DNA from: Rubripirellula sp.
GTDB taxonomy: Bacteria > Planctomycetota > Planctomycetia > Pirellulales > Pirellulaceae
Reading direction: 5' to 3'
DNA: 42,546 nucleotides
Assembly: GCA_029245125.1 (NCBI GenBank)
Contig: JAQWPZ010000149.1
Coordinates: 1 to 42,546 of the forward strand
Position numbers and translations under genes: made by a program. Positions 1 to 42,546 of the stretch are shown piece after piece (the stretch's first letter is position 1; the number at the start of each line of letters is the position of its first letter). The notes below the pieces were generated by a model. That model did not search any database, was not told where the DNA came from, and was given only the letters and a program-made list of their open reading frames with translations.

Positions 1-1962
1 ACCCCCAAGCAGAAACGTTTGCAGTCAAAACTTCAAGACCTCGCCGATCGTTTGGAACAACATCAGTTCAGTGAGCTCACCACCGATACCCTGATCGCGA
101 ACATCGCCATGGCTCGGCGGACCGGTTCTGAATTGAAATACTATCGATCTGCCTTCCCGGACGATTTGGAGCCAGCATTCGACGTACTCTACAAGTGCGT
201 CCAAAGTCATGCGCTCTCCCTGATGCGTGCTCAAAATAAAGCGACCGCCACCTTATTGGCAGCGTATCATCAGCAAGTCACTCAGCTGAAACAGCTTGCT
301 CGGACACTCGGATTTGATGACATCGCTGTTCGATTAGCAAATCAATTTTCGAAAATTGATGATCGCGTCCTAAGTCACCGCATGGACGGCGCGATCGACC
401 ATGTCCTGCTAGATGAGTTCCAAGACACCTCGTCTATTCAATGGCAAGTACTGCGGCCCCTAGCGACCCGCGCGGCGACTGCCGACGCGCAATCGGATGA
501 TGCACAATCCGCCAACCCGGACGATCATCCCAAAGCGCATTCATTCTTCTGTGTTGGTGATACGAAGCAGGCGATTTATGGCTGGCGTGGCGGCGTTGCT
601 GAAATTTTTGATGCGGTCGCCGATCACCTGCCCAACATTCTAGAAGTCCAGCAAAACAAAAGCTTCCGCACCAGCCCGGTCGTCTTGGATGTTGTCAATA
701 AGACGTTCAAAGATCTCGTTCGTCACCCTCTGGCCGCCGCCGCTGATTCGCGTGACCCGGCTGACAAATTGATGTACGAAGCGACTGCACTACGACGATT
801 CGCGCGTCGCTTCCCGATACACGAATCAGCCCATCGAGCGCTGCCGGGGTTTGTTCATTTTGGCACTTCCCGGATCATTGAAGACGCCGATGCGCAAGCC
901 AAACGAATGGTTCTCTTTGACGACGTTGCCACACAAGCTGCCAATCTGCATCGTCAGGCACCCCACCAATCGATTGGAATTTTGACCCGCAACAACGTCG
1001 CGGTCGCTCAACTGATCTACTTGCTGGAACGTCAGGGTGTAGAAGTCAGCCAAGAAGGTGGTAACCCGTTGACCGATTCGGCCGCAGTCGAAGTCGTGCT
1101 GTCGACCCTCATGATGTCGGAGCATCCTGGTGATGGCCGCTGGGCGTTTCATGTTTCTGGCACACCGCTCGGTCAACAAAAAGGGATCGATGCCGACGCG
1201 ATTCGCTGCCGTTTGGAAAATCGCGGGATCGCTGAAACGGTCGAATTCCTAGCGGGGATTCTCGCCCCACACTGTGATTCCCGCGAAACAGATCGGCTGA
1301 AACAGCTCACTCATCTCGCCTTGTCTTACCAACCCTCACCGGGAGCAAGGGTGACTGACTTTGTCCGCTTGGTCCGCGAAAAACGGGTTGAACGGCCCCA
1401 AGCAGCACCCATCCGGGTGATGACCGTGCACCAATCGAAAGGATTGGAATTCGATGCTGTCATTTTGCCCGAACTCGACTCGACACTCACCCGTCAAAGT
1501 GGAAACTGCGTTGCCGATGCTCCTGAAATTGGTCACCCTCCCAAGGCCTTGACTCGCTACTTGAATCAAAAGCAGTGGCACTTCCTGCCCCGACATTGGC
1601 AAACCGTCTTCGGCGAACAAGCCGAAACCCAAATGAATGAAGCAATGTGCTTGATGTACGTCGCAATGACCCGTGCACGACAAGCCTTGTACATCACGAT
1701 CACGCCTACCAGAAAACAAGCTTTCGAAACTCGCACTCACGCCTCTTTGATCTTCCATGCGCTGCAGTGTGACGAAGATCCGACGCAAGCCGAAACAACA
1801 CTCTTCCAAACCGGTGATCCAAACTGGTTTCAATCAACCGAACAAGAGCGTCAGAAAACTGACGATAAAACAACTCTGGACGTGGCGATCCCGCCCGCAA
1901 CAAGATCGATCCAGTTCCGCCAATCGGATCAATCCCAAACTCACCTCCATTCCCCGCAATGA
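1..1962 (+). CDS. UvrD/Rep-family (AddA/RecB-like) helicase, 5' end outside window
   Basis: C-terminal part of an ATP-dependent superfamily 1 helicase for DNA double-strand break processing. The reading frame is open to base 1 and the N-terminal Walker A motif is absent, so the gene starts upstream; the TTG at 19 is not a real start. Visible SF1 motifs in order: LLDEFQDTSS (motif II), VGDTKQAIYGWRGG (motif III), VMTVHQSKGLEFD (motif V), YVAMTRARQALY (motif VI). This motif wording is closest to AddA/RecB. The protein ends about 90 residues after motif VI, so I see no C-terminal PD-(D/E)XK nuclease domain as in AddA or RecB; a nuclease could lie in an upstream AddB-like partner, which is inference. 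It is followed after 15 bp by an SbcD/YhaO-like nuclease gene on the same strand, which supports a recombination-repair operon. Confidence 0.9.
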   Translation, partial: TPKQKRLQSKLQDLADRLEQHQFSELTTDTLIANIAMARRTGSELKYYRSAFPDDLEPAFDVLYKCVQSHALSLMRAQNKATATLLAAYHQQVTQLKQLARTLGFDDIAVRLANQFSKIDDRVLSHRMDGAIDHVLLDEFQDTSSIQWQVLRPLATRAATADAQSDDAQSANPDDHPKAHSFFCVGDTKQAIYGWRGGVAEIFDAVADHLPNILEVQQNKSFRTSPVVLDVVNKTFKDLVRHPLAAAADSRDPADKLMYEATALRRFARRFPIHESAHRALPGFVHFGTSRIIEDADAQAKRMVLFDDVATQAANLHRQAPHQSIGILTRNNVAVAQLIYLLERQGVEVSQEGGNPLTDSAAVEVVLSTLMMSEHPGDGRWAFHVSGTPLGQQKGIDADAIRCRLENRGIAETVEFLAGILAPHCDSRETDRLKQLTHLALSYQPSPGARVTDFVRLVREKRVERPQAAPIRVMTVHQSKGLEFDAVILPELDSTLTRQSGNCVADAPEIGHPPKALTRYLNQKQWHFLPRHWQTVFGEQAETQMNEAMCLMYVAMTRARQALYITITPTRKQAFETRTHASLIFHALQCDEDPTQAETTLFQTGDPNWFQSTEQERQKTDDKTTLDVAIPPATRSIQFRQSDQSQTHLHSPQ

Positions 1963-1977
1963 TGACGGACCTTCGCG

Positions 1978-3255
1978 ATGCGCAAGATTCTTCACTCCGC
2001 CGACATCCACTTAGACAGTCCACTTCAAAAGTTGGGCACGTATGAGCAAGCGCCTGTCGAACGTATCCGTGGCGCATCCCGCCGCGCTTTGGAATCGATG
2101 GTGGACCTGGCGATTGACCAGACTGTCGATTTAGTCGTCGTGGCCGGCGACCTGTACGACGGCGATTGGCACGATCAAAACACAGGCCTATTCTTCGTGG
2201 CACAAGCCACTCGTCTTGTGCAAGCCGGCATCCCAGTGCTTGTCATACGAGGCAATCATGACGCGGCAAATGTCATGACATCCTCCCTGCCACTCCCTTT
2301 AAATCCAGATGGCAGCGAGATCATGCTGGGATCTGATCAAGTCGATCAACGAGTGTTCGAGGATCTCGGCATCGCAATCCACGGCCGCTCATTTCGCACG
2401 CGGGCCGAAACTGAAAACTTGGCATCCAGCTACCCAGCGCCGATCTCGGGCATGTTCAACCTTGGCATGCTGCACACCAGCTTGACCGGCGCCGAAGGAC
2501 ACGATTCCTATTCGCCCTGCACCCCCGCACAATTGACCGACAAACAATACGACTATTGGGCACTTGGGCACGTTCACACACGTGGTGAATTCACGCTGGA
2601 GGGTGGAGCCCCAATTCATTTCTGCGGAAACATACAAGGTCGCCACATTCGTGAATCGGGACCAAAGGGATGCCTGATTGTCGAGATCGATGACCGAAAC
2701 CAGTGCGACACCCAATTCCACGAACTCGATATCGTTCGATGGATGGTCTGCCGTTTGGATGTGACTGGATTGCAGCACATCGATGCGGTTACCGATGCCT
2801 TCCAGGCATGGCTCCACGAAACACTACCGTCGGCAGGCGATCGCCTGTTGGTGGTTCGAGTCGAATTGGTTGGACAAAGTGAATTGAACCAACTCTTGCG
2901 GCAAAAGCACAAACAAGTCCGTGCGTCGATGCAAGCCGTCACCGTCGCGCAAGGTCGCGAACGCGTTTGGCTCGAGGATTGCAAAATCCGCACCACGATC
3001 CCAGAACAAGGGATCCAGCACGCTGAACTGGAAGGCCCTTTGGAAAGTTTAAGCAGCGTGATCGATGAAATGAAAAACGATCCAACGACAGGTGACACCA
3101 TCCAAGAAGAACTGCAAAGCCTGCTGAGAAAACTGCCAACGGAATTAAGCGAAATCGATGCGTTGCCGGTTCACCAATCGCAATGGACCGAGGAAATCGT
3201 GGAATCAGCAGCGGCCGAAATACTTGGCCGTTTACAGAAAGGAGCGACCGAATGA
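1978..3255 (+). CDS. SbcD/YhaO-like metallophosphoesterase (DNA repair exonuclease)
   Basis: A 425-residue calcineurin-like phosphoesterase. The metal-binding motifs appear in order: SADIHLDSPL near residues 8-17, GDLYDG near 57, GNHD near 92 and GHVHTRG near 198. Together these are the D-x-H, GD, GNHD and GHxH signature of SbcD/Mre11-type nucleases. The length and the long C-terminal part fit the YhaO subgroup, the usual partner of YhaN ATPases. The family acts on DNA ends and hairpins in the cytoplasm with two bound metal ions. Its stop codon overlaps the start of the downstream ATPase gene (ATGA), indicating translational coupling and formation of an SbcCD-like complex. Confidence 0.9.
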   Translation: MRKILHSADIHLDSPLQKLGTYEQAPVERIRGASRRALESMVDLAIDQTVDLVVVAGDLYDGDWHDQNTGLFFVAQATRLVQAGIPVLVIRGNHDAANVMTSSLPLPLNPDGSEIMLGSDQVDQRVFEDLGIAIHGRSFRTRAETENLASSYPAPISGMFNLGMLHTSLTGAEGHDSYSPCTPAQLTDKQYDYWALGHVHTRGEFTLEGGAPIHFCGNIQGRHIRESGPKGCLIVEIDDRNQCDTQFHELDIVRWMVCRLDVTGLQHIDAVTDAFQAWLHETLPSAGDRLLVVRVELVGQSELNQLLRQKHKQVRASMQAVTVAQGRERVWLEDCKIRTTIPEQGIQHAELEGPLESLSSVIDEMKNDPTTGDTIQEELQSLLRKLPTELSEIDALPVHQSQWTEEIVESAAAEILGRLQKGATE

Positions 3256-6200
3256 TTCTCGCTAGACTGGACTTAAAAGCATTTGGAAGATTCACCGACG
3301 TCACCCTCGATCTATCCGCAGGGCCGCGTCGGTTCCATTTGATTTATGGACCCAATGAATCCGGCAAATCGACATCACTCCGCGCGATCACGTCGCTACT
3401 GTTCGGAATTCACCACCGCACCGAAGACAATTTCTTGCATGCCAATCCACACCTCCGCGTGGGTGGACTGCTAATCGACGGGGATCAAGAATTTGGTTGT
3501 GTTCGCCGCAAAGGAAAAAAAGCGACACTTCGCGATGCCGATGATGATCAGCCAATCGACGAAAACGTGATCGCCGCCATGCTCAACGGCATCCAGCGTG
3601 AATCATTTCTCTCCAGATTTGGACTCTCCCATGAAGCCTTGGTCGAAGGCGGGCGAGAAGTCCTAAGCGGTGAGGGTGATTTGGGACAAATCCTGTTCTC
3701 CGCCGGAGCCGGAATTGGCCGATTGCGCGACATCCAAAAAGAACTCGATGACTTGTCTGCGTCAATTTTCACTCCCCGTGGAACGAAAACATCCATCGCC
3801 AAATCGATCCAAACAATCCAAGAACAACGTGGCCTCCTGCATCAGGCACAGGTCCCACCGGCAGAATATCGTGACCTGCGAGAAAGACTCGTCACCCGTC
3901 GTACCGAATCAGAGCAACTGAGCAAACAGATCGAGAAATCGATCCATCGACACAACCAACTCAGACATTTCAAGCAGGCCGTCCCGCTCATTCCAAGTTG
4001 GCGGGCAACCACCGAGATGCTGAACAATCTTCGTGAATCACCCCACCTCGACGAGGCTTTTACTGAAAGGCGCCGACAAACTGTCTCCGATCGCGAAATC
4101 GCCCGCAGTCGCAGCAATGAAACGCAACGCCGCATCACTGAAATGAAAAGCCGACTGAAGAAGTCGCCCGTCGATGACGCAATTCTTCATCAACAAAAAG
4201 AGATTCAATCGGTATTCCAAGAGGTTGCTTCGCGGAATAAAGCAGAACGAGACGGCGAAGGCCTGCTACGAAACCGCAACAACCTCGATCGTAAAATTGC
4301 TGACCTGCTCGGCCAACTCTCCGCCGATATCCCGGCACAGCATACTGCCGATCGCTGGCCCGAGGCGATGGAACATGCCATCGACAAGCTAAAACTTTCA
4401 GATAGCAGTCGCAATCGAATTCGCCAACTGGCTTCCAGTTACGAAACACTGATTAGCCAGCGGAATGAAGCAAGCGACTCAGTCGAATCAACACAGCGTC
4501 GCGCAGATGATGTCTGTGAAGAACTAGCGGCCCTTGGCACGCCGACTGATCCGATCGTCGTCTCCAACGCGATCGACGCGGTTGGAAATCCGCAAACGAT
4601 GCTGGAAGCGGTGACCGATCAACGCAACGCCAATCATTCGCTACAAGAACGCTGTGAACAATTGTCCCGTCGCCTAGCAGGTTTTGACGGTGATCTTGAT
4701 CAAGCAGCTGAACTGACCCTGCCGGCCCCATCGCAAATCCGTTCACTGACCGAGGCGATCGACCATGCCAAACGCGAACGAGAAAACGTCCAGAATCAAG
4801 CCTTGCAATCAAAGCAAAAGCAGGAGGAACTTGCGAAACAGATCTCCCAACAGCAGTCAGAGCTTCCGCTGCCAACGCTCGCGGAATTGACGACAGTTCG
4901 ACAACAACGCGATTCTACCGCAAGCCAAGTGCGTCAGTTGGCATCAGATTCCTCCGACATAGATCGGAAACAGATTGTCAAACAAGTTGACGAGCTCTGC
5001 CAGCATATCGACCTTGCTGATCAGCTGAATGACACGATGCGAACGCATCATCAACAAATCCACCAACGCGAACAATCAGCCCGCCAGCTAGCCCAACTTA
5101 CTGAGCAGTGCCATCAACTCGAAACCGAGGCGACAGCCGCTTCAGATAGTGTAAAAATTCATCAACAGCGATGGAAAGCCGCTTGGAAAGCATGTGGGAT
5201 TGAAGCGGGCGAACCGGAACGAATGCAAAGTTGGGTCACCGATCATGCCTTGTTCTGCGAAACACTCACCCAATGCCGCGATGGCGAACGACGAATGGAG
5301 CAGCTCCAAAACCGAATCGATGTCGCTCTCAAACGACTCAGCAAAGCTCTTACGCACAACCAACCCGCCAGTGTCCAAACGGAAAAAACGCCGGGAGGCG
5401 ACCTTTACCAAGGTGGCCTGTTCGCTGAACCAACCGACGAACTGCCAAGTCAGGTGCCCAGCGACGATCTGATTTCGCTTTACGATTCGGCCTTGGCGGC
5501 CCGCGGCAAAGCCTCGCATCAACGACAACACTTTGATGCATTGCGACGCCGCCGAGACGAACTTGCCGAGGAATCGCCAAAGGCAGAAATCAGACTGGAA
5601 ACGGCGCAGAAAAAAATCGACCAATGGCGTGAAGAATGGCAACGCGTCACAGAATCGTTCACAGGAGATGAACGCGTTGGCACCGATGAAGTCTCGTTGA
5701 TGCTTGACCAAATCACCGACCTGCACAACAAAAAACGTGAACGGGATATCCTGGTCCGACGCATCCACTCGATTGGTGAAGATGAATCAAATTTCCAATC
5801 CCGAGTCGACCGATTGGTTGCCACCACCCAGCTCAAAACCGACACCGAACGACCAACAACGGAAATCGCTCACGAACTTTACCAAAAACTGCAAGCTGAG
5901 CTCAGCGCGGACAACACACGCAGCACACTTCGAGATCAAATCGACCAGGCAGAACAACGACTTTCAGAAGCCCAGACCCAGCAAAACGCATGCGAGGCAG
6001 TCCTCGCAGAACTGTGTAAAGAAGCTGAATGCGAGACCGCTGATGAATTGCCAGAAATTGAGCGGGCTTCAGCCCAACGCTGTCAATTCGAATCAGAGTT
6101 GCGTGATCTCGAAAACCAGCTCGTCATTCTGGCGGGTGACATCCCACTCGCTGAGTTCATTGAGGAGGCAGGCAAGCAACAGCCCGGAACGCTCGAGAGT

Positions 6201-6857
6201 CAAATCGCTGACGAAGAAACACGCCTGAAACAACAGCGTGAACGACAGGCCGATCTACAACAACAAGTCGGTGCCATCCAACACGAGCTCGAAAAAATCG
6301 ACGGCGGTGCCCAAGCTTCTGAATTAGTGCAGTCGATCCAGTTCACCGCCGGCGAATTGAATCGGGACTGCGAGGACTATGCACGCACAAAAATTGCGTC
6401 GATGATTCTTCGTCGTGCAATCGATCATTATCGCAAAGCGCACCAAAGCCCAATCTTGAAATTCGCCAACAAGTACTTTCAGCAACTCACGTGCGATAGC
6501 TATCGCGAGCTGCGACCGGACTACGATCCGAAAGGCCGAGCGACGCTTTTCGGAATCAAGGCGAATGGCGATACAGTCCCATCAATGGCCATGAGCGACG
6601 GAACAGCCGATACGCTCTACCTCGCGCTCCGCTTGGCAAGCCTGGAATATCAAATTGGCCTGACCAAACCGATACCACTGGTGATTGACGATTGCTTGAT
6701 CCAACTCGATGACCAGCGTGCAGCTGCCGCGTTGCACGCGTTCTCTGATCTGTCAGAAACCACGCAAGTGATCCTGTTTACCCATCACCAACACGTCATC
6801 GAACTAGCACAACAAACGCTGAACCAAGGTGACTATCATCTCCACACACTCGCCTGA
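3252..6857 (+). CDS. SbcC/YhaN-like coiled-coil AAA ATPase
   Basis: A 1201-residue SMC-like ATPase. The N-terminus holds the Walker A motif GPNESGKST (residues 33-41) after a strand that fits the YhaN/AAA_27 fold. A very long Gln/Glu/Arg-rich coiled coil fills the middle. The C-terminus carries the signature-like AMSDGTADTLYLALRLA and the Walker B strand PLVIDDCLIQLDD, followed by a switch His in LFTHHQH. The start at 3252 is chosen over the upstream in-frame codon at 3183 because its ATGA overlaps the stop of the nuclease gene and the Walker A domain begins right after it. No CXXC zinc hook like that of Rad50/SbcC was noticed in the coiled coil, which also fits YhaN. It should form an ATP-dependent nuclease complex with the preceding gene product. 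Confidence 0.9.
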   Translation: MILARLDLKAFGRFTDVTLDLSAGPRRFHLIYGPNESGKSTSLRAITSLLFGIHHRTEDNFLHANPHLRVGGLLIDGDQEFGCVRRKGKKATLRDADDDQPIDENVIAAMLNGIQRESFLSRFGLSHEALVEGGREVLSGEGDLGQILFSAGAGIGRLRDIQKELDDLSASIFTPRGTKTSIAKSIQTIQEQRGLLHQAQVPPAEYRDLRERLVTRRTESEQLSKQIEKSIHRHNQLRHFKQAVPLIPSWRATTEMLNNLRESPHLDEAFTERRRQTVSDREIARSRSNETQRRITEMKSRLKKSPVDDAILHQQKEIQSVFQEVASRNKAERDGEGLLRNRNNLDRKIADLLGQLSADIPAQHTADRWPEAMEHAIDKLKLSDSSRNRIRQLASSYETLISQRNEASDSVESTQRRADDVCEELAALGTPTDPIVVSNAIDAVGNPQTMLEAVTDQRNANHSLQERCEQLSRRLAGFDGDLDQAAELTLPAPSQIRSLTEAIDHAKRERENVQNQALQSKQKQEELAKQISQQQSELPLPTLAELTTVRQQRDSTASQVRQLASDSSDIDRKQIVKQVDELCQHIDLADQLNDTMRTHHQQIHQREQSARQLAQLTEQCHQLETEATAASDSVKIHQQRWKAAWKACGIEAGEPERMQSWVTDHALFCETLTQCRDGERRMEQLQNRIDVALKRLSKALTHNQPASVQTEKTPGGDLYQGGLFAEPTDELPSQVPSDDLISLYDSALAARGKASHQRQHFDALRRRRDELAEESPKAEIRLETAQKKIDQWREEWQRVTESFTGDERVGTDEVSLMLDQITDLHNKKRERDILVRRIHSIGEDESNFQSRVDRLVATTQLKTDTERPTTEIAHELYQKLQAELSADNTRSTLRDQIDQAEQRLSEAQTQQNACEAVLAELCKEAECETADELPEIERASAQRCQFESELRDLENQLVILAGDIPLAEFIEEAGKQQPGTLESQIADEETRLKQQRERQADLQQQVGAIQHELEKIDGGAQASELVQSIQFTAGELNRDCEDYARTKIASMILRRAIDHYRKAHQSPILKFANKYFQQLTCDSYRELRPDYDPKGRATLFGIKANGDTVPSMAMSDGTADTLYLALRLASLEYQIGLTKPIPLVIDDCLIQLDDQRAAAALHAFSDLSETTQVILFTHHQHVIELAQQTLNQGDYHLHTLA

Positions 6858-7295
6858 GCAATCAAGCTGTCGATCTCTGAATCATTTCGATGGCAACTGC
6901 TCAGACAGCGGTGACAACACATGCAGCGAAACACTCACCGCCGCGTTTTGCCCGAACGAGCGAGACGACTTGCATGATGACTGCATTTCCCCAGCAGGAT
7001 GACTGCCTGACACCGCGGGGGAATCCGACTTGTTCGCTGCCGAAGGTGGCCGATCACGGTTGACTTCCGTCCATTCCGACAACGATTGCTTGCGAGCCCT
7101 TGCAGCATGCTCAAATCTGGAAGTTTTGATTCGGCCGCTGCGATCGCCCCCACCTGCTGTGACGGCATCCATAAACTGACGCAAAAACGCGTCCAATACG
7201 CATGAATCCAGGAAACAGATCAGGTCCACCCAGCAGCAAACAGTCCTGCTATCATGGTAGCCAAAAGTGATTCCATCCTTGATTCTAGCACCACC
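6858..7295. other. Intergenic region, no convincing gene
   Basis: About 440 bp between the ATPase stop and the epimerase start. A minus-strand open frame crosses it; its last 96 codons (7172 to 6882) are Ser/Arg/Ala-rich, without signal peptide, domain or clear ribosome binding site. It could be a small divergent planctomycete gene but I recognise nothing in it. The region should contain the promoter of the epimerase; no clear promoter or terminator hairpin was seen. Confidence 0.4.
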
Positions 7296-8393
7296 ATGAA
7301 AAACATCTTCGCTCTCCTTATGCTTTGTTCTGTGTTGGCCAACTCCGTGGCCGCCCAGCAAATTAGCGACTTTGACAACATCAAGCTTTACACCTTTACC
7401 AATAGCAGCGGTGCAAAGCTGAAGGTGACCAACTACGGAGCGATCGTCACCTCGATCATGGTGCCGGATCGCAACGGAAAAATGGCTGATATCGCTCTCG
7501 GCTATGACCGAGTCGAAGACTATATCAACGCCGTGGACAAACCGTATTTCGGAGCCATCGTCGGTCGGTACGGTAACCGGATCGCCAACGGCGAATTCAC
7601 GATCGATGGCGAGACCTACAGCTTGGCGAAGAACAACGAGCCAAATCACTTGCATGGCGGTGTGATCGGATTCGACAAAGTTGTCTGGGACGCGAAATTA
7701 GTCGGTGGTGAAGGCTGGTCTGGCTTGGAACTGAGCTACCTCGCTAAGGACAAAGAGGAAGGCTACCCGGGAAATCTCAACATCAAAGTTACCTACAAAT
7801 GGACTGACAAAACCGAGTTGATTGTCGAATACGACGCAACAACCGATAAAGCGACTCCCGTGAACCTGACTCAGCACACCTATTTCAATCTCAAAGGGGA
7901 AGGGGATGGCACGATCTTAGATCATGAACTCATGATCAATGCAAAGAAATACACACCGGTCACTTCCACCTTGATCCCTACCGGCGAACTGGCAGAGGTC
8001 ACTGGAACCCCTTTTGATTTCACCACCGCCAAAGCAATCGGTCGTGACATTTCACAGGACAACGAGCAACTCGAATTCGGCCTGGGTTATGATCACAACT
8101 TCGTGATCGATCGTGACGGTGACGGCATGACTGTCGCCGCTCGTGTGCACGAACCAGAGTCTGGTCGGACCATGGTGATCCGAACCACCGAACCGGGAAT
8201 TCAATTCTATTGCGGCAACTTTCTGGACGGTCGCCTGACCGGTAAGTCAGGAAAGCCATACGTGAATCGCGGCGGCTTCTGTCTCGAAACACAGCACTAC
8301 CCCGACAGTCCCAACCAGAAAAACTTTCCAACCACCATTCTGAAACCGGGCGAAACCTACAAGACCACCACCGTCTTTCAGTTTGGGAACTAG
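7296..8393 (+). CDS. galM: Aldose 1-epimerase (galactose mutarotase), secreted
   Basis: A 365-residue enzyme interconverting alpha and beta anomers of aldoses such as galactose. The family motifs are clear: GRYGNRIANG, the first active-site His in NNEPNHLHGG, the second His in LTQHTYFNL, and the catalytic Glu in LETQHYPDSPN. The start at 7296 is preferred to the in-frame ATG at 7254 because it begins directly with a signal peptide (MKNIFALLMLCSVLANSVAAQ), so the protein acts in the periplasm or outside. Export is common for planctomycete carbohydrate enzymes. It stands alone: the upstream operon ends over 400 bp away and the downstream genes converge on it. Confidence 0.93.
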   Translation: MKNIFALLMLCSVLANSVAAQQISDFDNIKLYTFTNSSGAKLKVTNYGAIVTSIMVPDRNGKMADIALGYDRVEDYINAVDKPYFGAIVGRYGNRIANGEFTIDGETYSLAKNNEPNHLHGGVIGFDKVVWDAKLVGGEGWSGLELSYLAKDKEEGYPGNLNIKVTYKWTDKTELIVEYDATTDKATPVNLTQHTYFNLKGEGDGTILDHELMINAKKYTPVTSTLIPTGELAEVTGTPFDFTTAKAIGRDISQDNEQLEFGLGYDHNFVIDRDGDGMTVAARVHEPESGRTMVIRTTEPGIQFYCGNFLDGRLTGKSGKPYVNRGGFCLETQHYPDSPNQKNFPTTILKPGETYKTTTVFQFGN

Positions 8394-8520
8394 TCGAATT
8401 CAACGCGAGCAGCCGATCGCCCGCAAACAGTGATTCAGCGACAAACAATCCCCGCGACAAACCATGGTCACCAAGTCCACGCAACGACTTGGTGATCTGC
8501 TGTGTTCTGCGTTCGATGGA

Positions 8521-9984
8521 TTAGGCCAACACCTCTGAGATCACTTTTCCGTGCACATCGGTGAGACGCCGCTGAATCCCATTGTGATAGAACGTTAGCT
8601 CGCGATGCCGAAGTCCCAACAAGTGCAATATCGTCGCGTGAAGGTCGTGTGACGTCATCACGTTCTCTTGGGCGCGGAACCCAAACGGGTCGGTGGCACC
8701 GTAACTAAATCCCTTCTTAACCCCACCGCCGGCCATCCAACAGGTGAATCCTAGCGGGTTGTGGTCGCGACCGAATGTGCCAGCTTGCAACATTGGCATG
8801 CGGCCAAATTCCGTGGCAAAAACCAGTAATGTCGATTCCAACATGCCGCGCTGCTTTAAATCTGTCAGCAATCCGGCAACCGGCTGGTCCAAGATGTCGC
8901 CGTGAATATCGTATTGCGACTTCAAGCGACTGTGTCCGTCCCAGTTCAGGTTCCCACCCGACGCATACGCGCCGTTGAACAACTGAACGAACCGAACACC
9001 ATTCTCGATTAGTCTTCTTGCCAAAATACAATTATTTGCAAATGCGGCTTTGGTCGCATTCCCACTGTCGGCACCATACAGTTTCCGCACGTGTTCCGGT
9101 TCGGCTTGAACATTGCCAACCTCCGGCACATGCAACTGCATCCGTGCGGCAAGTTCATAGCTGGCCAATCGTGCCGACAACTGTGCGTCGCCCGGATAGC
9201 GACGTTGATTCAATTCTTCCAACGACTTCAATGCGGAACGAGCCGACGCATCGGATTGGGCCGAAATCCCGTCAGGCCGTTGCAAAAATCGAATAGGTTT
9301 AGCGGCGTTCAGCGGTGTGCCTTGAAACGCAGCCGGCAAAAAACCGGCGGCCCAGTTATTGGGCCCCGATTGAGGCATCCCGCGCGGATCTTCAATCGCT
9401 ACAAAGGCAGGTAAGTTTTGATTCTCACTTCCCAAAGCAAAGTTCACCCACGCTCCCATACTGGGAAACCCATCAAACGCGAACCCGGTGTTCATCACAT
9501 TCTCAGCCGGACCATGCGTGTTGGACTTATTTGTCAGCGAATGGAAATAGCAAATCTCGTCCGAGAGATCACCAATCCGCGGGACCAGATCCGACACCAT
9601 CTTTCCACACTCTCCGCGCGGCCGATATGGCCAGAATGACTTGGTCAGGTTGCCATTGGGGCCCTGGAAAGAAACGAGTTTTTCGTTACCGGGCAGAGGC
9701 TTTCCATCAAGACGTTCCAACTCTGGCTTGTAATCGAATGTATCGACGTGACTGATCGCCCCAGAACAAAAGATCACGATCACATTCTTCGCTTTGGCTT
9801 CAAAATGCGGCGGACGAACCGCTGTTGGATTCTGTGGATCGATCGCAGACTCAGACGGCGGATTCGCTGCGTGAAGATCCGCATCGACGAGCGCAGAAAG
9901 TGCGATCCCGGCCAACGCCGAAGACGAACCAGCAAGAAAGCTTCGGCGATTGGATGATTCCAGCAGACCATTGAATCGATTCAT
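8521..9984 (-). CDS. DUF1501 family protein, Tat-type exported
   Basis: A 487-residue member of DUF1501, an alkaline-phosphatase/sulfatase-fold family of unknown reaction that is abundant in planctomycetes. The N-terminus carries a twin-arginine-like segment ([21 protein letters not shown]). Further family features are [48 protein letters not shown] and the C-terminal [14 protein letters not shown]. The start at 9984 is chosen because its ATGA overlaps the stop of the upstream cytochrome gene; the longer open frame to 10026 would lie wholly inside that gene. The pairing with a DUF1549/DUF1553 cytochrome is the standard planctomycete two-gene unit. It is proposed to act in the periplasm, possibly on sulfated or complex polysaccharides; this is inference. 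Confidence 0.92.
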
Positions 9985-12869
9985 CGGATGTACAAAAACT
10001 CGCTGGTATTGAATAACACACGACACAACTGTTGCAGTCCTTCGCCCTCAACAAATTCCACCATCTGCTTCCGTTCTTGATCTCGCGGCATTCGTGATAA
10101 CGTCAAGCGAAACGCAAGATCGACTTGCCTTGTGATGGAATCGGGACATTGCGACTGCACTCGCTCTGCCAAAACGTCCGCCTGCTGCATCACCATTGGG
10201 CTGTTGAACAAGCCGAGCGATTGGATTGGAGTGATCGAACTTGTTCGCTTTGGTTTCATCTGACCAGCATCCGGACAATCGAATGCCCCGAATACATCGA
10301 CCGACTGCATGCGAATCTTGTGCGCGTAAACCATCCGCCGCAATCCATCGCCCGTGAACGTTTCGATCGGCGTGTAGCCACTCAAGCCACCACGTTGCTG
10401 AAACAGATTGAATCCTGGCCCACCCATTTTCAGATTCAAATTCCCGCTAACGAGCAGAATGGAATCACGAATCGCTTCCGCTTCCAAACGCCTCGGTGGA
10501 AAACGCCAAATCAAACGGGACTCGGCATCCCGTTTTAGTGCGTCAGTACGTGGCTGACTCGACTGCCGAAATGCGTGAGACGAGACGATCAAACGATGCA
10601 GATGCTTGAGTGACCAACCTTCTGCGATCAATTCAGCCGCTAGGAAGTCGAGCAAATCTGGGTGCATTGGTTTCGACCCCATCACCCCGAAATCAGACGG
10701 TGTATCGACGAACCCGGTGCCAAAGTGATGCTGCCAAATACGGTTTACGATCACGCGTGCGGTCAACGGATGGTCAGGGCGCACGAAATGATTCGCGAGG
10801 GCAACTCGACGATCCACATCGGGTGCATCAAGCGGTAAATCCAGCTTCCCTAGAACAGCGGGAATGGTTGGCGGGGCAACTTCGCGACGCTGCATCGGGT
10901 CGCCCCGATGAAGTCTCCAAGTAGGTTGGGGCGACTGAGAAAATCGCGCGGAAAACACTTGCGGTCCCGCCGACAGTCTCGCCAATTCCGCTCGCGCTGC
11001 ACGCAACTGCGAGATTTTCGAAACCAACGTTTCGATTTGCTCAGAGGATACATTTGCAATTGAAATCTGCGTCGACTTTCGCAAGTCATCTTCACGAAGC
11101 ATTCGCTGGGACGCATCAGCAACGGCAACCCAACCAGAATCATCTGCAGGCATGACCAGGATTTTGTATTGGACTGGCACACCATTACCCCGATCCCAAC
11201 GAATCCGATCGATCACGGCAGGCTTTGCAAGATCGACTTGAATCCAAGCGGGACCGCCACTTGCCGCGACCCATGGAAACGCTTGCCGACGATCGCGATC
11301 CCCATCAACCAAGTTATCAAAGTGACGCGTTTGGTTTGCCAACGCAAAACTGGATGCCGAAGGCTGTGCCCCGGCTGATGCCAACGCGATGTTCTTAGAC
11401 TCTGCCGTTCCGTCCGATGAAATGGCAACAGCATCGGCGGCGTCCGCCGTATAGACTTCAAACTCGTACAGTGAAGCAGCCCCGTTATTGGCAGTCGCAC
11501 TGATTTCCATGCGGACCGATTTTGCAAATACCGGCTCGAACCGTTCGGTATGCAAATTCTGCACAGCCAGCTGCAAACCAAGCTCGATTCTTATGGCCGC
11601 TACCTCTTCGACCAAGCGGTTCAATTTCGCTCGGGCCGCAGGCACTCGAGCCGCCCACTGATCGTTCTGCTCGCCCCGCCACCTTCGATCACCGTAAGTC
11701 AGTCCGGCAAAGATAGCTTGCATCGAGTAATAATCGACTTGCTGAATCGGATCAAACTTATGGTTGTGACAACGGGCACAGCCAACGGTCAGACCCATCA
11801 CACCTTGACTGACGGTCCGAATCACTTCGTCTAATTCATCCTGCCTGGCTTGCCGCATTGCATCTTCGTCACGTCCGATTTGCCCCGGTAAGTTCGCCGG
11901 GCCAGCGACAAGAAAACCGAGTGCTGCATCTTGCCCGACCGTATCGCCAGCGATCTGTTCAAACAGAAATTGGTCGTAGGGCTTATCTTCGTTCAGCGCA
12001 TTAATCACCCAATCCCGATAGGGCCAAGCCCGAGGCCGCTCGAAATTGGTTTCAAAGCCAACCGTCTCTGCCCAACGAATCACATCCAACCAATGCTGAG
12101 CCCAGCGTTCGCCATATCGAGGGGAGTCGAGCAGACGTTCGATGGCACGGTCGTACGCTGCATCGACTCCATTGGGATCGTTTAAGAATTCGTCGAGCTC
12201 TTCAATCGTCGGTGGCAGTCCTGTCAACACGAACGAAACGCGGCGAAGCAGCGATGCAGGATCAGAATGGGGCGAGTACGACAATCCGAGCGACTTCAGT
12301 TTTGATTCCAACAACGAGTCAATCGAATCAGACGCCCTTCTTTCGGCCAGCGGCTGCAACGACCAATGCTTCGGTTGCGGCGGCGCTGCCGAAGCATCCA
12401 TCTGTCCCGGCCAGACTGCTCCAGAATCAACCCAGCGACGAAGCAGCGAAACCTCGTCCTCACTCAATGAGGTACCACCGGGAGGCATCTTCAAGTCGAC
12501 GTTCTCACCGGAGACGACCTGGATCAAAAAACTGTCAGCAGAGTTTCCGGGAACAAGGGTCGGCTCACCGTAGTCGCCCCCTTTCAGCATCGAAGCACGA
12601 CGATCGACTCGCAAACCAGACTTTTGCTTCTCAGGACCATGACAAGAAAAACACTTCTGCTCGAAGATCGGCCGAATCTCACGATCGAAGTCGGGAGCTT
12701 CCGCCCCTTGAGCCCCAGCCAGACAGATCAGACCAAGCAGAACGAATGCGCAATCATGCGTTGCCGGCATCCAATACCGGGGAGAATTTAACAAAGCAGA
12801 AATCAGCGGTATGAGGTTCGACATTCGGCTACAATCGTTGCTCGCTTTCATCGCGATCCAAGTTCCCAT
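9981..12869 (-). CDS. Planctomycete cytochrome C / DUF1549 / DUF1553 protein
   Basis: A large exported protein of up to 962 residues. After the signal sequence (hydrophobic core [15 protein letters not shown]) comes the planctomycete cytochrome C domain with one heme motif, CFSCH, then the MPPGG segment, DUF1549 (ending near [18 protein letters not shown], which adds CARCH), an inserted discoidin-like beta-sandwich region ([15 protein letters not shown] to about [13 protein letters not shown]), and DUF1553 ([31 protein letters not shown]). Several in-frame ATGs exist (12869, 12851, 12824, 12770); none has a convincing ribosome binding site. The 12770 codon gives the neatest signal peptide and leaves room for a divergent promoter, so the true start may be internal. 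The stop overlaps the DUF1501 start, forming an operon. The reaction is unknown. Confidence 0.92.
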
Positions 12870-12889
12870 CCTGACTTGCGAGGTTCACC

Positions 12890-14350
12890 TTGTTCAATTC
12901 CGACGACGATCCGCAGCAGCGTACGAAACAAGTCTCTCGCCGCCAGTTTAACAAGACTGCCACGACTCTTGGCGCACTGGCTGGTTTTCATTTTTTTCCA
13001 GCACTCGGCCAGAAACGAGTCGAAAAACCGGCGTTGGCCGGGATCGGTGCCGGCGGCAAAGGAACAGCCGACATCAATGGATCCGCTAATGCAGGTTTCG
13101 AGATCGTCGCGTTAGTCGACATCGTCGACATCAAGAAACTTTCCAATCTGCAGGGTCGAATGAAGCGAATGGGAGAAACCCGTGCTTCGTTCCCCGACGC
13201 GCAGTTCTACTTGGACTACCGCGAAATGCTGGCTGACCTGGGTGACAAAGTTGATGCGGTCACCATCTCAACTCCCGATCACCATCACTTTCACGCGGCA
13301 TCCGCAGCGATGCAAGCGGGCAAGCATGCCTATTGCCAAAAGCCGCTGTGCCATGGCATTTGGGAAGCAAGAATGCTAGCCGACATCGCCAAAAAGACCG
13401 GCGTCAAAACTCAAATGGGTAATCAAGCCCATGCCAATGATCATATGCGGCGTTGCGTCGAACTCTTGCGGGCCGGCGTGATCGGCAAGGTCAAAGAAAT
13501 TCACGCCTGGACCAATCGTCCCATCTGGCCGCAGGGATTCGCCGCTCCGCCAAAACCAGAACCGGTCCCCGAAGGAATTGATTGGGATCAATGGATCGGC
13601 CCAGCTCCTTTTGTCGATTACAGTTCGAAGATCGCGCCGTTCGCGTGGCGTGGTTGGTGGAATTACGGCACTGGTGCACTTGGCGATATGGCATGTCACA
13701 TCATGGACCTGGGCTACTGGGCGATGCAGCCTGATTCGGGGCCTCGTCTGTCGCCCCAATCGGTTGTTGCCCAACAACAGGGTGCCACCGATTACTCACC
13801 TCCAATCAACTCCATCCTCACTTGGGACTTCGGCCCCAGTCAGTATGCCGCTAAAGATGGCTTTAAATTCCATTGGTACGATGGATATGTCGATGCCCAC
13901 TTCGATCGCGATTCATGGCAACTGATCAAGAATGGCAATGAGTACAACCATCCAAGTGAGGAGGTACTCGAAGGCATGAACTTCGCCGACTACGGCAGCG
14001 TGATCATTGGAGAACACGGCAAACTGTTCTTCAAGCGGTCAAAAAACAATTGGGTGTTGAAGACGTCATCCCAGGTTGATGGTTTTGACTGGCCGGAAGT
14101 ATCGCTACCTCGCGCCCGCGACCAAGACAATTACAAGGAATGGATTGACGCGGTCGACGGCAAGATCGATCAGGGAGAATCAAACTTCTCACTGGCCGGT
14201 CCAATGACCGAGACCATTTTGCTGGGCGTTCTCGCTCAACGCCAACCGAATACGCCGCTGGTATGGGACGCCGAAAAAATGGAAGTGAAGGGTCGGCCAG
14301 AGTTAAAGCAATTCATCCAGCGAGAATACCGAGATGGCTGGAAGATCTAA
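12890..14350 (+). CDS. Gfo/Idh/MocA family oxidoreductase, Tat-exported
   Basis: A 486-residue NAD(P)-dependent sugar dehydrogenase-like protein. A Tat signal (SRRQFNKTATTLGALAGF) precedes the Rossmann fold, whose nucleotide loop is GIGAGGKGTADI. The segment that usually reads EKP is YCQKPLCHG, so the Lys and Pro are kept while Glu is replaced by Gln. The later MGNQAHANDHMRRCVELLRAG and HAWTNRPIWPQG segments are typical of planctomycete members. The TTG start at 12890 is the first that includes the whole Tat signal; an alternative is not obvious. The gene is divergent from the cytochrome/DUF1553 gene. The likely role is oxidation, reduction or epimerisation of sugars outside the cytoplasm; the substrate cannot be read from sequence. 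Confidence 0.92.
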   Translation: MFNSDDDPQQRTKQVSRRQFNKTATTLGALAGFHFFPALGQKRVEKPALAGIGAGGKGTADINGSANAGFEIVALVDIVDIKKLSNLQGRMKRMGETRASFPDAQFYLDYREMLADLGDKVDAVTISTPDHHHFHAASAAMQAGKHAYCQKPLCHGIWEARMLADIAKKTGVKTQMGNQAHANDHMRRCVELLRAGVIGKVKEIHAWTNRPIWPQGFAAPPKPEPVPEGIDWDQWIGPAPFVDYSSKIAPFAWRGWWNYGTGALGDMACHIMDLGYWAMQPDSGPRLSPQSVVAQQQGATDYSPPINSILTWDFGPSQYAAKDGFKFHWYDGYVDAHFDRDSWQLIKNGNEYNHPSEEVLEGMNFADYGSVIIGEHGKLFFKRSKNNWVLKTSSQVDGFDWPEVSLPRARDQDNYKEWIDAVDGKIDQGESNFSLAGPMTETILLGVLAQRQPNTPLVWDAEKMEVKGRPELKQFIQREYRDGWKI

Positions 14351-14618
14351 CTGGCGTGAACGACCAAGTAGTGAATTGCACGACTGGTAAATTCATTGAC
14401 GGGGAACCGATCGCCGCTTGATTCAACCGAACAGCGTTTTAGATCGGCAGCGACTCAAATCGCCACGTTGTGCGTGAGTCGCGAATCGTCGCCGTTGCCA
14501 ATCAACAACAACTGCCTCAGTTTCGCCGCGAATTCGGATCACGTCACGGCCATTTGAAACGAGTCATACGGGCAGCGAGAATCGCGATGCAATTCCGCTG
14601 CCATCTGCTGACAAGTAC

Positions 14619-15086
14619 TTACTTGGGCCGTGGTTGATTGAGCCATTGATTAACCGTGTCACTCGATTCCTCGCGAGCAGGCCACGGTGAGAATAGAGAC
14701 TCAAAGAAACCCTTTTTCGGTTTTTCGTTCGTCTTCGTTGGCGTGCGTGAAGAGGCTGGAAAAATCTGCATGGGCGAAAAGTTATCGGGACTGAACGCTG
14801 CTTTTGTCTTGTTCCAGCTGTTGCTCGCCGTCTTGCTGACTTCGCCGAAGAAGCCGTCCTTCTTTTTCTTGATCCGAGCTTTCTCGTCGTTGCCCGGTAG
14901 CAGCGAAGGAAAGTCTGGCATTTTCCATTTAGGCATCTGCCAATTCGCGGGATTCAGACCTCGCGCCAACCGTTCCGTCGGCGAGGGCGGAACGACCTCG
15001 TCAGCAAACGAAGACCGAGACGTAAGACCGAAATTCAAGGCGATCAACAAGACCAATGCCGAGATTTGTAGCACCATCGCTTTCAT
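14619..15086 (-). CDS. Small secreted protein of unknown function
   Basis: 155 residues with a good N-terminal signal peptide (MKAMVLQISALVLLIALNFG, cleavage probably near SSFADE). The mature part is basic and Trp/Pro-rich, with the repeated pattern NWQMPKWKMPDFPSLLPG and two GFF segments (KDGFFGEV, KKGFFESLFSPW). This looks like a conserved planctomycete exported protein of unknown role. A ribosome binding site (AAGGAG type, plus-strand ctcctt near 15098) supports the start. The plus-strand frame covering the same bases is rejected because it lacks a comparable start and composition. No operon partner: neighbours on both sides are over 250 bp away. Confidence 0.75.
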   Translation of the reverse strand: MKAMVLQISALVLLIALNFGLTSRSSFADEVVPPSPTERLARGLNPANWQMPKWKMPDFPSLLPGNDEKARIKKKKDGFFGEVSKTASNSWNKTKAAFSPDNFSPMQIFPASSRTPTKTNEKPKKGFFESLFSPWPAREESSDTVNQWLNQPRPK

Positions 15087-15932
15087 CTATCCAAAACTCC
15101 TTCTGACCATCCTGGAGGTACAACCTAAATCCGTATCGCAAGAATCGCGTGACGATGACAAGACCGGTTTTTGAAAGCTCGGATATCGCCCACAAAGAAT
15201 CTCTATTTCGGGCTCCGTGAAACCCCAACTCTGTGGATCCAAGATGCTGTGAAACCCAGCACAACGACAATCACACCATCAAGCGTTGGACATCAGCGTG
15301 AAAACGTGTCTGTTCGACGGGACAGCAAGGCTGCTTCATGCCGCTGCAGCAAACGGGACTGCAGCAAACAGGACTGCACCGATTGGGGGGCCGCCCCACC
15401 GCTTGCTAACAAGACTCAGCTTCAAATCATGGCGGACCCAGATCATGGCGGACCCAGATCATCGCGGACCCAGATCATCGCGGACCCAGATCATCGCGGA
15501 CCCAGGCCGATGGTGGACTCACCGCCTCCCCGCGACTTAGCGAGAATTCGACGAATTTGCCCAACTACGATTGCCTGATGCGATTTGGTCGCAATGGCGA
15601 GCGGTATGGATCAAAAATTGCCAGCAACCTATCCCTCCGGTCAGATCCAATTCCACAGCGGCGACGCCCCCAAATTTGCCTCAGCCGTGAAATCGTCACA
15701 ACGAGATACGCTGCCCATCGACGAGAATTTTGGGATTCGACGAATCGCTCGGGGCCTCGCCAAACGCGACCATATCTGCGAGAACGGATAGAGGTCGGGG
15801 ATCGCAAAGGGCAGAGATTTGGCACGCCCTGAATCGAACCCTGACTTCGCGAGTTCATTCGTGATCATTGCGACACCAACTAAATCGTTTCGAGCAACAA
15901 AACACCGGTATCTCTAGCGAAGGGGTCAAACC
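15087..15932. other. Long intergenic region with tandem repeat
   Basis: About 850 bp without a convincing gene. Short frames on both strands have odd composition and no recognisable domain. It contains a five-copy 16-bp tandem repeat (15426-15505), a nearby imperfect double copy of gcaaacgggactgca (about 15349-15378), and two related segments with the core attcgacgaat (near 15545 and 15736). The promoter of the STAS-like gene should lie at its right end. Confidence 0.5.
15426..15505. repeat. Tandem repeat, 16-bp unit, five copies
   Basis: Five contiguous 16-bp units of the form atcatSgcggacccag. The first two units have g at the sixth base and the last three have c, so the array has two sub-types arranged in blocks. 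The unit length is not a multiple of three, so a coding role is unlikely. It sits in the long intergenic region between the secreted protein gene and the STAS-like gene. Slippage or unequal exchange is the likely origin. Confidence 0.95.
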
Positions 15933-16295
15933 ATGGACCAAGCAATCGACATTGTCTCAGCTGGCAAAACTCTGCATGTCAAAGTAACTGGCAAGCTGAC
16001 CAAAGAAGTCTACGAATCGTTCACACCGGTTGTTGACGAACAGATCACGAACCATGGGAAGATTCGCATTCTGTTCGAAATGCACGACTTCCACGGCTGG
16101 ACTGCGGGCGCGATTTGGGAAGACTTGAAGTTTGACCTCAAGCACTGGAAAGATATCGAGCGTCTTGCCATCGTCGGCGAATCGAAATGGGAAGCCGGAA
16201 TGGCTGCTTTCTGCAAGCCCTTCACAACGGCGAAGGTCCAATACTTCGATCACACCAAGCTCGATGAAGCGACCACCTGGATCGATTCAGAGTAA
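15933..16295 (+). CDS. SpoIIAA-like (STAS/SEC14-type) protein
   Basis: A 120-residue cytoplasmic protein with the compact alpha/beta pattern of the SpoIIAA-like family. Diagnostic segments are GKTLHVKVTGKLTKEVYESF, IRILFEMHDFHGWT, DLKFDLKHWKDIERLAIVGESKW and the C-terminal AKVQYFDHTKLDEATTWI. In bacteria such proteins are thought to bind small ligands or partners and are often linked to stress or envelope responses; the exact role is unknown. The start is preceded by a gaagggg-type ribosome binding site (about 15918-15924). The gene is monocistronic and followed by a hairpin. Confidence 0.85.
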   Translation: MDQAIDIVSAGKTLHVKVTGKLTKEVYESFTPVVDEQITNHGKIRILFEMHDFHGWTAGAIWEDLKFDLKHWKDIERLAIVGESKWEAGMAAFCKPFTTAKVQYFDHTKLDEATTWIDSE

Positions 16296-16323
16296 TCCGC
16301 TGCTGACGGATTCAGATCACGAT

Positions 16324-16343
16324 GCCCTTGGTAAGCCAGGGGC
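16324..16343 (+). terminator. Possible hairpin terminator after STAS-like gene
   Basis: Arms gcccttgg and ccaggggc form an 8-bp stem with one G-T pair around a taag loop, 28 bp after the STAS-like stop. No T-tract follows, so intrinsic termination is unproven. Confidence 0.35.
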
Positions 16344-17231
16344 GTTGTCGACAGCTGGCCGGTGAAACATCACGAGGGCTCACCAGGGCCAGCAGATAGA
16401 TCAGCAAGAAACTTGCTGCCCTTCGAAAAGCATTAGCTGCTGCTTGCCACTGCTTCGTTGCTCTCACGCGACGAAGCCAGCGATTCGTTTCATCGCCACC
16501 TCAATTGGCTACGTTGTCTCCACTCGGTTTCGCTACGCTCCGACTGCAATGATCGCGTCAAGCTCAGTCCCTGCCGCTGAGAAGTCACCCAGCTTCGGTG
16601 AAGGCAACGACGAAAACGGTGCAGAAGAGTCAGTCCGTATTGATGAAAATGGGAGCTACGGAAGTGCCACCCGTCATGAGGAGCAGCACGTCCTGCCGCC
16701 CTTGCTTGTCGCAGCAAACGCCTCACACAGGGCAATCCGAGGTTCCGGGACCGTCGGCAAATCGAAATTGACCAGCGAGACCCGCGTCGCCGCTAGCCCG
16801 TCCGCGTCGGTCGTGTCATGCCGACTGAAGTGTCCGACGGAAGCTGAAAAGTTGAATGCTTTCCCCCGTATGAAAACCGGGGCTTTCGACGAGAAGTAAT
16901 TGCCGACATCCGGCTGGAAGTTCTTACTGTAATTCGCTTCCAGCCAGTGCTGAAATTTGCTTCCAGCCAACGAGTTAACGACAGCAAACCGATCGCCCGA
17001 TTCGAATTGAATTTGTCGATTGACTCTGCTTGGGTTGCTGGTCAAGAACGCAGCATCGGCCAAATGGAAACCCTCGTACTCACACAGAACGAAGACCGAG
17101 GGTCCCATGCAGCACAGATTCTCTCATACCTTTCCACGGGTGTGACTTCACGCCCCAGCCAAATACCGAACGCCCGACAATGGGCAACTCGAAATCTTGT
17201 CGTTGACCAAGCGCGACGACTTCGCTCCACT
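16344..17231. other. Region without recognisable gene
   Basis: About 890 bp between the STAS-like gene and the katG remnant. Open frames up to about 150 codons occur on both strands, but none has a credible start, domain or signal peptide. One notable element is a perfect 9-bp inverted repeat ggctggaag (16912-16920) / cttccagcc (16937-16945) followed by a second cttccagcc at 16960-16968, so the left arm could pair with either right arm. The region may hold eroded sequence, given the pseudogene beside it. Confidence 0.4.
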
Positions 17232-18140
17232 TCACTGAGCGGGATCAAGATCGAAGCGATCGAGATTCATCACCTTGCTCCGGACCGCCACGAAGTCATT
17301 GATAAACTTCTGCTGAGCGTCCTCACTGGCATAAACTTCCGCGATGGCCCGAAGTTGCGAGTTCGAACCAAACACGAGATCGACAGAACTGGCAGTCCAC
17401 TTCACCTCACCCGTCTTGCGATCGCGTCCTTCGAAGAAGTGATCGCAGACAGGTGACATCTGCCAATGAGTGCCCATGTCCAGCAGGTTAACGAAGAAAT
17501 CATTGGTCAAAGTCTCGGGGTGTTTGGTGAACACGCCAAGTTGAGCAAGTGGGCCAGCCCCGGCGTTGGCACCCAAGACTCTCAGGCCGCCGACAGGGAC
17601 CGCCATCTCCGGTGCAGTCAGCGTCAACAAAGAAGCTCGATCGATCAGTAGCTCTGCACCCAGTCGATCAATTTCACGTCCTAAGTGATCGCGAACCCCA
17701 TCAGCTCTTGGTTCGAGGACCGCGAACGGTTTGATATCGGTCATCGCCTGCGTCGCGTCGGTGCGTCGTCGCGTCGGTGCGACCGGGCGACCGGGCGACC
17801 GGGCGCGAACGCTACCCGCACTTCGTGTCCAGCCTTCTTCGCCGCATCCTCAACGGCTGCACACCCACCCAGCACAATCAGATCAGCGAGAAAAATTTTC
17901 TTGCCGCCAGTCTGTGAACTGTTGAAGTTCAGCTGGATCTTCAACAGTTTTAGCAAGACCTGCGCGAGTTCAGCTGGCTGGTTGACTGCCCAATCCTTTT
18001 GTGGCGATATTCCATTCGCAGCAATCAGCACCCGATGCTCCACCACACCTGCAAATAAACCGGTGCGAACACGGTGATTGCGAGTCATTGCGTCGAAAGC
18101 CGCGGCCGCTTGGTACGCACGGAACAGGAACTTACAAAGC
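17232..18140 (-). pseudogene. katG: Catalase-peroxidase (KatG) C-terminal remnant, frameshifted
   Basis: Two minus-strand frames together give the C-terminal domain of KatG. The upstream frame reads [37 protein letters not shown] and VRVAFAPGR; the downstream frame continues [86 protein letters not shown] and ends [13 protein letters not shown], the usual KatG terminus. The frames are broken at 17752-17803 by two tandem duplications (a 16-bp unit twice and an 8-bp unit three times). Removing 32 bp restores [12 protein letters not shown] in frame, as in intact KatG. Towards 18140 similarity fades ([11 protein letters not shown]) and the N-terminal heme-binding catalytic domain is missing. The gene cannot make active enzyme. 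Confidence 0.9.
17752..17803. repeat. Tandem duplications inside katG remnant
   Basis: A 16-bp unit occurs twice (17752-17767 gtcgcgtcggtgcgtc; 17768-17783 the same with one change), followed and partly overlapped by an 8-bp unit cgaccggg three times (17780-17803). Together they add 32 bp to the katG frame and shift it. Confidence 0.93.
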
Positions 18141-18601
18141 AAGCCGATTGTCGTGCGTATTCGCACGACGAGAGATGAGCCGCAGCGACATACCGTGACG
18201 CCACGTCTCACGCATCGTCATAGATGGCACAGAACCCATCTCAGATTCTGATTTTTAGTTGAACAGGATCCAAGCCAATTTACTGTTGCATCACTCGCTG
18301 CAATTACAACGCAAGCATGCAGCTACAATGAGCAGTGCAGCCGACTCAACAAGCGCCGATGCAAAGGTTGCGTTTGGTATCCAGAGTTGTTGGTGTGCAA
18401 AGTTATTGGGCGCGATGTCATCGACGCTATGTCAGCGGGACATGCCAATGGGGCGATCTCATCGAGCTCCATTTCTAACGCGAAGTGGAAAGATTTGGCA
18501 CGAACGGAACGCAACATGCGAGAGTCGATCCAAACCAATGGAACATCACTTGTCCGCGGGCGCCACCACGCGGCAGTTGTAGCACGAGGAGATACTAGAG
18601 G
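18141..18601. other. Intergenic region upstream of PQQ-propeller gene
   Basis: About 460 bp between the katG remnant and the propeller gene. Short frames occur on both strands, none convincing. A GAGGAG ribosome binding site at 18586-18591, 10 bp before the ATG at 18602, supports that start. No clear promoter was recognised. Confidence 0.4.
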
Positions 18602-19855
18602 ATGAACAAGTTGAGAACTGTTTTTCTGGCAGCGTGTTCTGCCGCGATCTTCCTGTCAGCAGTAGTGCAGGCAGGTGACTGGTCGCAGTTCCGTGGTCCG
18701 GGCGGCGATGGTGTTGCAGAAGGGAGTGGCTTCCCTGTCACATGGGATGCGGAAGAAAACATCAAGTGGAAGATTGATCTGCCCGATCGTGGAGCGGGCA
18801 GTCCAATCGTATCAGGTGGGCGAGTTTTCCTCTCCAGCGCTACCGAGGACGGACGCAAGCGAAGCCTGCTTTGCTTTGACCGATCGGACGGAACGCAACT
18901 TTGGACGCGAACCGTAGAGTTCGGTGAGGACACGACGCATGGCAAGAATCCCTTTGGTAGCACGACACCAGCTGCCGATGGTGATCGCGTTGTGGTTTGG
19001 CACAGTTCGGCGGGCTTGTACTGTTACGATTTCTCTGGAAAGGAGCTGTGGTCGCGGGATCTGGGCGACTTCAAGCACATCTGGGGTTACGGTTCTTCCC
19101 CGATCATTCACGACGGCCGAGTTGTGCTGCAATGTGGTCCTGGTGAACGAGCATTCTTGACTTCGCTTGACCTGGCCAGCGGCAAAACGATCTGGGAAAC
19201 CGACGAACCGTACGGGGGTGACAAAAGTCCGGACGACGTTGGCTCATGGAGCACGCCGGTGCTTGCCCAAGTTGCTGGCAAGCAACAAATCATCTGTGCC
19301 ACCAGCACGCGAGTGAACGGCTACGATCCGGAGAGTGGCGACTTGCTTTGGTGGTGCGAAGGATTGAGCGGTTCGCGTTACGACGCAGCCAGCTCGTCAC
19401 CGTTGATTGGTGGGGGAATTTGCTTCGCCATGGCAGATTTGCGTGGACCGGCAATGGGATTCAAGCTCGGCGGAACCGGCAACATCACCGAGTCCAATCG
19501 ACTATGGCACGTTGAAAAGAGGAATCCCAACAGCGTTGGTACGGGCATCATGGTTGGCCGGCACATCTTCCGACCCAACTCAGGGCCTGGAACCCTTGAG
19601 TGTCTAGAAGCAGACACAGGTGAAAGCGTCTGGAAGAACCGAGCCAAGGACCATTGGGCGTCGATGGTTTTAGCTGACGGACATCTCTACGCTCTCAATC
19701 AGAGAGGCACGACGATTGTCTTCAAACCGAACGCAGAGGAATTCGAAGAGGTCGCGAGTAATGATCTAGGCGGCATTACGAATGCGACTCCCGCTTTTTC
19801 GGACGGTCAGATTTTTGTCCGTAGCGACGAGCATCTGTATTGCATCGGGCATTGA
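18602..19855 (+). CDS. Secreted PQQ-like beta-propeller protein
   Basis: 417 residues with a signal peptide (MNKLRTVFLAACSAAIFLSAVVQAG) followed by the planctomycete propeller opening GDWSQFRGPGGDGVAEGSGFP. Repeated blade motifs follow the PQQ/BamB pattern: KWKIDLPDRGAGSPIVSGGRVF, LLCFDRSDGTQLWTRTV, LYCYDFSGKELWSRDLG, LTSLDLASGKTIWETDEP, VNGYDPESGDLLWWCEG, LECLEADTGESVWKN. The fold forms a 7-8-bladed periplasmic propeller; whether it binds PQQ or acts as a scaffold cannot be told, since many planctomycete members lack proven cofactor. It has a good ribosome binding site and is followed after 33 bp by a broken second propeller gene, so it probably heads the redox operon. Confidence 0.9.
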   Translation: MNKLRTVFLAACSAAIFLSAVVQAGDWSQFRGPGGDGVAEGSGFPVTWDAEENIKWKIDLPDRGAGSPIVSGGRVFLSSATEDGRKRSLLCFDRSDGTQLWTRTVEFGEDTTHGKNPFGSTTPAADGDRVVVWHSSAGLYCYDFSGKELWSRDLGDFKHIWGYGSSPIIHDGRVVLQCGPGERAFLTSLDLASGKTIWETDEPYGGDKSPDDVGSWSTPVLAQVAGKQQIICATSTRVNGYDPESGDLLWWCEGLSGSRYDAASSSPLIGGGICFAMADLRGPAMGFKLGGTGNITESNRLWHVEKRNPNSVGTGIMVGRHIFRPNSGPGTLECLEADTGESVWKNRAKDHWASMVLADGHLYALNQRGTTIVFKPNAEEFEEVASNDLGGITNATPAFSDGQIFVRSDEHLYCIGH

Positions 19856-19888
19856 GTGGCGTTCGTGGATACGACCAAGGAATTTCCA

Positions 19889-20168
19889 GTGAAGATCCAA
19901 CCTGCTGAAGCGATCCTTCCTACGCTGACTGCGGCGATCGGTATCGGATCCCTTGCATGTTGGCTGACAATCGGTCAACCGACTGATCTTAGGCGCGGAT
20001 GCCGGGCCGAGATCAAACGATTGACCAGGCTGCGAGTGCTGTTCGTCCCGAACCGGGCGAACCGGTAACTGGAGTTGGCGTCGCGTCAGAGGTTTCGGGT
20101 CAATGGCCTAGGTTTCTCGGAGAGAACGGCGATTCGATTGCCATCGGTGGGCCACCGTTGGCGAGAGC
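19889..20168 (+). pseudogene. N-terminal remnant of a second PQQ-like propeller gene
   Basis: A GTG at 19889 with a nearby AAGG opens KIQPAEAILPTLTAAIGIGS followed by LACWLTIGQP, an N-terminal anchor or signal segment. The frame is then lost near 19992 and continues in another frame as PGRDQTIDQAASAVRPEPGE, then SGQWPRFLGENGDSIAIGGP, which matches the start of a PQQ-like propeller (compare DWSQFRGPGGDG in the gene just upstream). It stops at 20190, about 25 residues into the propeller, where the sequence switches to the end of an NHL-repeat gene. A frameshift plus a large deletion is the simplest reading. Confidence 0.65.
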
Positions 20169-20561
20169 TTGCCAGGCGGGGGAATTGTGACGTCGGAAAA
20201 GGGCGTTCCACGGGTCAAGGTTTACAGCGAATTTGGTGAATTCGAGAGCGTTGTCGCCGGCCCGAAACGGTTGGGTGTCGCCCAGTCCGAACTCGGAGAC
20301 CCGCGTGCGGTTCAGGCCAAAGCGGTCTTTGAGGTGGCGACTGATAGCCAAGGACGGATTCTGGTTTTGGATCCACGGCGAAAGTCAGTTCGGATCTTCA
20401 ATCGCATCGCAAAAGACATAAACGAAGCAAACCAAGAAAACGTATCGCGTATCGATACGAGCCAGGCCGTATTCAATCCAACGGATCGTGCGGAGACCGA
20501 CCAAGCCGTGACAATCCCTTCGACCGAGAGCGAACAAGGAGTATCGGATGATAAATCCTGA
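20169..20561 (+). pseudogene. C-terminal fragment of an NHL-repeat protein
   Basis: The frame reads GIVTSEKGVPRVKVYSEFGE, FESVVAGPKRLG and VFEVATDSQGRILVLDPRRK before a polar tail. This is the last blade or two of an NHL-repeat beta-propeller of the kind that precedes small Cys-rich, ferredoxin and NapH-like genes in planctomycetes. The N-terminal roughly 250 residues and the signal peptide are missing: left of about 20178 the sequence belongs to a PQQ-propeller gene in another frame. The C-terminus is intact and overlaps the next gene by 14 bp, the normal operon arrangement. It could still be translated weakly from 20169 but would not fold as a propeller. Confidence 0.7.
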
Positions 20562-20778
20562 AGTCAACGATGATCGCCGACAACTGCTGGTTCGAGTTGG
20601 GCGGTACGCCCTGCTCGGTGGCATCACCGTCTTGTCGCTGAACTTGGTCAACCGCGTGTTCGGTCGTGGGTGCGTGCGTCTGCAATCACCCTGCCAAACT
20701 TGCGGGCTGTTTGATCGGTGTGAGCTACCCAAAGCGGAAGCAAATAAAAAAGAGCACGGCGAGGAGGGAGCATCATGA
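20548..20778 (+). CDS. Small Cys-rich membrane protein of the ferredoxin/NapH-like operon
   Basis: 76 residues. A basic N-terminus precedes one membrane segment (GRYALLGGITVLSLNLVNRVF), followed by a Cys cluster with spacing C-X6-C-X2-C-X5-C (GCVRLQSPCQTCGLFDRCEL) and a polar Lys/Glu tail. The four cysteines could hold an iron-sulfur cluster or metal; this is inference. The gene overlaps the NHL fragment by 14 bp and the ferredoxin gene by 4 bp (ATGA), which strongly supports it as a real coupled gene. The role is probably assembly or electron transfer with the two Fe-S proteins that follow. Confidence 0.8.
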   Translation: MINPEVNDDRRQLLVRVGRYALLGGITVLSLNLVNRVFGRGCVRLQSPCQTCGLFDRCELPKAEANKKEHGEEGAS

Positions 20779-21425
20779 GCAAAGAAAAAGAGGCCGACCG
20801 CCGTGATTTCCTTGCCGATGGGGTTCGAGTGGCCAGCGTCATGTCGGTCGGTGTGCTGGGTGGATTTCTCGCCGGACGTCGAGGTCAGGCTGGAGAGACT
20901 CGTTGGCAGATTGATCCTGACAAATGCGTCGGATGCGGAAACTGTGCAACTTACTGTGTGCTCGACGAATCGGCAGTGAAGTGTGTGCAGTGTTTCGACA
21001 TGTGTGGTTTCTGCAACCGTTGTACTGGCTACTACACACTTGACGGACTCGACAGTCGTGATACGGCTGCGGAGGACTTACTGTGTCCCACCGAAGCAAT
21101 TATCCGGACCTTTGTTGAAGGCAAAGCTGGTCAGAACTTTTACGAGTACACAATCGACACGGACGCTTGCATTGGTTGCGCCCTGTGCGTCAAGGGATGT
21201 GCATTGATGAATGGTTCACTCTATCTGCAGGTCATGCACGATCGCTGCGTGAACTGCAATGAGTGTGCGATCGCGGTTGCCTGCCCCAGCGACGCTTTCG
21301 TCAATCCATCGTCTGACGAGCCGTATCGGCTAAAGCAAGTGGCGTACGGAGTCATTCGGCAAAAGGCAGGCCAAGGGGACGAGGCAGCACAGACACTGAT
21401 AGATCAGGTTCAAGCGAGTGAATAG
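20775..21425 (+). CDS. Tat-exported polyferredoxin (NapG/MauM-like)
   Basis: 216 residues. A twin-arginine segment (DRRDFLADGVRVASVMSVGV) is followed by Cys groups for several iron-sulfur clusters: CVGCGNCATYC (51-61), CVQCFDMCGFCNRC (70-83), CIGCALCVKGC (132-142) and CVNCNECAIAVACP (158-171), with a further Cys at 104. This fits the NapG/MauM class of periplasmic ferredoxins that take electrons from a membrane partner. The second group, CXXCXXXCXXCXXC, is richer in Cys than a standard 4Fe-4S motif. The gene overlaps the neighbours on both sides (ATGA at the start, GTG of the next gene inside its 3' end), so the three are translationally coupled. Confidence 0.9.
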   Translation: MSKEKEADRRDFLADGVRVASVMSVGVLGGFLAGRRGQAGETRWQIDPDKCVGCGNCATYCVLDESAVKCVQCFDMCGFCNRCTGYYTLDGLDSRDTAAEDLLCPTEAIIRTFVEGKAGQNFYEYTIDTDACIGCALCVKGCALMNGSLYLQVMHDRCVNCNECAIAVACPSDAFVNPSSDEPYRLKQVAYGVIRQKAGQGDEAAQTLIDQVQASE

Positions 21426-22311
21426 TTTTTTCCGATTGAGCTTCGTGTCGATCATTGTCGTCGTCCTGCTGGGCAGCGTCGTCGCGGACGATGTGGCCCC
21501 CGATCTTATGTTCCCGGTGCCCGAGTTCGCCGATCATCCGATTCCTACCGCCAGCGTCCCAGAGGTCGAAGGGGAGGTGGCAGCGGTCTGGGACGTGTTG
21601 ATTCTGTTCCTTGCTTTATCTCTGGCGTCCTACTTCACGTTGGTGTCGCGTTCGCGCCGCAATATCGTTCTGCTAACGATTTCCTGCTTGCTCTGGTTCG
21701 GCTTCTGGCGTGAGGGATGTGTTTGCCCCGTGGGGGCGACGCAGAATATTGCCTTGGCGATTTTTGATCCCACGTATGTGGTGCCGTTGACGGTCGTAGC
21801 GTTCTTTATTCTGCCGCTCGTGTTCACTCTCTTCTTCGGTCGAACATTTTGCGCGTCGGTGTGTCCGCTCGGCGCGATGCAGGAATTGATTGCGATCCGC
21901 ACCGTCGCGGTACCCCGTTGGCTGGACCATTCATTAGGTCTGGTGGCGTACATTTATCTCGGTACGGCGGTGATATTCGCCGCCACCAAAACGGGCTTTA
22001 TCGTCTGTCGCTACGACCCGTTCATCCCCTTTTTCCGCATGGGCGGAAACACTGACATGCTGATCTTCGGCAGTAGCATCTTGGTGATCAGTGTATTCGT
22101 CGGCCGTCCCTATTGCCGGTATCTCTGTCCCTACGGCGCAATTCTGCGCGTGCTGTCCTGTTTTTCGAAGTGGCGTTTAAGTATTCCACCCGACACATGC
22201 GTCAATTGTCAGCTTTGTGAAGATGTTTGTCCTTACGGTGCGATTCACCCTCCAACCGTTACTCAGACACCCGCCAGTCGCCAACACCTTCATGCTGGAT
22301 TTGTACGATGA
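21418..22311 (+). CDS. NapH/MauN/CcoG-like membrane ferredoxin, C-terminus replaced
   Basis: An integral membrane Fe-S protein read from a GTG start that overlaps the preceding stop. It has an N-terminal signal or anchor, several hydrophobic segments and the family motifs CVCPVGATQN, CASVCPLGAMQE, CRYLCPYGAILR and CVNCQLCEDVCPYGAIHPP. Such proteins pass electrons between quinol and periplasmic ferredoxins. After the last cluster (about codon 280) the sequence turns into a short unrelated tail, because from about 22260 the DNA encodes, in another frame, a uroporphyrinogen-decarboxylase-family piece. The C-terminal part usual in this operon family is therefore lost, but all visible clusters remain, so some function is possible. 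Confidence 0.85.
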   Translation: MNSFFRLSFVSIIVVVLLGSVVADDVAPDLMFPVPEFADHPIPTASVPEVEGEVAAVWDVLILFLALSLASYFTLVSRSRRNIVLLTISCLLWFGFWREGCVCPVGATQNIALAIFDPTYVVPLTVVAFFILPLVFTLFFGRTFCASVCPLGAMQELIAIRTVAVPRWLDHSLGLVAYIYLGTAVIFAATKTGFIVCRYDPFIPFFRMGGNTDMLIFGSSILVISVFVGRPYCRYLCPYGAILRVLSCFSKWRLSIPPDTCVNCQLCEDVCPYGAIHPPTVTQTPASRQHLHAGFVR

Positions 22312-22620
22312 TTCGGCCTTTGTTCACGACCTACTAGCGTTCACTGTTGAACTCGGGCTGCGTTACGGAAAAGCACAGATCGATGCCGGTGCCGACATCA
22401 TCGGTATCGGCGACGCTGCAGCGTCGCTAATCGGACCCAAGTCTTACGAAAAGTATGTGTGGCCCTACGAAAGAAAGTTGGTTGACGGATTACAGGCGAT
22501 GGGTGCGACGGTTCGGCTTCACATCTGCGGCAACACGAAGTCGATTGTCGACGGAATGGGGCGTTTGGGTTGCGAGATCGTTGACCTCGACTATTTCACA
22601 CCGGTGGATTCGGCGCGGGT
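22276..22620 (+). pseudogene. Fragment of URO-D/MtbA-like corrinoid methyltransferase
   Basis: A frame starting near the NapH junction reads FMLDLYDDSAFVHDLLAFTV, IDAGADIIGIGDAAASLIGP, YEKYVWPYERKLVDGLQAMG, VRLHICGNTKSIVDGMGRLG and IVDLDYFTPVDSAR. This is the central-to-late part of the uroporphyrinogen decarboxylase superfamily, closest in style to MtaA/MtbA-like methylcobamide methyltransferases: the HIC segment is the His-X-Cys zinc ligand pair of that group. Both ends are missing; the frame stops at 22663 after an unrelated tail. It is therefore an internal fragment with no own start. A different, intact URO-D-family gene lies at 32183-33649. Confidence 0.8.
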
Positions 22621-23004
22621 AGCCGGCATCCAATTGCTGTGTATTCAGCCAACGTGCATTTGACGTGACCTTGGTTCAGTGTCGGCCCCTCCTTAACTCC
22701 CCACCTTGGAACCTAATCGACTTTTGCCAGCCTCAGCCTACTGAACTGAAGCTCGCCTCGTGCGAGATTCGCGCACTCGTTGTCGATGCTTTCCGTTCTG
22801 GCGGTTGGTTGCGAGACGCGAAGATCGTCACACTCCTTGACTCCCGTGCCCACGAACGCAATTCCAACATGTTGTGGGAAATTAAATCGGACCCGAGCTA
22901 TCTGGCGAACGCTATCTGGCGAACGCTGCCTGGGCGCGGCGTATTTGATCGACTTCCGCTGGGCCCTCGTGAAGTTGGATCCGGTAGTCCAAGTGCAATG
23001 GTGA
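22621..23004. other. Unassigned sequence between two gene remnants
   Basis: About 380 bp between the URO-D fragment and the rhamnosidase tail. Frames of 75-150 codons exist on both strands, none with a recognised domain. It contains a perfect 14-bp tandem duplication (gctatctggcgaac, 22897-22924). It may be eroded coding sequence from the 5' side of the rhamnosidase-like gene, but I cannot show this. Confidence 0.45.
22897..22924. repeat. 14-bp tandem duplication
   Basis: Two perfect adjacent copies of gctatctggcgaac, followed by gctgcctgg. A recent short tandem duplication in already degraded sequence. Confidence 0.9.
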
Positions 23005-23484
23005 TCCTGGGCAGAGCGTATAACGCCCCCGACAAATGGAACGCTGTGGGAAGAATGGTGGCTCAACGGAAGTGGACGCAAGGGGGTATTCACGCTGATC
23101 ACCACTGGACGAAGTGACGCTCAAACCGAAAGCGCGTTTTTCCCCGGGCTCTTCTCGCGTTACATACTGGGCATCGAACCAACGCAACCGGGACTCCGGG
23201 AAGTTGTGTTGCACTATCACCATTCCAACCGCCTTCACCAGCGTCATGGTGCGATTCCAACACCCTCCGGCCCACTTGAAGTGGCCTGGGATGTGAGCCC
23301 AACTCAGTTCAAAATATCCTTACAAACGCCGCCAAACCTGACACTCCGAATCGATCTTGCCAGCTTGGGATCGCCGTCCCCAGACAAGCTTTCGATCGAC
23401 CACAGGCCACCCGTGGCCAATCAGATTAAGAATGGCTTTCTCATTCTGTCAGCAGGTAAACAGGCGGTGCAAATCGAGCGATAA
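23005..23484 (+). pseudogene. C-terminal remnant of an alpha-L-rhamnosidase-like glycosidase
   Basis: The frame is open from a stop at 23002 to the TAA at 23482. It reads TNGTLWEEWWLNGSGRKGVF, RSDAQTESAFFPGLFSRYIL, GIEPTQPGLREVVLHYHH, GAIPTPSGPLEVAWDV and ends GFLILSAGKQAVQIER. The LWEEW segment, the RYILGIEPTQPG segment and the IPTPSGPLEVAW beta-sandwich are the order seen at the C-terminus of glycoside hydrolase family 78 alpha-L-rhamnosidases. The catalytic (alpha/alpha)6 barrel is mostly absent and there is no start codon context. It is a relic of a plant or algal polysaccharide-degrading enzyme. A similar family with a shared C-terminal sandwich cannot be excluded. Confidence 0.7.
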
Positions 23485-23693
23485 CCCAAAAAACCAACAC
23501 AATGAAGCAATTCGGATCAAACATTGCCCGACGGAAACTCTAGCGACTCGCTAGGCCATTCCACAACAATTCACAGGATTAAGGTAGACGGAACACCCCA
23601 AAGCCCCTAAATTGGACCCCGGTTGTCGTCTTTTGGTTACCGATGTGGGTGTCTCGATAGATTTCACGATCACGTTTTCCCTTGAGCTAAACG

Positions 23694-23924
23694 ATGTGGA
23701 TCAGCTCTCGAACGGCCAGCTATTTAAAAGAAGCTCTTGCCTGTCTCGCGGTCGGCATGGTTGCCGTGCTTGTCCTGAATTCCTTCATCCGCATGGTTTC
23801 CGCACCGGAGCAAAATCCACGGCCCGAGGAAATGACGTACTCGCAAGCAAATCTACAGGATGATTCTGTCGAACCGCCGCCGACCCCCGTCTCGCGATCG
23901 GCCTCAGTGATGCATTTCGAGTGA
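23694..23924 (+). CDS. Possible small membrane-anchored protein
   Basis: 76 codons: one hydrophobic segment (LACLAVGMVAVLVLNSFIRMV) followed by a Pro/Glu/Ser-rich tail. The frame ends 53 bp before the ATG of the hydrazine-synthase-alpha-like gene, on the same strand. No domain is recognised and the ribosome binding site is weak, so it may be a real leader gene of that operon or chance. The 200 bp to its left (23485-23693) holds nothing I recognise apart from a 6-bp-stem hairpin at 23540-23554. Confidence 0.4.
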   Translation: MWISSRTASYLKEALACLAVGMVAVLVLNSFIRMVSAPEQNPRPEEMTYSQANLQDDSVEPPPTPVSRSASVMHFE

Positions 23925-23977
23925 GATGGATGCGTGGATTGGATGAAAGGTCAATTGTTGACGAACGGAGATTCGCC

Positions 23978-25915
23978 ATGAGATGTTGTCTGCACGTCAA
24001 TTTCCGCCAACTATTAATTCTGTTGGCGGTTTCTGCCTGCACATGCCTCTCGGCGCTGGCAGCGGAGAAGGCCGATCAGAGAGTGGAGCCAACGGAAGAG
24101 TATTGCCGGCTTACCATCGAGCGACTGGAGTTGGCGGAGCGCACGTTGGAGTTCGTGGCAACGAGCATCCACCAACCAAAGCTGGCGGCAGAACTTCTCG
24201 CGTTAGAACAACGCATCAAATCGGCAGCCACATCCCCGGGCACGTTTCCGAAATCTTTGTACGAGGAAACGTGTAAGTTGCGTCGGCGGATCATTCTTTC
24301 ACATCCGCTGTTGGACTTTGACCGTCTGCTGATCAACAAACGCCCGCCGCCGAAATTCAATCACCAGTCAGATCAATACCTCGGCCGCCACAGTGGAGTC
24401 GGCGACGGTTTAGTGATTCTCGATTCGTGGAAAGATCAGCCACGGGAAACGGTCTTGCTCAAAGACAAGCTATTGCCGGGTTCGGTGTTACATCCAGATC
24501 TTTCATTCGACGCGACAAAGATACTGTTTTCGTACTGCGATCACACGCCGGCCGATTCGGACCATCGCCGCTTCTTTATCTATGAGGTCGCACTCCAGGA
24601 TGGTGCGTTGCGGCAGATAACCGGTACCGAGCAAGATTCTTTTGATGGCTCCCATGGACGCGATACGGTTTTGATTGAGGACTGGGATGCCTGCTATCTA
24701 CCGGATGGCGGATTCGCTTTCGTCAGCACGCGGAATCAGGGAGGCGTGCGGTGCCATTTCGGTGGACGCTATTGCCCCACATACACACTTTATCGTGGCG
24801 AATTAGACGGCACTGGCATCCAGCCGATGGCCTTTGGTGAGGCGAACGAATGGGACCCCAGCGTGATGCACGATGGACGCGTCATCTGGACACGCTGGGA
24901 CTACATCAATCGGCACGACACGCTGTTTCAAAGCTTATGGACGACCCGCCCCGACGGCACGTCACCGGAACACTACTACGGCAACTACACCTACAGCCCC
25001 TGTAGCATCGCCGAGGCGCGGGCGATCCCCGGCTCTCAGAAAGTGGTCGCCACAGCGACGGCTCACCACAGCTACACGGCGGGATCAATCATCGTTGTCG
25101 ATCCGCTCAAGGGACACGATGGGCTCGAACCGGTCACTCGAATCACGCCCGAGACGGCCTATCCAGAAACCGAAGGCTGGGCGGATGACGCCTACGCCAC
25201 TCCCTGGCCAATCAGCGAAGACCTGTTTCTGGTCGCATATTCCGCATCGCCTCACACCAGCCAAGGCAAGCGACAGGCGGTGAACGACTTCGCCATCTAC
25301 TTGATCGACACGCTCGGCGGCCGCGAACTGATATATCGCGACGCGTCGATGTCGAGCTTCTGTCCGATTCCGATCCAGCCTCGCCCCACGCCCCCGGCAT
25401 TGCCGTCGCTCACGCGAGCGAATTCGACGTCGGCGGAGCCAACTGGGGTCGTTGTCGTGCAAGACGTCTACGAAGGCCTCCAAGGAATCCCTCGCGGCAG
25501 CGTCAAGAGTTTGCGCGTTGTGCGAATTGACTCGCAAACCACCCAGGCTGTGCCGCCACGCAGTCGAGTGTTGTTCGAGACTGCCAAAAAGATCCTCGGC
25601 ACCGTACCCGTCGCCGAGGACGGCTCCGTGGCTTTTCGGGCGCCGGCCGGCGAATCGCTAGCGTTCCAATTGCTGGATCAAGATGGCATGGCGGTAATGA
25701 GCATGCGTTCGTTTACCTATTTGCATGCGGGCGAGACAGTCAGCTGCGTTGGCTGTCACGCCCCACGCAAATCAGTTCCTGCGAGCGCGTCCCTTCCCAG
25801 CGACTTTACCCGCTCGCGTGAGGTGAGTTTCACTTCTAATCTCCGTAACGCAATGCCAAAAACCATTGAAAGAAAACCCATTCTAGCGTGTTTTTACTTC
25901 CAAGTTAGGCTATAA
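23978..25915 (+). CDS. Hydrazine synthase alpha-like cytochrome, C-terminally shortened
   Basis: 645 residues. Start at 23978 is preferred to the upstream GTG at 23921 because it begins the signal peptide (MRCCLHVNFRQLLILLAVSA, then CTCLSALAAE) and has an ACGGAG nearby. An alpha-helical N-terminal part leads into LILSHPLLDFDRLLINKR-type sequence (here IILSHPLLDFDRLLINKR), then a six-bladed TolB/PD40-type propeller with LPDGGFAFVSTRNQGG and MHDGRVIWTRWDYINRHDTL, then the block GLQGIPRGSVKSLRVVRID, ILGTVPVAEDGSVAFRAPAG and one c-heme motif CVGCH (590-594). This is the HZS_alpha middle-domain architecture. Related proteins continue into a second cytochrome domain with another CXXCH (as in the long paralogue at 36541); here the protein ends about 50 residues after the first in an unrelated tail, so it is truncated. 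Function outside anammox bacteria is unknown. Confidence 0.85.
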   Translation: MRCCLHVNFRQLLILLAVSACTCLSALAAEKADQRVEPTEEYCRLTIERLELAERTLEFVATSIHQPKLAAELLALEQRIKSAATSPGTFPKSLYEETCKLRRRIILSHPLLDFDRLLINKRPPPKFNHQSDQYLGRHSGVGDGLVILDSWKDQPRETVLLKDKLLPGSVLHPDLSFDATKILFSYCDHTPADSDHRRFFIYEVALQDGALRQITGTEQDSFDGSHGRDTVLIEDWDACYLPDGGFAFVSTRNQGGVRCHFGGRYCPTYTLYRGELDGTGIQPMAFGEANEWDPSVMHDGRVIWTRWDYINRHDTLFQSLWTTRPDGTSPEHYYGNYTYSPCSIAEARAIPGSQKVVATATAHHSYTAGSIIVVDPLKGHDGLEPVTRITPETAYPETEGWADDAYATPWPISEDLFLVAYSASPHTSQGKRQAVNDFAIYLIDTLGGRELIYRDASMSSFCPIPIQPRPTPPALPSLTRANSTSAEPTGVVVVQDVYEGLQGIPRGSVKSLRVVRIDSQTTQAVPPRSRVLFETAKKILGTVPVAEDGSVAFRAPAGESLAFQLLDQDGMAVMSMRSFTYLHAGETVSCVGCHAPRKSVPASASLPSDFTRSREVSFTSNLRNAMPKTIERKPILACFYFQVRL

Positions 25916-26076
25916 CCTGCAATTTGCTCATCCATCAAAGCTGGATGCTGCACATCGATCACCGAATCAGAATCACCTGCGAGAAAAGTAACCGACACAA
26001 GCAGCGAAGATTACTTGCATACGAAGCAGGCACCTCGTTGTTCGGAAAGTCCCCTAGACGGATGAAGGAGCCACCA
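25916..26076. promoter_or_regulatory. Leader and ribosome binding site of radical SAM gene
   Basis: 160 bp between the shortened cytochrome gene and the radical SAM gene. AAGGAG at 26065-26070, 6 bp before the ATG at 26077, decides that start; an in-frame ATG at 25924 would add 51 residues of unlike sequence. A TATAAC hexamer at about 25910-25916 might be a -10 element, without a clear -35. Confidence 0.4.
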
Positions 26077-27828
26077 ATGATCGTCTCACCAAATCTCGTG
26101 CGGGCACAGACAACGGACCCACACTCTTCTGTTGTGCACCCGTTGGGCTCCCGCGCCAACGTTTTGCTGTCAAGCGTTTTCGGCCCCTATGCACAAGATG
26201 ACCAGTACGGCAGCCGCGGCATGAACCCCATGGAGCTGTATCACAATCAAGTGACACGAGAACAGGGTCCGTTGTCGCTACGGATGTTCCATCGCAGCTG
26301 GGGACTGATGCTGATACAGGCGAATATGCACGCCCCGTGCACGCTACTCGATTTTCCGACTCTGGATCGCTTTACAGAAGAAATTCGCACCACCCCGTAT
26401 GACATTGTGGGGATCAGTAGCATTCCGTTGAACGTCCTGAAAGTTCGCAAGATGTGCGAACTGGTGCGGCACCATCAACCGAATGCGACGATCGTCGTGG
26501 GTGGTCACATCGCAAACGTCTGCAATCTAAACGAACAGATCGACGCAGATTTCATCGTCAGGGGTGAGGGCGTGCGCTGGTTCCGGCGTTATCTGGGCGA
26601 AGCAGAAGACCAGCCCATCAAACATCCGGAGATTGCGTCCGGTGTCGGCACTCGCAATGTGGGAGTCACACTTCAAGAAAAGCCCGGCAACGTCGCTGCA
26701 ACCGTCATCCCCTCGGTCGGTTGCCCCATGGGCTGTAATTTTTGCGCCACATCAGCGATGTTCGGTGGCAAGGGAAAGTTCATTAATTTCTACGAGACCG
26801 GCGACGAACTTTTTGACGTGATGTGCCAGCTCGAACAATCCATGAAGGTCCAGTCCTTCTTTGTGATGGACGAGAACTTCCTGCTGCATCGGCAGCGGGC
26901 CCTGCGACTGCTCGAACGAATGGAGCAGAACGATAAGGCATGGTCGTTGTACGTGTTTAGCTCCGCCAAAGTGCTCGGCACCTACTCCATCGACCAACTA
27001 ATCCGTTTAGGTGTCTCCTGGGTCTGGATGGGACTTGAAGGCGAAGACAGCCAATACACCAAACTGCGAGGCGTCGATGTGCATGACTTGGTGCGGCAAC
27101 TCCAGTCACATGGAATGCACGTGCTCGGCTCTACCATCATCGGACTCGAAAACCACGCCGCGGAGAACATCGATCAGGTCATTGACTACGCCGTCCGTTA
27201 CGACACGGACTTTCATCAGTTCATGCTATACACGCCGGTCGAAGGAACGCCCCTGCACGCCGAATTATCAGCGCAGGGACTCATGAAAGACAGAAGTGAG
27301 TTTCATCCAGGCGACATTCACGGTCAGTTGATCTTCAACTACCGTCATCCACACATCAAGGGAAATCAAGAAGCAGAGTTCATGGTCCGCGCTTTCCAGC
27401 GAGACCTGGAGGTCAACGGCCCAAGCATGGTCCGGCTGGTGCGGACCACCATGGCCGGCTGGAAGCGGTACAAGAACGATCCAGATCCGAGGATCCGACG
27501 GCGATTCGCACACGAGGTCAAGGACGCGACAACCACCCTCTCCGCGCTCGTCTGGGCAACCGAACGCTTCTATCGCCACGTCCCCTCGATACACACGAAA
27601 GTCGCAGCAATCCTTGCCGATCTGTATCGTGAGTTCGGCTGGAAGTCGCGAGTCTCCGCCGCGGTTGGTGGACGATACGTGTTGCGAAAAATGCGTCAAG
27701 AAGAACATCGGCTGGCCAACGGATGGACCTACGAACCGCCCACCTTCTACGAAAAGAACTTTGTCGATTCCAAACCTGGCAAAGCATCCGACGCCGCCCT
27801 GTGTCAGTTTGTCACGCCCAAGCACTGA
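26077..27828 (+). CDS. B12-binding domain radical SAM protein
   Basis: 583 residues. The N-terminal half has the cobalamin-binding Rossmann-like pattern seen in BchE-type enzymes (TLLDFPTLDRFTEEIRTTPY, DIVGISSIPLNVLKVRKMCE, ATIVVGGHIANV, DFIVRGEGVRWFRRYLGE); the DXHXXG motif of base-off corrinoid binding was not found, as in many of these proteins. The radical SAM domain has the cluster motif C216-X3-C220-X2-C223 (GCPMGCNFCATS), then FFVMDENFLLHRQRALRLLE, VWMGLEGEDSQYTKLRG and GSTIIGLENH. About 150 further residues follow. The reaction (methylation, cyclisation or other) is unknown. It lies among HZS-alpha-like cytochromes and URO-D-family genes, which could point to corrinoid-linked chemistry. 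Confidence 0.92.
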   Translation: MIVSPNLVRAQTTDPHSSVVHPLGSRANVLLSSVFGPYAQDDQYGSRGMNPMELYHNQVTREQGPLSLRMFHRSWGLMLIQANMHAPCTLLDFPTLDRFTEEIRTTPYDIVGISSIPLNVLKVRKMCELVRHHQPNATIVVGGHIANVCNLNEQIDADFIVRGEGVRWFRRYLGEAEDQPIKHPEIASGVGTRNVGVTLQEKPGNVAATVIPSVGCPMGCNFCATSAMFGGKGKFINFYETGDELFDVMCQLEQSMKVQSFFVMDENFLLHRQRALRLLERMEQNDKAWSLYVFSSAKVLGTYSIDQLIRLGVSWVWMGLEGEDSQYTKLRGVDVHDLVRQLQSHGMHVLGSTIIGLENHAAENIDQVIDYAVRYDTDFHQFMLYTPVEGTPLHAELSAQGLMKDRSEFHPGDIHGQLIFNYRHPHIKGNQEAEFMVRAFQRDLEVNGPSMVRLVRTTMAGWKRYKNDPDPRIRRRFAHEVKDATTTLSALVWATERFYRHVPSIHTKVAAILADLYREFGWKSRVSAAVGGRYVLRKMRQEEHRLANGWTYEPPTFYEKNFVDSKPGKASDAALCQFVTPKH

Positions 27829-27961
27829 ATCGGCGAATTGATCACCCTGCCAAGGCTTGCCCCAGCGAAGCGGAAAATCTGGACCGTTTTGCCAGGAAAA
27901 GTCCTGAATCACATCAAGCAGAGACGCTGCCCACGAGTGTTTTCGACCTTCTCCGGTTGAT

Positions 27962-28018
27962 TCCGAACCCATCTAAACATTACAAACCTAGTTTAGTTTC
28001 AGGTGTATTGGGTTCGGA
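27962..28018. promoter_or_regulatory. Nested inverted repeat upstream of cytochrome/propeller gene
   Basis: An outer perfect 10-bp inverted repeat (tccgaaccca at 27962-27971, tgggttcgga at 28009-28018) encloses an inner 6-bp one (ctaaac 27973-27978, gtttag 27991-27996). It ends 30 bp before the ATG of the di-heme gene. It might be an operator, an RNA leader structure, or a terminator of the radical SAM gene; no T-tract follows. Confidence 0.5.
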
Positions 28019-28048
28019 TTAGGAAGCAACTGTCGAGGAGACTGGCCA

Positions 28049-29995
28049 ATGACTCGGTCCAAATGCGCAAAGGTATTCTGGGAAGCGGTACTCACCAGCA
28101 TGGTGGTGGCCAGCCTGGGCACGCAAAACTGCGGGGGTGCCGAGGGAAATTCCGCGACCGCGAGCGCCACGGCGGACTACCGATCACCAATCAGTCTGGT
28201 CAGCTCGCCGGATGGCCTGGTGGTGTATGCATCCGATCAGACGAGCGGAAGCCTGGTGATTCTCGACGCGGCAAAGATGACAAAGCGCAATGAGATCCCG
28301 TTACGCGGCAATCCACGGGGGATTGCTCTGTCGGGCGACGGCAGCACGCTCTATGTCGCGGAGCATGGAGCCGGCAGCGTGGCCGTGATAGACACGATCA
28401 AACAGGACGTCATTACGCGAATCAGCGTTGGCAAGTCACCGACGTCAGTCGCCATCGCCAACGAGACGAAACGACTGTATGTCGGCAACCAGAACCGTCA
28501 TTCCATTTCGGTGATTGACTTAGCGGAGACGCCGGCCAGGATGATCAAGGAGATTCCAGTCGTCCGCGAGCCAAGTAGCGTCGCAGTGACGCCCGATGAG
28601 CAGAGAGTCGTCGTAGCGAACCTGCTTGCCCTGGGGCGCGGGACGGACCCCAGATTGTCAGCCGAGTTGTGCATCATCAACGCGGAGACACTCGAGTTGT
28701 CGGCAACGGTGAAACTGCCCCCCGGATCAACCATGGTCCAAGGCGTGTGTGTCAGTCCGGACGGGAACTGGGCGTACGCGGTACACGGCCTAGGGCGATT
28801 CAACTTGCCCATTACCCAACTCGAAAGAGGCTGGGTCAATACTTTTGCCTTGAGCATTATCGACATCGCGCACGGAACGCGTCAGGCGACGATGTTGCTC
28901 GATGATTTGACGCAGGGTGCCGCTGACCCGCACAGCGTTATCTGCTCGCAGGACGGGAGCCAACTCTGGATCAGTCACACCGGCGTGCATGAAGTCTCTA
29001 CCATCGACATCGGTCTCATTCACGAGTTGCTTAACGGCAGAGTGCCCGAGGAACTGGCGTCGCTGCAAGACGGAACGCAAGCGAACATCTGGGTACAGAT
29101 TCAGCAGGACTCTGAAAAGATTGCAGACCTCGAAAACGACCTGACCGCTTTATACATTGCCGGAGCCATTCGCCGGTCTCGGACAGGCGGAACCGGTCCA
29201 CGCGGCCTGGCCCTTTCGAAGAATGGCAGGGACTTGTTTGTGGCAAACTATTACTCGGGCAGCGTGGCAGTGCTCGATACAACCACAGGTAAACCGAGAG
29301 GCAGTATTTCACTGGGGCCGCAACCAGAACGCAACGCCATACGGCGAGGAGAAATCATCTTTCACGACGCTACCCATGCCTTTCAACGCTGGCACAGTTG
29401 CGCATCTTGTCATGCCAACGAAGGCCGCATCGACGGCTTGCGGTGGGATTTCCTGGGTGATGGAATTGGAAATCCCAAAGATACGCTCAGCCTGCTCCAT
29501 ATGGACAAGACCGAGCCGATGAACCGAAGGGCGACAATGGAGTCGGCTTACGATTGCGCTCGAGGCGGTCTGGAGTCAACGAATATGATCGTGCCAACCG
29601 GACAGGAAGTCGATGATCTATTCGCTTATTTGAGTTCGTTGCGGCCGCTGCCGAGTCCTCATCTCACGCTAGACGGCCAGCTGACCGAGGCAGCCCAACG
29701 TGGAAAAACCCTGTTCGAGGGCAAGGCGAGTTGCGTGAAATGTCATCCCGCGCCGTACTTCACTGACAACAAAATGCACAACGTCGGGGTGCTCAGCGCG
29801 AATGAACCGGATGGTCGCTACGACACCCCGTCGCTGATCGAAGCCTATCGCACCGCGCCTTATTTGCACGATGGTCGCGCGTTGACTCTCAAAGACGTCC
29901 TGACTGCAAGCAACGAGAAAAAGCAGCACGGAAGGGCCAGCGCACTGAAAGCTGATGAGATTGATGATTTGGTCGCGTATCTACTTTCCTTGTAG
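28049..29995 (+). CDS. YVTN beta-propeller / di-heme cytochrome c protein
   Basis: 648 residues. A GAGGAG at 28035-28040 supports the ATG. A signal sequence is followed by YVTN-type propeller repeats: LVVYASDQTSGSLVILDAAK, STLYVAEHGAGSVAVIDTIK, KRLYVGNQNRHSISVIDLAE, and RDLFVANYYSGSVAVLDTTT. The C-terminal third is a cytochrome c peroxidase-like di-heme region with motifs CASCH (451-455) and CVKCH (562-566), including RATMESAYDC and YDTPSLIEAYRTAPYLHDGR, the MauG/CcpA-style second heme domain. Such proteins work in the periplasm as peroxidases or as electron carriers. The next cytochrome gene starts 34 bp later, so the two are probably co-transcribed. Confidence 0.9.
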   Translation: MTRSKCAKVFWEAVLTSMVVASLGTQNCGGAEGNSATASATADYRSPISLVSSPDGLVVYASDQTSGSLVILDAAKMTKRNEIPLRGNPRGIALSGDGSTLYVAEHGAGSVAVIDTIKQDVITRISVGKSPTSVAIANETKRLYVGNQNRHSISVIDLAETPARMIKEIPVVREPSSVAVTPDEQRVVVANLLALGRGTDPRLSAELCIINAETLELSATVKLPPGSTMVQGVCVSPDGNWAYAVHGLGRFNLPITQLERGWVNTFALSIIDIAHGTRQATMLLDDLTQGAADPHSVICSQDGSQLWISHTGVHEVSTIDIGLIHELLNGRVPEELASLQDGTQANIWVQIQQDSEKIADLENDLTALYIAGAIRRSRTGGTGPRGLALSKNGRDLFVANYYSGSVAVLDTTTGKPRGSISLGPQPERNAIRRGEIIFHDATHAFQRWHSCASCHANEGRIDGLRWDFLGDGIGNPKDTLSLLHMDKTEPMNRRATMESAYDCARGGLESTNMIVPTGQEVDDLFAYLSSLRPLPSPHLTLDGQLTEAAQRGKTLFEGKASCVKCHPAPYFTDNKMHNVGVLSANEPDGRYDTPSLIEAYRTAPYLHDGRALTLKDVLTASNEKKQHGRASALKADEIDDLVAYLLSL

Positions 29996-30029
29996 CCAAG
30001 TTCTCAGAGTAACAAATGGACTCGATAAC

Positions 30030-31556
30030 ATGAACGCAAAGTCAACCGGTCCGTGGCCGACAAAAATGCTGGCGATCCTGGTCAGCATCATCTGGACAAC
30101 GAGTCTGTGCCCAGTTCGCGGCAAGGATGTCGCAAAGCCGGCGTCTAGCGGACTACTTGCTCAGATGCTCAATGGTCCGCTCGAAGGTGTGGACGAAATC
30201 GTGTTTGCCACACGCGTCTCGGGTCGTGACCACTGGTACGTCAGTTTTGGCTACTACAGTTGCGACACCGGCCCGGCCGCCGAGCGAAGCTTTGGCGACT
30301 ATCCCGACGGCGAGACGCTACGAGGCTACGGCGATGGCGGAAGATTGTGCCGTATGAATCTCCGCTCCGGAGAAATGCAATTACTGATTGACGACCCCCA
30401 AGGAGGCGTACGGGATCCCCAAGTGCACTACGACGGAAAGAAAATTCTCTTCTCGTATCGCAAAGGCGGAACGCCAACTTACCATCTCTATGAAATCAAC
30501 ATCGACGGCACCGAGTTGACCCAGCTGACTGATGGTCCGGACGATGACATCGAGCCGACCTATCTGCCCGACGGCGGAATCATGTTCGGCTCGAGCCGTT
30601 GCCGCCGCTTCGTCAACTGCTGGTACAGCCGTGTCGCCACACTGTACCGCTGCGACTCCGATGGCAGTAACATTCGGATGAAACATCCGCCTAACAAAGT
30701 TGCGGCAATCCATGATGTTCCCTCTGTGCTCGATTTCCCACGGGACATTCAGCCAATCCTCAACAATCACTGTGTCGAATGTCACAACCCGGATCGGCGT
30801 GACGGAAAAGTAGATCTCAGCGGTGATCACACGCCGAAGTATTCCAACAGCTACTGGACCATTGTCCGCCGCGGACTGGTTGCCGATGGTCGTAATCAGC
30901 CCTATTCCAACCGCGCTCCGCGAACCATTGGCAGCTCAGCCAGCCGATTGATGCAGTTGAGCGATGGCAGCCACCACGGCGCTAAACTCACTGCCCTGGA
31001 ACGAAAGAAGATGCGACTTTGGATCGACACCAGCGCCACCTACCCAGGAACGTACGCCGCGCTTGGATGTGGCATGTACCCAGTCGCCTTGCCCTTGAAG
31101 ACGATGGTCAATCAGTGCGGCAATTGCCACGACGGCAAATCGCACGAAGGGCGAATGGCGATCAAGTTCGACTCAAACAACCTGCAGTCGAGATGCAACC
31201 TGTCGCAACCCGAGAAATCACTTTTGCTCCGAGCACCCTTAGCCAAGGAGCATGGAGGGCTGGGGATCTGCGGACAAGATGTCTTCGAGAATACCGACGA
31301 TGCTCTCTACCGGATGATGTTGCATGCCATCCAAGGTTCTGCCAATCGGCTCAACACCGACAAACGCTTCGACATGCCCGGCTTCCGACCCAACAAACAC
31401 TACATCCGCGAGATGAAGCGGTTCGAAATACTCCCCGCGGATCTGGGGCCCAACGAGCCGATCAACGTCTACGAAACAGACGAGCGGTACTGGAGGTCGT
31501 TCTGGTACACCGCCGAACAGGCAACCGCCTTCGATCAAACGAGTGACAAGCGTTAA
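30030..31556 (+). CDS. HZS-alpha-like multiheme protein with apparent internal deletion
   Basis: 508 residues from the ATG at 30030, which opens a signal peptide (KMLAILVSIIWTTSLCPVRG). The first part is a TolB/PD40 propeller of HZS-alpha-like proteins (PLEGVDEIVFATRVSGRDHW, ILFSYRKGGTPTYHLYEINI, YLPDGGIMFGSSRCRRFVNC). At residue about 220 (GSNIRMKHPPNKVAAIHDVP) it jumps to the C-terminal cytochrome region: LDFPRDIQPILNNHCVECH (heme at 248-252), ADGRNQPYSNRAPRTIGSS, LWIDTSATYPGTYAALG and CGNCH (363-367). In the usual layout several propeller blades, the IPRG block and a CVGCH lie between these parts, as in the gene at 36541. The join keeps the reading frame, so a shortened protein can be made. 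The loss may be real or an assembly collapse. Confidence 0.85.
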   Translation: MNAKSTGPWPTKMLAILVSIIWTTSLCPVRGKDVAKPASSGLLAQMLNGPLEGVDEIVFATRVSGRDHWYVSFGYYSCDTGPAAERSFGDYPDGETLRGYGDGGRLCRMNLRSGEMQLLIDDPQGGVRDPQVHYDGKKILFSYRKGGTPTYHLYEINIDGTELTQLTDGPDDDIEPTYLPDGGIMFGSSRCRRFVNCWYSRVATLYRCDSDGSNIRMKHPPNKVAAIHDVPSVLDFPRDIQPILNNHCVECHNPDRRDGKVDLSGDHTPKYSNSYWTIVRRGLVADGRNQPYSNRAPRTIGSSASRLMQLSDGSHHGAKLTALERKKMRLWIDTSATYPGTYAALGCGMYPVALPLKTMVNQCGNCHDGKSHEGRMAIKFDSNNLQSRCNLSQPEKSLLLRAPLAKEHGGLGICGQDVFENTDDALYRMMLHAIQGSANRLNTDKRFDMPGFRPNKHYIREMKRFEILPADLGPNEPINVYETDERYWRSFWYTAEQATAFDQTSDKR

Positions 31557-31584
31557 TTAGAATGGCTTGCCAGGCCGCGATGCA

Positions 31585-32046
31585 CTAGCCCCGTTTTTTC
31601 TTCGGCAAAGTTGCCCTGATGTCCTTGGCCAGCTCGGCCACCGTGACACCGGCCAGCGACTGCAGAAACTGCTCCTCCAATCTGGACATTTTGCGTTGGA
31701 TCGCACATCGTCCAATGACTGGACACTCGTCTTCAAGCGATAAGCCGCAGCGATTCGTTTCAATGCCTTCGAGCAGTTCAACGATATCGCGAATGCTAAT
31801 TTTATCGGCCGGCCGACCAAGAGAGTAACCTCCGGCGATCCCACGGTGACTACGCAGCAGCTTCCCGCGTGCCATCCGCTGAACAACATTGGACAGATAT
31901 GTATCCGATGAACTGGGCCAGATTGTCAACATCCATTCGGCCAACTCGGGCAACGTCGTTAACTCGCCGGCTGGTTTTGTTCCTACGAAGGCCAGAGCAT
32001 GGAGGCCATAACTGAAACGTTGCGAAAAGAACTGGCCACTTGCCAC
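31585..32046 (-). CDS. Rrf2 family transcriptional regulator with three-Cys cluster site
   Basis: 153 residues from a GTG start with GAAGGA 8 bp upstream. The winged helix of the Rrf2 family is seen in YGLHALAF, YLSNVVQRMARGKLLRSHRG and IAGGYSLGRPADKISIRDIV followed by ELLEG. Three cysteines, C100, C108 and C114 (RCGLSLEDECPVIGRC), form the usual iron-sulfur site; the spacing is C-X7-C-X5-C, slightly wider than the IscR C-X5-C-X5-C. The protein should sense iron-sulfur status, redox or NO in the cytoplasm. It lies downstream of the URO-D-family gene on the same strand and converges with the cytochrome gene on the left. A 7-bp inverted repeat 40-68 bp upstream could be its own operator. Confidence 0.92.
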   Translation of the reverse strand: MASGQFFSQRFSYGLHALAFVGTKPAGELTTLPELAEWMLTIWPSSSDTYLSNVVQRMARGKLLRSHRGIAGGYSLGRPADKISIRDIVELLEGIETNRCGLSLEDECPVIGRCAIQRKMSRLEEQFLQSLAGVTVAELAKDIRATLPKKKRG

Positions 32047-32085
32047 TATTTCGGTCCTTCAGGAGAAGAGTCAAAAAAGCCAACT

Positions 32086-32114
32086 CACCAAGCGTGGTTT
32101 ACACTCTCTTGGTG
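32086..32114. promoter_or_regulatory. Inverted repeat upstream of Rrf2 gene, possible operator
   Basis: Perfect arms caccaag (32086-32092) and cttggtg (32108-32114) separated by 15 bp, centre-to-centre 22 bp (two helical turns). It lies 40-68 bp before the Rrf2 GTG, where an autoregulatory site would be expected. Function is inference. Confidence 0.4.
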
Positions 32115-32182
32115 TACCAATGATAACGGGTCCGTCTTCAACGTCAATTACCGCCCATGCCGGCGTTGAATGGCGAAATTTG

Positions 32183-33649
32183 CTAGAAGGACAGCAGCAG
32201 CTGCCAGATGAATGCGTTGCCCAGCGCGTCGATATCCTGCCAAGTCTTTTGACAGACACCCTCATCCCCTTGAATGACGCCGATTTCCGACTTCTTCTTT
32301 TGCCAACCATAGCACTCGCCCGGCTGTGGCTTGTCTTGAGGCGGCTGGGCCAAGAATGTGCCGGGCTTTGCATGCTCGGGCAACGGTCGCGGCCCACCGG
32401 CAGTCAATCCGGCGCCACTGTGACCACGTGAATAGACGCCGTGTTCCAGTGTCGTTTCAGTCATCACACGAATATTCTCGACCGTCGAATCATTCTGGAT
32501 GATCGCGCTGGCGTCCATGATGTAGCCACCATCCTTGGCGATTCCTTCGATCAGTTCCAGGCAGCGTTGACGGACATCTTCCGGCTCGCCAAACGAAAGC
32601 AAAGTGTTCGGCACGCCACCACTCAAGCAGAACTTGTCGCCCAGAACGTCCCTTGTCTTGTAGATGTCGCCCTGGTCCAGGTGGTACACGATGCTGCGAT
32701 CTGGCAGTTCGGCAAACGACTGCAGATGGTAGTCCCAGCTGCCCTCAGCATAGAACAGCGTTTGGATGCCTTCGGACCAGAGGTCCTGGATGATCGGTTT
32801 GAGCGTCGCCCAATAGATATTCTCGAAGATTTTAGGGGAGACAAAAGGAACACCACCACGATGCATCCAAAGTCCAACCGGCACATTCCTGCCTGGATCT
32901 GCAGTGGTCTTGGCCACATTCGCCAAATGCGGCGCGAGTGCCTCGCACGCTGCAAGTACTTTCTCGGGACGTTCGAACAGATCGTCGACCAGTCCAAGAT
33001 AACCTCGCAGCTTATCTCCGATAATGTCCAACGGAGCTTTCAAGATTCCGGCGATCGCCGAAACAGTACCGCACTCAGTGCGCAATCGTTCGACCTGCGG
33101 ACCAAACGCCGTAAAGTATTGCATCATCGCCATGCCAGTTTTGACCAACGCCAAGTTGTTCTCGACCGTACACGGCTGACCGATCGGCACAGTCTGCGCT
33201 GCCACACGGGGAAGCCAGACGTTGTACAGAAAGCCAGTCGGATCTTCGATCAACGCGTCGTACTCGTCTGGCAGCATGAACGCATCGCCTTGGGATGGCT
33301 CGCGGTATTGAAAACCGGTGTCAGCGGGAATGTCGATTCCGGGAATCGCGTAGTACTTCAATCCCATCGACTGTGCCAACCCAGTCCAAACGTAGACCAT
33401 GTTTGCCACCACCGCGTCCCACTCAAAGTCGGACGCGCACTTGCAGGCGGCGTCGAATGCGTTCTGGTAGTCGTGCGTTAATTCCTGGCACGTGTATCCA
33501 GCATGCACACCGGTGAACTCGGCGACGAACGGTCGAATCGGTATGCGATCCGGCATTTCATTTCGCATCGCCGTCGTGTACCTGGCGAATCGCTCAGCAT
33601 ACTTGGCCTCAAGATCCACTGGCATCGCGGAGTCAACAATCGTACTCAT
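32183..33649 (-). CDS. Uroporphyrinogen decarboxylase-family (URO-D) protein
   Basis: 488 residues, cytoplasmic. The start is followed by YAERFARYTTAMRNEMPDRI and then PIRPFVAEFTG, the R-x-P-opening of URO-D superfamily members. Later segments FSPKIFENIYWATLKPIIQD-like (here VSPKIFENIYWATLKPIIQD), ILWSEGIQ-like (DLWSEGIQTLFYAEGSWDYH) and LSGGVPNTLLSFGEPEDVRQ, GGYIMDASAIIQNDSTVENI complete the TIM-barrel pattern. At the position of the MtaA/MtbA zinc ligands (His-X-Cys) this protein has YHLDQGD, so zinc-dependent methyl transfer of the classical type is uncertain. True heme-pathway HemE is shorter (about 350 residues), so I do not call it hemE. Upstream lies a 10-bp tandem repeat; downstream is the Rrf2 gene 136 bp away. 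A plus-strand 346-codon frame inside is a shadow. Confidence 0.88.
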   Translation of the reverse strand: MSTIVDSAMPVDLEAKYAERFARYTTAMRNEMPDRIPIRPFVAEFTGVHAGYTCQELTHDYQNAFDAACKCASDFEWDAVVANMVYVWTGLAQSMGLKYYAIPGIDIPADTGFQYREPSQGDAFMLPDEYDALIEDPTGFLYNVWLPRVAAQTVPIGQPCTVENNLALVKTGMAMMQYFTAFGPQVERLRTECGTVSAIAGILKAPLDIIGDKLRGYLGLVDDLFERPEKVLAACEALAPHLANVAKTTADPGRNVPVGLWMHRGGVPFVSPKIFENIYWATLKPIIQDLWSEGIQTLFYAEGSWDYHLQSFAELPDRSIVYHLDQGDIYKTRDVLGDKFCLSGGVPNTLLSFGEPEDVRQRCLELIEGIAKDGGYIMDASAIIQNDSTVENIRVMTETTLEHGVYSRGHSGAGLTAGGPRPLPEHAKPGTFLAQPPQDKPQPGECYGWQKKKSEIGVIQGDEGVCQKTWQDIDALGNAFIWQLLLSF

Positions 33650-34018
33650 GAATGATCGACTCCAATTGCAACTTCCACGCTGGCAAGTTTTGACGGGGGG
33701 AAGACGGGGTCAGACGGGATCAGACGGGATCAAACGGGATCAAACGGGATCAAACGGGGGGCAGACCGAGAACACGCCCTGGCGATTCACCTATAGCCAG
33801 AACGAGCACTGACCGACATCGGAAGCAGGATGCAACCCAAATTCCGAATCCGACCAAAACACGAGCGTCTACCTGGAGAATGCGATACACCTGTACTATG
33901 CAAACCCAACCTTGTTTGTTTAGTATAGAAGCCAGCGAGCTGTTTCGCCAGCCCTGGCTCGACCAGTGCCATCTCGCCCAATCCTCGCCTGCATCAGCCA
34001 GTTATCAAGGAGCACGCC
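33650..34018. other. Divergent intergenic region with tandem repeat
   Basis: About 370 bp between the divergent URO-D and Gfo/Idh starts. It holds a six-copy 10-bp tandem repeat (33701-33760) near the URO-D start, and an AT-richer stretch (33900-33930). AAGGAG at 34007-34012, 6 bp before the ATG at 34019, supports the Gfo/Idh start. Promoters for both genes should lie here. Confidence 0.5.
33701..33760. repeat. Tandem repeat, 10-bp unit, six copies
   Basis: Six contiguous 10-bp units of the type caRacgggat, the outer two slightly divergent (aagacggggt first, caaacggggg last). The period is close to one helical turn, so all copies face the same side of the DNA. It starts 52 bp upstream of the URO-D start codon, in its promoter or leader. 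On the URO-D strand the unit reads atcccgtttg. Confidence 0.93.
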
Positions 34019-34639
34019 ATGAAGAGACGTGACTTTCTCCGTCAGTCGACGGTCGCTGCCACAGCCAGTTTAGCGACACCCTATTTTGTCTCCTCCAAAG
34101 CGTTGGGACGGGGTGACCAGAGTGGTGCCAACGACAAGCTGAATGTAGGGATCATCGGGCTCGGCGGACGGGCGCGGACCATTGCCAAGACATGCCTTCA
34201 GATACCTCAAATGCGAATCGCCGCGGTCTGTGATTGCTTCGCACCCCGCTGCGATCAGTTCATCGATGCGGTTGGCGAAGACCAAAACTGGTCAAGCTAT
34301 GAAGACTTCCGCGAAATGATTGACAAGGAAAAGCTGGATGGTGTGATGGTCGAAACGACGACCCACGCGCGGGCCTGGGTGGCGATCCAGGCCATGCAAG
34401 CTGGAATGGATGTCTACATTGAAAAGCCAATGTGCCTGACGATCGATGAAGGGCGTTACATGGTCGAGGCAGCTCGCAAATACGATTGTGTGACGCAGGT
34501 TGGAACGCAGCAGCGTTCGATGCCGATCAACAACTGGGCGAGCGACCTGGTCAAGAATGGAGAGATTGGAAAAGTACACACCGTGCTCGCTCCCAACTTC
34601 GTCGGCCCCGATCAATGGCCCAGTAGTGAACCAGTGTGA
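34019..34639 (+). CDS. Gfo/Idh/MocA oxidoreductase, N-terminal part only
   Basis: 206 residues. A Tat signal (MKRRDFLRQSTVAATASLAT) leads into the Rossmann domain with GIIGLGGRARTIAKT, then IEKPMCLTIDEGRYMVEAAR with the expected EKP, then VGTQQRSMPINNWASDLVKN and GEIGKVHTVLAPNFVGPDQW. Family members are about 430-480 residues; here the frame ends at 34639, just after the start of the substrate-binding domain, because the DNA from about 34625 encodes a heparinase-like protein in another frame. The start has a good ribosome binding site, so a Rossmann-only fragment is likely made, but without a complete active site. A full paralogue lies at 12890. Confidence 0.85.
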   Translation: MKRRDFLRQSTVAATASLATPYFVSSKALGRGDQSGANDKLNVGIIGLGGRARTIAKTCLQIPQMRIAAVCDCFAPRCDQFIDAVGEDQNWSSYEDFREMIDKEKLDGVMVETTTHARAWVAIQAMQAGMDVYIEKPMCLTIDEGRYMVEAARKYDCVTQVGTQQRSMPINNWASDLVKNGEIGKVHTVLAPNFVGPDQWPSSEPV

Positions 34640-36497
34640 CCAGCTATTGGCAAACCCACCGCCTACCGACGAGCCACCGAAGTACGGCCCACAGGTGGTT
34701 CGCAACAGTGAGCAGTGGCGGAAGACTTGGTGGGGCAACCGCACGTACACTACCAAAGCATTGGACAGTGCGGCGACACTTGCATTCACGCGGATGATCG
34801 GCGGCAAGCAAGAGTATGGACAACTCGCTAGACGAATTCTAATGGATTGCGCAAAGTGGGATCCCAAGGGGGCAACCGGCTATCGCTACAACGACGAAGC
34901 GGGAATGCCATACGCCTACTACTTTGCCAGAACCTACACCTTCGTTCACGATCTGCTGTCCGAAGAAGAGCGAAAAGTCTGTCGTCGAGTGATGAAGATT
35001 CGCGGCGACGAAATGTATCAGCACCTTCATCCAAGGCACCTCTGGCAGCCGTATTCAAGCCACAGCAATCGAGCCTGGCATTTTCTCGGTGAGATCGGGA
35101 TCGCAATGCAAGGCGAGGTGGAAGGAGCCGACCAGTGGGTGTGGTTTGCGACCAATGTTTTCCGCAACGTTTACCCTGTCTGGTCGGACGACGATGGAGG
35201 CTGGCACGAAGGATTTGGGTATTGGAACAGTTACATCGGACGATTCACTTGGTGGGCCGATGTAATGCGATCGGCGATGAATATCAACGCGTACGATAAA
35301 CCGTACTTTTCGAAGATCGGCTACTATCCCATGTACTTGTTGCCGCCTGGGAAAGTCGGTGCCGGCTTTGGCGACCTGAACGCACGGGGCAGTGCGTCCC
35401 GCGCGGTCCCGCTGGTCAGCCAACTTGCAACGCAGGCCGGCAATGGCCACTGGCAATGGTATATCCAGCAAATGGGAGGTTCGAGTCCCCCGCCGGGCTA
35501 TGTGAGCTTTGTTCGCGGCACGCTGCCTGACACCGCGGCCCGACCGCCAGACGACCTGCCTGCCTCACGTCTTTTTCGCGGCACCGGCCAAGCCATTTTG
35601 AACACGACGCTCGACGATGCCACCAACGATGTTCAAGTCGTTTTTAAGTCCAGCCCATTCGGAACTCAGTCGCATGGCTATGAAGCAAACAATTCGTTCT
35701 TGCTGTGGGCCTACGGTCAACGGCTACTGATTCGCAGTGGTTATCGAGACAGCTATGGAACCGAGCACCACCGAAAATGGATGTGGAGCACTCGGAGTGT
35801 CAACAACATCACCATTGATGGACAGGGGCAACTGGCACACTCCGCGGCTGCTCAAGGGCGCATCACGCAATTTAAAACATCGCCCACCATTGATATGGTC
35901 GCGGGTGAAGCAGCAGACGCGTACCGATCCAGTTCCGGCGCTCCGTTGCTTGATCGATTCACTCGCACAATTTTGTTCATCAAGCCAGAATTAATTGTCG
36001 TTTACGATCGGCTGGAAGCTCAGCGCGAATCGACGTTTGAATACTGGCTGCACGCCACGCAGAAGTTCGCGGTCACCAGCCAACGCAAGATCGACCTTCA
36101 AGTCAAAGATGTCGGTTGCGCAGTTTCGCTACTGGCTCCCGAGGGACTTGAATTCTCGCAAACGGACCAGTACGACCCCAACCCGCGAGCTCGAGTCACG
36201 CTCCGAGAGTGGCACCTGACAGCCACCACGCCTTCGAGAGCAAGGAACGTCGAATTCGTGGCACTCTATCGACCCCATCGTGACGGTAATCAACCGCCGC
36301 GCAACGAGAAGCTGACGAAGATCGACGGCGGATATGTTTTGACAGCGGATTTGACCGATGGTCAAGTCGTGGCGTTGTTGCCCACGGATGATTCAGCGTT
36401 ACTCTCTGCCGACGGACTTTCGGCCGATGGCGCAATTCTTGTTCAGCGTCGCGACAAAGACGGCAACGTTGTTGCTACCTTGAAACTCGACCAGTGA
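34626..36497 (+). CDS. Heparinase II/III-like (DUF4962) protein, 5'-truncated
   Basis: The frame is open far to the left (from 34500), but the first 125 bp lie inside the Gfo/Idh frame. From about 34640 it reads as a DUF4962/heparinase II/III-type polysaccharide lyase: RILMDCAKWDPKGATGYRYN, DEAGMPYAYYFARTYTFVHD, the alpha-toroid segment SHSNRAWHFLGEIGIAMQGE, DDDGGWHEGFGYWNSYIGRF, then a beta-sandwich half (SFLLWAYGQRLLIRSGYRDS, HHRKWMWSTRSVNNITIDGQ, LLDRFTRTILFIKPELIVVY). The usual signal peptide and N-terminal part are absent. A GTG at 34626 is the nearest possible start but has no good ribosome binding site, so this may be a pseudogene. The family cleaves acidic polysaccharides such as glycosaminoglycans or alginate-like glycans. 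Confidence 0.75.
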   Translation: MNQCDQLLANPPPTDEPPKYGPQVVRNSEQWRKTWWGNRTYTTKALDSAATLAFTRMIGGKQEYGQLARRILMDCAKWDPKGATGYRYNDEAGMPYAYYFARTYTFVHDLLSEEERKVCRRVMKIRGDEMYQHLHPRHLWQPYSSHSNRAWHFLGEIGIAMQGEVEGADQWVWFATNVFRNVYPVWSDDDGGWHEGFGYWNSYIGRFTWWADVMRSAMNINAYDKPYFSKIGYYPMYLLPPGKVGAGFGDLNARGSASRAVPLVSQLATQAGNGHWQWYIQQMGGSSPPPGYVSFVRGTLPDTAARPPDDLPASRLFRGTGQAILNTTLDDATNDVQVVFKSSPFGTQSHGYEANNSFLLWAYGQRLLIRSGYRDSYGTEHHRKWMWSTRSVNNITIDGQGQLAHSAAAQGRITQFKTSPTIDMVAGEAADAYRSSSGAPLLDRFTRTILFIKPELIVVYDRLEAQRESTFEYWLHATQKFAVTSQRKIDLQVKDVGCAVSLLAPEGLEFSQTDQYDPNPRARVTLREWHLTATTPSRARNVEFVALYRPHRDGNQPPRNEKLTKIDGGYVLTADLTDGQVVALLPTDDSALLSADGLSADGAILVQRRDKDGNVVATLKLDQ

Positions 36498-36540
36498 TGA
36501 AACACCTGACAGCGTGGGAAAATTACCGCAGAGCCGTAAA

Positions 36541-39500
36541 ATGAACCTCCAAGCGACTAGTGTGGTTCTGCTACTCGCCTGGAACGCGGCTTCAACTGCC
36601 GGTGATCCGGCATGGTATGAGCGTCACGATTCATGGTGCGAGACGCTGACCCAATCGCGTGAAGCACTGATGATGCAGGAGGCGCAAGAAGCAACTGCTA
36701 CGGGAACAACTGCCATGCCACGGATGGGCCCGTGGTTCTGCCTGGGACCGGTTTCAGGATCCAGCGGAAACGCGAACCTTGAAACACACATCGTCGCGGC
36801 GAAGCAGGCTGACCTGTCTGCGGAATATGCCGTTGGAACGCAGAGTGAAAAGCAACGATGGATTTTTCGGCCAGAATACAAAGAGGGATGGATTCACAAG
36901 CTGTTTTCTGGCGAACACGCCGTCTACCTACGCCGCAAAATCAATGCGACCACGGCTACTACGCTGCCGGTCTATCTGGATGCAACAGGGAAGATGACAG
37001 TCTGGCTGAACGGCGATCAGGTGGTGACGCAACAGCACGGAAATATCGCGTACAACCTGTGGAGTGGCGATGTACAGGCAAAGCCGACTCCGGTTCTGTT
37101 GAAACTGCGGATGGGCGTAAATGACCTTCTTCTGAAGATTGAACTCCATCCAAAACCTCGGCGTCTTGACGATCATGATCCATGGCGAAAATACACGCTG
37201 GAAGCGAGACGACCATGGGGAACGGTCTTCAACGGACACTCCACGAGCAGTGGTCCTGCGACCGAATACGAAAAACTCGTCTATCGCGAAGTGTCCAACT
37301 TTTACTGTTCAACCGTCGAAACGTTGGGGCCGCTGGCGGATGCCGGCAAGCGAAAACGCGAACAACTATGGCAACTCCTGCAACGCGACTTCCCTGATGA
37401 CGCCTCTCGCCGCGAAATGAAACGAGAACGAGCACAAGGGCTTTGGGCTTGGGACTGGTCCACAGACAGTATGCGCGAACTTGCCGATCGCTATGCGGGA
37501 GCCATTCGTCAGACGCCGCGACGCGACGCGGCCCAACGGCTGGCAATGCAGGCCACAGACCAAGACGGGTTGTTACCCGTTCGGAATCTCTACCATCGCG
37601 CCAAGCTCGCCGAACGGGGCGAACAAAGTGCACATAGCGCAGAATCTCGATTGACTTTGAGGCACAAAATCGTTTCTCTTCGCTTGGCCATCAACGATCT
37701 GATCGAAACTCATGGGCAAGGCTATTCGGACGGATCCGACTATCTGGCACGGCTAAGAGTCATCGAAGAATTGGTTGAGCAGGCGGTTTCCAACCAACGC
37801 GCCGATTTGTTTGCCGAGGCACATACCGAACTCGAAAGCTTGCGCCGCGAGTCGTTGCTGGCAAATCCGCTGCTGGATTTTGATCGAGTCCTGATCGTCA
37901 AGCGTCGTGCCAATCCATTCATCCCAGATTTGCCGATGAATTGGGCCAACAACTCAAGTCTCTCTGCAAGCCAGTACGACAACGAAATCGCCATCCTGTC
38001 ACCGCTCGGTTCCGGTTGCGAGTTGACGACACTGTTCAAACCCGACAAGCGAAATTTCGTCGGTGATGTCGATCTGCATTTCAATGGTGACCGGTTGCTT
38101 TTTTCGATGCCCGGCAGACACGACCGTTGGCAGGTTTTCGAGCTTCACACTGACGGTAGCAAGTTGCGTCAAGTAACACGCGGGGATCAGCCGGACGTCG
38201 ACAACTTCGATGCCTGCTACTTGCCCAATGGCAAGGTCATGTTCTGTAGCACAGCAGTATTCGCCGGAGTTCCTTGTGTGCGAGGACGCGATCATGTAGG
38301 TGTGCTGTTCGTGATGGACGCAGACGGCGGCAACATTCGGCAGCTTTGCTTCGAGCAGGACCAGGACTATTGCCCAACCGTACTCAACGACGGGCGTGTT
38401 CTTTACACGCGTTGGGAATACACAGACATCCCTCATTTTTTCAGCCGCCTGCTGTTTAGCATGAATCCCGATGGAACCGATCAGAAATCGTACTATGGCA
38501 GCAACTCGTACTGGCCCAATAGCATCTTCTACACTCGGCCGATCCCGGGCCATACTTCCCAAGTCGTTGGGGTGGTCAGCGGACATCATGCCTCGCGGCG
38601 CAGTGGTGAACTCGTGCTGTTCGATCCATCGCTAGGACAACATGAAGCAGACGGTGTTGTGCAGCGGATCCCGGGCCGCGGTCACCAGGTCGCACCGATC
38701 ATCAACGATCGGCTGGTGGTCGGATCTTGGCCGAAATTCCTGCATCCTTTCCCACTGAGCGAAAAGTACTTCCTCGTTTCCTGCAAAAGTAGCGAGGAAT
38801 CACGCTGGGGTATCTACCTGGTCGACGTTTTCGACAACATGTTGCCGCTGTACGTAGACGAGGATCACGATCTGCTGGAACCAATCCCCGTCCGCTCGCA
38901 ACCACGGCCGGCAGTCATCCCCGACCGCGTCGAAGCGAATCGAAAAGATGCAATCATCAACCTGGGTGACATCTATGCCGGTCCAGGCCTGTCCGGTATC
39001 CCGCGAGGAACGGTCAAGAACTTGCGCGTGATCGCTTACCATTATGCCTATCAAAACATGGCGGATGACTCGCGGGCGATCGGTGTCGATTCGTCATGGG
39101 ATACGGTCAAAATGGTACTCGGCACCGTGCCTGTCCATGAAGATGGTTCAGCGATGTTTCGTGTACCGCCCAACACACCGCTGACCGTTCAACCACTCGA
39201 CGCACAAGGCAAAGCCCTGCAATTGATGCGCAGTTGGATGACTGCAATGCCGGGCGAGACACTGTCTTGCGTTGGCTGTCACGCACCGTCTAGTGCCGTG
39301 CCATCAGCCCGGCATACGTTGGCCGTCCAACGCGGACCAGCAACGCTCAAGCCTTGGTATGGCCCCGTTCGAGGCTTCAGCTTCAAACGAGAAGTCCAGC
39401 CAGTTCTGAACAAGTACTGCGTTGGCTGCCACGAGTCAAAAAAAGAAGCAGAAGCCTTTTCCAAAACCGGCCCAGAGGATGCTTCGCAGAGAATGCCCGT

Positions 39501-40800
39501 GTCCCCTTTCTCGCTTGCTGAGCGAGAAAGCTCTGACCCGCGAGGATTCAGCCCATCCTATTTGCAGCTGCACCGATTCGTCCGGCGTCCGGGAGCTGAA
39601 TCTGATTACCACTTGTTACCGCCAGCAGAATATCACGCCAACGTTTCCGAGTTGGTGCAGTTGCTCGAAAAAGGACATTACAACGTCCAACTCGATGCCG
39701 AAGCTTGGGATCGGCTAATCACATGGATCGACCTGAACGTGCCGTTCCATGGGACATGGCACGAAGCCCAAGGCGAAGAGCGGGTCGGTGATCAGAGAAC
39801 ACGGCGTCGTGAATTGCGTAAGCGATACACCGGCCTTGACGAGGACCCCGAAGAAATCATCATTCCGGCCAGCCCGGACACTATCGAGCCGTCTGTGCCG
39901 CAGGTCGATCAAGAAACCGTTCCTGAAGAAACCGTTCCTGGCTGGCCCTTCGACGCCACCGAAGCGAGAAAGCGACAAGCTTCAGGCGGACGTGCGACTA
40001 CACGAACGGTCGATTTGGGTGACGGCATCGTGATCCGTCTAATGCGAATCCCAGCCGGAGAATTCCTGATGGGCGACCCTGCCGGTCACACCAACGAGCG
40101 GCCCCGTCGACAGCGGATTACTCATCCGTTTTGGATCGGCGAACTGGAAGTGACGAACCAGCAGTTCGCACAGTTTGATTCCTTACACGACAGTCGTTAC
40201 ATCAGGACTCACGGAATCGCTTCAACACGCGGCTACGCGGTTAATCTCCCTGAGCAGCCGGTCGTGCGTGTTTCCTGGAATCAAGCGAATGAGTTCTGTC
40301 GATGGTTGTCAGACAAAACGGGCGAGAAGTTCTCTCTTCCGTCCGAAGCGATGTGGGAATATGCCTGTCGAGCAGGATCCGCGACGCCGCTTTCTTACGG
40401 CAATCTCGATACAGACTTTTCACTCCATGCGAACCTCGCGGATCGCCAAGTCGAGCACCTACGCGATTACAGTCACAGCTCGAAGCTTGCCTGGATACCT
40501 AGAGACTCACGTTACGATGACGGTGCGATGATCACCGCCGCGGTGGGCAATTATCGGCCGAACGCGTGGGGACTTTTTGACATGCATGGGAACGCGGCAG
40601 AATGGACGCGAAGCCGCTACTCGTCGACCCATGGCAGTCTCTCCGACTCAGCCGACGGCAAAATGGTAACGCGAGGTGGATCGTGGCGCGACCGCCCTCA
40701 ACGCTGTCGCAGCGGCTTTCGAATCGGCTATCCCGCCTGGCAAAAGGTTTACAACGTCGGTTTTCGCGTTGTTTGCGAAAGCAACCGGTCCAGTGACTGA
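36541..40800 (+). CDS. Long HZS-alpha-like cytochrome fused to FGE-sulfatase-like domain
   Basis: 1419 residues; ATG at 36541 starts the signal peptide (MNLQATSVVLLLAWNAASTA), nine codons inside a GTG-started frame. Domains: a beta-sandwich near 50-215 (TLPVYLDATGKMTVWLNGDQ), a helical part, then HZS-alpha-like sequence from LLANPLLDFDRVLIVKRRAN (about 440), a propeller with YLPNGKVMFCS and LNDGRVLYTRWEYTDIPHFF, the GLSGIPRGTVKNLRVIAYHY block, CVGCH at 910-914 and a second CVGCH at 960-964 (FKREVQPVLNKYCVGCHESK). From about 1160 a formylglycine-generating-enzyme-type domain follows (IRLMRIPAGEFLMGDPAGHT, WIGELEVTNQQFAQF, FSLPSEAMWEYACRAGSATP, DMHGNAAEWTRSRY, TRGGSWRDRPQRCRSGFRIG). The first catalytic Cys of true FGE appears to be missing. 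Probable periplasmic redox or binding protein; reaction unknown. Confidence 0.9.
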   Translation: MNLQATSVVLLLAWNAASTAGDPAWYERHDSWCETLTQSREALMMQEAQEATATGTTAMPRMGPWFCLGPVSGSSGNANLETHIVAAKQADLSAEYAVGTQSEKQRWIFRPEYKEGWIHKLFSGEHAVYLRRKINATTATTLPVYLDATGKMTVWLNGDQVVTQQHGNIAYNLWSGDVQAKPTPVLLKLRMGVNDLLLKIELHPKPRRLDDHDPWRKYTLEARRPWGTVFNGHSTSSGPATEYEKLVYREVSNFYCSTVETLGPLADAGKRKREQLWQLLQRDFPDDASRREMKRERAQGLWAWDWSTDSMRELADRYAGAIRQTPRRDAAQRLAMQATDQDGLLPVRNLYHRAKLAERGEQSAHSAESRLTLRHKIVSLRLAINDLIETHGQGYSDGSDYLARLRVIEELVEQAVSNQRADLFAEAHTELESLRRESLLANPLLDFDRVLIVKRRANPFIPDLPMNWANNSSLSASQYDNEIAILSPLGSGCELTTLFKPDKRNFVGDVDLHFNGDRLLFSMPGRHDRWQVFELHTDGSKLRQVTRGDQPDVDNFDACYLPNGKVMFCSTAVFAGVPCVRGRDHVGVLFVMDADGGNIRQLCFEQDQDYCPTVLNDGRVLYTRWEYTDIPHFFSRLLFSMNPDGTDQKSYYGSNSYWPNSIFYTRPIPGHTSQVVGVVSGHHASRRSGELVLFDPSLGQHEADGVVQRIPGRGHQVAPIINDRLVVGSWPKFLHPFPLSEKYFLVSCKSSEESRWGIYLVDVFDNMLPLYVDEDHDLLEPIPVRSQPRPAVIPDRVEANRKDAIINLGDIYAGPGLSGIPRGTVKNLRVIAYHYAYQNMADDSRAIGVDSSWDTVKMVLGTVPVHEDGSAMFRVPPNTPLTVQPLDAQGKALQLMRSWMTAMPGETLSCVGCHAPSSAVPSARHTLAVQRGPATLKPWYGPVRGFSFKREVQPVLNKYCVGCHESKKEAEAFSKTGPEDASQRMPVSPFSLAERESSDPRGFSPSYLQLHRFVRRPGAESDYHLLPPAEYHANVSELVQLLEKGHYNVQLDAEAWDRLITWIDLNVPFHGTWHEAQGEERVGDQRTRRRELRKRYTGLDEDPEEIIIPASPDTIEPSVPQVDQETVPEETVPGWPFDATEARKRQASGGRATTRTVDLGDGIVIRLMRIPAGEFLMGDPAGHTNERPRRQRITHPFWIGELEVTNQQFAQFDSLHDSRYIRTHGIASTRGYAVNLPEQPVVRVSWNQANEFCRWLSDKTGEKFSLPSEAMWEYACRAGSATPLSYGNLDTDFSLHANLADRQVEHLRDYSHSSKLAWIPRDSRYDDGAMITAAVGNYRPNAWGLFDMHGNAAEWTRSRYSSTHGSLSDSADGKMVTRGGSWRDRPQRCRSGFRIGYPAWQKVYNVGFRVVCESNRSSD

Positions 40801-41084
40801 AGCTCAGAATCGAAAGTCGAGGAACAATCTGTGAAAGTCATCCGCATCGGCGATATCGGTTGCATTCTGGTTATTGGCTGCAGGCCAAAGCCCAGCCTTT
40901 GCAGCGAGCAGCTCGGTGCAGATATCCCGGCTGTTGCTACAGCGATTCTGATCCGCAGACTTTCCAGCCATCCGAAAATCTTTCCCGTGATTGTCAGGCC
41001 GCGCTTTAACCCATTAATCCACGTCTTGTATACTTGGTTTGGGCCGCCATTGAAAACCGAGACGACGGTAGGAGGAGACCTACA
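40801..41084. other. Intergenic region, possible signal-peptide relic
   Basis: 284 bp. A GTG at 40831 opens KVIRIGDIGCILVIG and then breaks frame; in the next frame it continues with AKAQPLQ, so it could be the relic of an exported protein start. GGAGGAG at 41071-41077, 7 bp before the ATG at 41085, supports the next gene. Nothing else recognised. Confidence 0.4.
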
Positions 41085-42546
41085 ATGATGCCGAGAGCGC
41101 TAATACTCTTAATGATCTTAGCTTCAACGTCAGTTGAAGCAGAGTTGCCGATCAATCCGGTGCCTCGTGCGGTCCGCGCCGAGACATTGGCCACGTGGAC
41201 CTTCGATGGAGGTAGCCAAGGATGGAAAGCGCAGCACGACTGCACTCTGTCGACGATCGAAGGAGAAATGAGAATCCGGTCGCTGGGCGACGATCCATAT
41301 CTGCACTGCAAGGTCGATCTGCCCGGCGGTCAGATGGTTCTACGGATGAGGGCCAAGTGCAATACGGCGGGTAACGGAGGCGTTTTCTGGGAGACCGACA
41401 ACTCTTCATGGGACGAACAAAGATCAAATCAATTTCCCCTCAAACATGACGGGCAATGGCGAGAATACGAAGTCCGTTTCTCAGTTTCAGGACGAATGAC
41501 AAATCTGCGAATCGATCCAGGCGCAGCGGCAGGCGAATTTAAGATCGATTGGATCAAACTGGTTCACGAAGACCTTCATCCGCTGACGATCGCCGGCGTT
41601 ACAACAACTGAAGATCACGTCCACTTCGAAGTGAAGAACGATGCCCCGGCGGCGGTCAAATTCTCTGTGTTCGGTGAGCCGCAGGAGATTGACGCTCGCG
41701 GAGTGCTAATCATCGATCGACCGCTTCGTAAGGACCAGCCTCTGGAAACGGTTTCGTTGGAAGTGCGAGTCGTCGGTTGGCCAATGATACGCCGCAGCAT
41801 CTTCGTCCACCACCGAAGGATTGAAACAAATTGGATCGATCGACCGTTGGGAGATTATGTGTTGCGTGTCGCCCGTGACGGTTCGCTCGCGCGGATCGAG
41901 CGGGACAGCGACCTGATCGCTGTGATTGGACCATTGGCACACGAAGACGGGAAGCTACATCGACTAAAACTTGTATCACAAGCTCCGGTCCTGCAGTTCC
42001 GTGGAGAATCGTGCTCCCTGACGGTGTCGACAGCGGGAGATGAATTTTCGGTATCCATTGCCAGTCAGCGTCCCTGTACCGGGCCAGTCGTCCGCCACCT
42101 CGGATCGCTGGAACAGGGTTTGTTTGCGGGACTGGAATACCTGGGCAAAGGCGAGGCGAGTTCCTCCACGCTGGACGTGGAAACGGCTGAGCACCTTCGG
42201 TTCGCTCCCGACCCGCTTAACGTCACGATGCCGCTAATGGCTTTCGTGACAGAGAAAGCAACCGTGGCGATGACGTGGAACGATACCGACCTGCAGCCGC
42301 TGTTTGCGACCCCCAATTTCTTTGATGGCGGGGCCGACCACTACATGTCGCTGAAGGGAAAGAAGATCGATGCGACGATTCGTGTGGATCACGGCAAGGC
42401 AGAGGAAGCTATCCTGTGGGCCGTGAAGAAACGTGGCTTGCCACCACTTCCCACGCCTCCCCGGAGCACTGCCCAACAGTGGGAACTTTGCCTGCGTGGA
42501 CTCAACGGACCACTGAAAACCGAGGCGGGCTGGGGCCATTGCGCCG
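41085..42546 (+). CDS. Secreted protein of unknown function, 3' end outside window
   Basis: The frame from the ATG at 41085 is open without a stop to the window edge, giving at least 487 residues. Very good ribosome binding site (GGAGGAG). A short signal peptide (MMPRALILLMILASTSVEAE) is followed by a beta-rich region resembling a carbohydrate-binding or concanavalin-like sandwich: LATWTFDGGSQGWKAQHDCT, GGVFWETDNSSWDEQ, DGQWREYEVRFSVSG, NLRIDPGAAAGEFKIDWIKL. This is the usual pattern of planctomycete and glycan-associated surface proteins. Further on come ETVSLEVRVVGWPMIRR, GDYVLRVARDGSLARIERDS and MTWNDTDLQPLFATPNFFDG. No catalytic domain is recognised; a glycoside hydrolase or a carbohydrate-binding partner is possible. 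Confidence 0.75.
   Translation, partial: MMPRALILLMILASTSVEAELPINPVPRAVRAETLATWTFDGGSQGWKAQHDCTLSTIEGEMRIRSLGDDPYLHCKVDLPGGQMVLRMRAKCNTAGNGGVFWETDNSSWDEQRSNQFPLKHDGQWREYEVRFSVSGRMTNLRIDPGAAAGEFKIDWIKLVHEDLHPLTIAGVTTTEDHVHFEVKNDAPAAVKFSVFGEPQEIDARGVLIIDRPLRKDQPLETVSLEVRVVGWPMIRRSIFVHHRRIETNWIDRPLGDYVLRVARDGSLARIERDSDLIAVIGPLAHEDGKLHRLKLVSQAPVLQFRGESCSLTVSTAGDEFSVSIASQRPCTGPVVRHLGSLEQGLFAGLEYLGKGEASSSTLDVETAEHLRFAPDPLNVTMPLMAFVTEKATVAMTWNDTDLQPLFATPNFFDGGADHYMSLKGKKIDATIRVDHGKAEEAILWAVKKRGLPPLPTPPRSTAQQWELCLRGLNGPLKTEAGWGHCA

Follow-up and report, generated by a model that had tools for sequence, protein, structure and literature searches.

To our knowledge, no function is known for an ancestor of hydrazine synthase (HZS). 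Relatives of the enzyme outside anammox bacteria are widespread, and the portions of PMC12758564 and PMC10732223 available to us give no tested function for them. Genes for HZS-like alpha proteins and fused beta-gamma proteins are described there as co-located in Planctomycetota without anammox hallmarks, as clades I to IV (PMC12758564) and as hzsABC-like genes (PMC10732223). The main text of PMC12758564 does not use the term Rrf2, radical SAM, or methyltransferase, and a paper on mlp methyltransferase clusters (PMC10418091) does not contain planctomycet, cytochrome, radical, or Gfo in its text. Rrf2 in nosZ clusters is named together with hydrazine synthase in PMC6264515, and corrinoid in the Wood-Ljungdahl pathway together with hydrazine synthase in PMC8862662, PMC12213060, PMC3913995, and PMC6828613; the text available from these sources draws no link within either pair. 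The literature searched, as far as its accessible text extends, yielded no HZS-like pair tied to an Rrf2 regulator or a methyltransferase.

Here we analyzed a 42,546-nucleotide stretch of Rubripirellula DNA (the window), in which an earlier note, made from the sequence alone, had proposed an undescribed system of HZS-alpha-like cytochromes. Since HZS-like alpha and beta-gamma pairs are in print, the word "undescribed" was too strong.

A probable island at a site that is empty in a congener

The left flank of the window (positions 1 to 16373, no strand assigned) is chromosome common to the congener G016, with which it is collinear (G016:C71; blastn identity, 83 to 86%). Its Pfam content comprises a UvrD helicase, a metallophosphatase and an AAA_27 protein (a pair that we take to be SbcD and SbcC, the AAA_27 protein having 86% amino acid identity in G016), an aldose epimerase, DUF1501, PSCyt/PSD1, Gfo/MocA, and SpoIIAA-like proteins. 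Past position 16373, blastn against G016 found nothing at an E value of ≤1e-8, and the following 26,173 bases, up to the contig end (16374 to 42546, no strand assigned), form a block with no counterpart at the same place in G016. The opposite side of the insertion site lies on contig C297 of the same genome, where synteny with G016 is lost at position 5977 and a second beta-gamma-like gene (7342 to 9237) is found in the foreign DNA past the break. In G016 the site is empty, both flanks being contiguous within about 216 bases. The block, at least 26 kb long with its far end unassembled, was likely acquired horizontally as an island. No tRNA was found in a search of the window, and no integrase was among the families listed. 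The C297 border carries a weak insertion sequence (IS)-like remnant (HTH_23, E value of 0.003; HTH_Tnp_1, E value of 0.069; both below their own cut-offs), and tetranucleotide composition, compared between island and flank, was not decisive. Contamination or a chimeric contig is less likely to explain the block by itself, given that two of the genome's contigs reach foreign DNA at a single G016 site.

Cytochromes related to all three HZS subunits

The gene at 28049 to 29995 (+ strand) encodes a whole HZS beta-gamma-fusion-like cytochrome with a propeller and two CxxCH motifs. The earlier note had rightly listed a YVTN di-heme cytochrome here but overlooked its homology to HZS: the protein matches the NCBIfam fused beta-gamma model (2.4e-48; 165 bits, short of the equivalog cut-off of 1250 bits) and, among PDB sequences, 5c2v_B (8.7e-29) and 5c2v_C (2e-25). 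The statement that no other hydrazine synthase genes were visible was thus mistaken, beta and gamma being fused in this cytochrome. The predicted structure matches the fold of the beta subunit (5c2v_B); in the model, most of the gamma part has low confidence, and its homology is drawn from sequence only. The list of structure matches for this protein covers only the propeller and contains no di-heme protein, which does not count as evidence against the assignment.

The expected three HZS-alpha-like genes, all on the + strand, fared unequally. The one at 36514 to 40800, fused to an FGE-sulfatase domain (FGE-alpha), is whole, with 73% identity to its L107 relative over L107 residues 28 to 1415 and an HZS_alpha (PF18582) match of 1.1e-30 (106 bits; cut-off, 26.6). 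In contrast, hzs1 (23921 to 25915, start probably 23978; HZS_alpha, 6.4e-21, 75 bits against the same cut-off) has lost its C terminus and second heme at about 25804 to 25810; it has 664 amino acids, compared with 838 to 1144 in 109 of its best 120 relatives, so that the family's C-terminal part is missing. The third gene (29955 to 31556, start probably 30030) has an internal deletion at about 30680 and is 305 residues short of full relatives. It keeps two other CxxCH motifs but has lost the heme-alpha-I domain, and a profile search found no HZS_alpha domain in it, although its relatives have one. Database fragment P0065, identical to the right of this break except for a 10-residue tandem repeat, retains the domain. 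We looked for the lost alpha pieces elsewhere in the assembly, and the genome-wide search returned two HZS_alpha matches, both of them the window copies. Taken alone, the window gives a misleading picture, in which two of the three alpha proteins as read are breakage products. Against the NCBIfam alpha equivalog, the HZS-alpha-like proteins of the window score 35 to 54 bits, not reaching the cut-off of 800. The fold of 5c2v_A was matched by a structure predicted for the intact alpha orthologue of L113 rather than for a window protein.

The residues that mark hydrazine synthase are missing. The alpha heme ligand Tyr591 is Tyr in 4/4 anammox sequences, and its equivalent is found in 0/118 alpha2-type and 0/36 hzs1-type relatives with a letter at that position; FGE-alpha and hzs1 of the window also lack it. 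The gamma His144 column holds His in 26/26 anammox rows and Arg in 22/23 distinct close relatives, and all 27 close rows show a gap at the Asp168 column, leaving this residue unaligned. A clade-specific Cys occupies window residue 506 in 20 of the 23 distinct close relatives. It aligns with gamma Cys165, which makes the third covalent heme bond, in one alignment and lies 11 columns away in another, so that the two disagree on Cys506 as a third heme Cys. On hallmark residues and family scores, we reject a true hydrazine synthase, in keeping with the earlier caution that hydrazine chemistry is not implied. The missing key residues suggest that a different redox reaction is likely.

Methyltransferase-like genes and an Rrf2 regulator beside the cytochromes

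The radical SAM, Rrf2, and URO-D genes of the earlier note were all found. The URO-D superfamily protein (32183 to 33649, - strand) is whole and CdmB-like, CdmB being its sole PDB match at an E value of ≤0.001 (4.8e-39, over most of CdmB). A second URO-D gene upstream (22280 to 22624, + strand, within the URO-D open reading frame at 22217 to 22663) is a fragment covering residues 228 to 342 of 410, assigned as MtaA-like through its relatives; a whole relative in L103 matches MtaA (4ay7) at 2.3e-25. The fragment is the only strong match to this gene in the genome, which otherwise holds a 29% relative. An MtaA-like gene lies beside the CdmB-like gene in L103, L107, and G035, and L104 is the single locus in which a corrinoid protein was seen near the cytochrome, 5.5 kb upstream. 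In five other genomes, the surroundings of the CdmB-like orthologues contained no recognized corrinoid or MtaA-like partner. With CdmB and MtaA as the nearest solved relatives and the corrinoid protein in L104, the suggestion of a corrinoid-dependent pathway gains support.

The NapGH-like genes reported upstream (20775 to 22311, + strand) are also present. The first encodes a 4Fe-4S ferredoxin-domain protein (20775 to 21425) with weak likeness to NapG (20.5 bits; cut-off, 269). The second encodes a membrane 4Fe-4S protein with Fer4_5 domains by profile match (21418 to 22311), presumably of the NapH kind; its C terminus is cut, three relatives having 438 to 486 amino acids and homology ending at 22272 to 22296. 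Between hzs1 and the beta-gamma gene lies a gene for a radical SAM protein with a B12-binding domain (25924 to 27828, + strand, start probably about 26059).

The Rrf2-family regulator (31585 to 32046, - strand; PF02082, 1.8e-25) carries a C-X7-C-X5-C motif, found in 8/8 orthologues compared, those of L103 and L104 being near-identical, and is likely an Fe-S protein. Its nearest named family below the superfamily is NsrR (3.6e-15; 56 bits against an equivalog cut-off of 182). A match to the Rrf2-promoter motif lies upstream of the beta-gamma gene (27975 to 27999, - strand) and ranks 5 of 977 upstream regions. Two unrelated L052 regions outscore every cytochrome promoter, the motif signal of close cytochrome promoters was unremarkable overall (P = 0.17), and the motif was absent at the Rrf2 genes of L044 and of L261, the latter with an uncertain start.

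Shared distribution of cytochromes, Rrf2, and URO-D orthologues

Full-length beta-gamma orthologues and strong HZS_alpha domains occurred in the same 11 genomes, that of the window among them, out of 80. Rrf2 orthologues (E value of <1e-30) were present in 6 genomes and URO-D matches in 10 (7 at 52% identity or more, 3 weak), all within the 11. The cut-offs for beta-gamma, HZS_alpha, and Rrf2 were chosen after the gaps in the lists had been seen. Gene neighbours recur in further genomes, other genera among them (G035, G037, and G056), and the coherent set that the earlier note put forward thus stands up to the co-occurrence check that it proposed. The radical SAM gene follows this pattern poorly: its orthologues (58% or more) occur in 5/80 genomes, 3 of these among the 11 carriers, and besides the window only 1/80 named loci (L113), many with short flanks, has it next to the cytochrome. 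The radical SAM protein is a weak candidate for a core part. Rrf2 lies near the cytochrome in 3/80 named loci, again with often short flanks. Because both HZS_alpha matches of this genome lie here and the neighbours recur elsewhere, the grouping goes beyond chance.

Paralogues are very numerous in some carriers (53 matches to HZS_alpha in G045 and 36 in G028), and the co-distribution could therefore stem from a shared lifestyle. The block might be an island for glycan use in a generalist planctomycete, its HZS-like cytochromes, one of many exported cytochrome families of such genomes, serving sugar oxidation with no special tie to the methyltransferase-like proteins and the co-distribution only marking large-genome or anaerobic lineages. 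The neighbours fit such an island (Gfo/MocA, URO-D, sulfatase, 3-keto-disaccharide hydrolase, and xylose-isomerase-like proteins and a DUF4962 lyase), as do the HZS_alpha expansions. However, Rrf2 and CdmB-like orthologues stand beside the cytochrome in conserved order elsewhere, which is not expected of a lifestyle marker, and we regard this explanation as a serious but doubtful one.

Broken and intact genes of the island

Seven island genes are broken: hzs1, the third alpha gene, the NapH-kind gene, the second URO-D gene, and three others. These are a peroxidase in two frames (PF00141; 17232 to 18211, - strand), with profile positions 38 to 114 and 124 to 236 matched weakly in two open reading frames (6.9e-6 and 9e-7); a Gfo/Idh/MocA oxidoreductase with only residues 1 to 199 of 459 (34019 to 34618, + strand); and a DUF4962/heparinase II/III-like lyase without its N terminus (34632 to 36497, + strand), the profile beginning at position 224. 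As two alpha genes and the putative methyltransferase II gene are among them, this strain may have no working module, or the assembly may contain errors.

Post-capture decay or a short-read, patched contig would leave a remnant in which nothing works in this strain. Seven broken genes in 26 kb, the P0065 sequence with its retained domain, and the IS-like trace at the far boundary are consistent with such a remnant. The beta-gamma, Rrf2, CdmB-like, and FGE-alpha genes, in contrast, are open over their full length with 72 to 89% identity to relatives and could still be working; we think it somewhat unlikely that the island is wholly dead or misassembled.

A predicted redox complex and its possible pathway

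Our preferred, tentative explanation is a probably horizontally gained island that joins HZS-like alpha and beta-gamma genes to an Rrf2 gene and URO-D methyltransferase-like genes and whose alpha and beta-gamma proteins are predicted to form an exported complex with multiheme redox function, for which hydrazine production is unlikely. Homology to three HZS subunits, the alpha (orthologue) and beta folds, loss of hallmark residues, gene order, distribution, and the insertion form its basis. Electrons would flow between the di-heme gamma part of such a complex and soluble c-type cytochromes, in either direction, and a small molecule would be processed at the alpha heme site. In the cytoplasm, the CdmB-like protein may serve as methyltransferase I and the MtaA-like protein as methyltransferase II, a methyl group passing via a corrinoid protein, with the cytochromes serving the redox side of the same methyl-transfer catabolism. 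The promoter motifs suggest that Rrf2 may regulate both itself and the beta-gamma gene; the module would then be on only with its Fe-S cluster in a permissive state, depending on anoxia, nitric oxide, or iron.

The stronger claim, that the island is a mobile, Fe-S-regulated catabolic module in which a corrinoid methyltransferase pair of the CdmB/MtaA type works with an HZS-type complex whose gamma heme has Arg at the catalytic place and an adjacent new Cys, we consider unlikely as it stands. If true, it would place the large HZS-like cytochrome family outside anammox in a metabolic context for the first time and would offer a model of the role that hydrazine synthase had before hydrazine making. 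A nitrogen-oxide enzyme close to hydrazine synthase, in which beta-gamma reduces NO, alpha condenses or disposes of the product, and an NsrR-like Rrf2 senses NO, would suit the subunit and fold matches, the sub-cut-off NsrR score, and the clade-specific Cys near the third heme Cys place but is quite improbable given the missing Tyr591 equivalents, the Arg at the His144 place, and the unaligned Asp168.

That a regulator and methyltransferase-like genes share the distribution of one HZS relative, and in some genomes its gene order, offers a first handle on that family. Candidates now exist for the inducer (Fe-S state, NO, or oxygen), for the pathway (methyl transfer), and for a DNA motif.

Comparison with known systems

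The locus resembles hydrazine synthase (PDB 5C2V; hzsBCA) in its predicted alpha and beta folds, gamma sequence homology, beta-gamma-then-alpha order, and gamma part with two CxxCH motifs; a fused beta-gamma gene is also found in the anammox locus L223. It differs in having no equivalents of Tyr591, His144, and Asp168, an alpha2 type with three CxxCH motifs, and NCBIfam scores far below equivalog cut-offs. According to the part of PMC12758564 available to us, it shares a variable gene order with clade IV, whereas the His144 place is Arg in the island relatives and Trp in clades I to III. The URO-D superfamily methyltransferase I of the Cdm chloromethane system (PMC13222342, available in part; PDB 9RUI) is the counterpart of the CdmB-like protein, which, unlike CdmB, is about 60 residues longer and has orthologues with recognized partner genes beside them only in the three loci with an MtaA-like neighbour. 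Compared with the methylcobalamin:CoM methyltransferase MtaA (PDB 4AY7), the window retains a 115-residue fragment only, and whole relatives of this second URO-D protein are similar to MtaA over nearly the full length, with an HxC...C motif.

A fused cytochrome resembling the beta and gamma subunits of hydrazine synthase

The genes reported from the window sit at the positions assigned to them. However, the gene at 28049-29995, which the earlier note had called a YVTN di-heme cytochrome while seeing no other hydrazine synthase (HZS) gene, itself matches fused HZS beta-gamma. Its top NCBIfam model was fused hydrazine synthase beta-gamma (2.4e-48, far below the model cut-off). Among solved structures the best match was the YVTN surface-layer protein 1l0q, ahead of the HZS beta chain 5c2v_B, matched by residues 42-342, and the gamma chain 5c2v_C, matched by residues 429-581 and 590-647. 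With a profile of 12 orthologues, the HZS matches rose to 1.3e-50 (5c2v_B) and 2.2e-37 (5c2v_C). The best PDB match of a structure model (mean pLDDT 74.6, poor in the gamma part) was 5c2v_B. Because the cytochrome matches both HZS beta and gamma, the window contains alpha-, beta- and gamma-like parts.

The caution that hydrazine chemistry is not implied was borne out: equivalents of Tyr591 and His144 are absent, and Asp168 is unaligned in the close group of cytochromes. Roles for these three residues in HZS are given in passages of PMC12758564 and PMC12607021. The place of Tyr591, the heme-alpha-I ligand, is Tyr in 4/4 anammox proteins and in none of the 118 alpha2-type (119 rows) or 36 hzs1-type (36 rows) relatives that have a residue in this column. 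At the gamma His144 place, all 26 anammox rows have His, while 22 of the 23 distinct close relatives have Arg and the remaining one Trp; the 70 rows that are more distant vary between S, I, A, W, V, R and G. On the missing Tyr591 and His144 equivalents, together with the low family scores, we rejected a true HZS as a reading of the window proteins. Cysteine at residue 506 is typical of the close group (20/23 distinct versus 5/70 distant rows) and is a candidate equivalent of gamma Cys165.

Alpha-like genes and other broken genes

All three of the alpha-like genes noted earlier are present, but only that at 36514-40800 is whole. It encodes an HZS-alpha-like cytochrome fused with an FGE-sulfatase (PvdO/GldK-like) domain and matches its counterpart in the related locus L107 at 72.6% over residues 28-1415. 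In genome G035, the sole HZS_alpha match belongs to this FGE-alpha family and lies on a different contig from the cytochrome. The alpha2-type gene at 29955-31556 aligns to its relatives as two blocks, skipping 305 residues that include the HZS_alpha domain. The length is 763 to 904 amino acids in 119 of its 120 best database relatives; the exception, P0065 (376 amino acids, on a contig of 3248 bases), has the HZS_alpha domain and matches the window sequence exactly on the right side of the break, a 10-residue tandem repeat apart. At hzs1 (23921-25915), similarity to relatives ends at about 25804-25810, ahead of the relatives' second heme.

Seven genes of the island (16374-42546) are broken as assembled: these two alphas, the peroxidase gene (spread over two frames), NapH (homology ends internally at 22272-22296), the second URO-D gene (just residues 228-342 of 410 present in the window), Gfo (residues 1-199 of 459) and the lyase gene (profile match begins at position 224). 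A search of the rest of the genome for the second URO-D gene found nothing beyond one 29% relative. At 71% nucleotide identity, positions 14122-14342 of L107 match 36271-36491 of the window. The matched stretch belongs to the lyase gene, flanked by the genes for Gfo and FGE-alpha; in the genome of L107 as well, the lyase seems to be reduced at this spot.

The island and its borders

Window positions 1-16373 are collinear with contig C71 of the congener G016 at 83 to 86% identity (blastn), and the AAA_27 protein of this flank, which we take to be SbcC-like, has an 86% identical counterpart there. Past 16373, no DNA match was detected in the examined 58 kb of that contig (blastn, E<=1e-8). The G016 DNA across the insertion point corresponds to contig C297 in the window's own genome, which is collinear up to C297:5977 and then continues into different DNA with a second beta-gamma-like gene at 7342-9237 before the contig ends. 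Since C297 leaves synteny opposite the window border, two contigs enter foreign DNA with such genes from both sides of one site. The two flank matches in G016 are separated by about 216 bases, and the C297 border carries a remnant with a transposase-like helix-turn-helix (weak match). No cytochrome match at E<1e-100 was found among the 21 congeners examined. The C297 protein is 31% identical to the window's cytochrome, belongs to another clade and, on inspection of the translation by eye, has Trp at the catalytic place. Tandem arrays occur at 15426-15505 (16 bases x 5.0), immediately left of the island border, and at 33704-33758 (10 bases x 5.5), between the URO-D and Gfo genes.

Co-distribution across genomes

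The idea that these families co-occur elsewhere held in 80 genomes, the window's own included, for the cytochrome, HZS_alpha, Rrf2 and CdmB-like proteins, and failed in part for the radical SAM protein (25924-27828), whose orthologues at >=58% occur in five genomes, just three of them carriers of the cytochrome. The cytochrome was found in 11/80 genomes at E<1e-100 (the next genome's best E was 3.7e-51), and exactly these 11 also had HZS_alpha at E<1e-15, with weaker matches (2.6e-13 to 1.2e-11) in six others. HZS_alpha matches per genome can be very many (53 in G045, 36 in G028, 32 in G030 and 14 in G024). All 10 genomes with a CdmB-like protein are carriers; seven of these matches have >=52% identity and three are weak (2.8e-11, 4.6e-4 and 6.0e-4). 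Rrf2 (31585-32046) at E<1e-30 is present in six genomes, all carriers, and in 61/80 when weaker paralogues are included. A NapH-like protein at >=48% occurs in 5/50 genomes, four of them carriers. Probabilities computed for such overlaps assume independence between genomes, or between genera, an assumption that is not true of them.

Methyltransferase-like genes

For the URO-D protein at 32183-33649, CdmB was the sole PDB relative at E<=0.001 (4.8e-39). CdmB is methyltransferase I of chloromethane dehalogenation, according to a passage of PMC13222342. The second URO-D protein, whole in the related locus L103, is nearest to MtaA (2.3e-25), with uroporphyrinogen decarboxylases following from 8e-15. 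An HxC motif with a later Cys, which in such methyltransferases binds zinc, is present in 4/5 compared proteins. Another related locus, L104, encodes a corrinoid protein (two B12 domains) on the upstream side of the cytochrome, 5.5 kb away; molybdopterin hydroxylase subunits adjoin it (L104:87-4440). A scripted scan recognized no corrinoid or MtaA-like partner by the CdmB-like orthologues of G043, G028, G030, G064 and G032, and a Gfo gene lies near the orthologue in G043 and G032.

A motif in Rrf2 and cytochrome promoters

The imperfect palindrome AAACTAnC-N4-GnTAGTT is common to Rrf2 gene promoters. Among regions other than Rrf2 promoters, a matrix built from four of these gave some of its best scores to the promoters of the cytochrome gene in L104, in the window (rank 5 of 977 regions) and in L103; two regions of L052, the C297 locus, that are unrelated scored higher still. 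For the four loci in which an Rrf2 gene accompanies the cytochrome, 100 matrices with shuffled columns were also scored on the cytochrome promoters, and none equaled the real one; these promoters have a common ancestry, and L103 is closely related to L104. The independent Rrf2 promoter of L262 scored above all background; the motif had no match in the Rrf2 promoters of L044 and L261, and the close cytochrome promoters taken together were not distinguished by it (p 0.17). The motif is a lead towards a possible regulatory link rather than proof of one.

Gene order and comparison with known systems

The 80 named cytochrome loci are the best 80 of at least 545 confirmed relatives in the genome collection. 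Among the 47 of these with at least 3 kb of flank on each side, an alpha-like gene lies within 3 kb in 28 and within 10 kb in 30. Of these best 80 loci, L113 shares the window's arrangement of a radical SAM gene immediately upstream of the cytochrome; around the cytochrome of the other 79, no such gene was seen. An Rrf2 gene follows the cytochrome in L103, L104, L107 and G056 and is on the same contig in G037. CdmB-like and MtaA-like genes come next after Rrf2 in L103 and L107; in G035, with a contig like that of L104 in both length and content, the cytochrome/Rrf2 series goes on with both genes on a second contig. The FGE-alpha gene shares a contig with the cytochrome in L107, G037 and G056.

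In the more distant clade, a protein of family f4, whose scanned members carry a RidA (L-PSP) domain, is often encoded directly 3' of the beta-gamma gene, the alpha gene usually being upstream (L133, L137, L144, L146, L148, L151, L152, L156, L161, L164, L166, L167, L169, L170, L174-L176, L178, L180 and others). RidA was the most frequent neighbor domain (11/85 proteins scanned; FkbO-like N-terminus in five). We know of no description of this set.

Our reading is that the island was acquired and combines an HZS-like cytochrome module, which brings an Rrf2 gene of its own, with a companion module for corrinoid methyl transfer. As substrates we would guess at methyl groups of the O-methyl, halomethyl or sugar-linked kind, which suit both the kinship to CdmB and MtaA and the presence of sugar genes. 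Outside anammox, HZS-like pairs have been described before (PMC12758564, PMC10732223). In the literature searched on such pairs, no Rrf2 or methyltransferase partner was found named, and both words are absent from the main text of PMC12758564.

The tree places the window's cytochrome in a clade of 21 and, within it, a subclade of 10 (support 1.0 for each). In this subclade, L103, L104 and L107 have no alpha gene directly after beta-gamma, and in G056 the alpha gene precedes it. In L108, a tryptophan-halogenase-like flavoprotein gene (6469-7719) immediately follows the alpha gene. The order beta-gamma then alpha is found in L105, L108, L113, L140 and G024, and it is likewise the order of the anammox locus L223.
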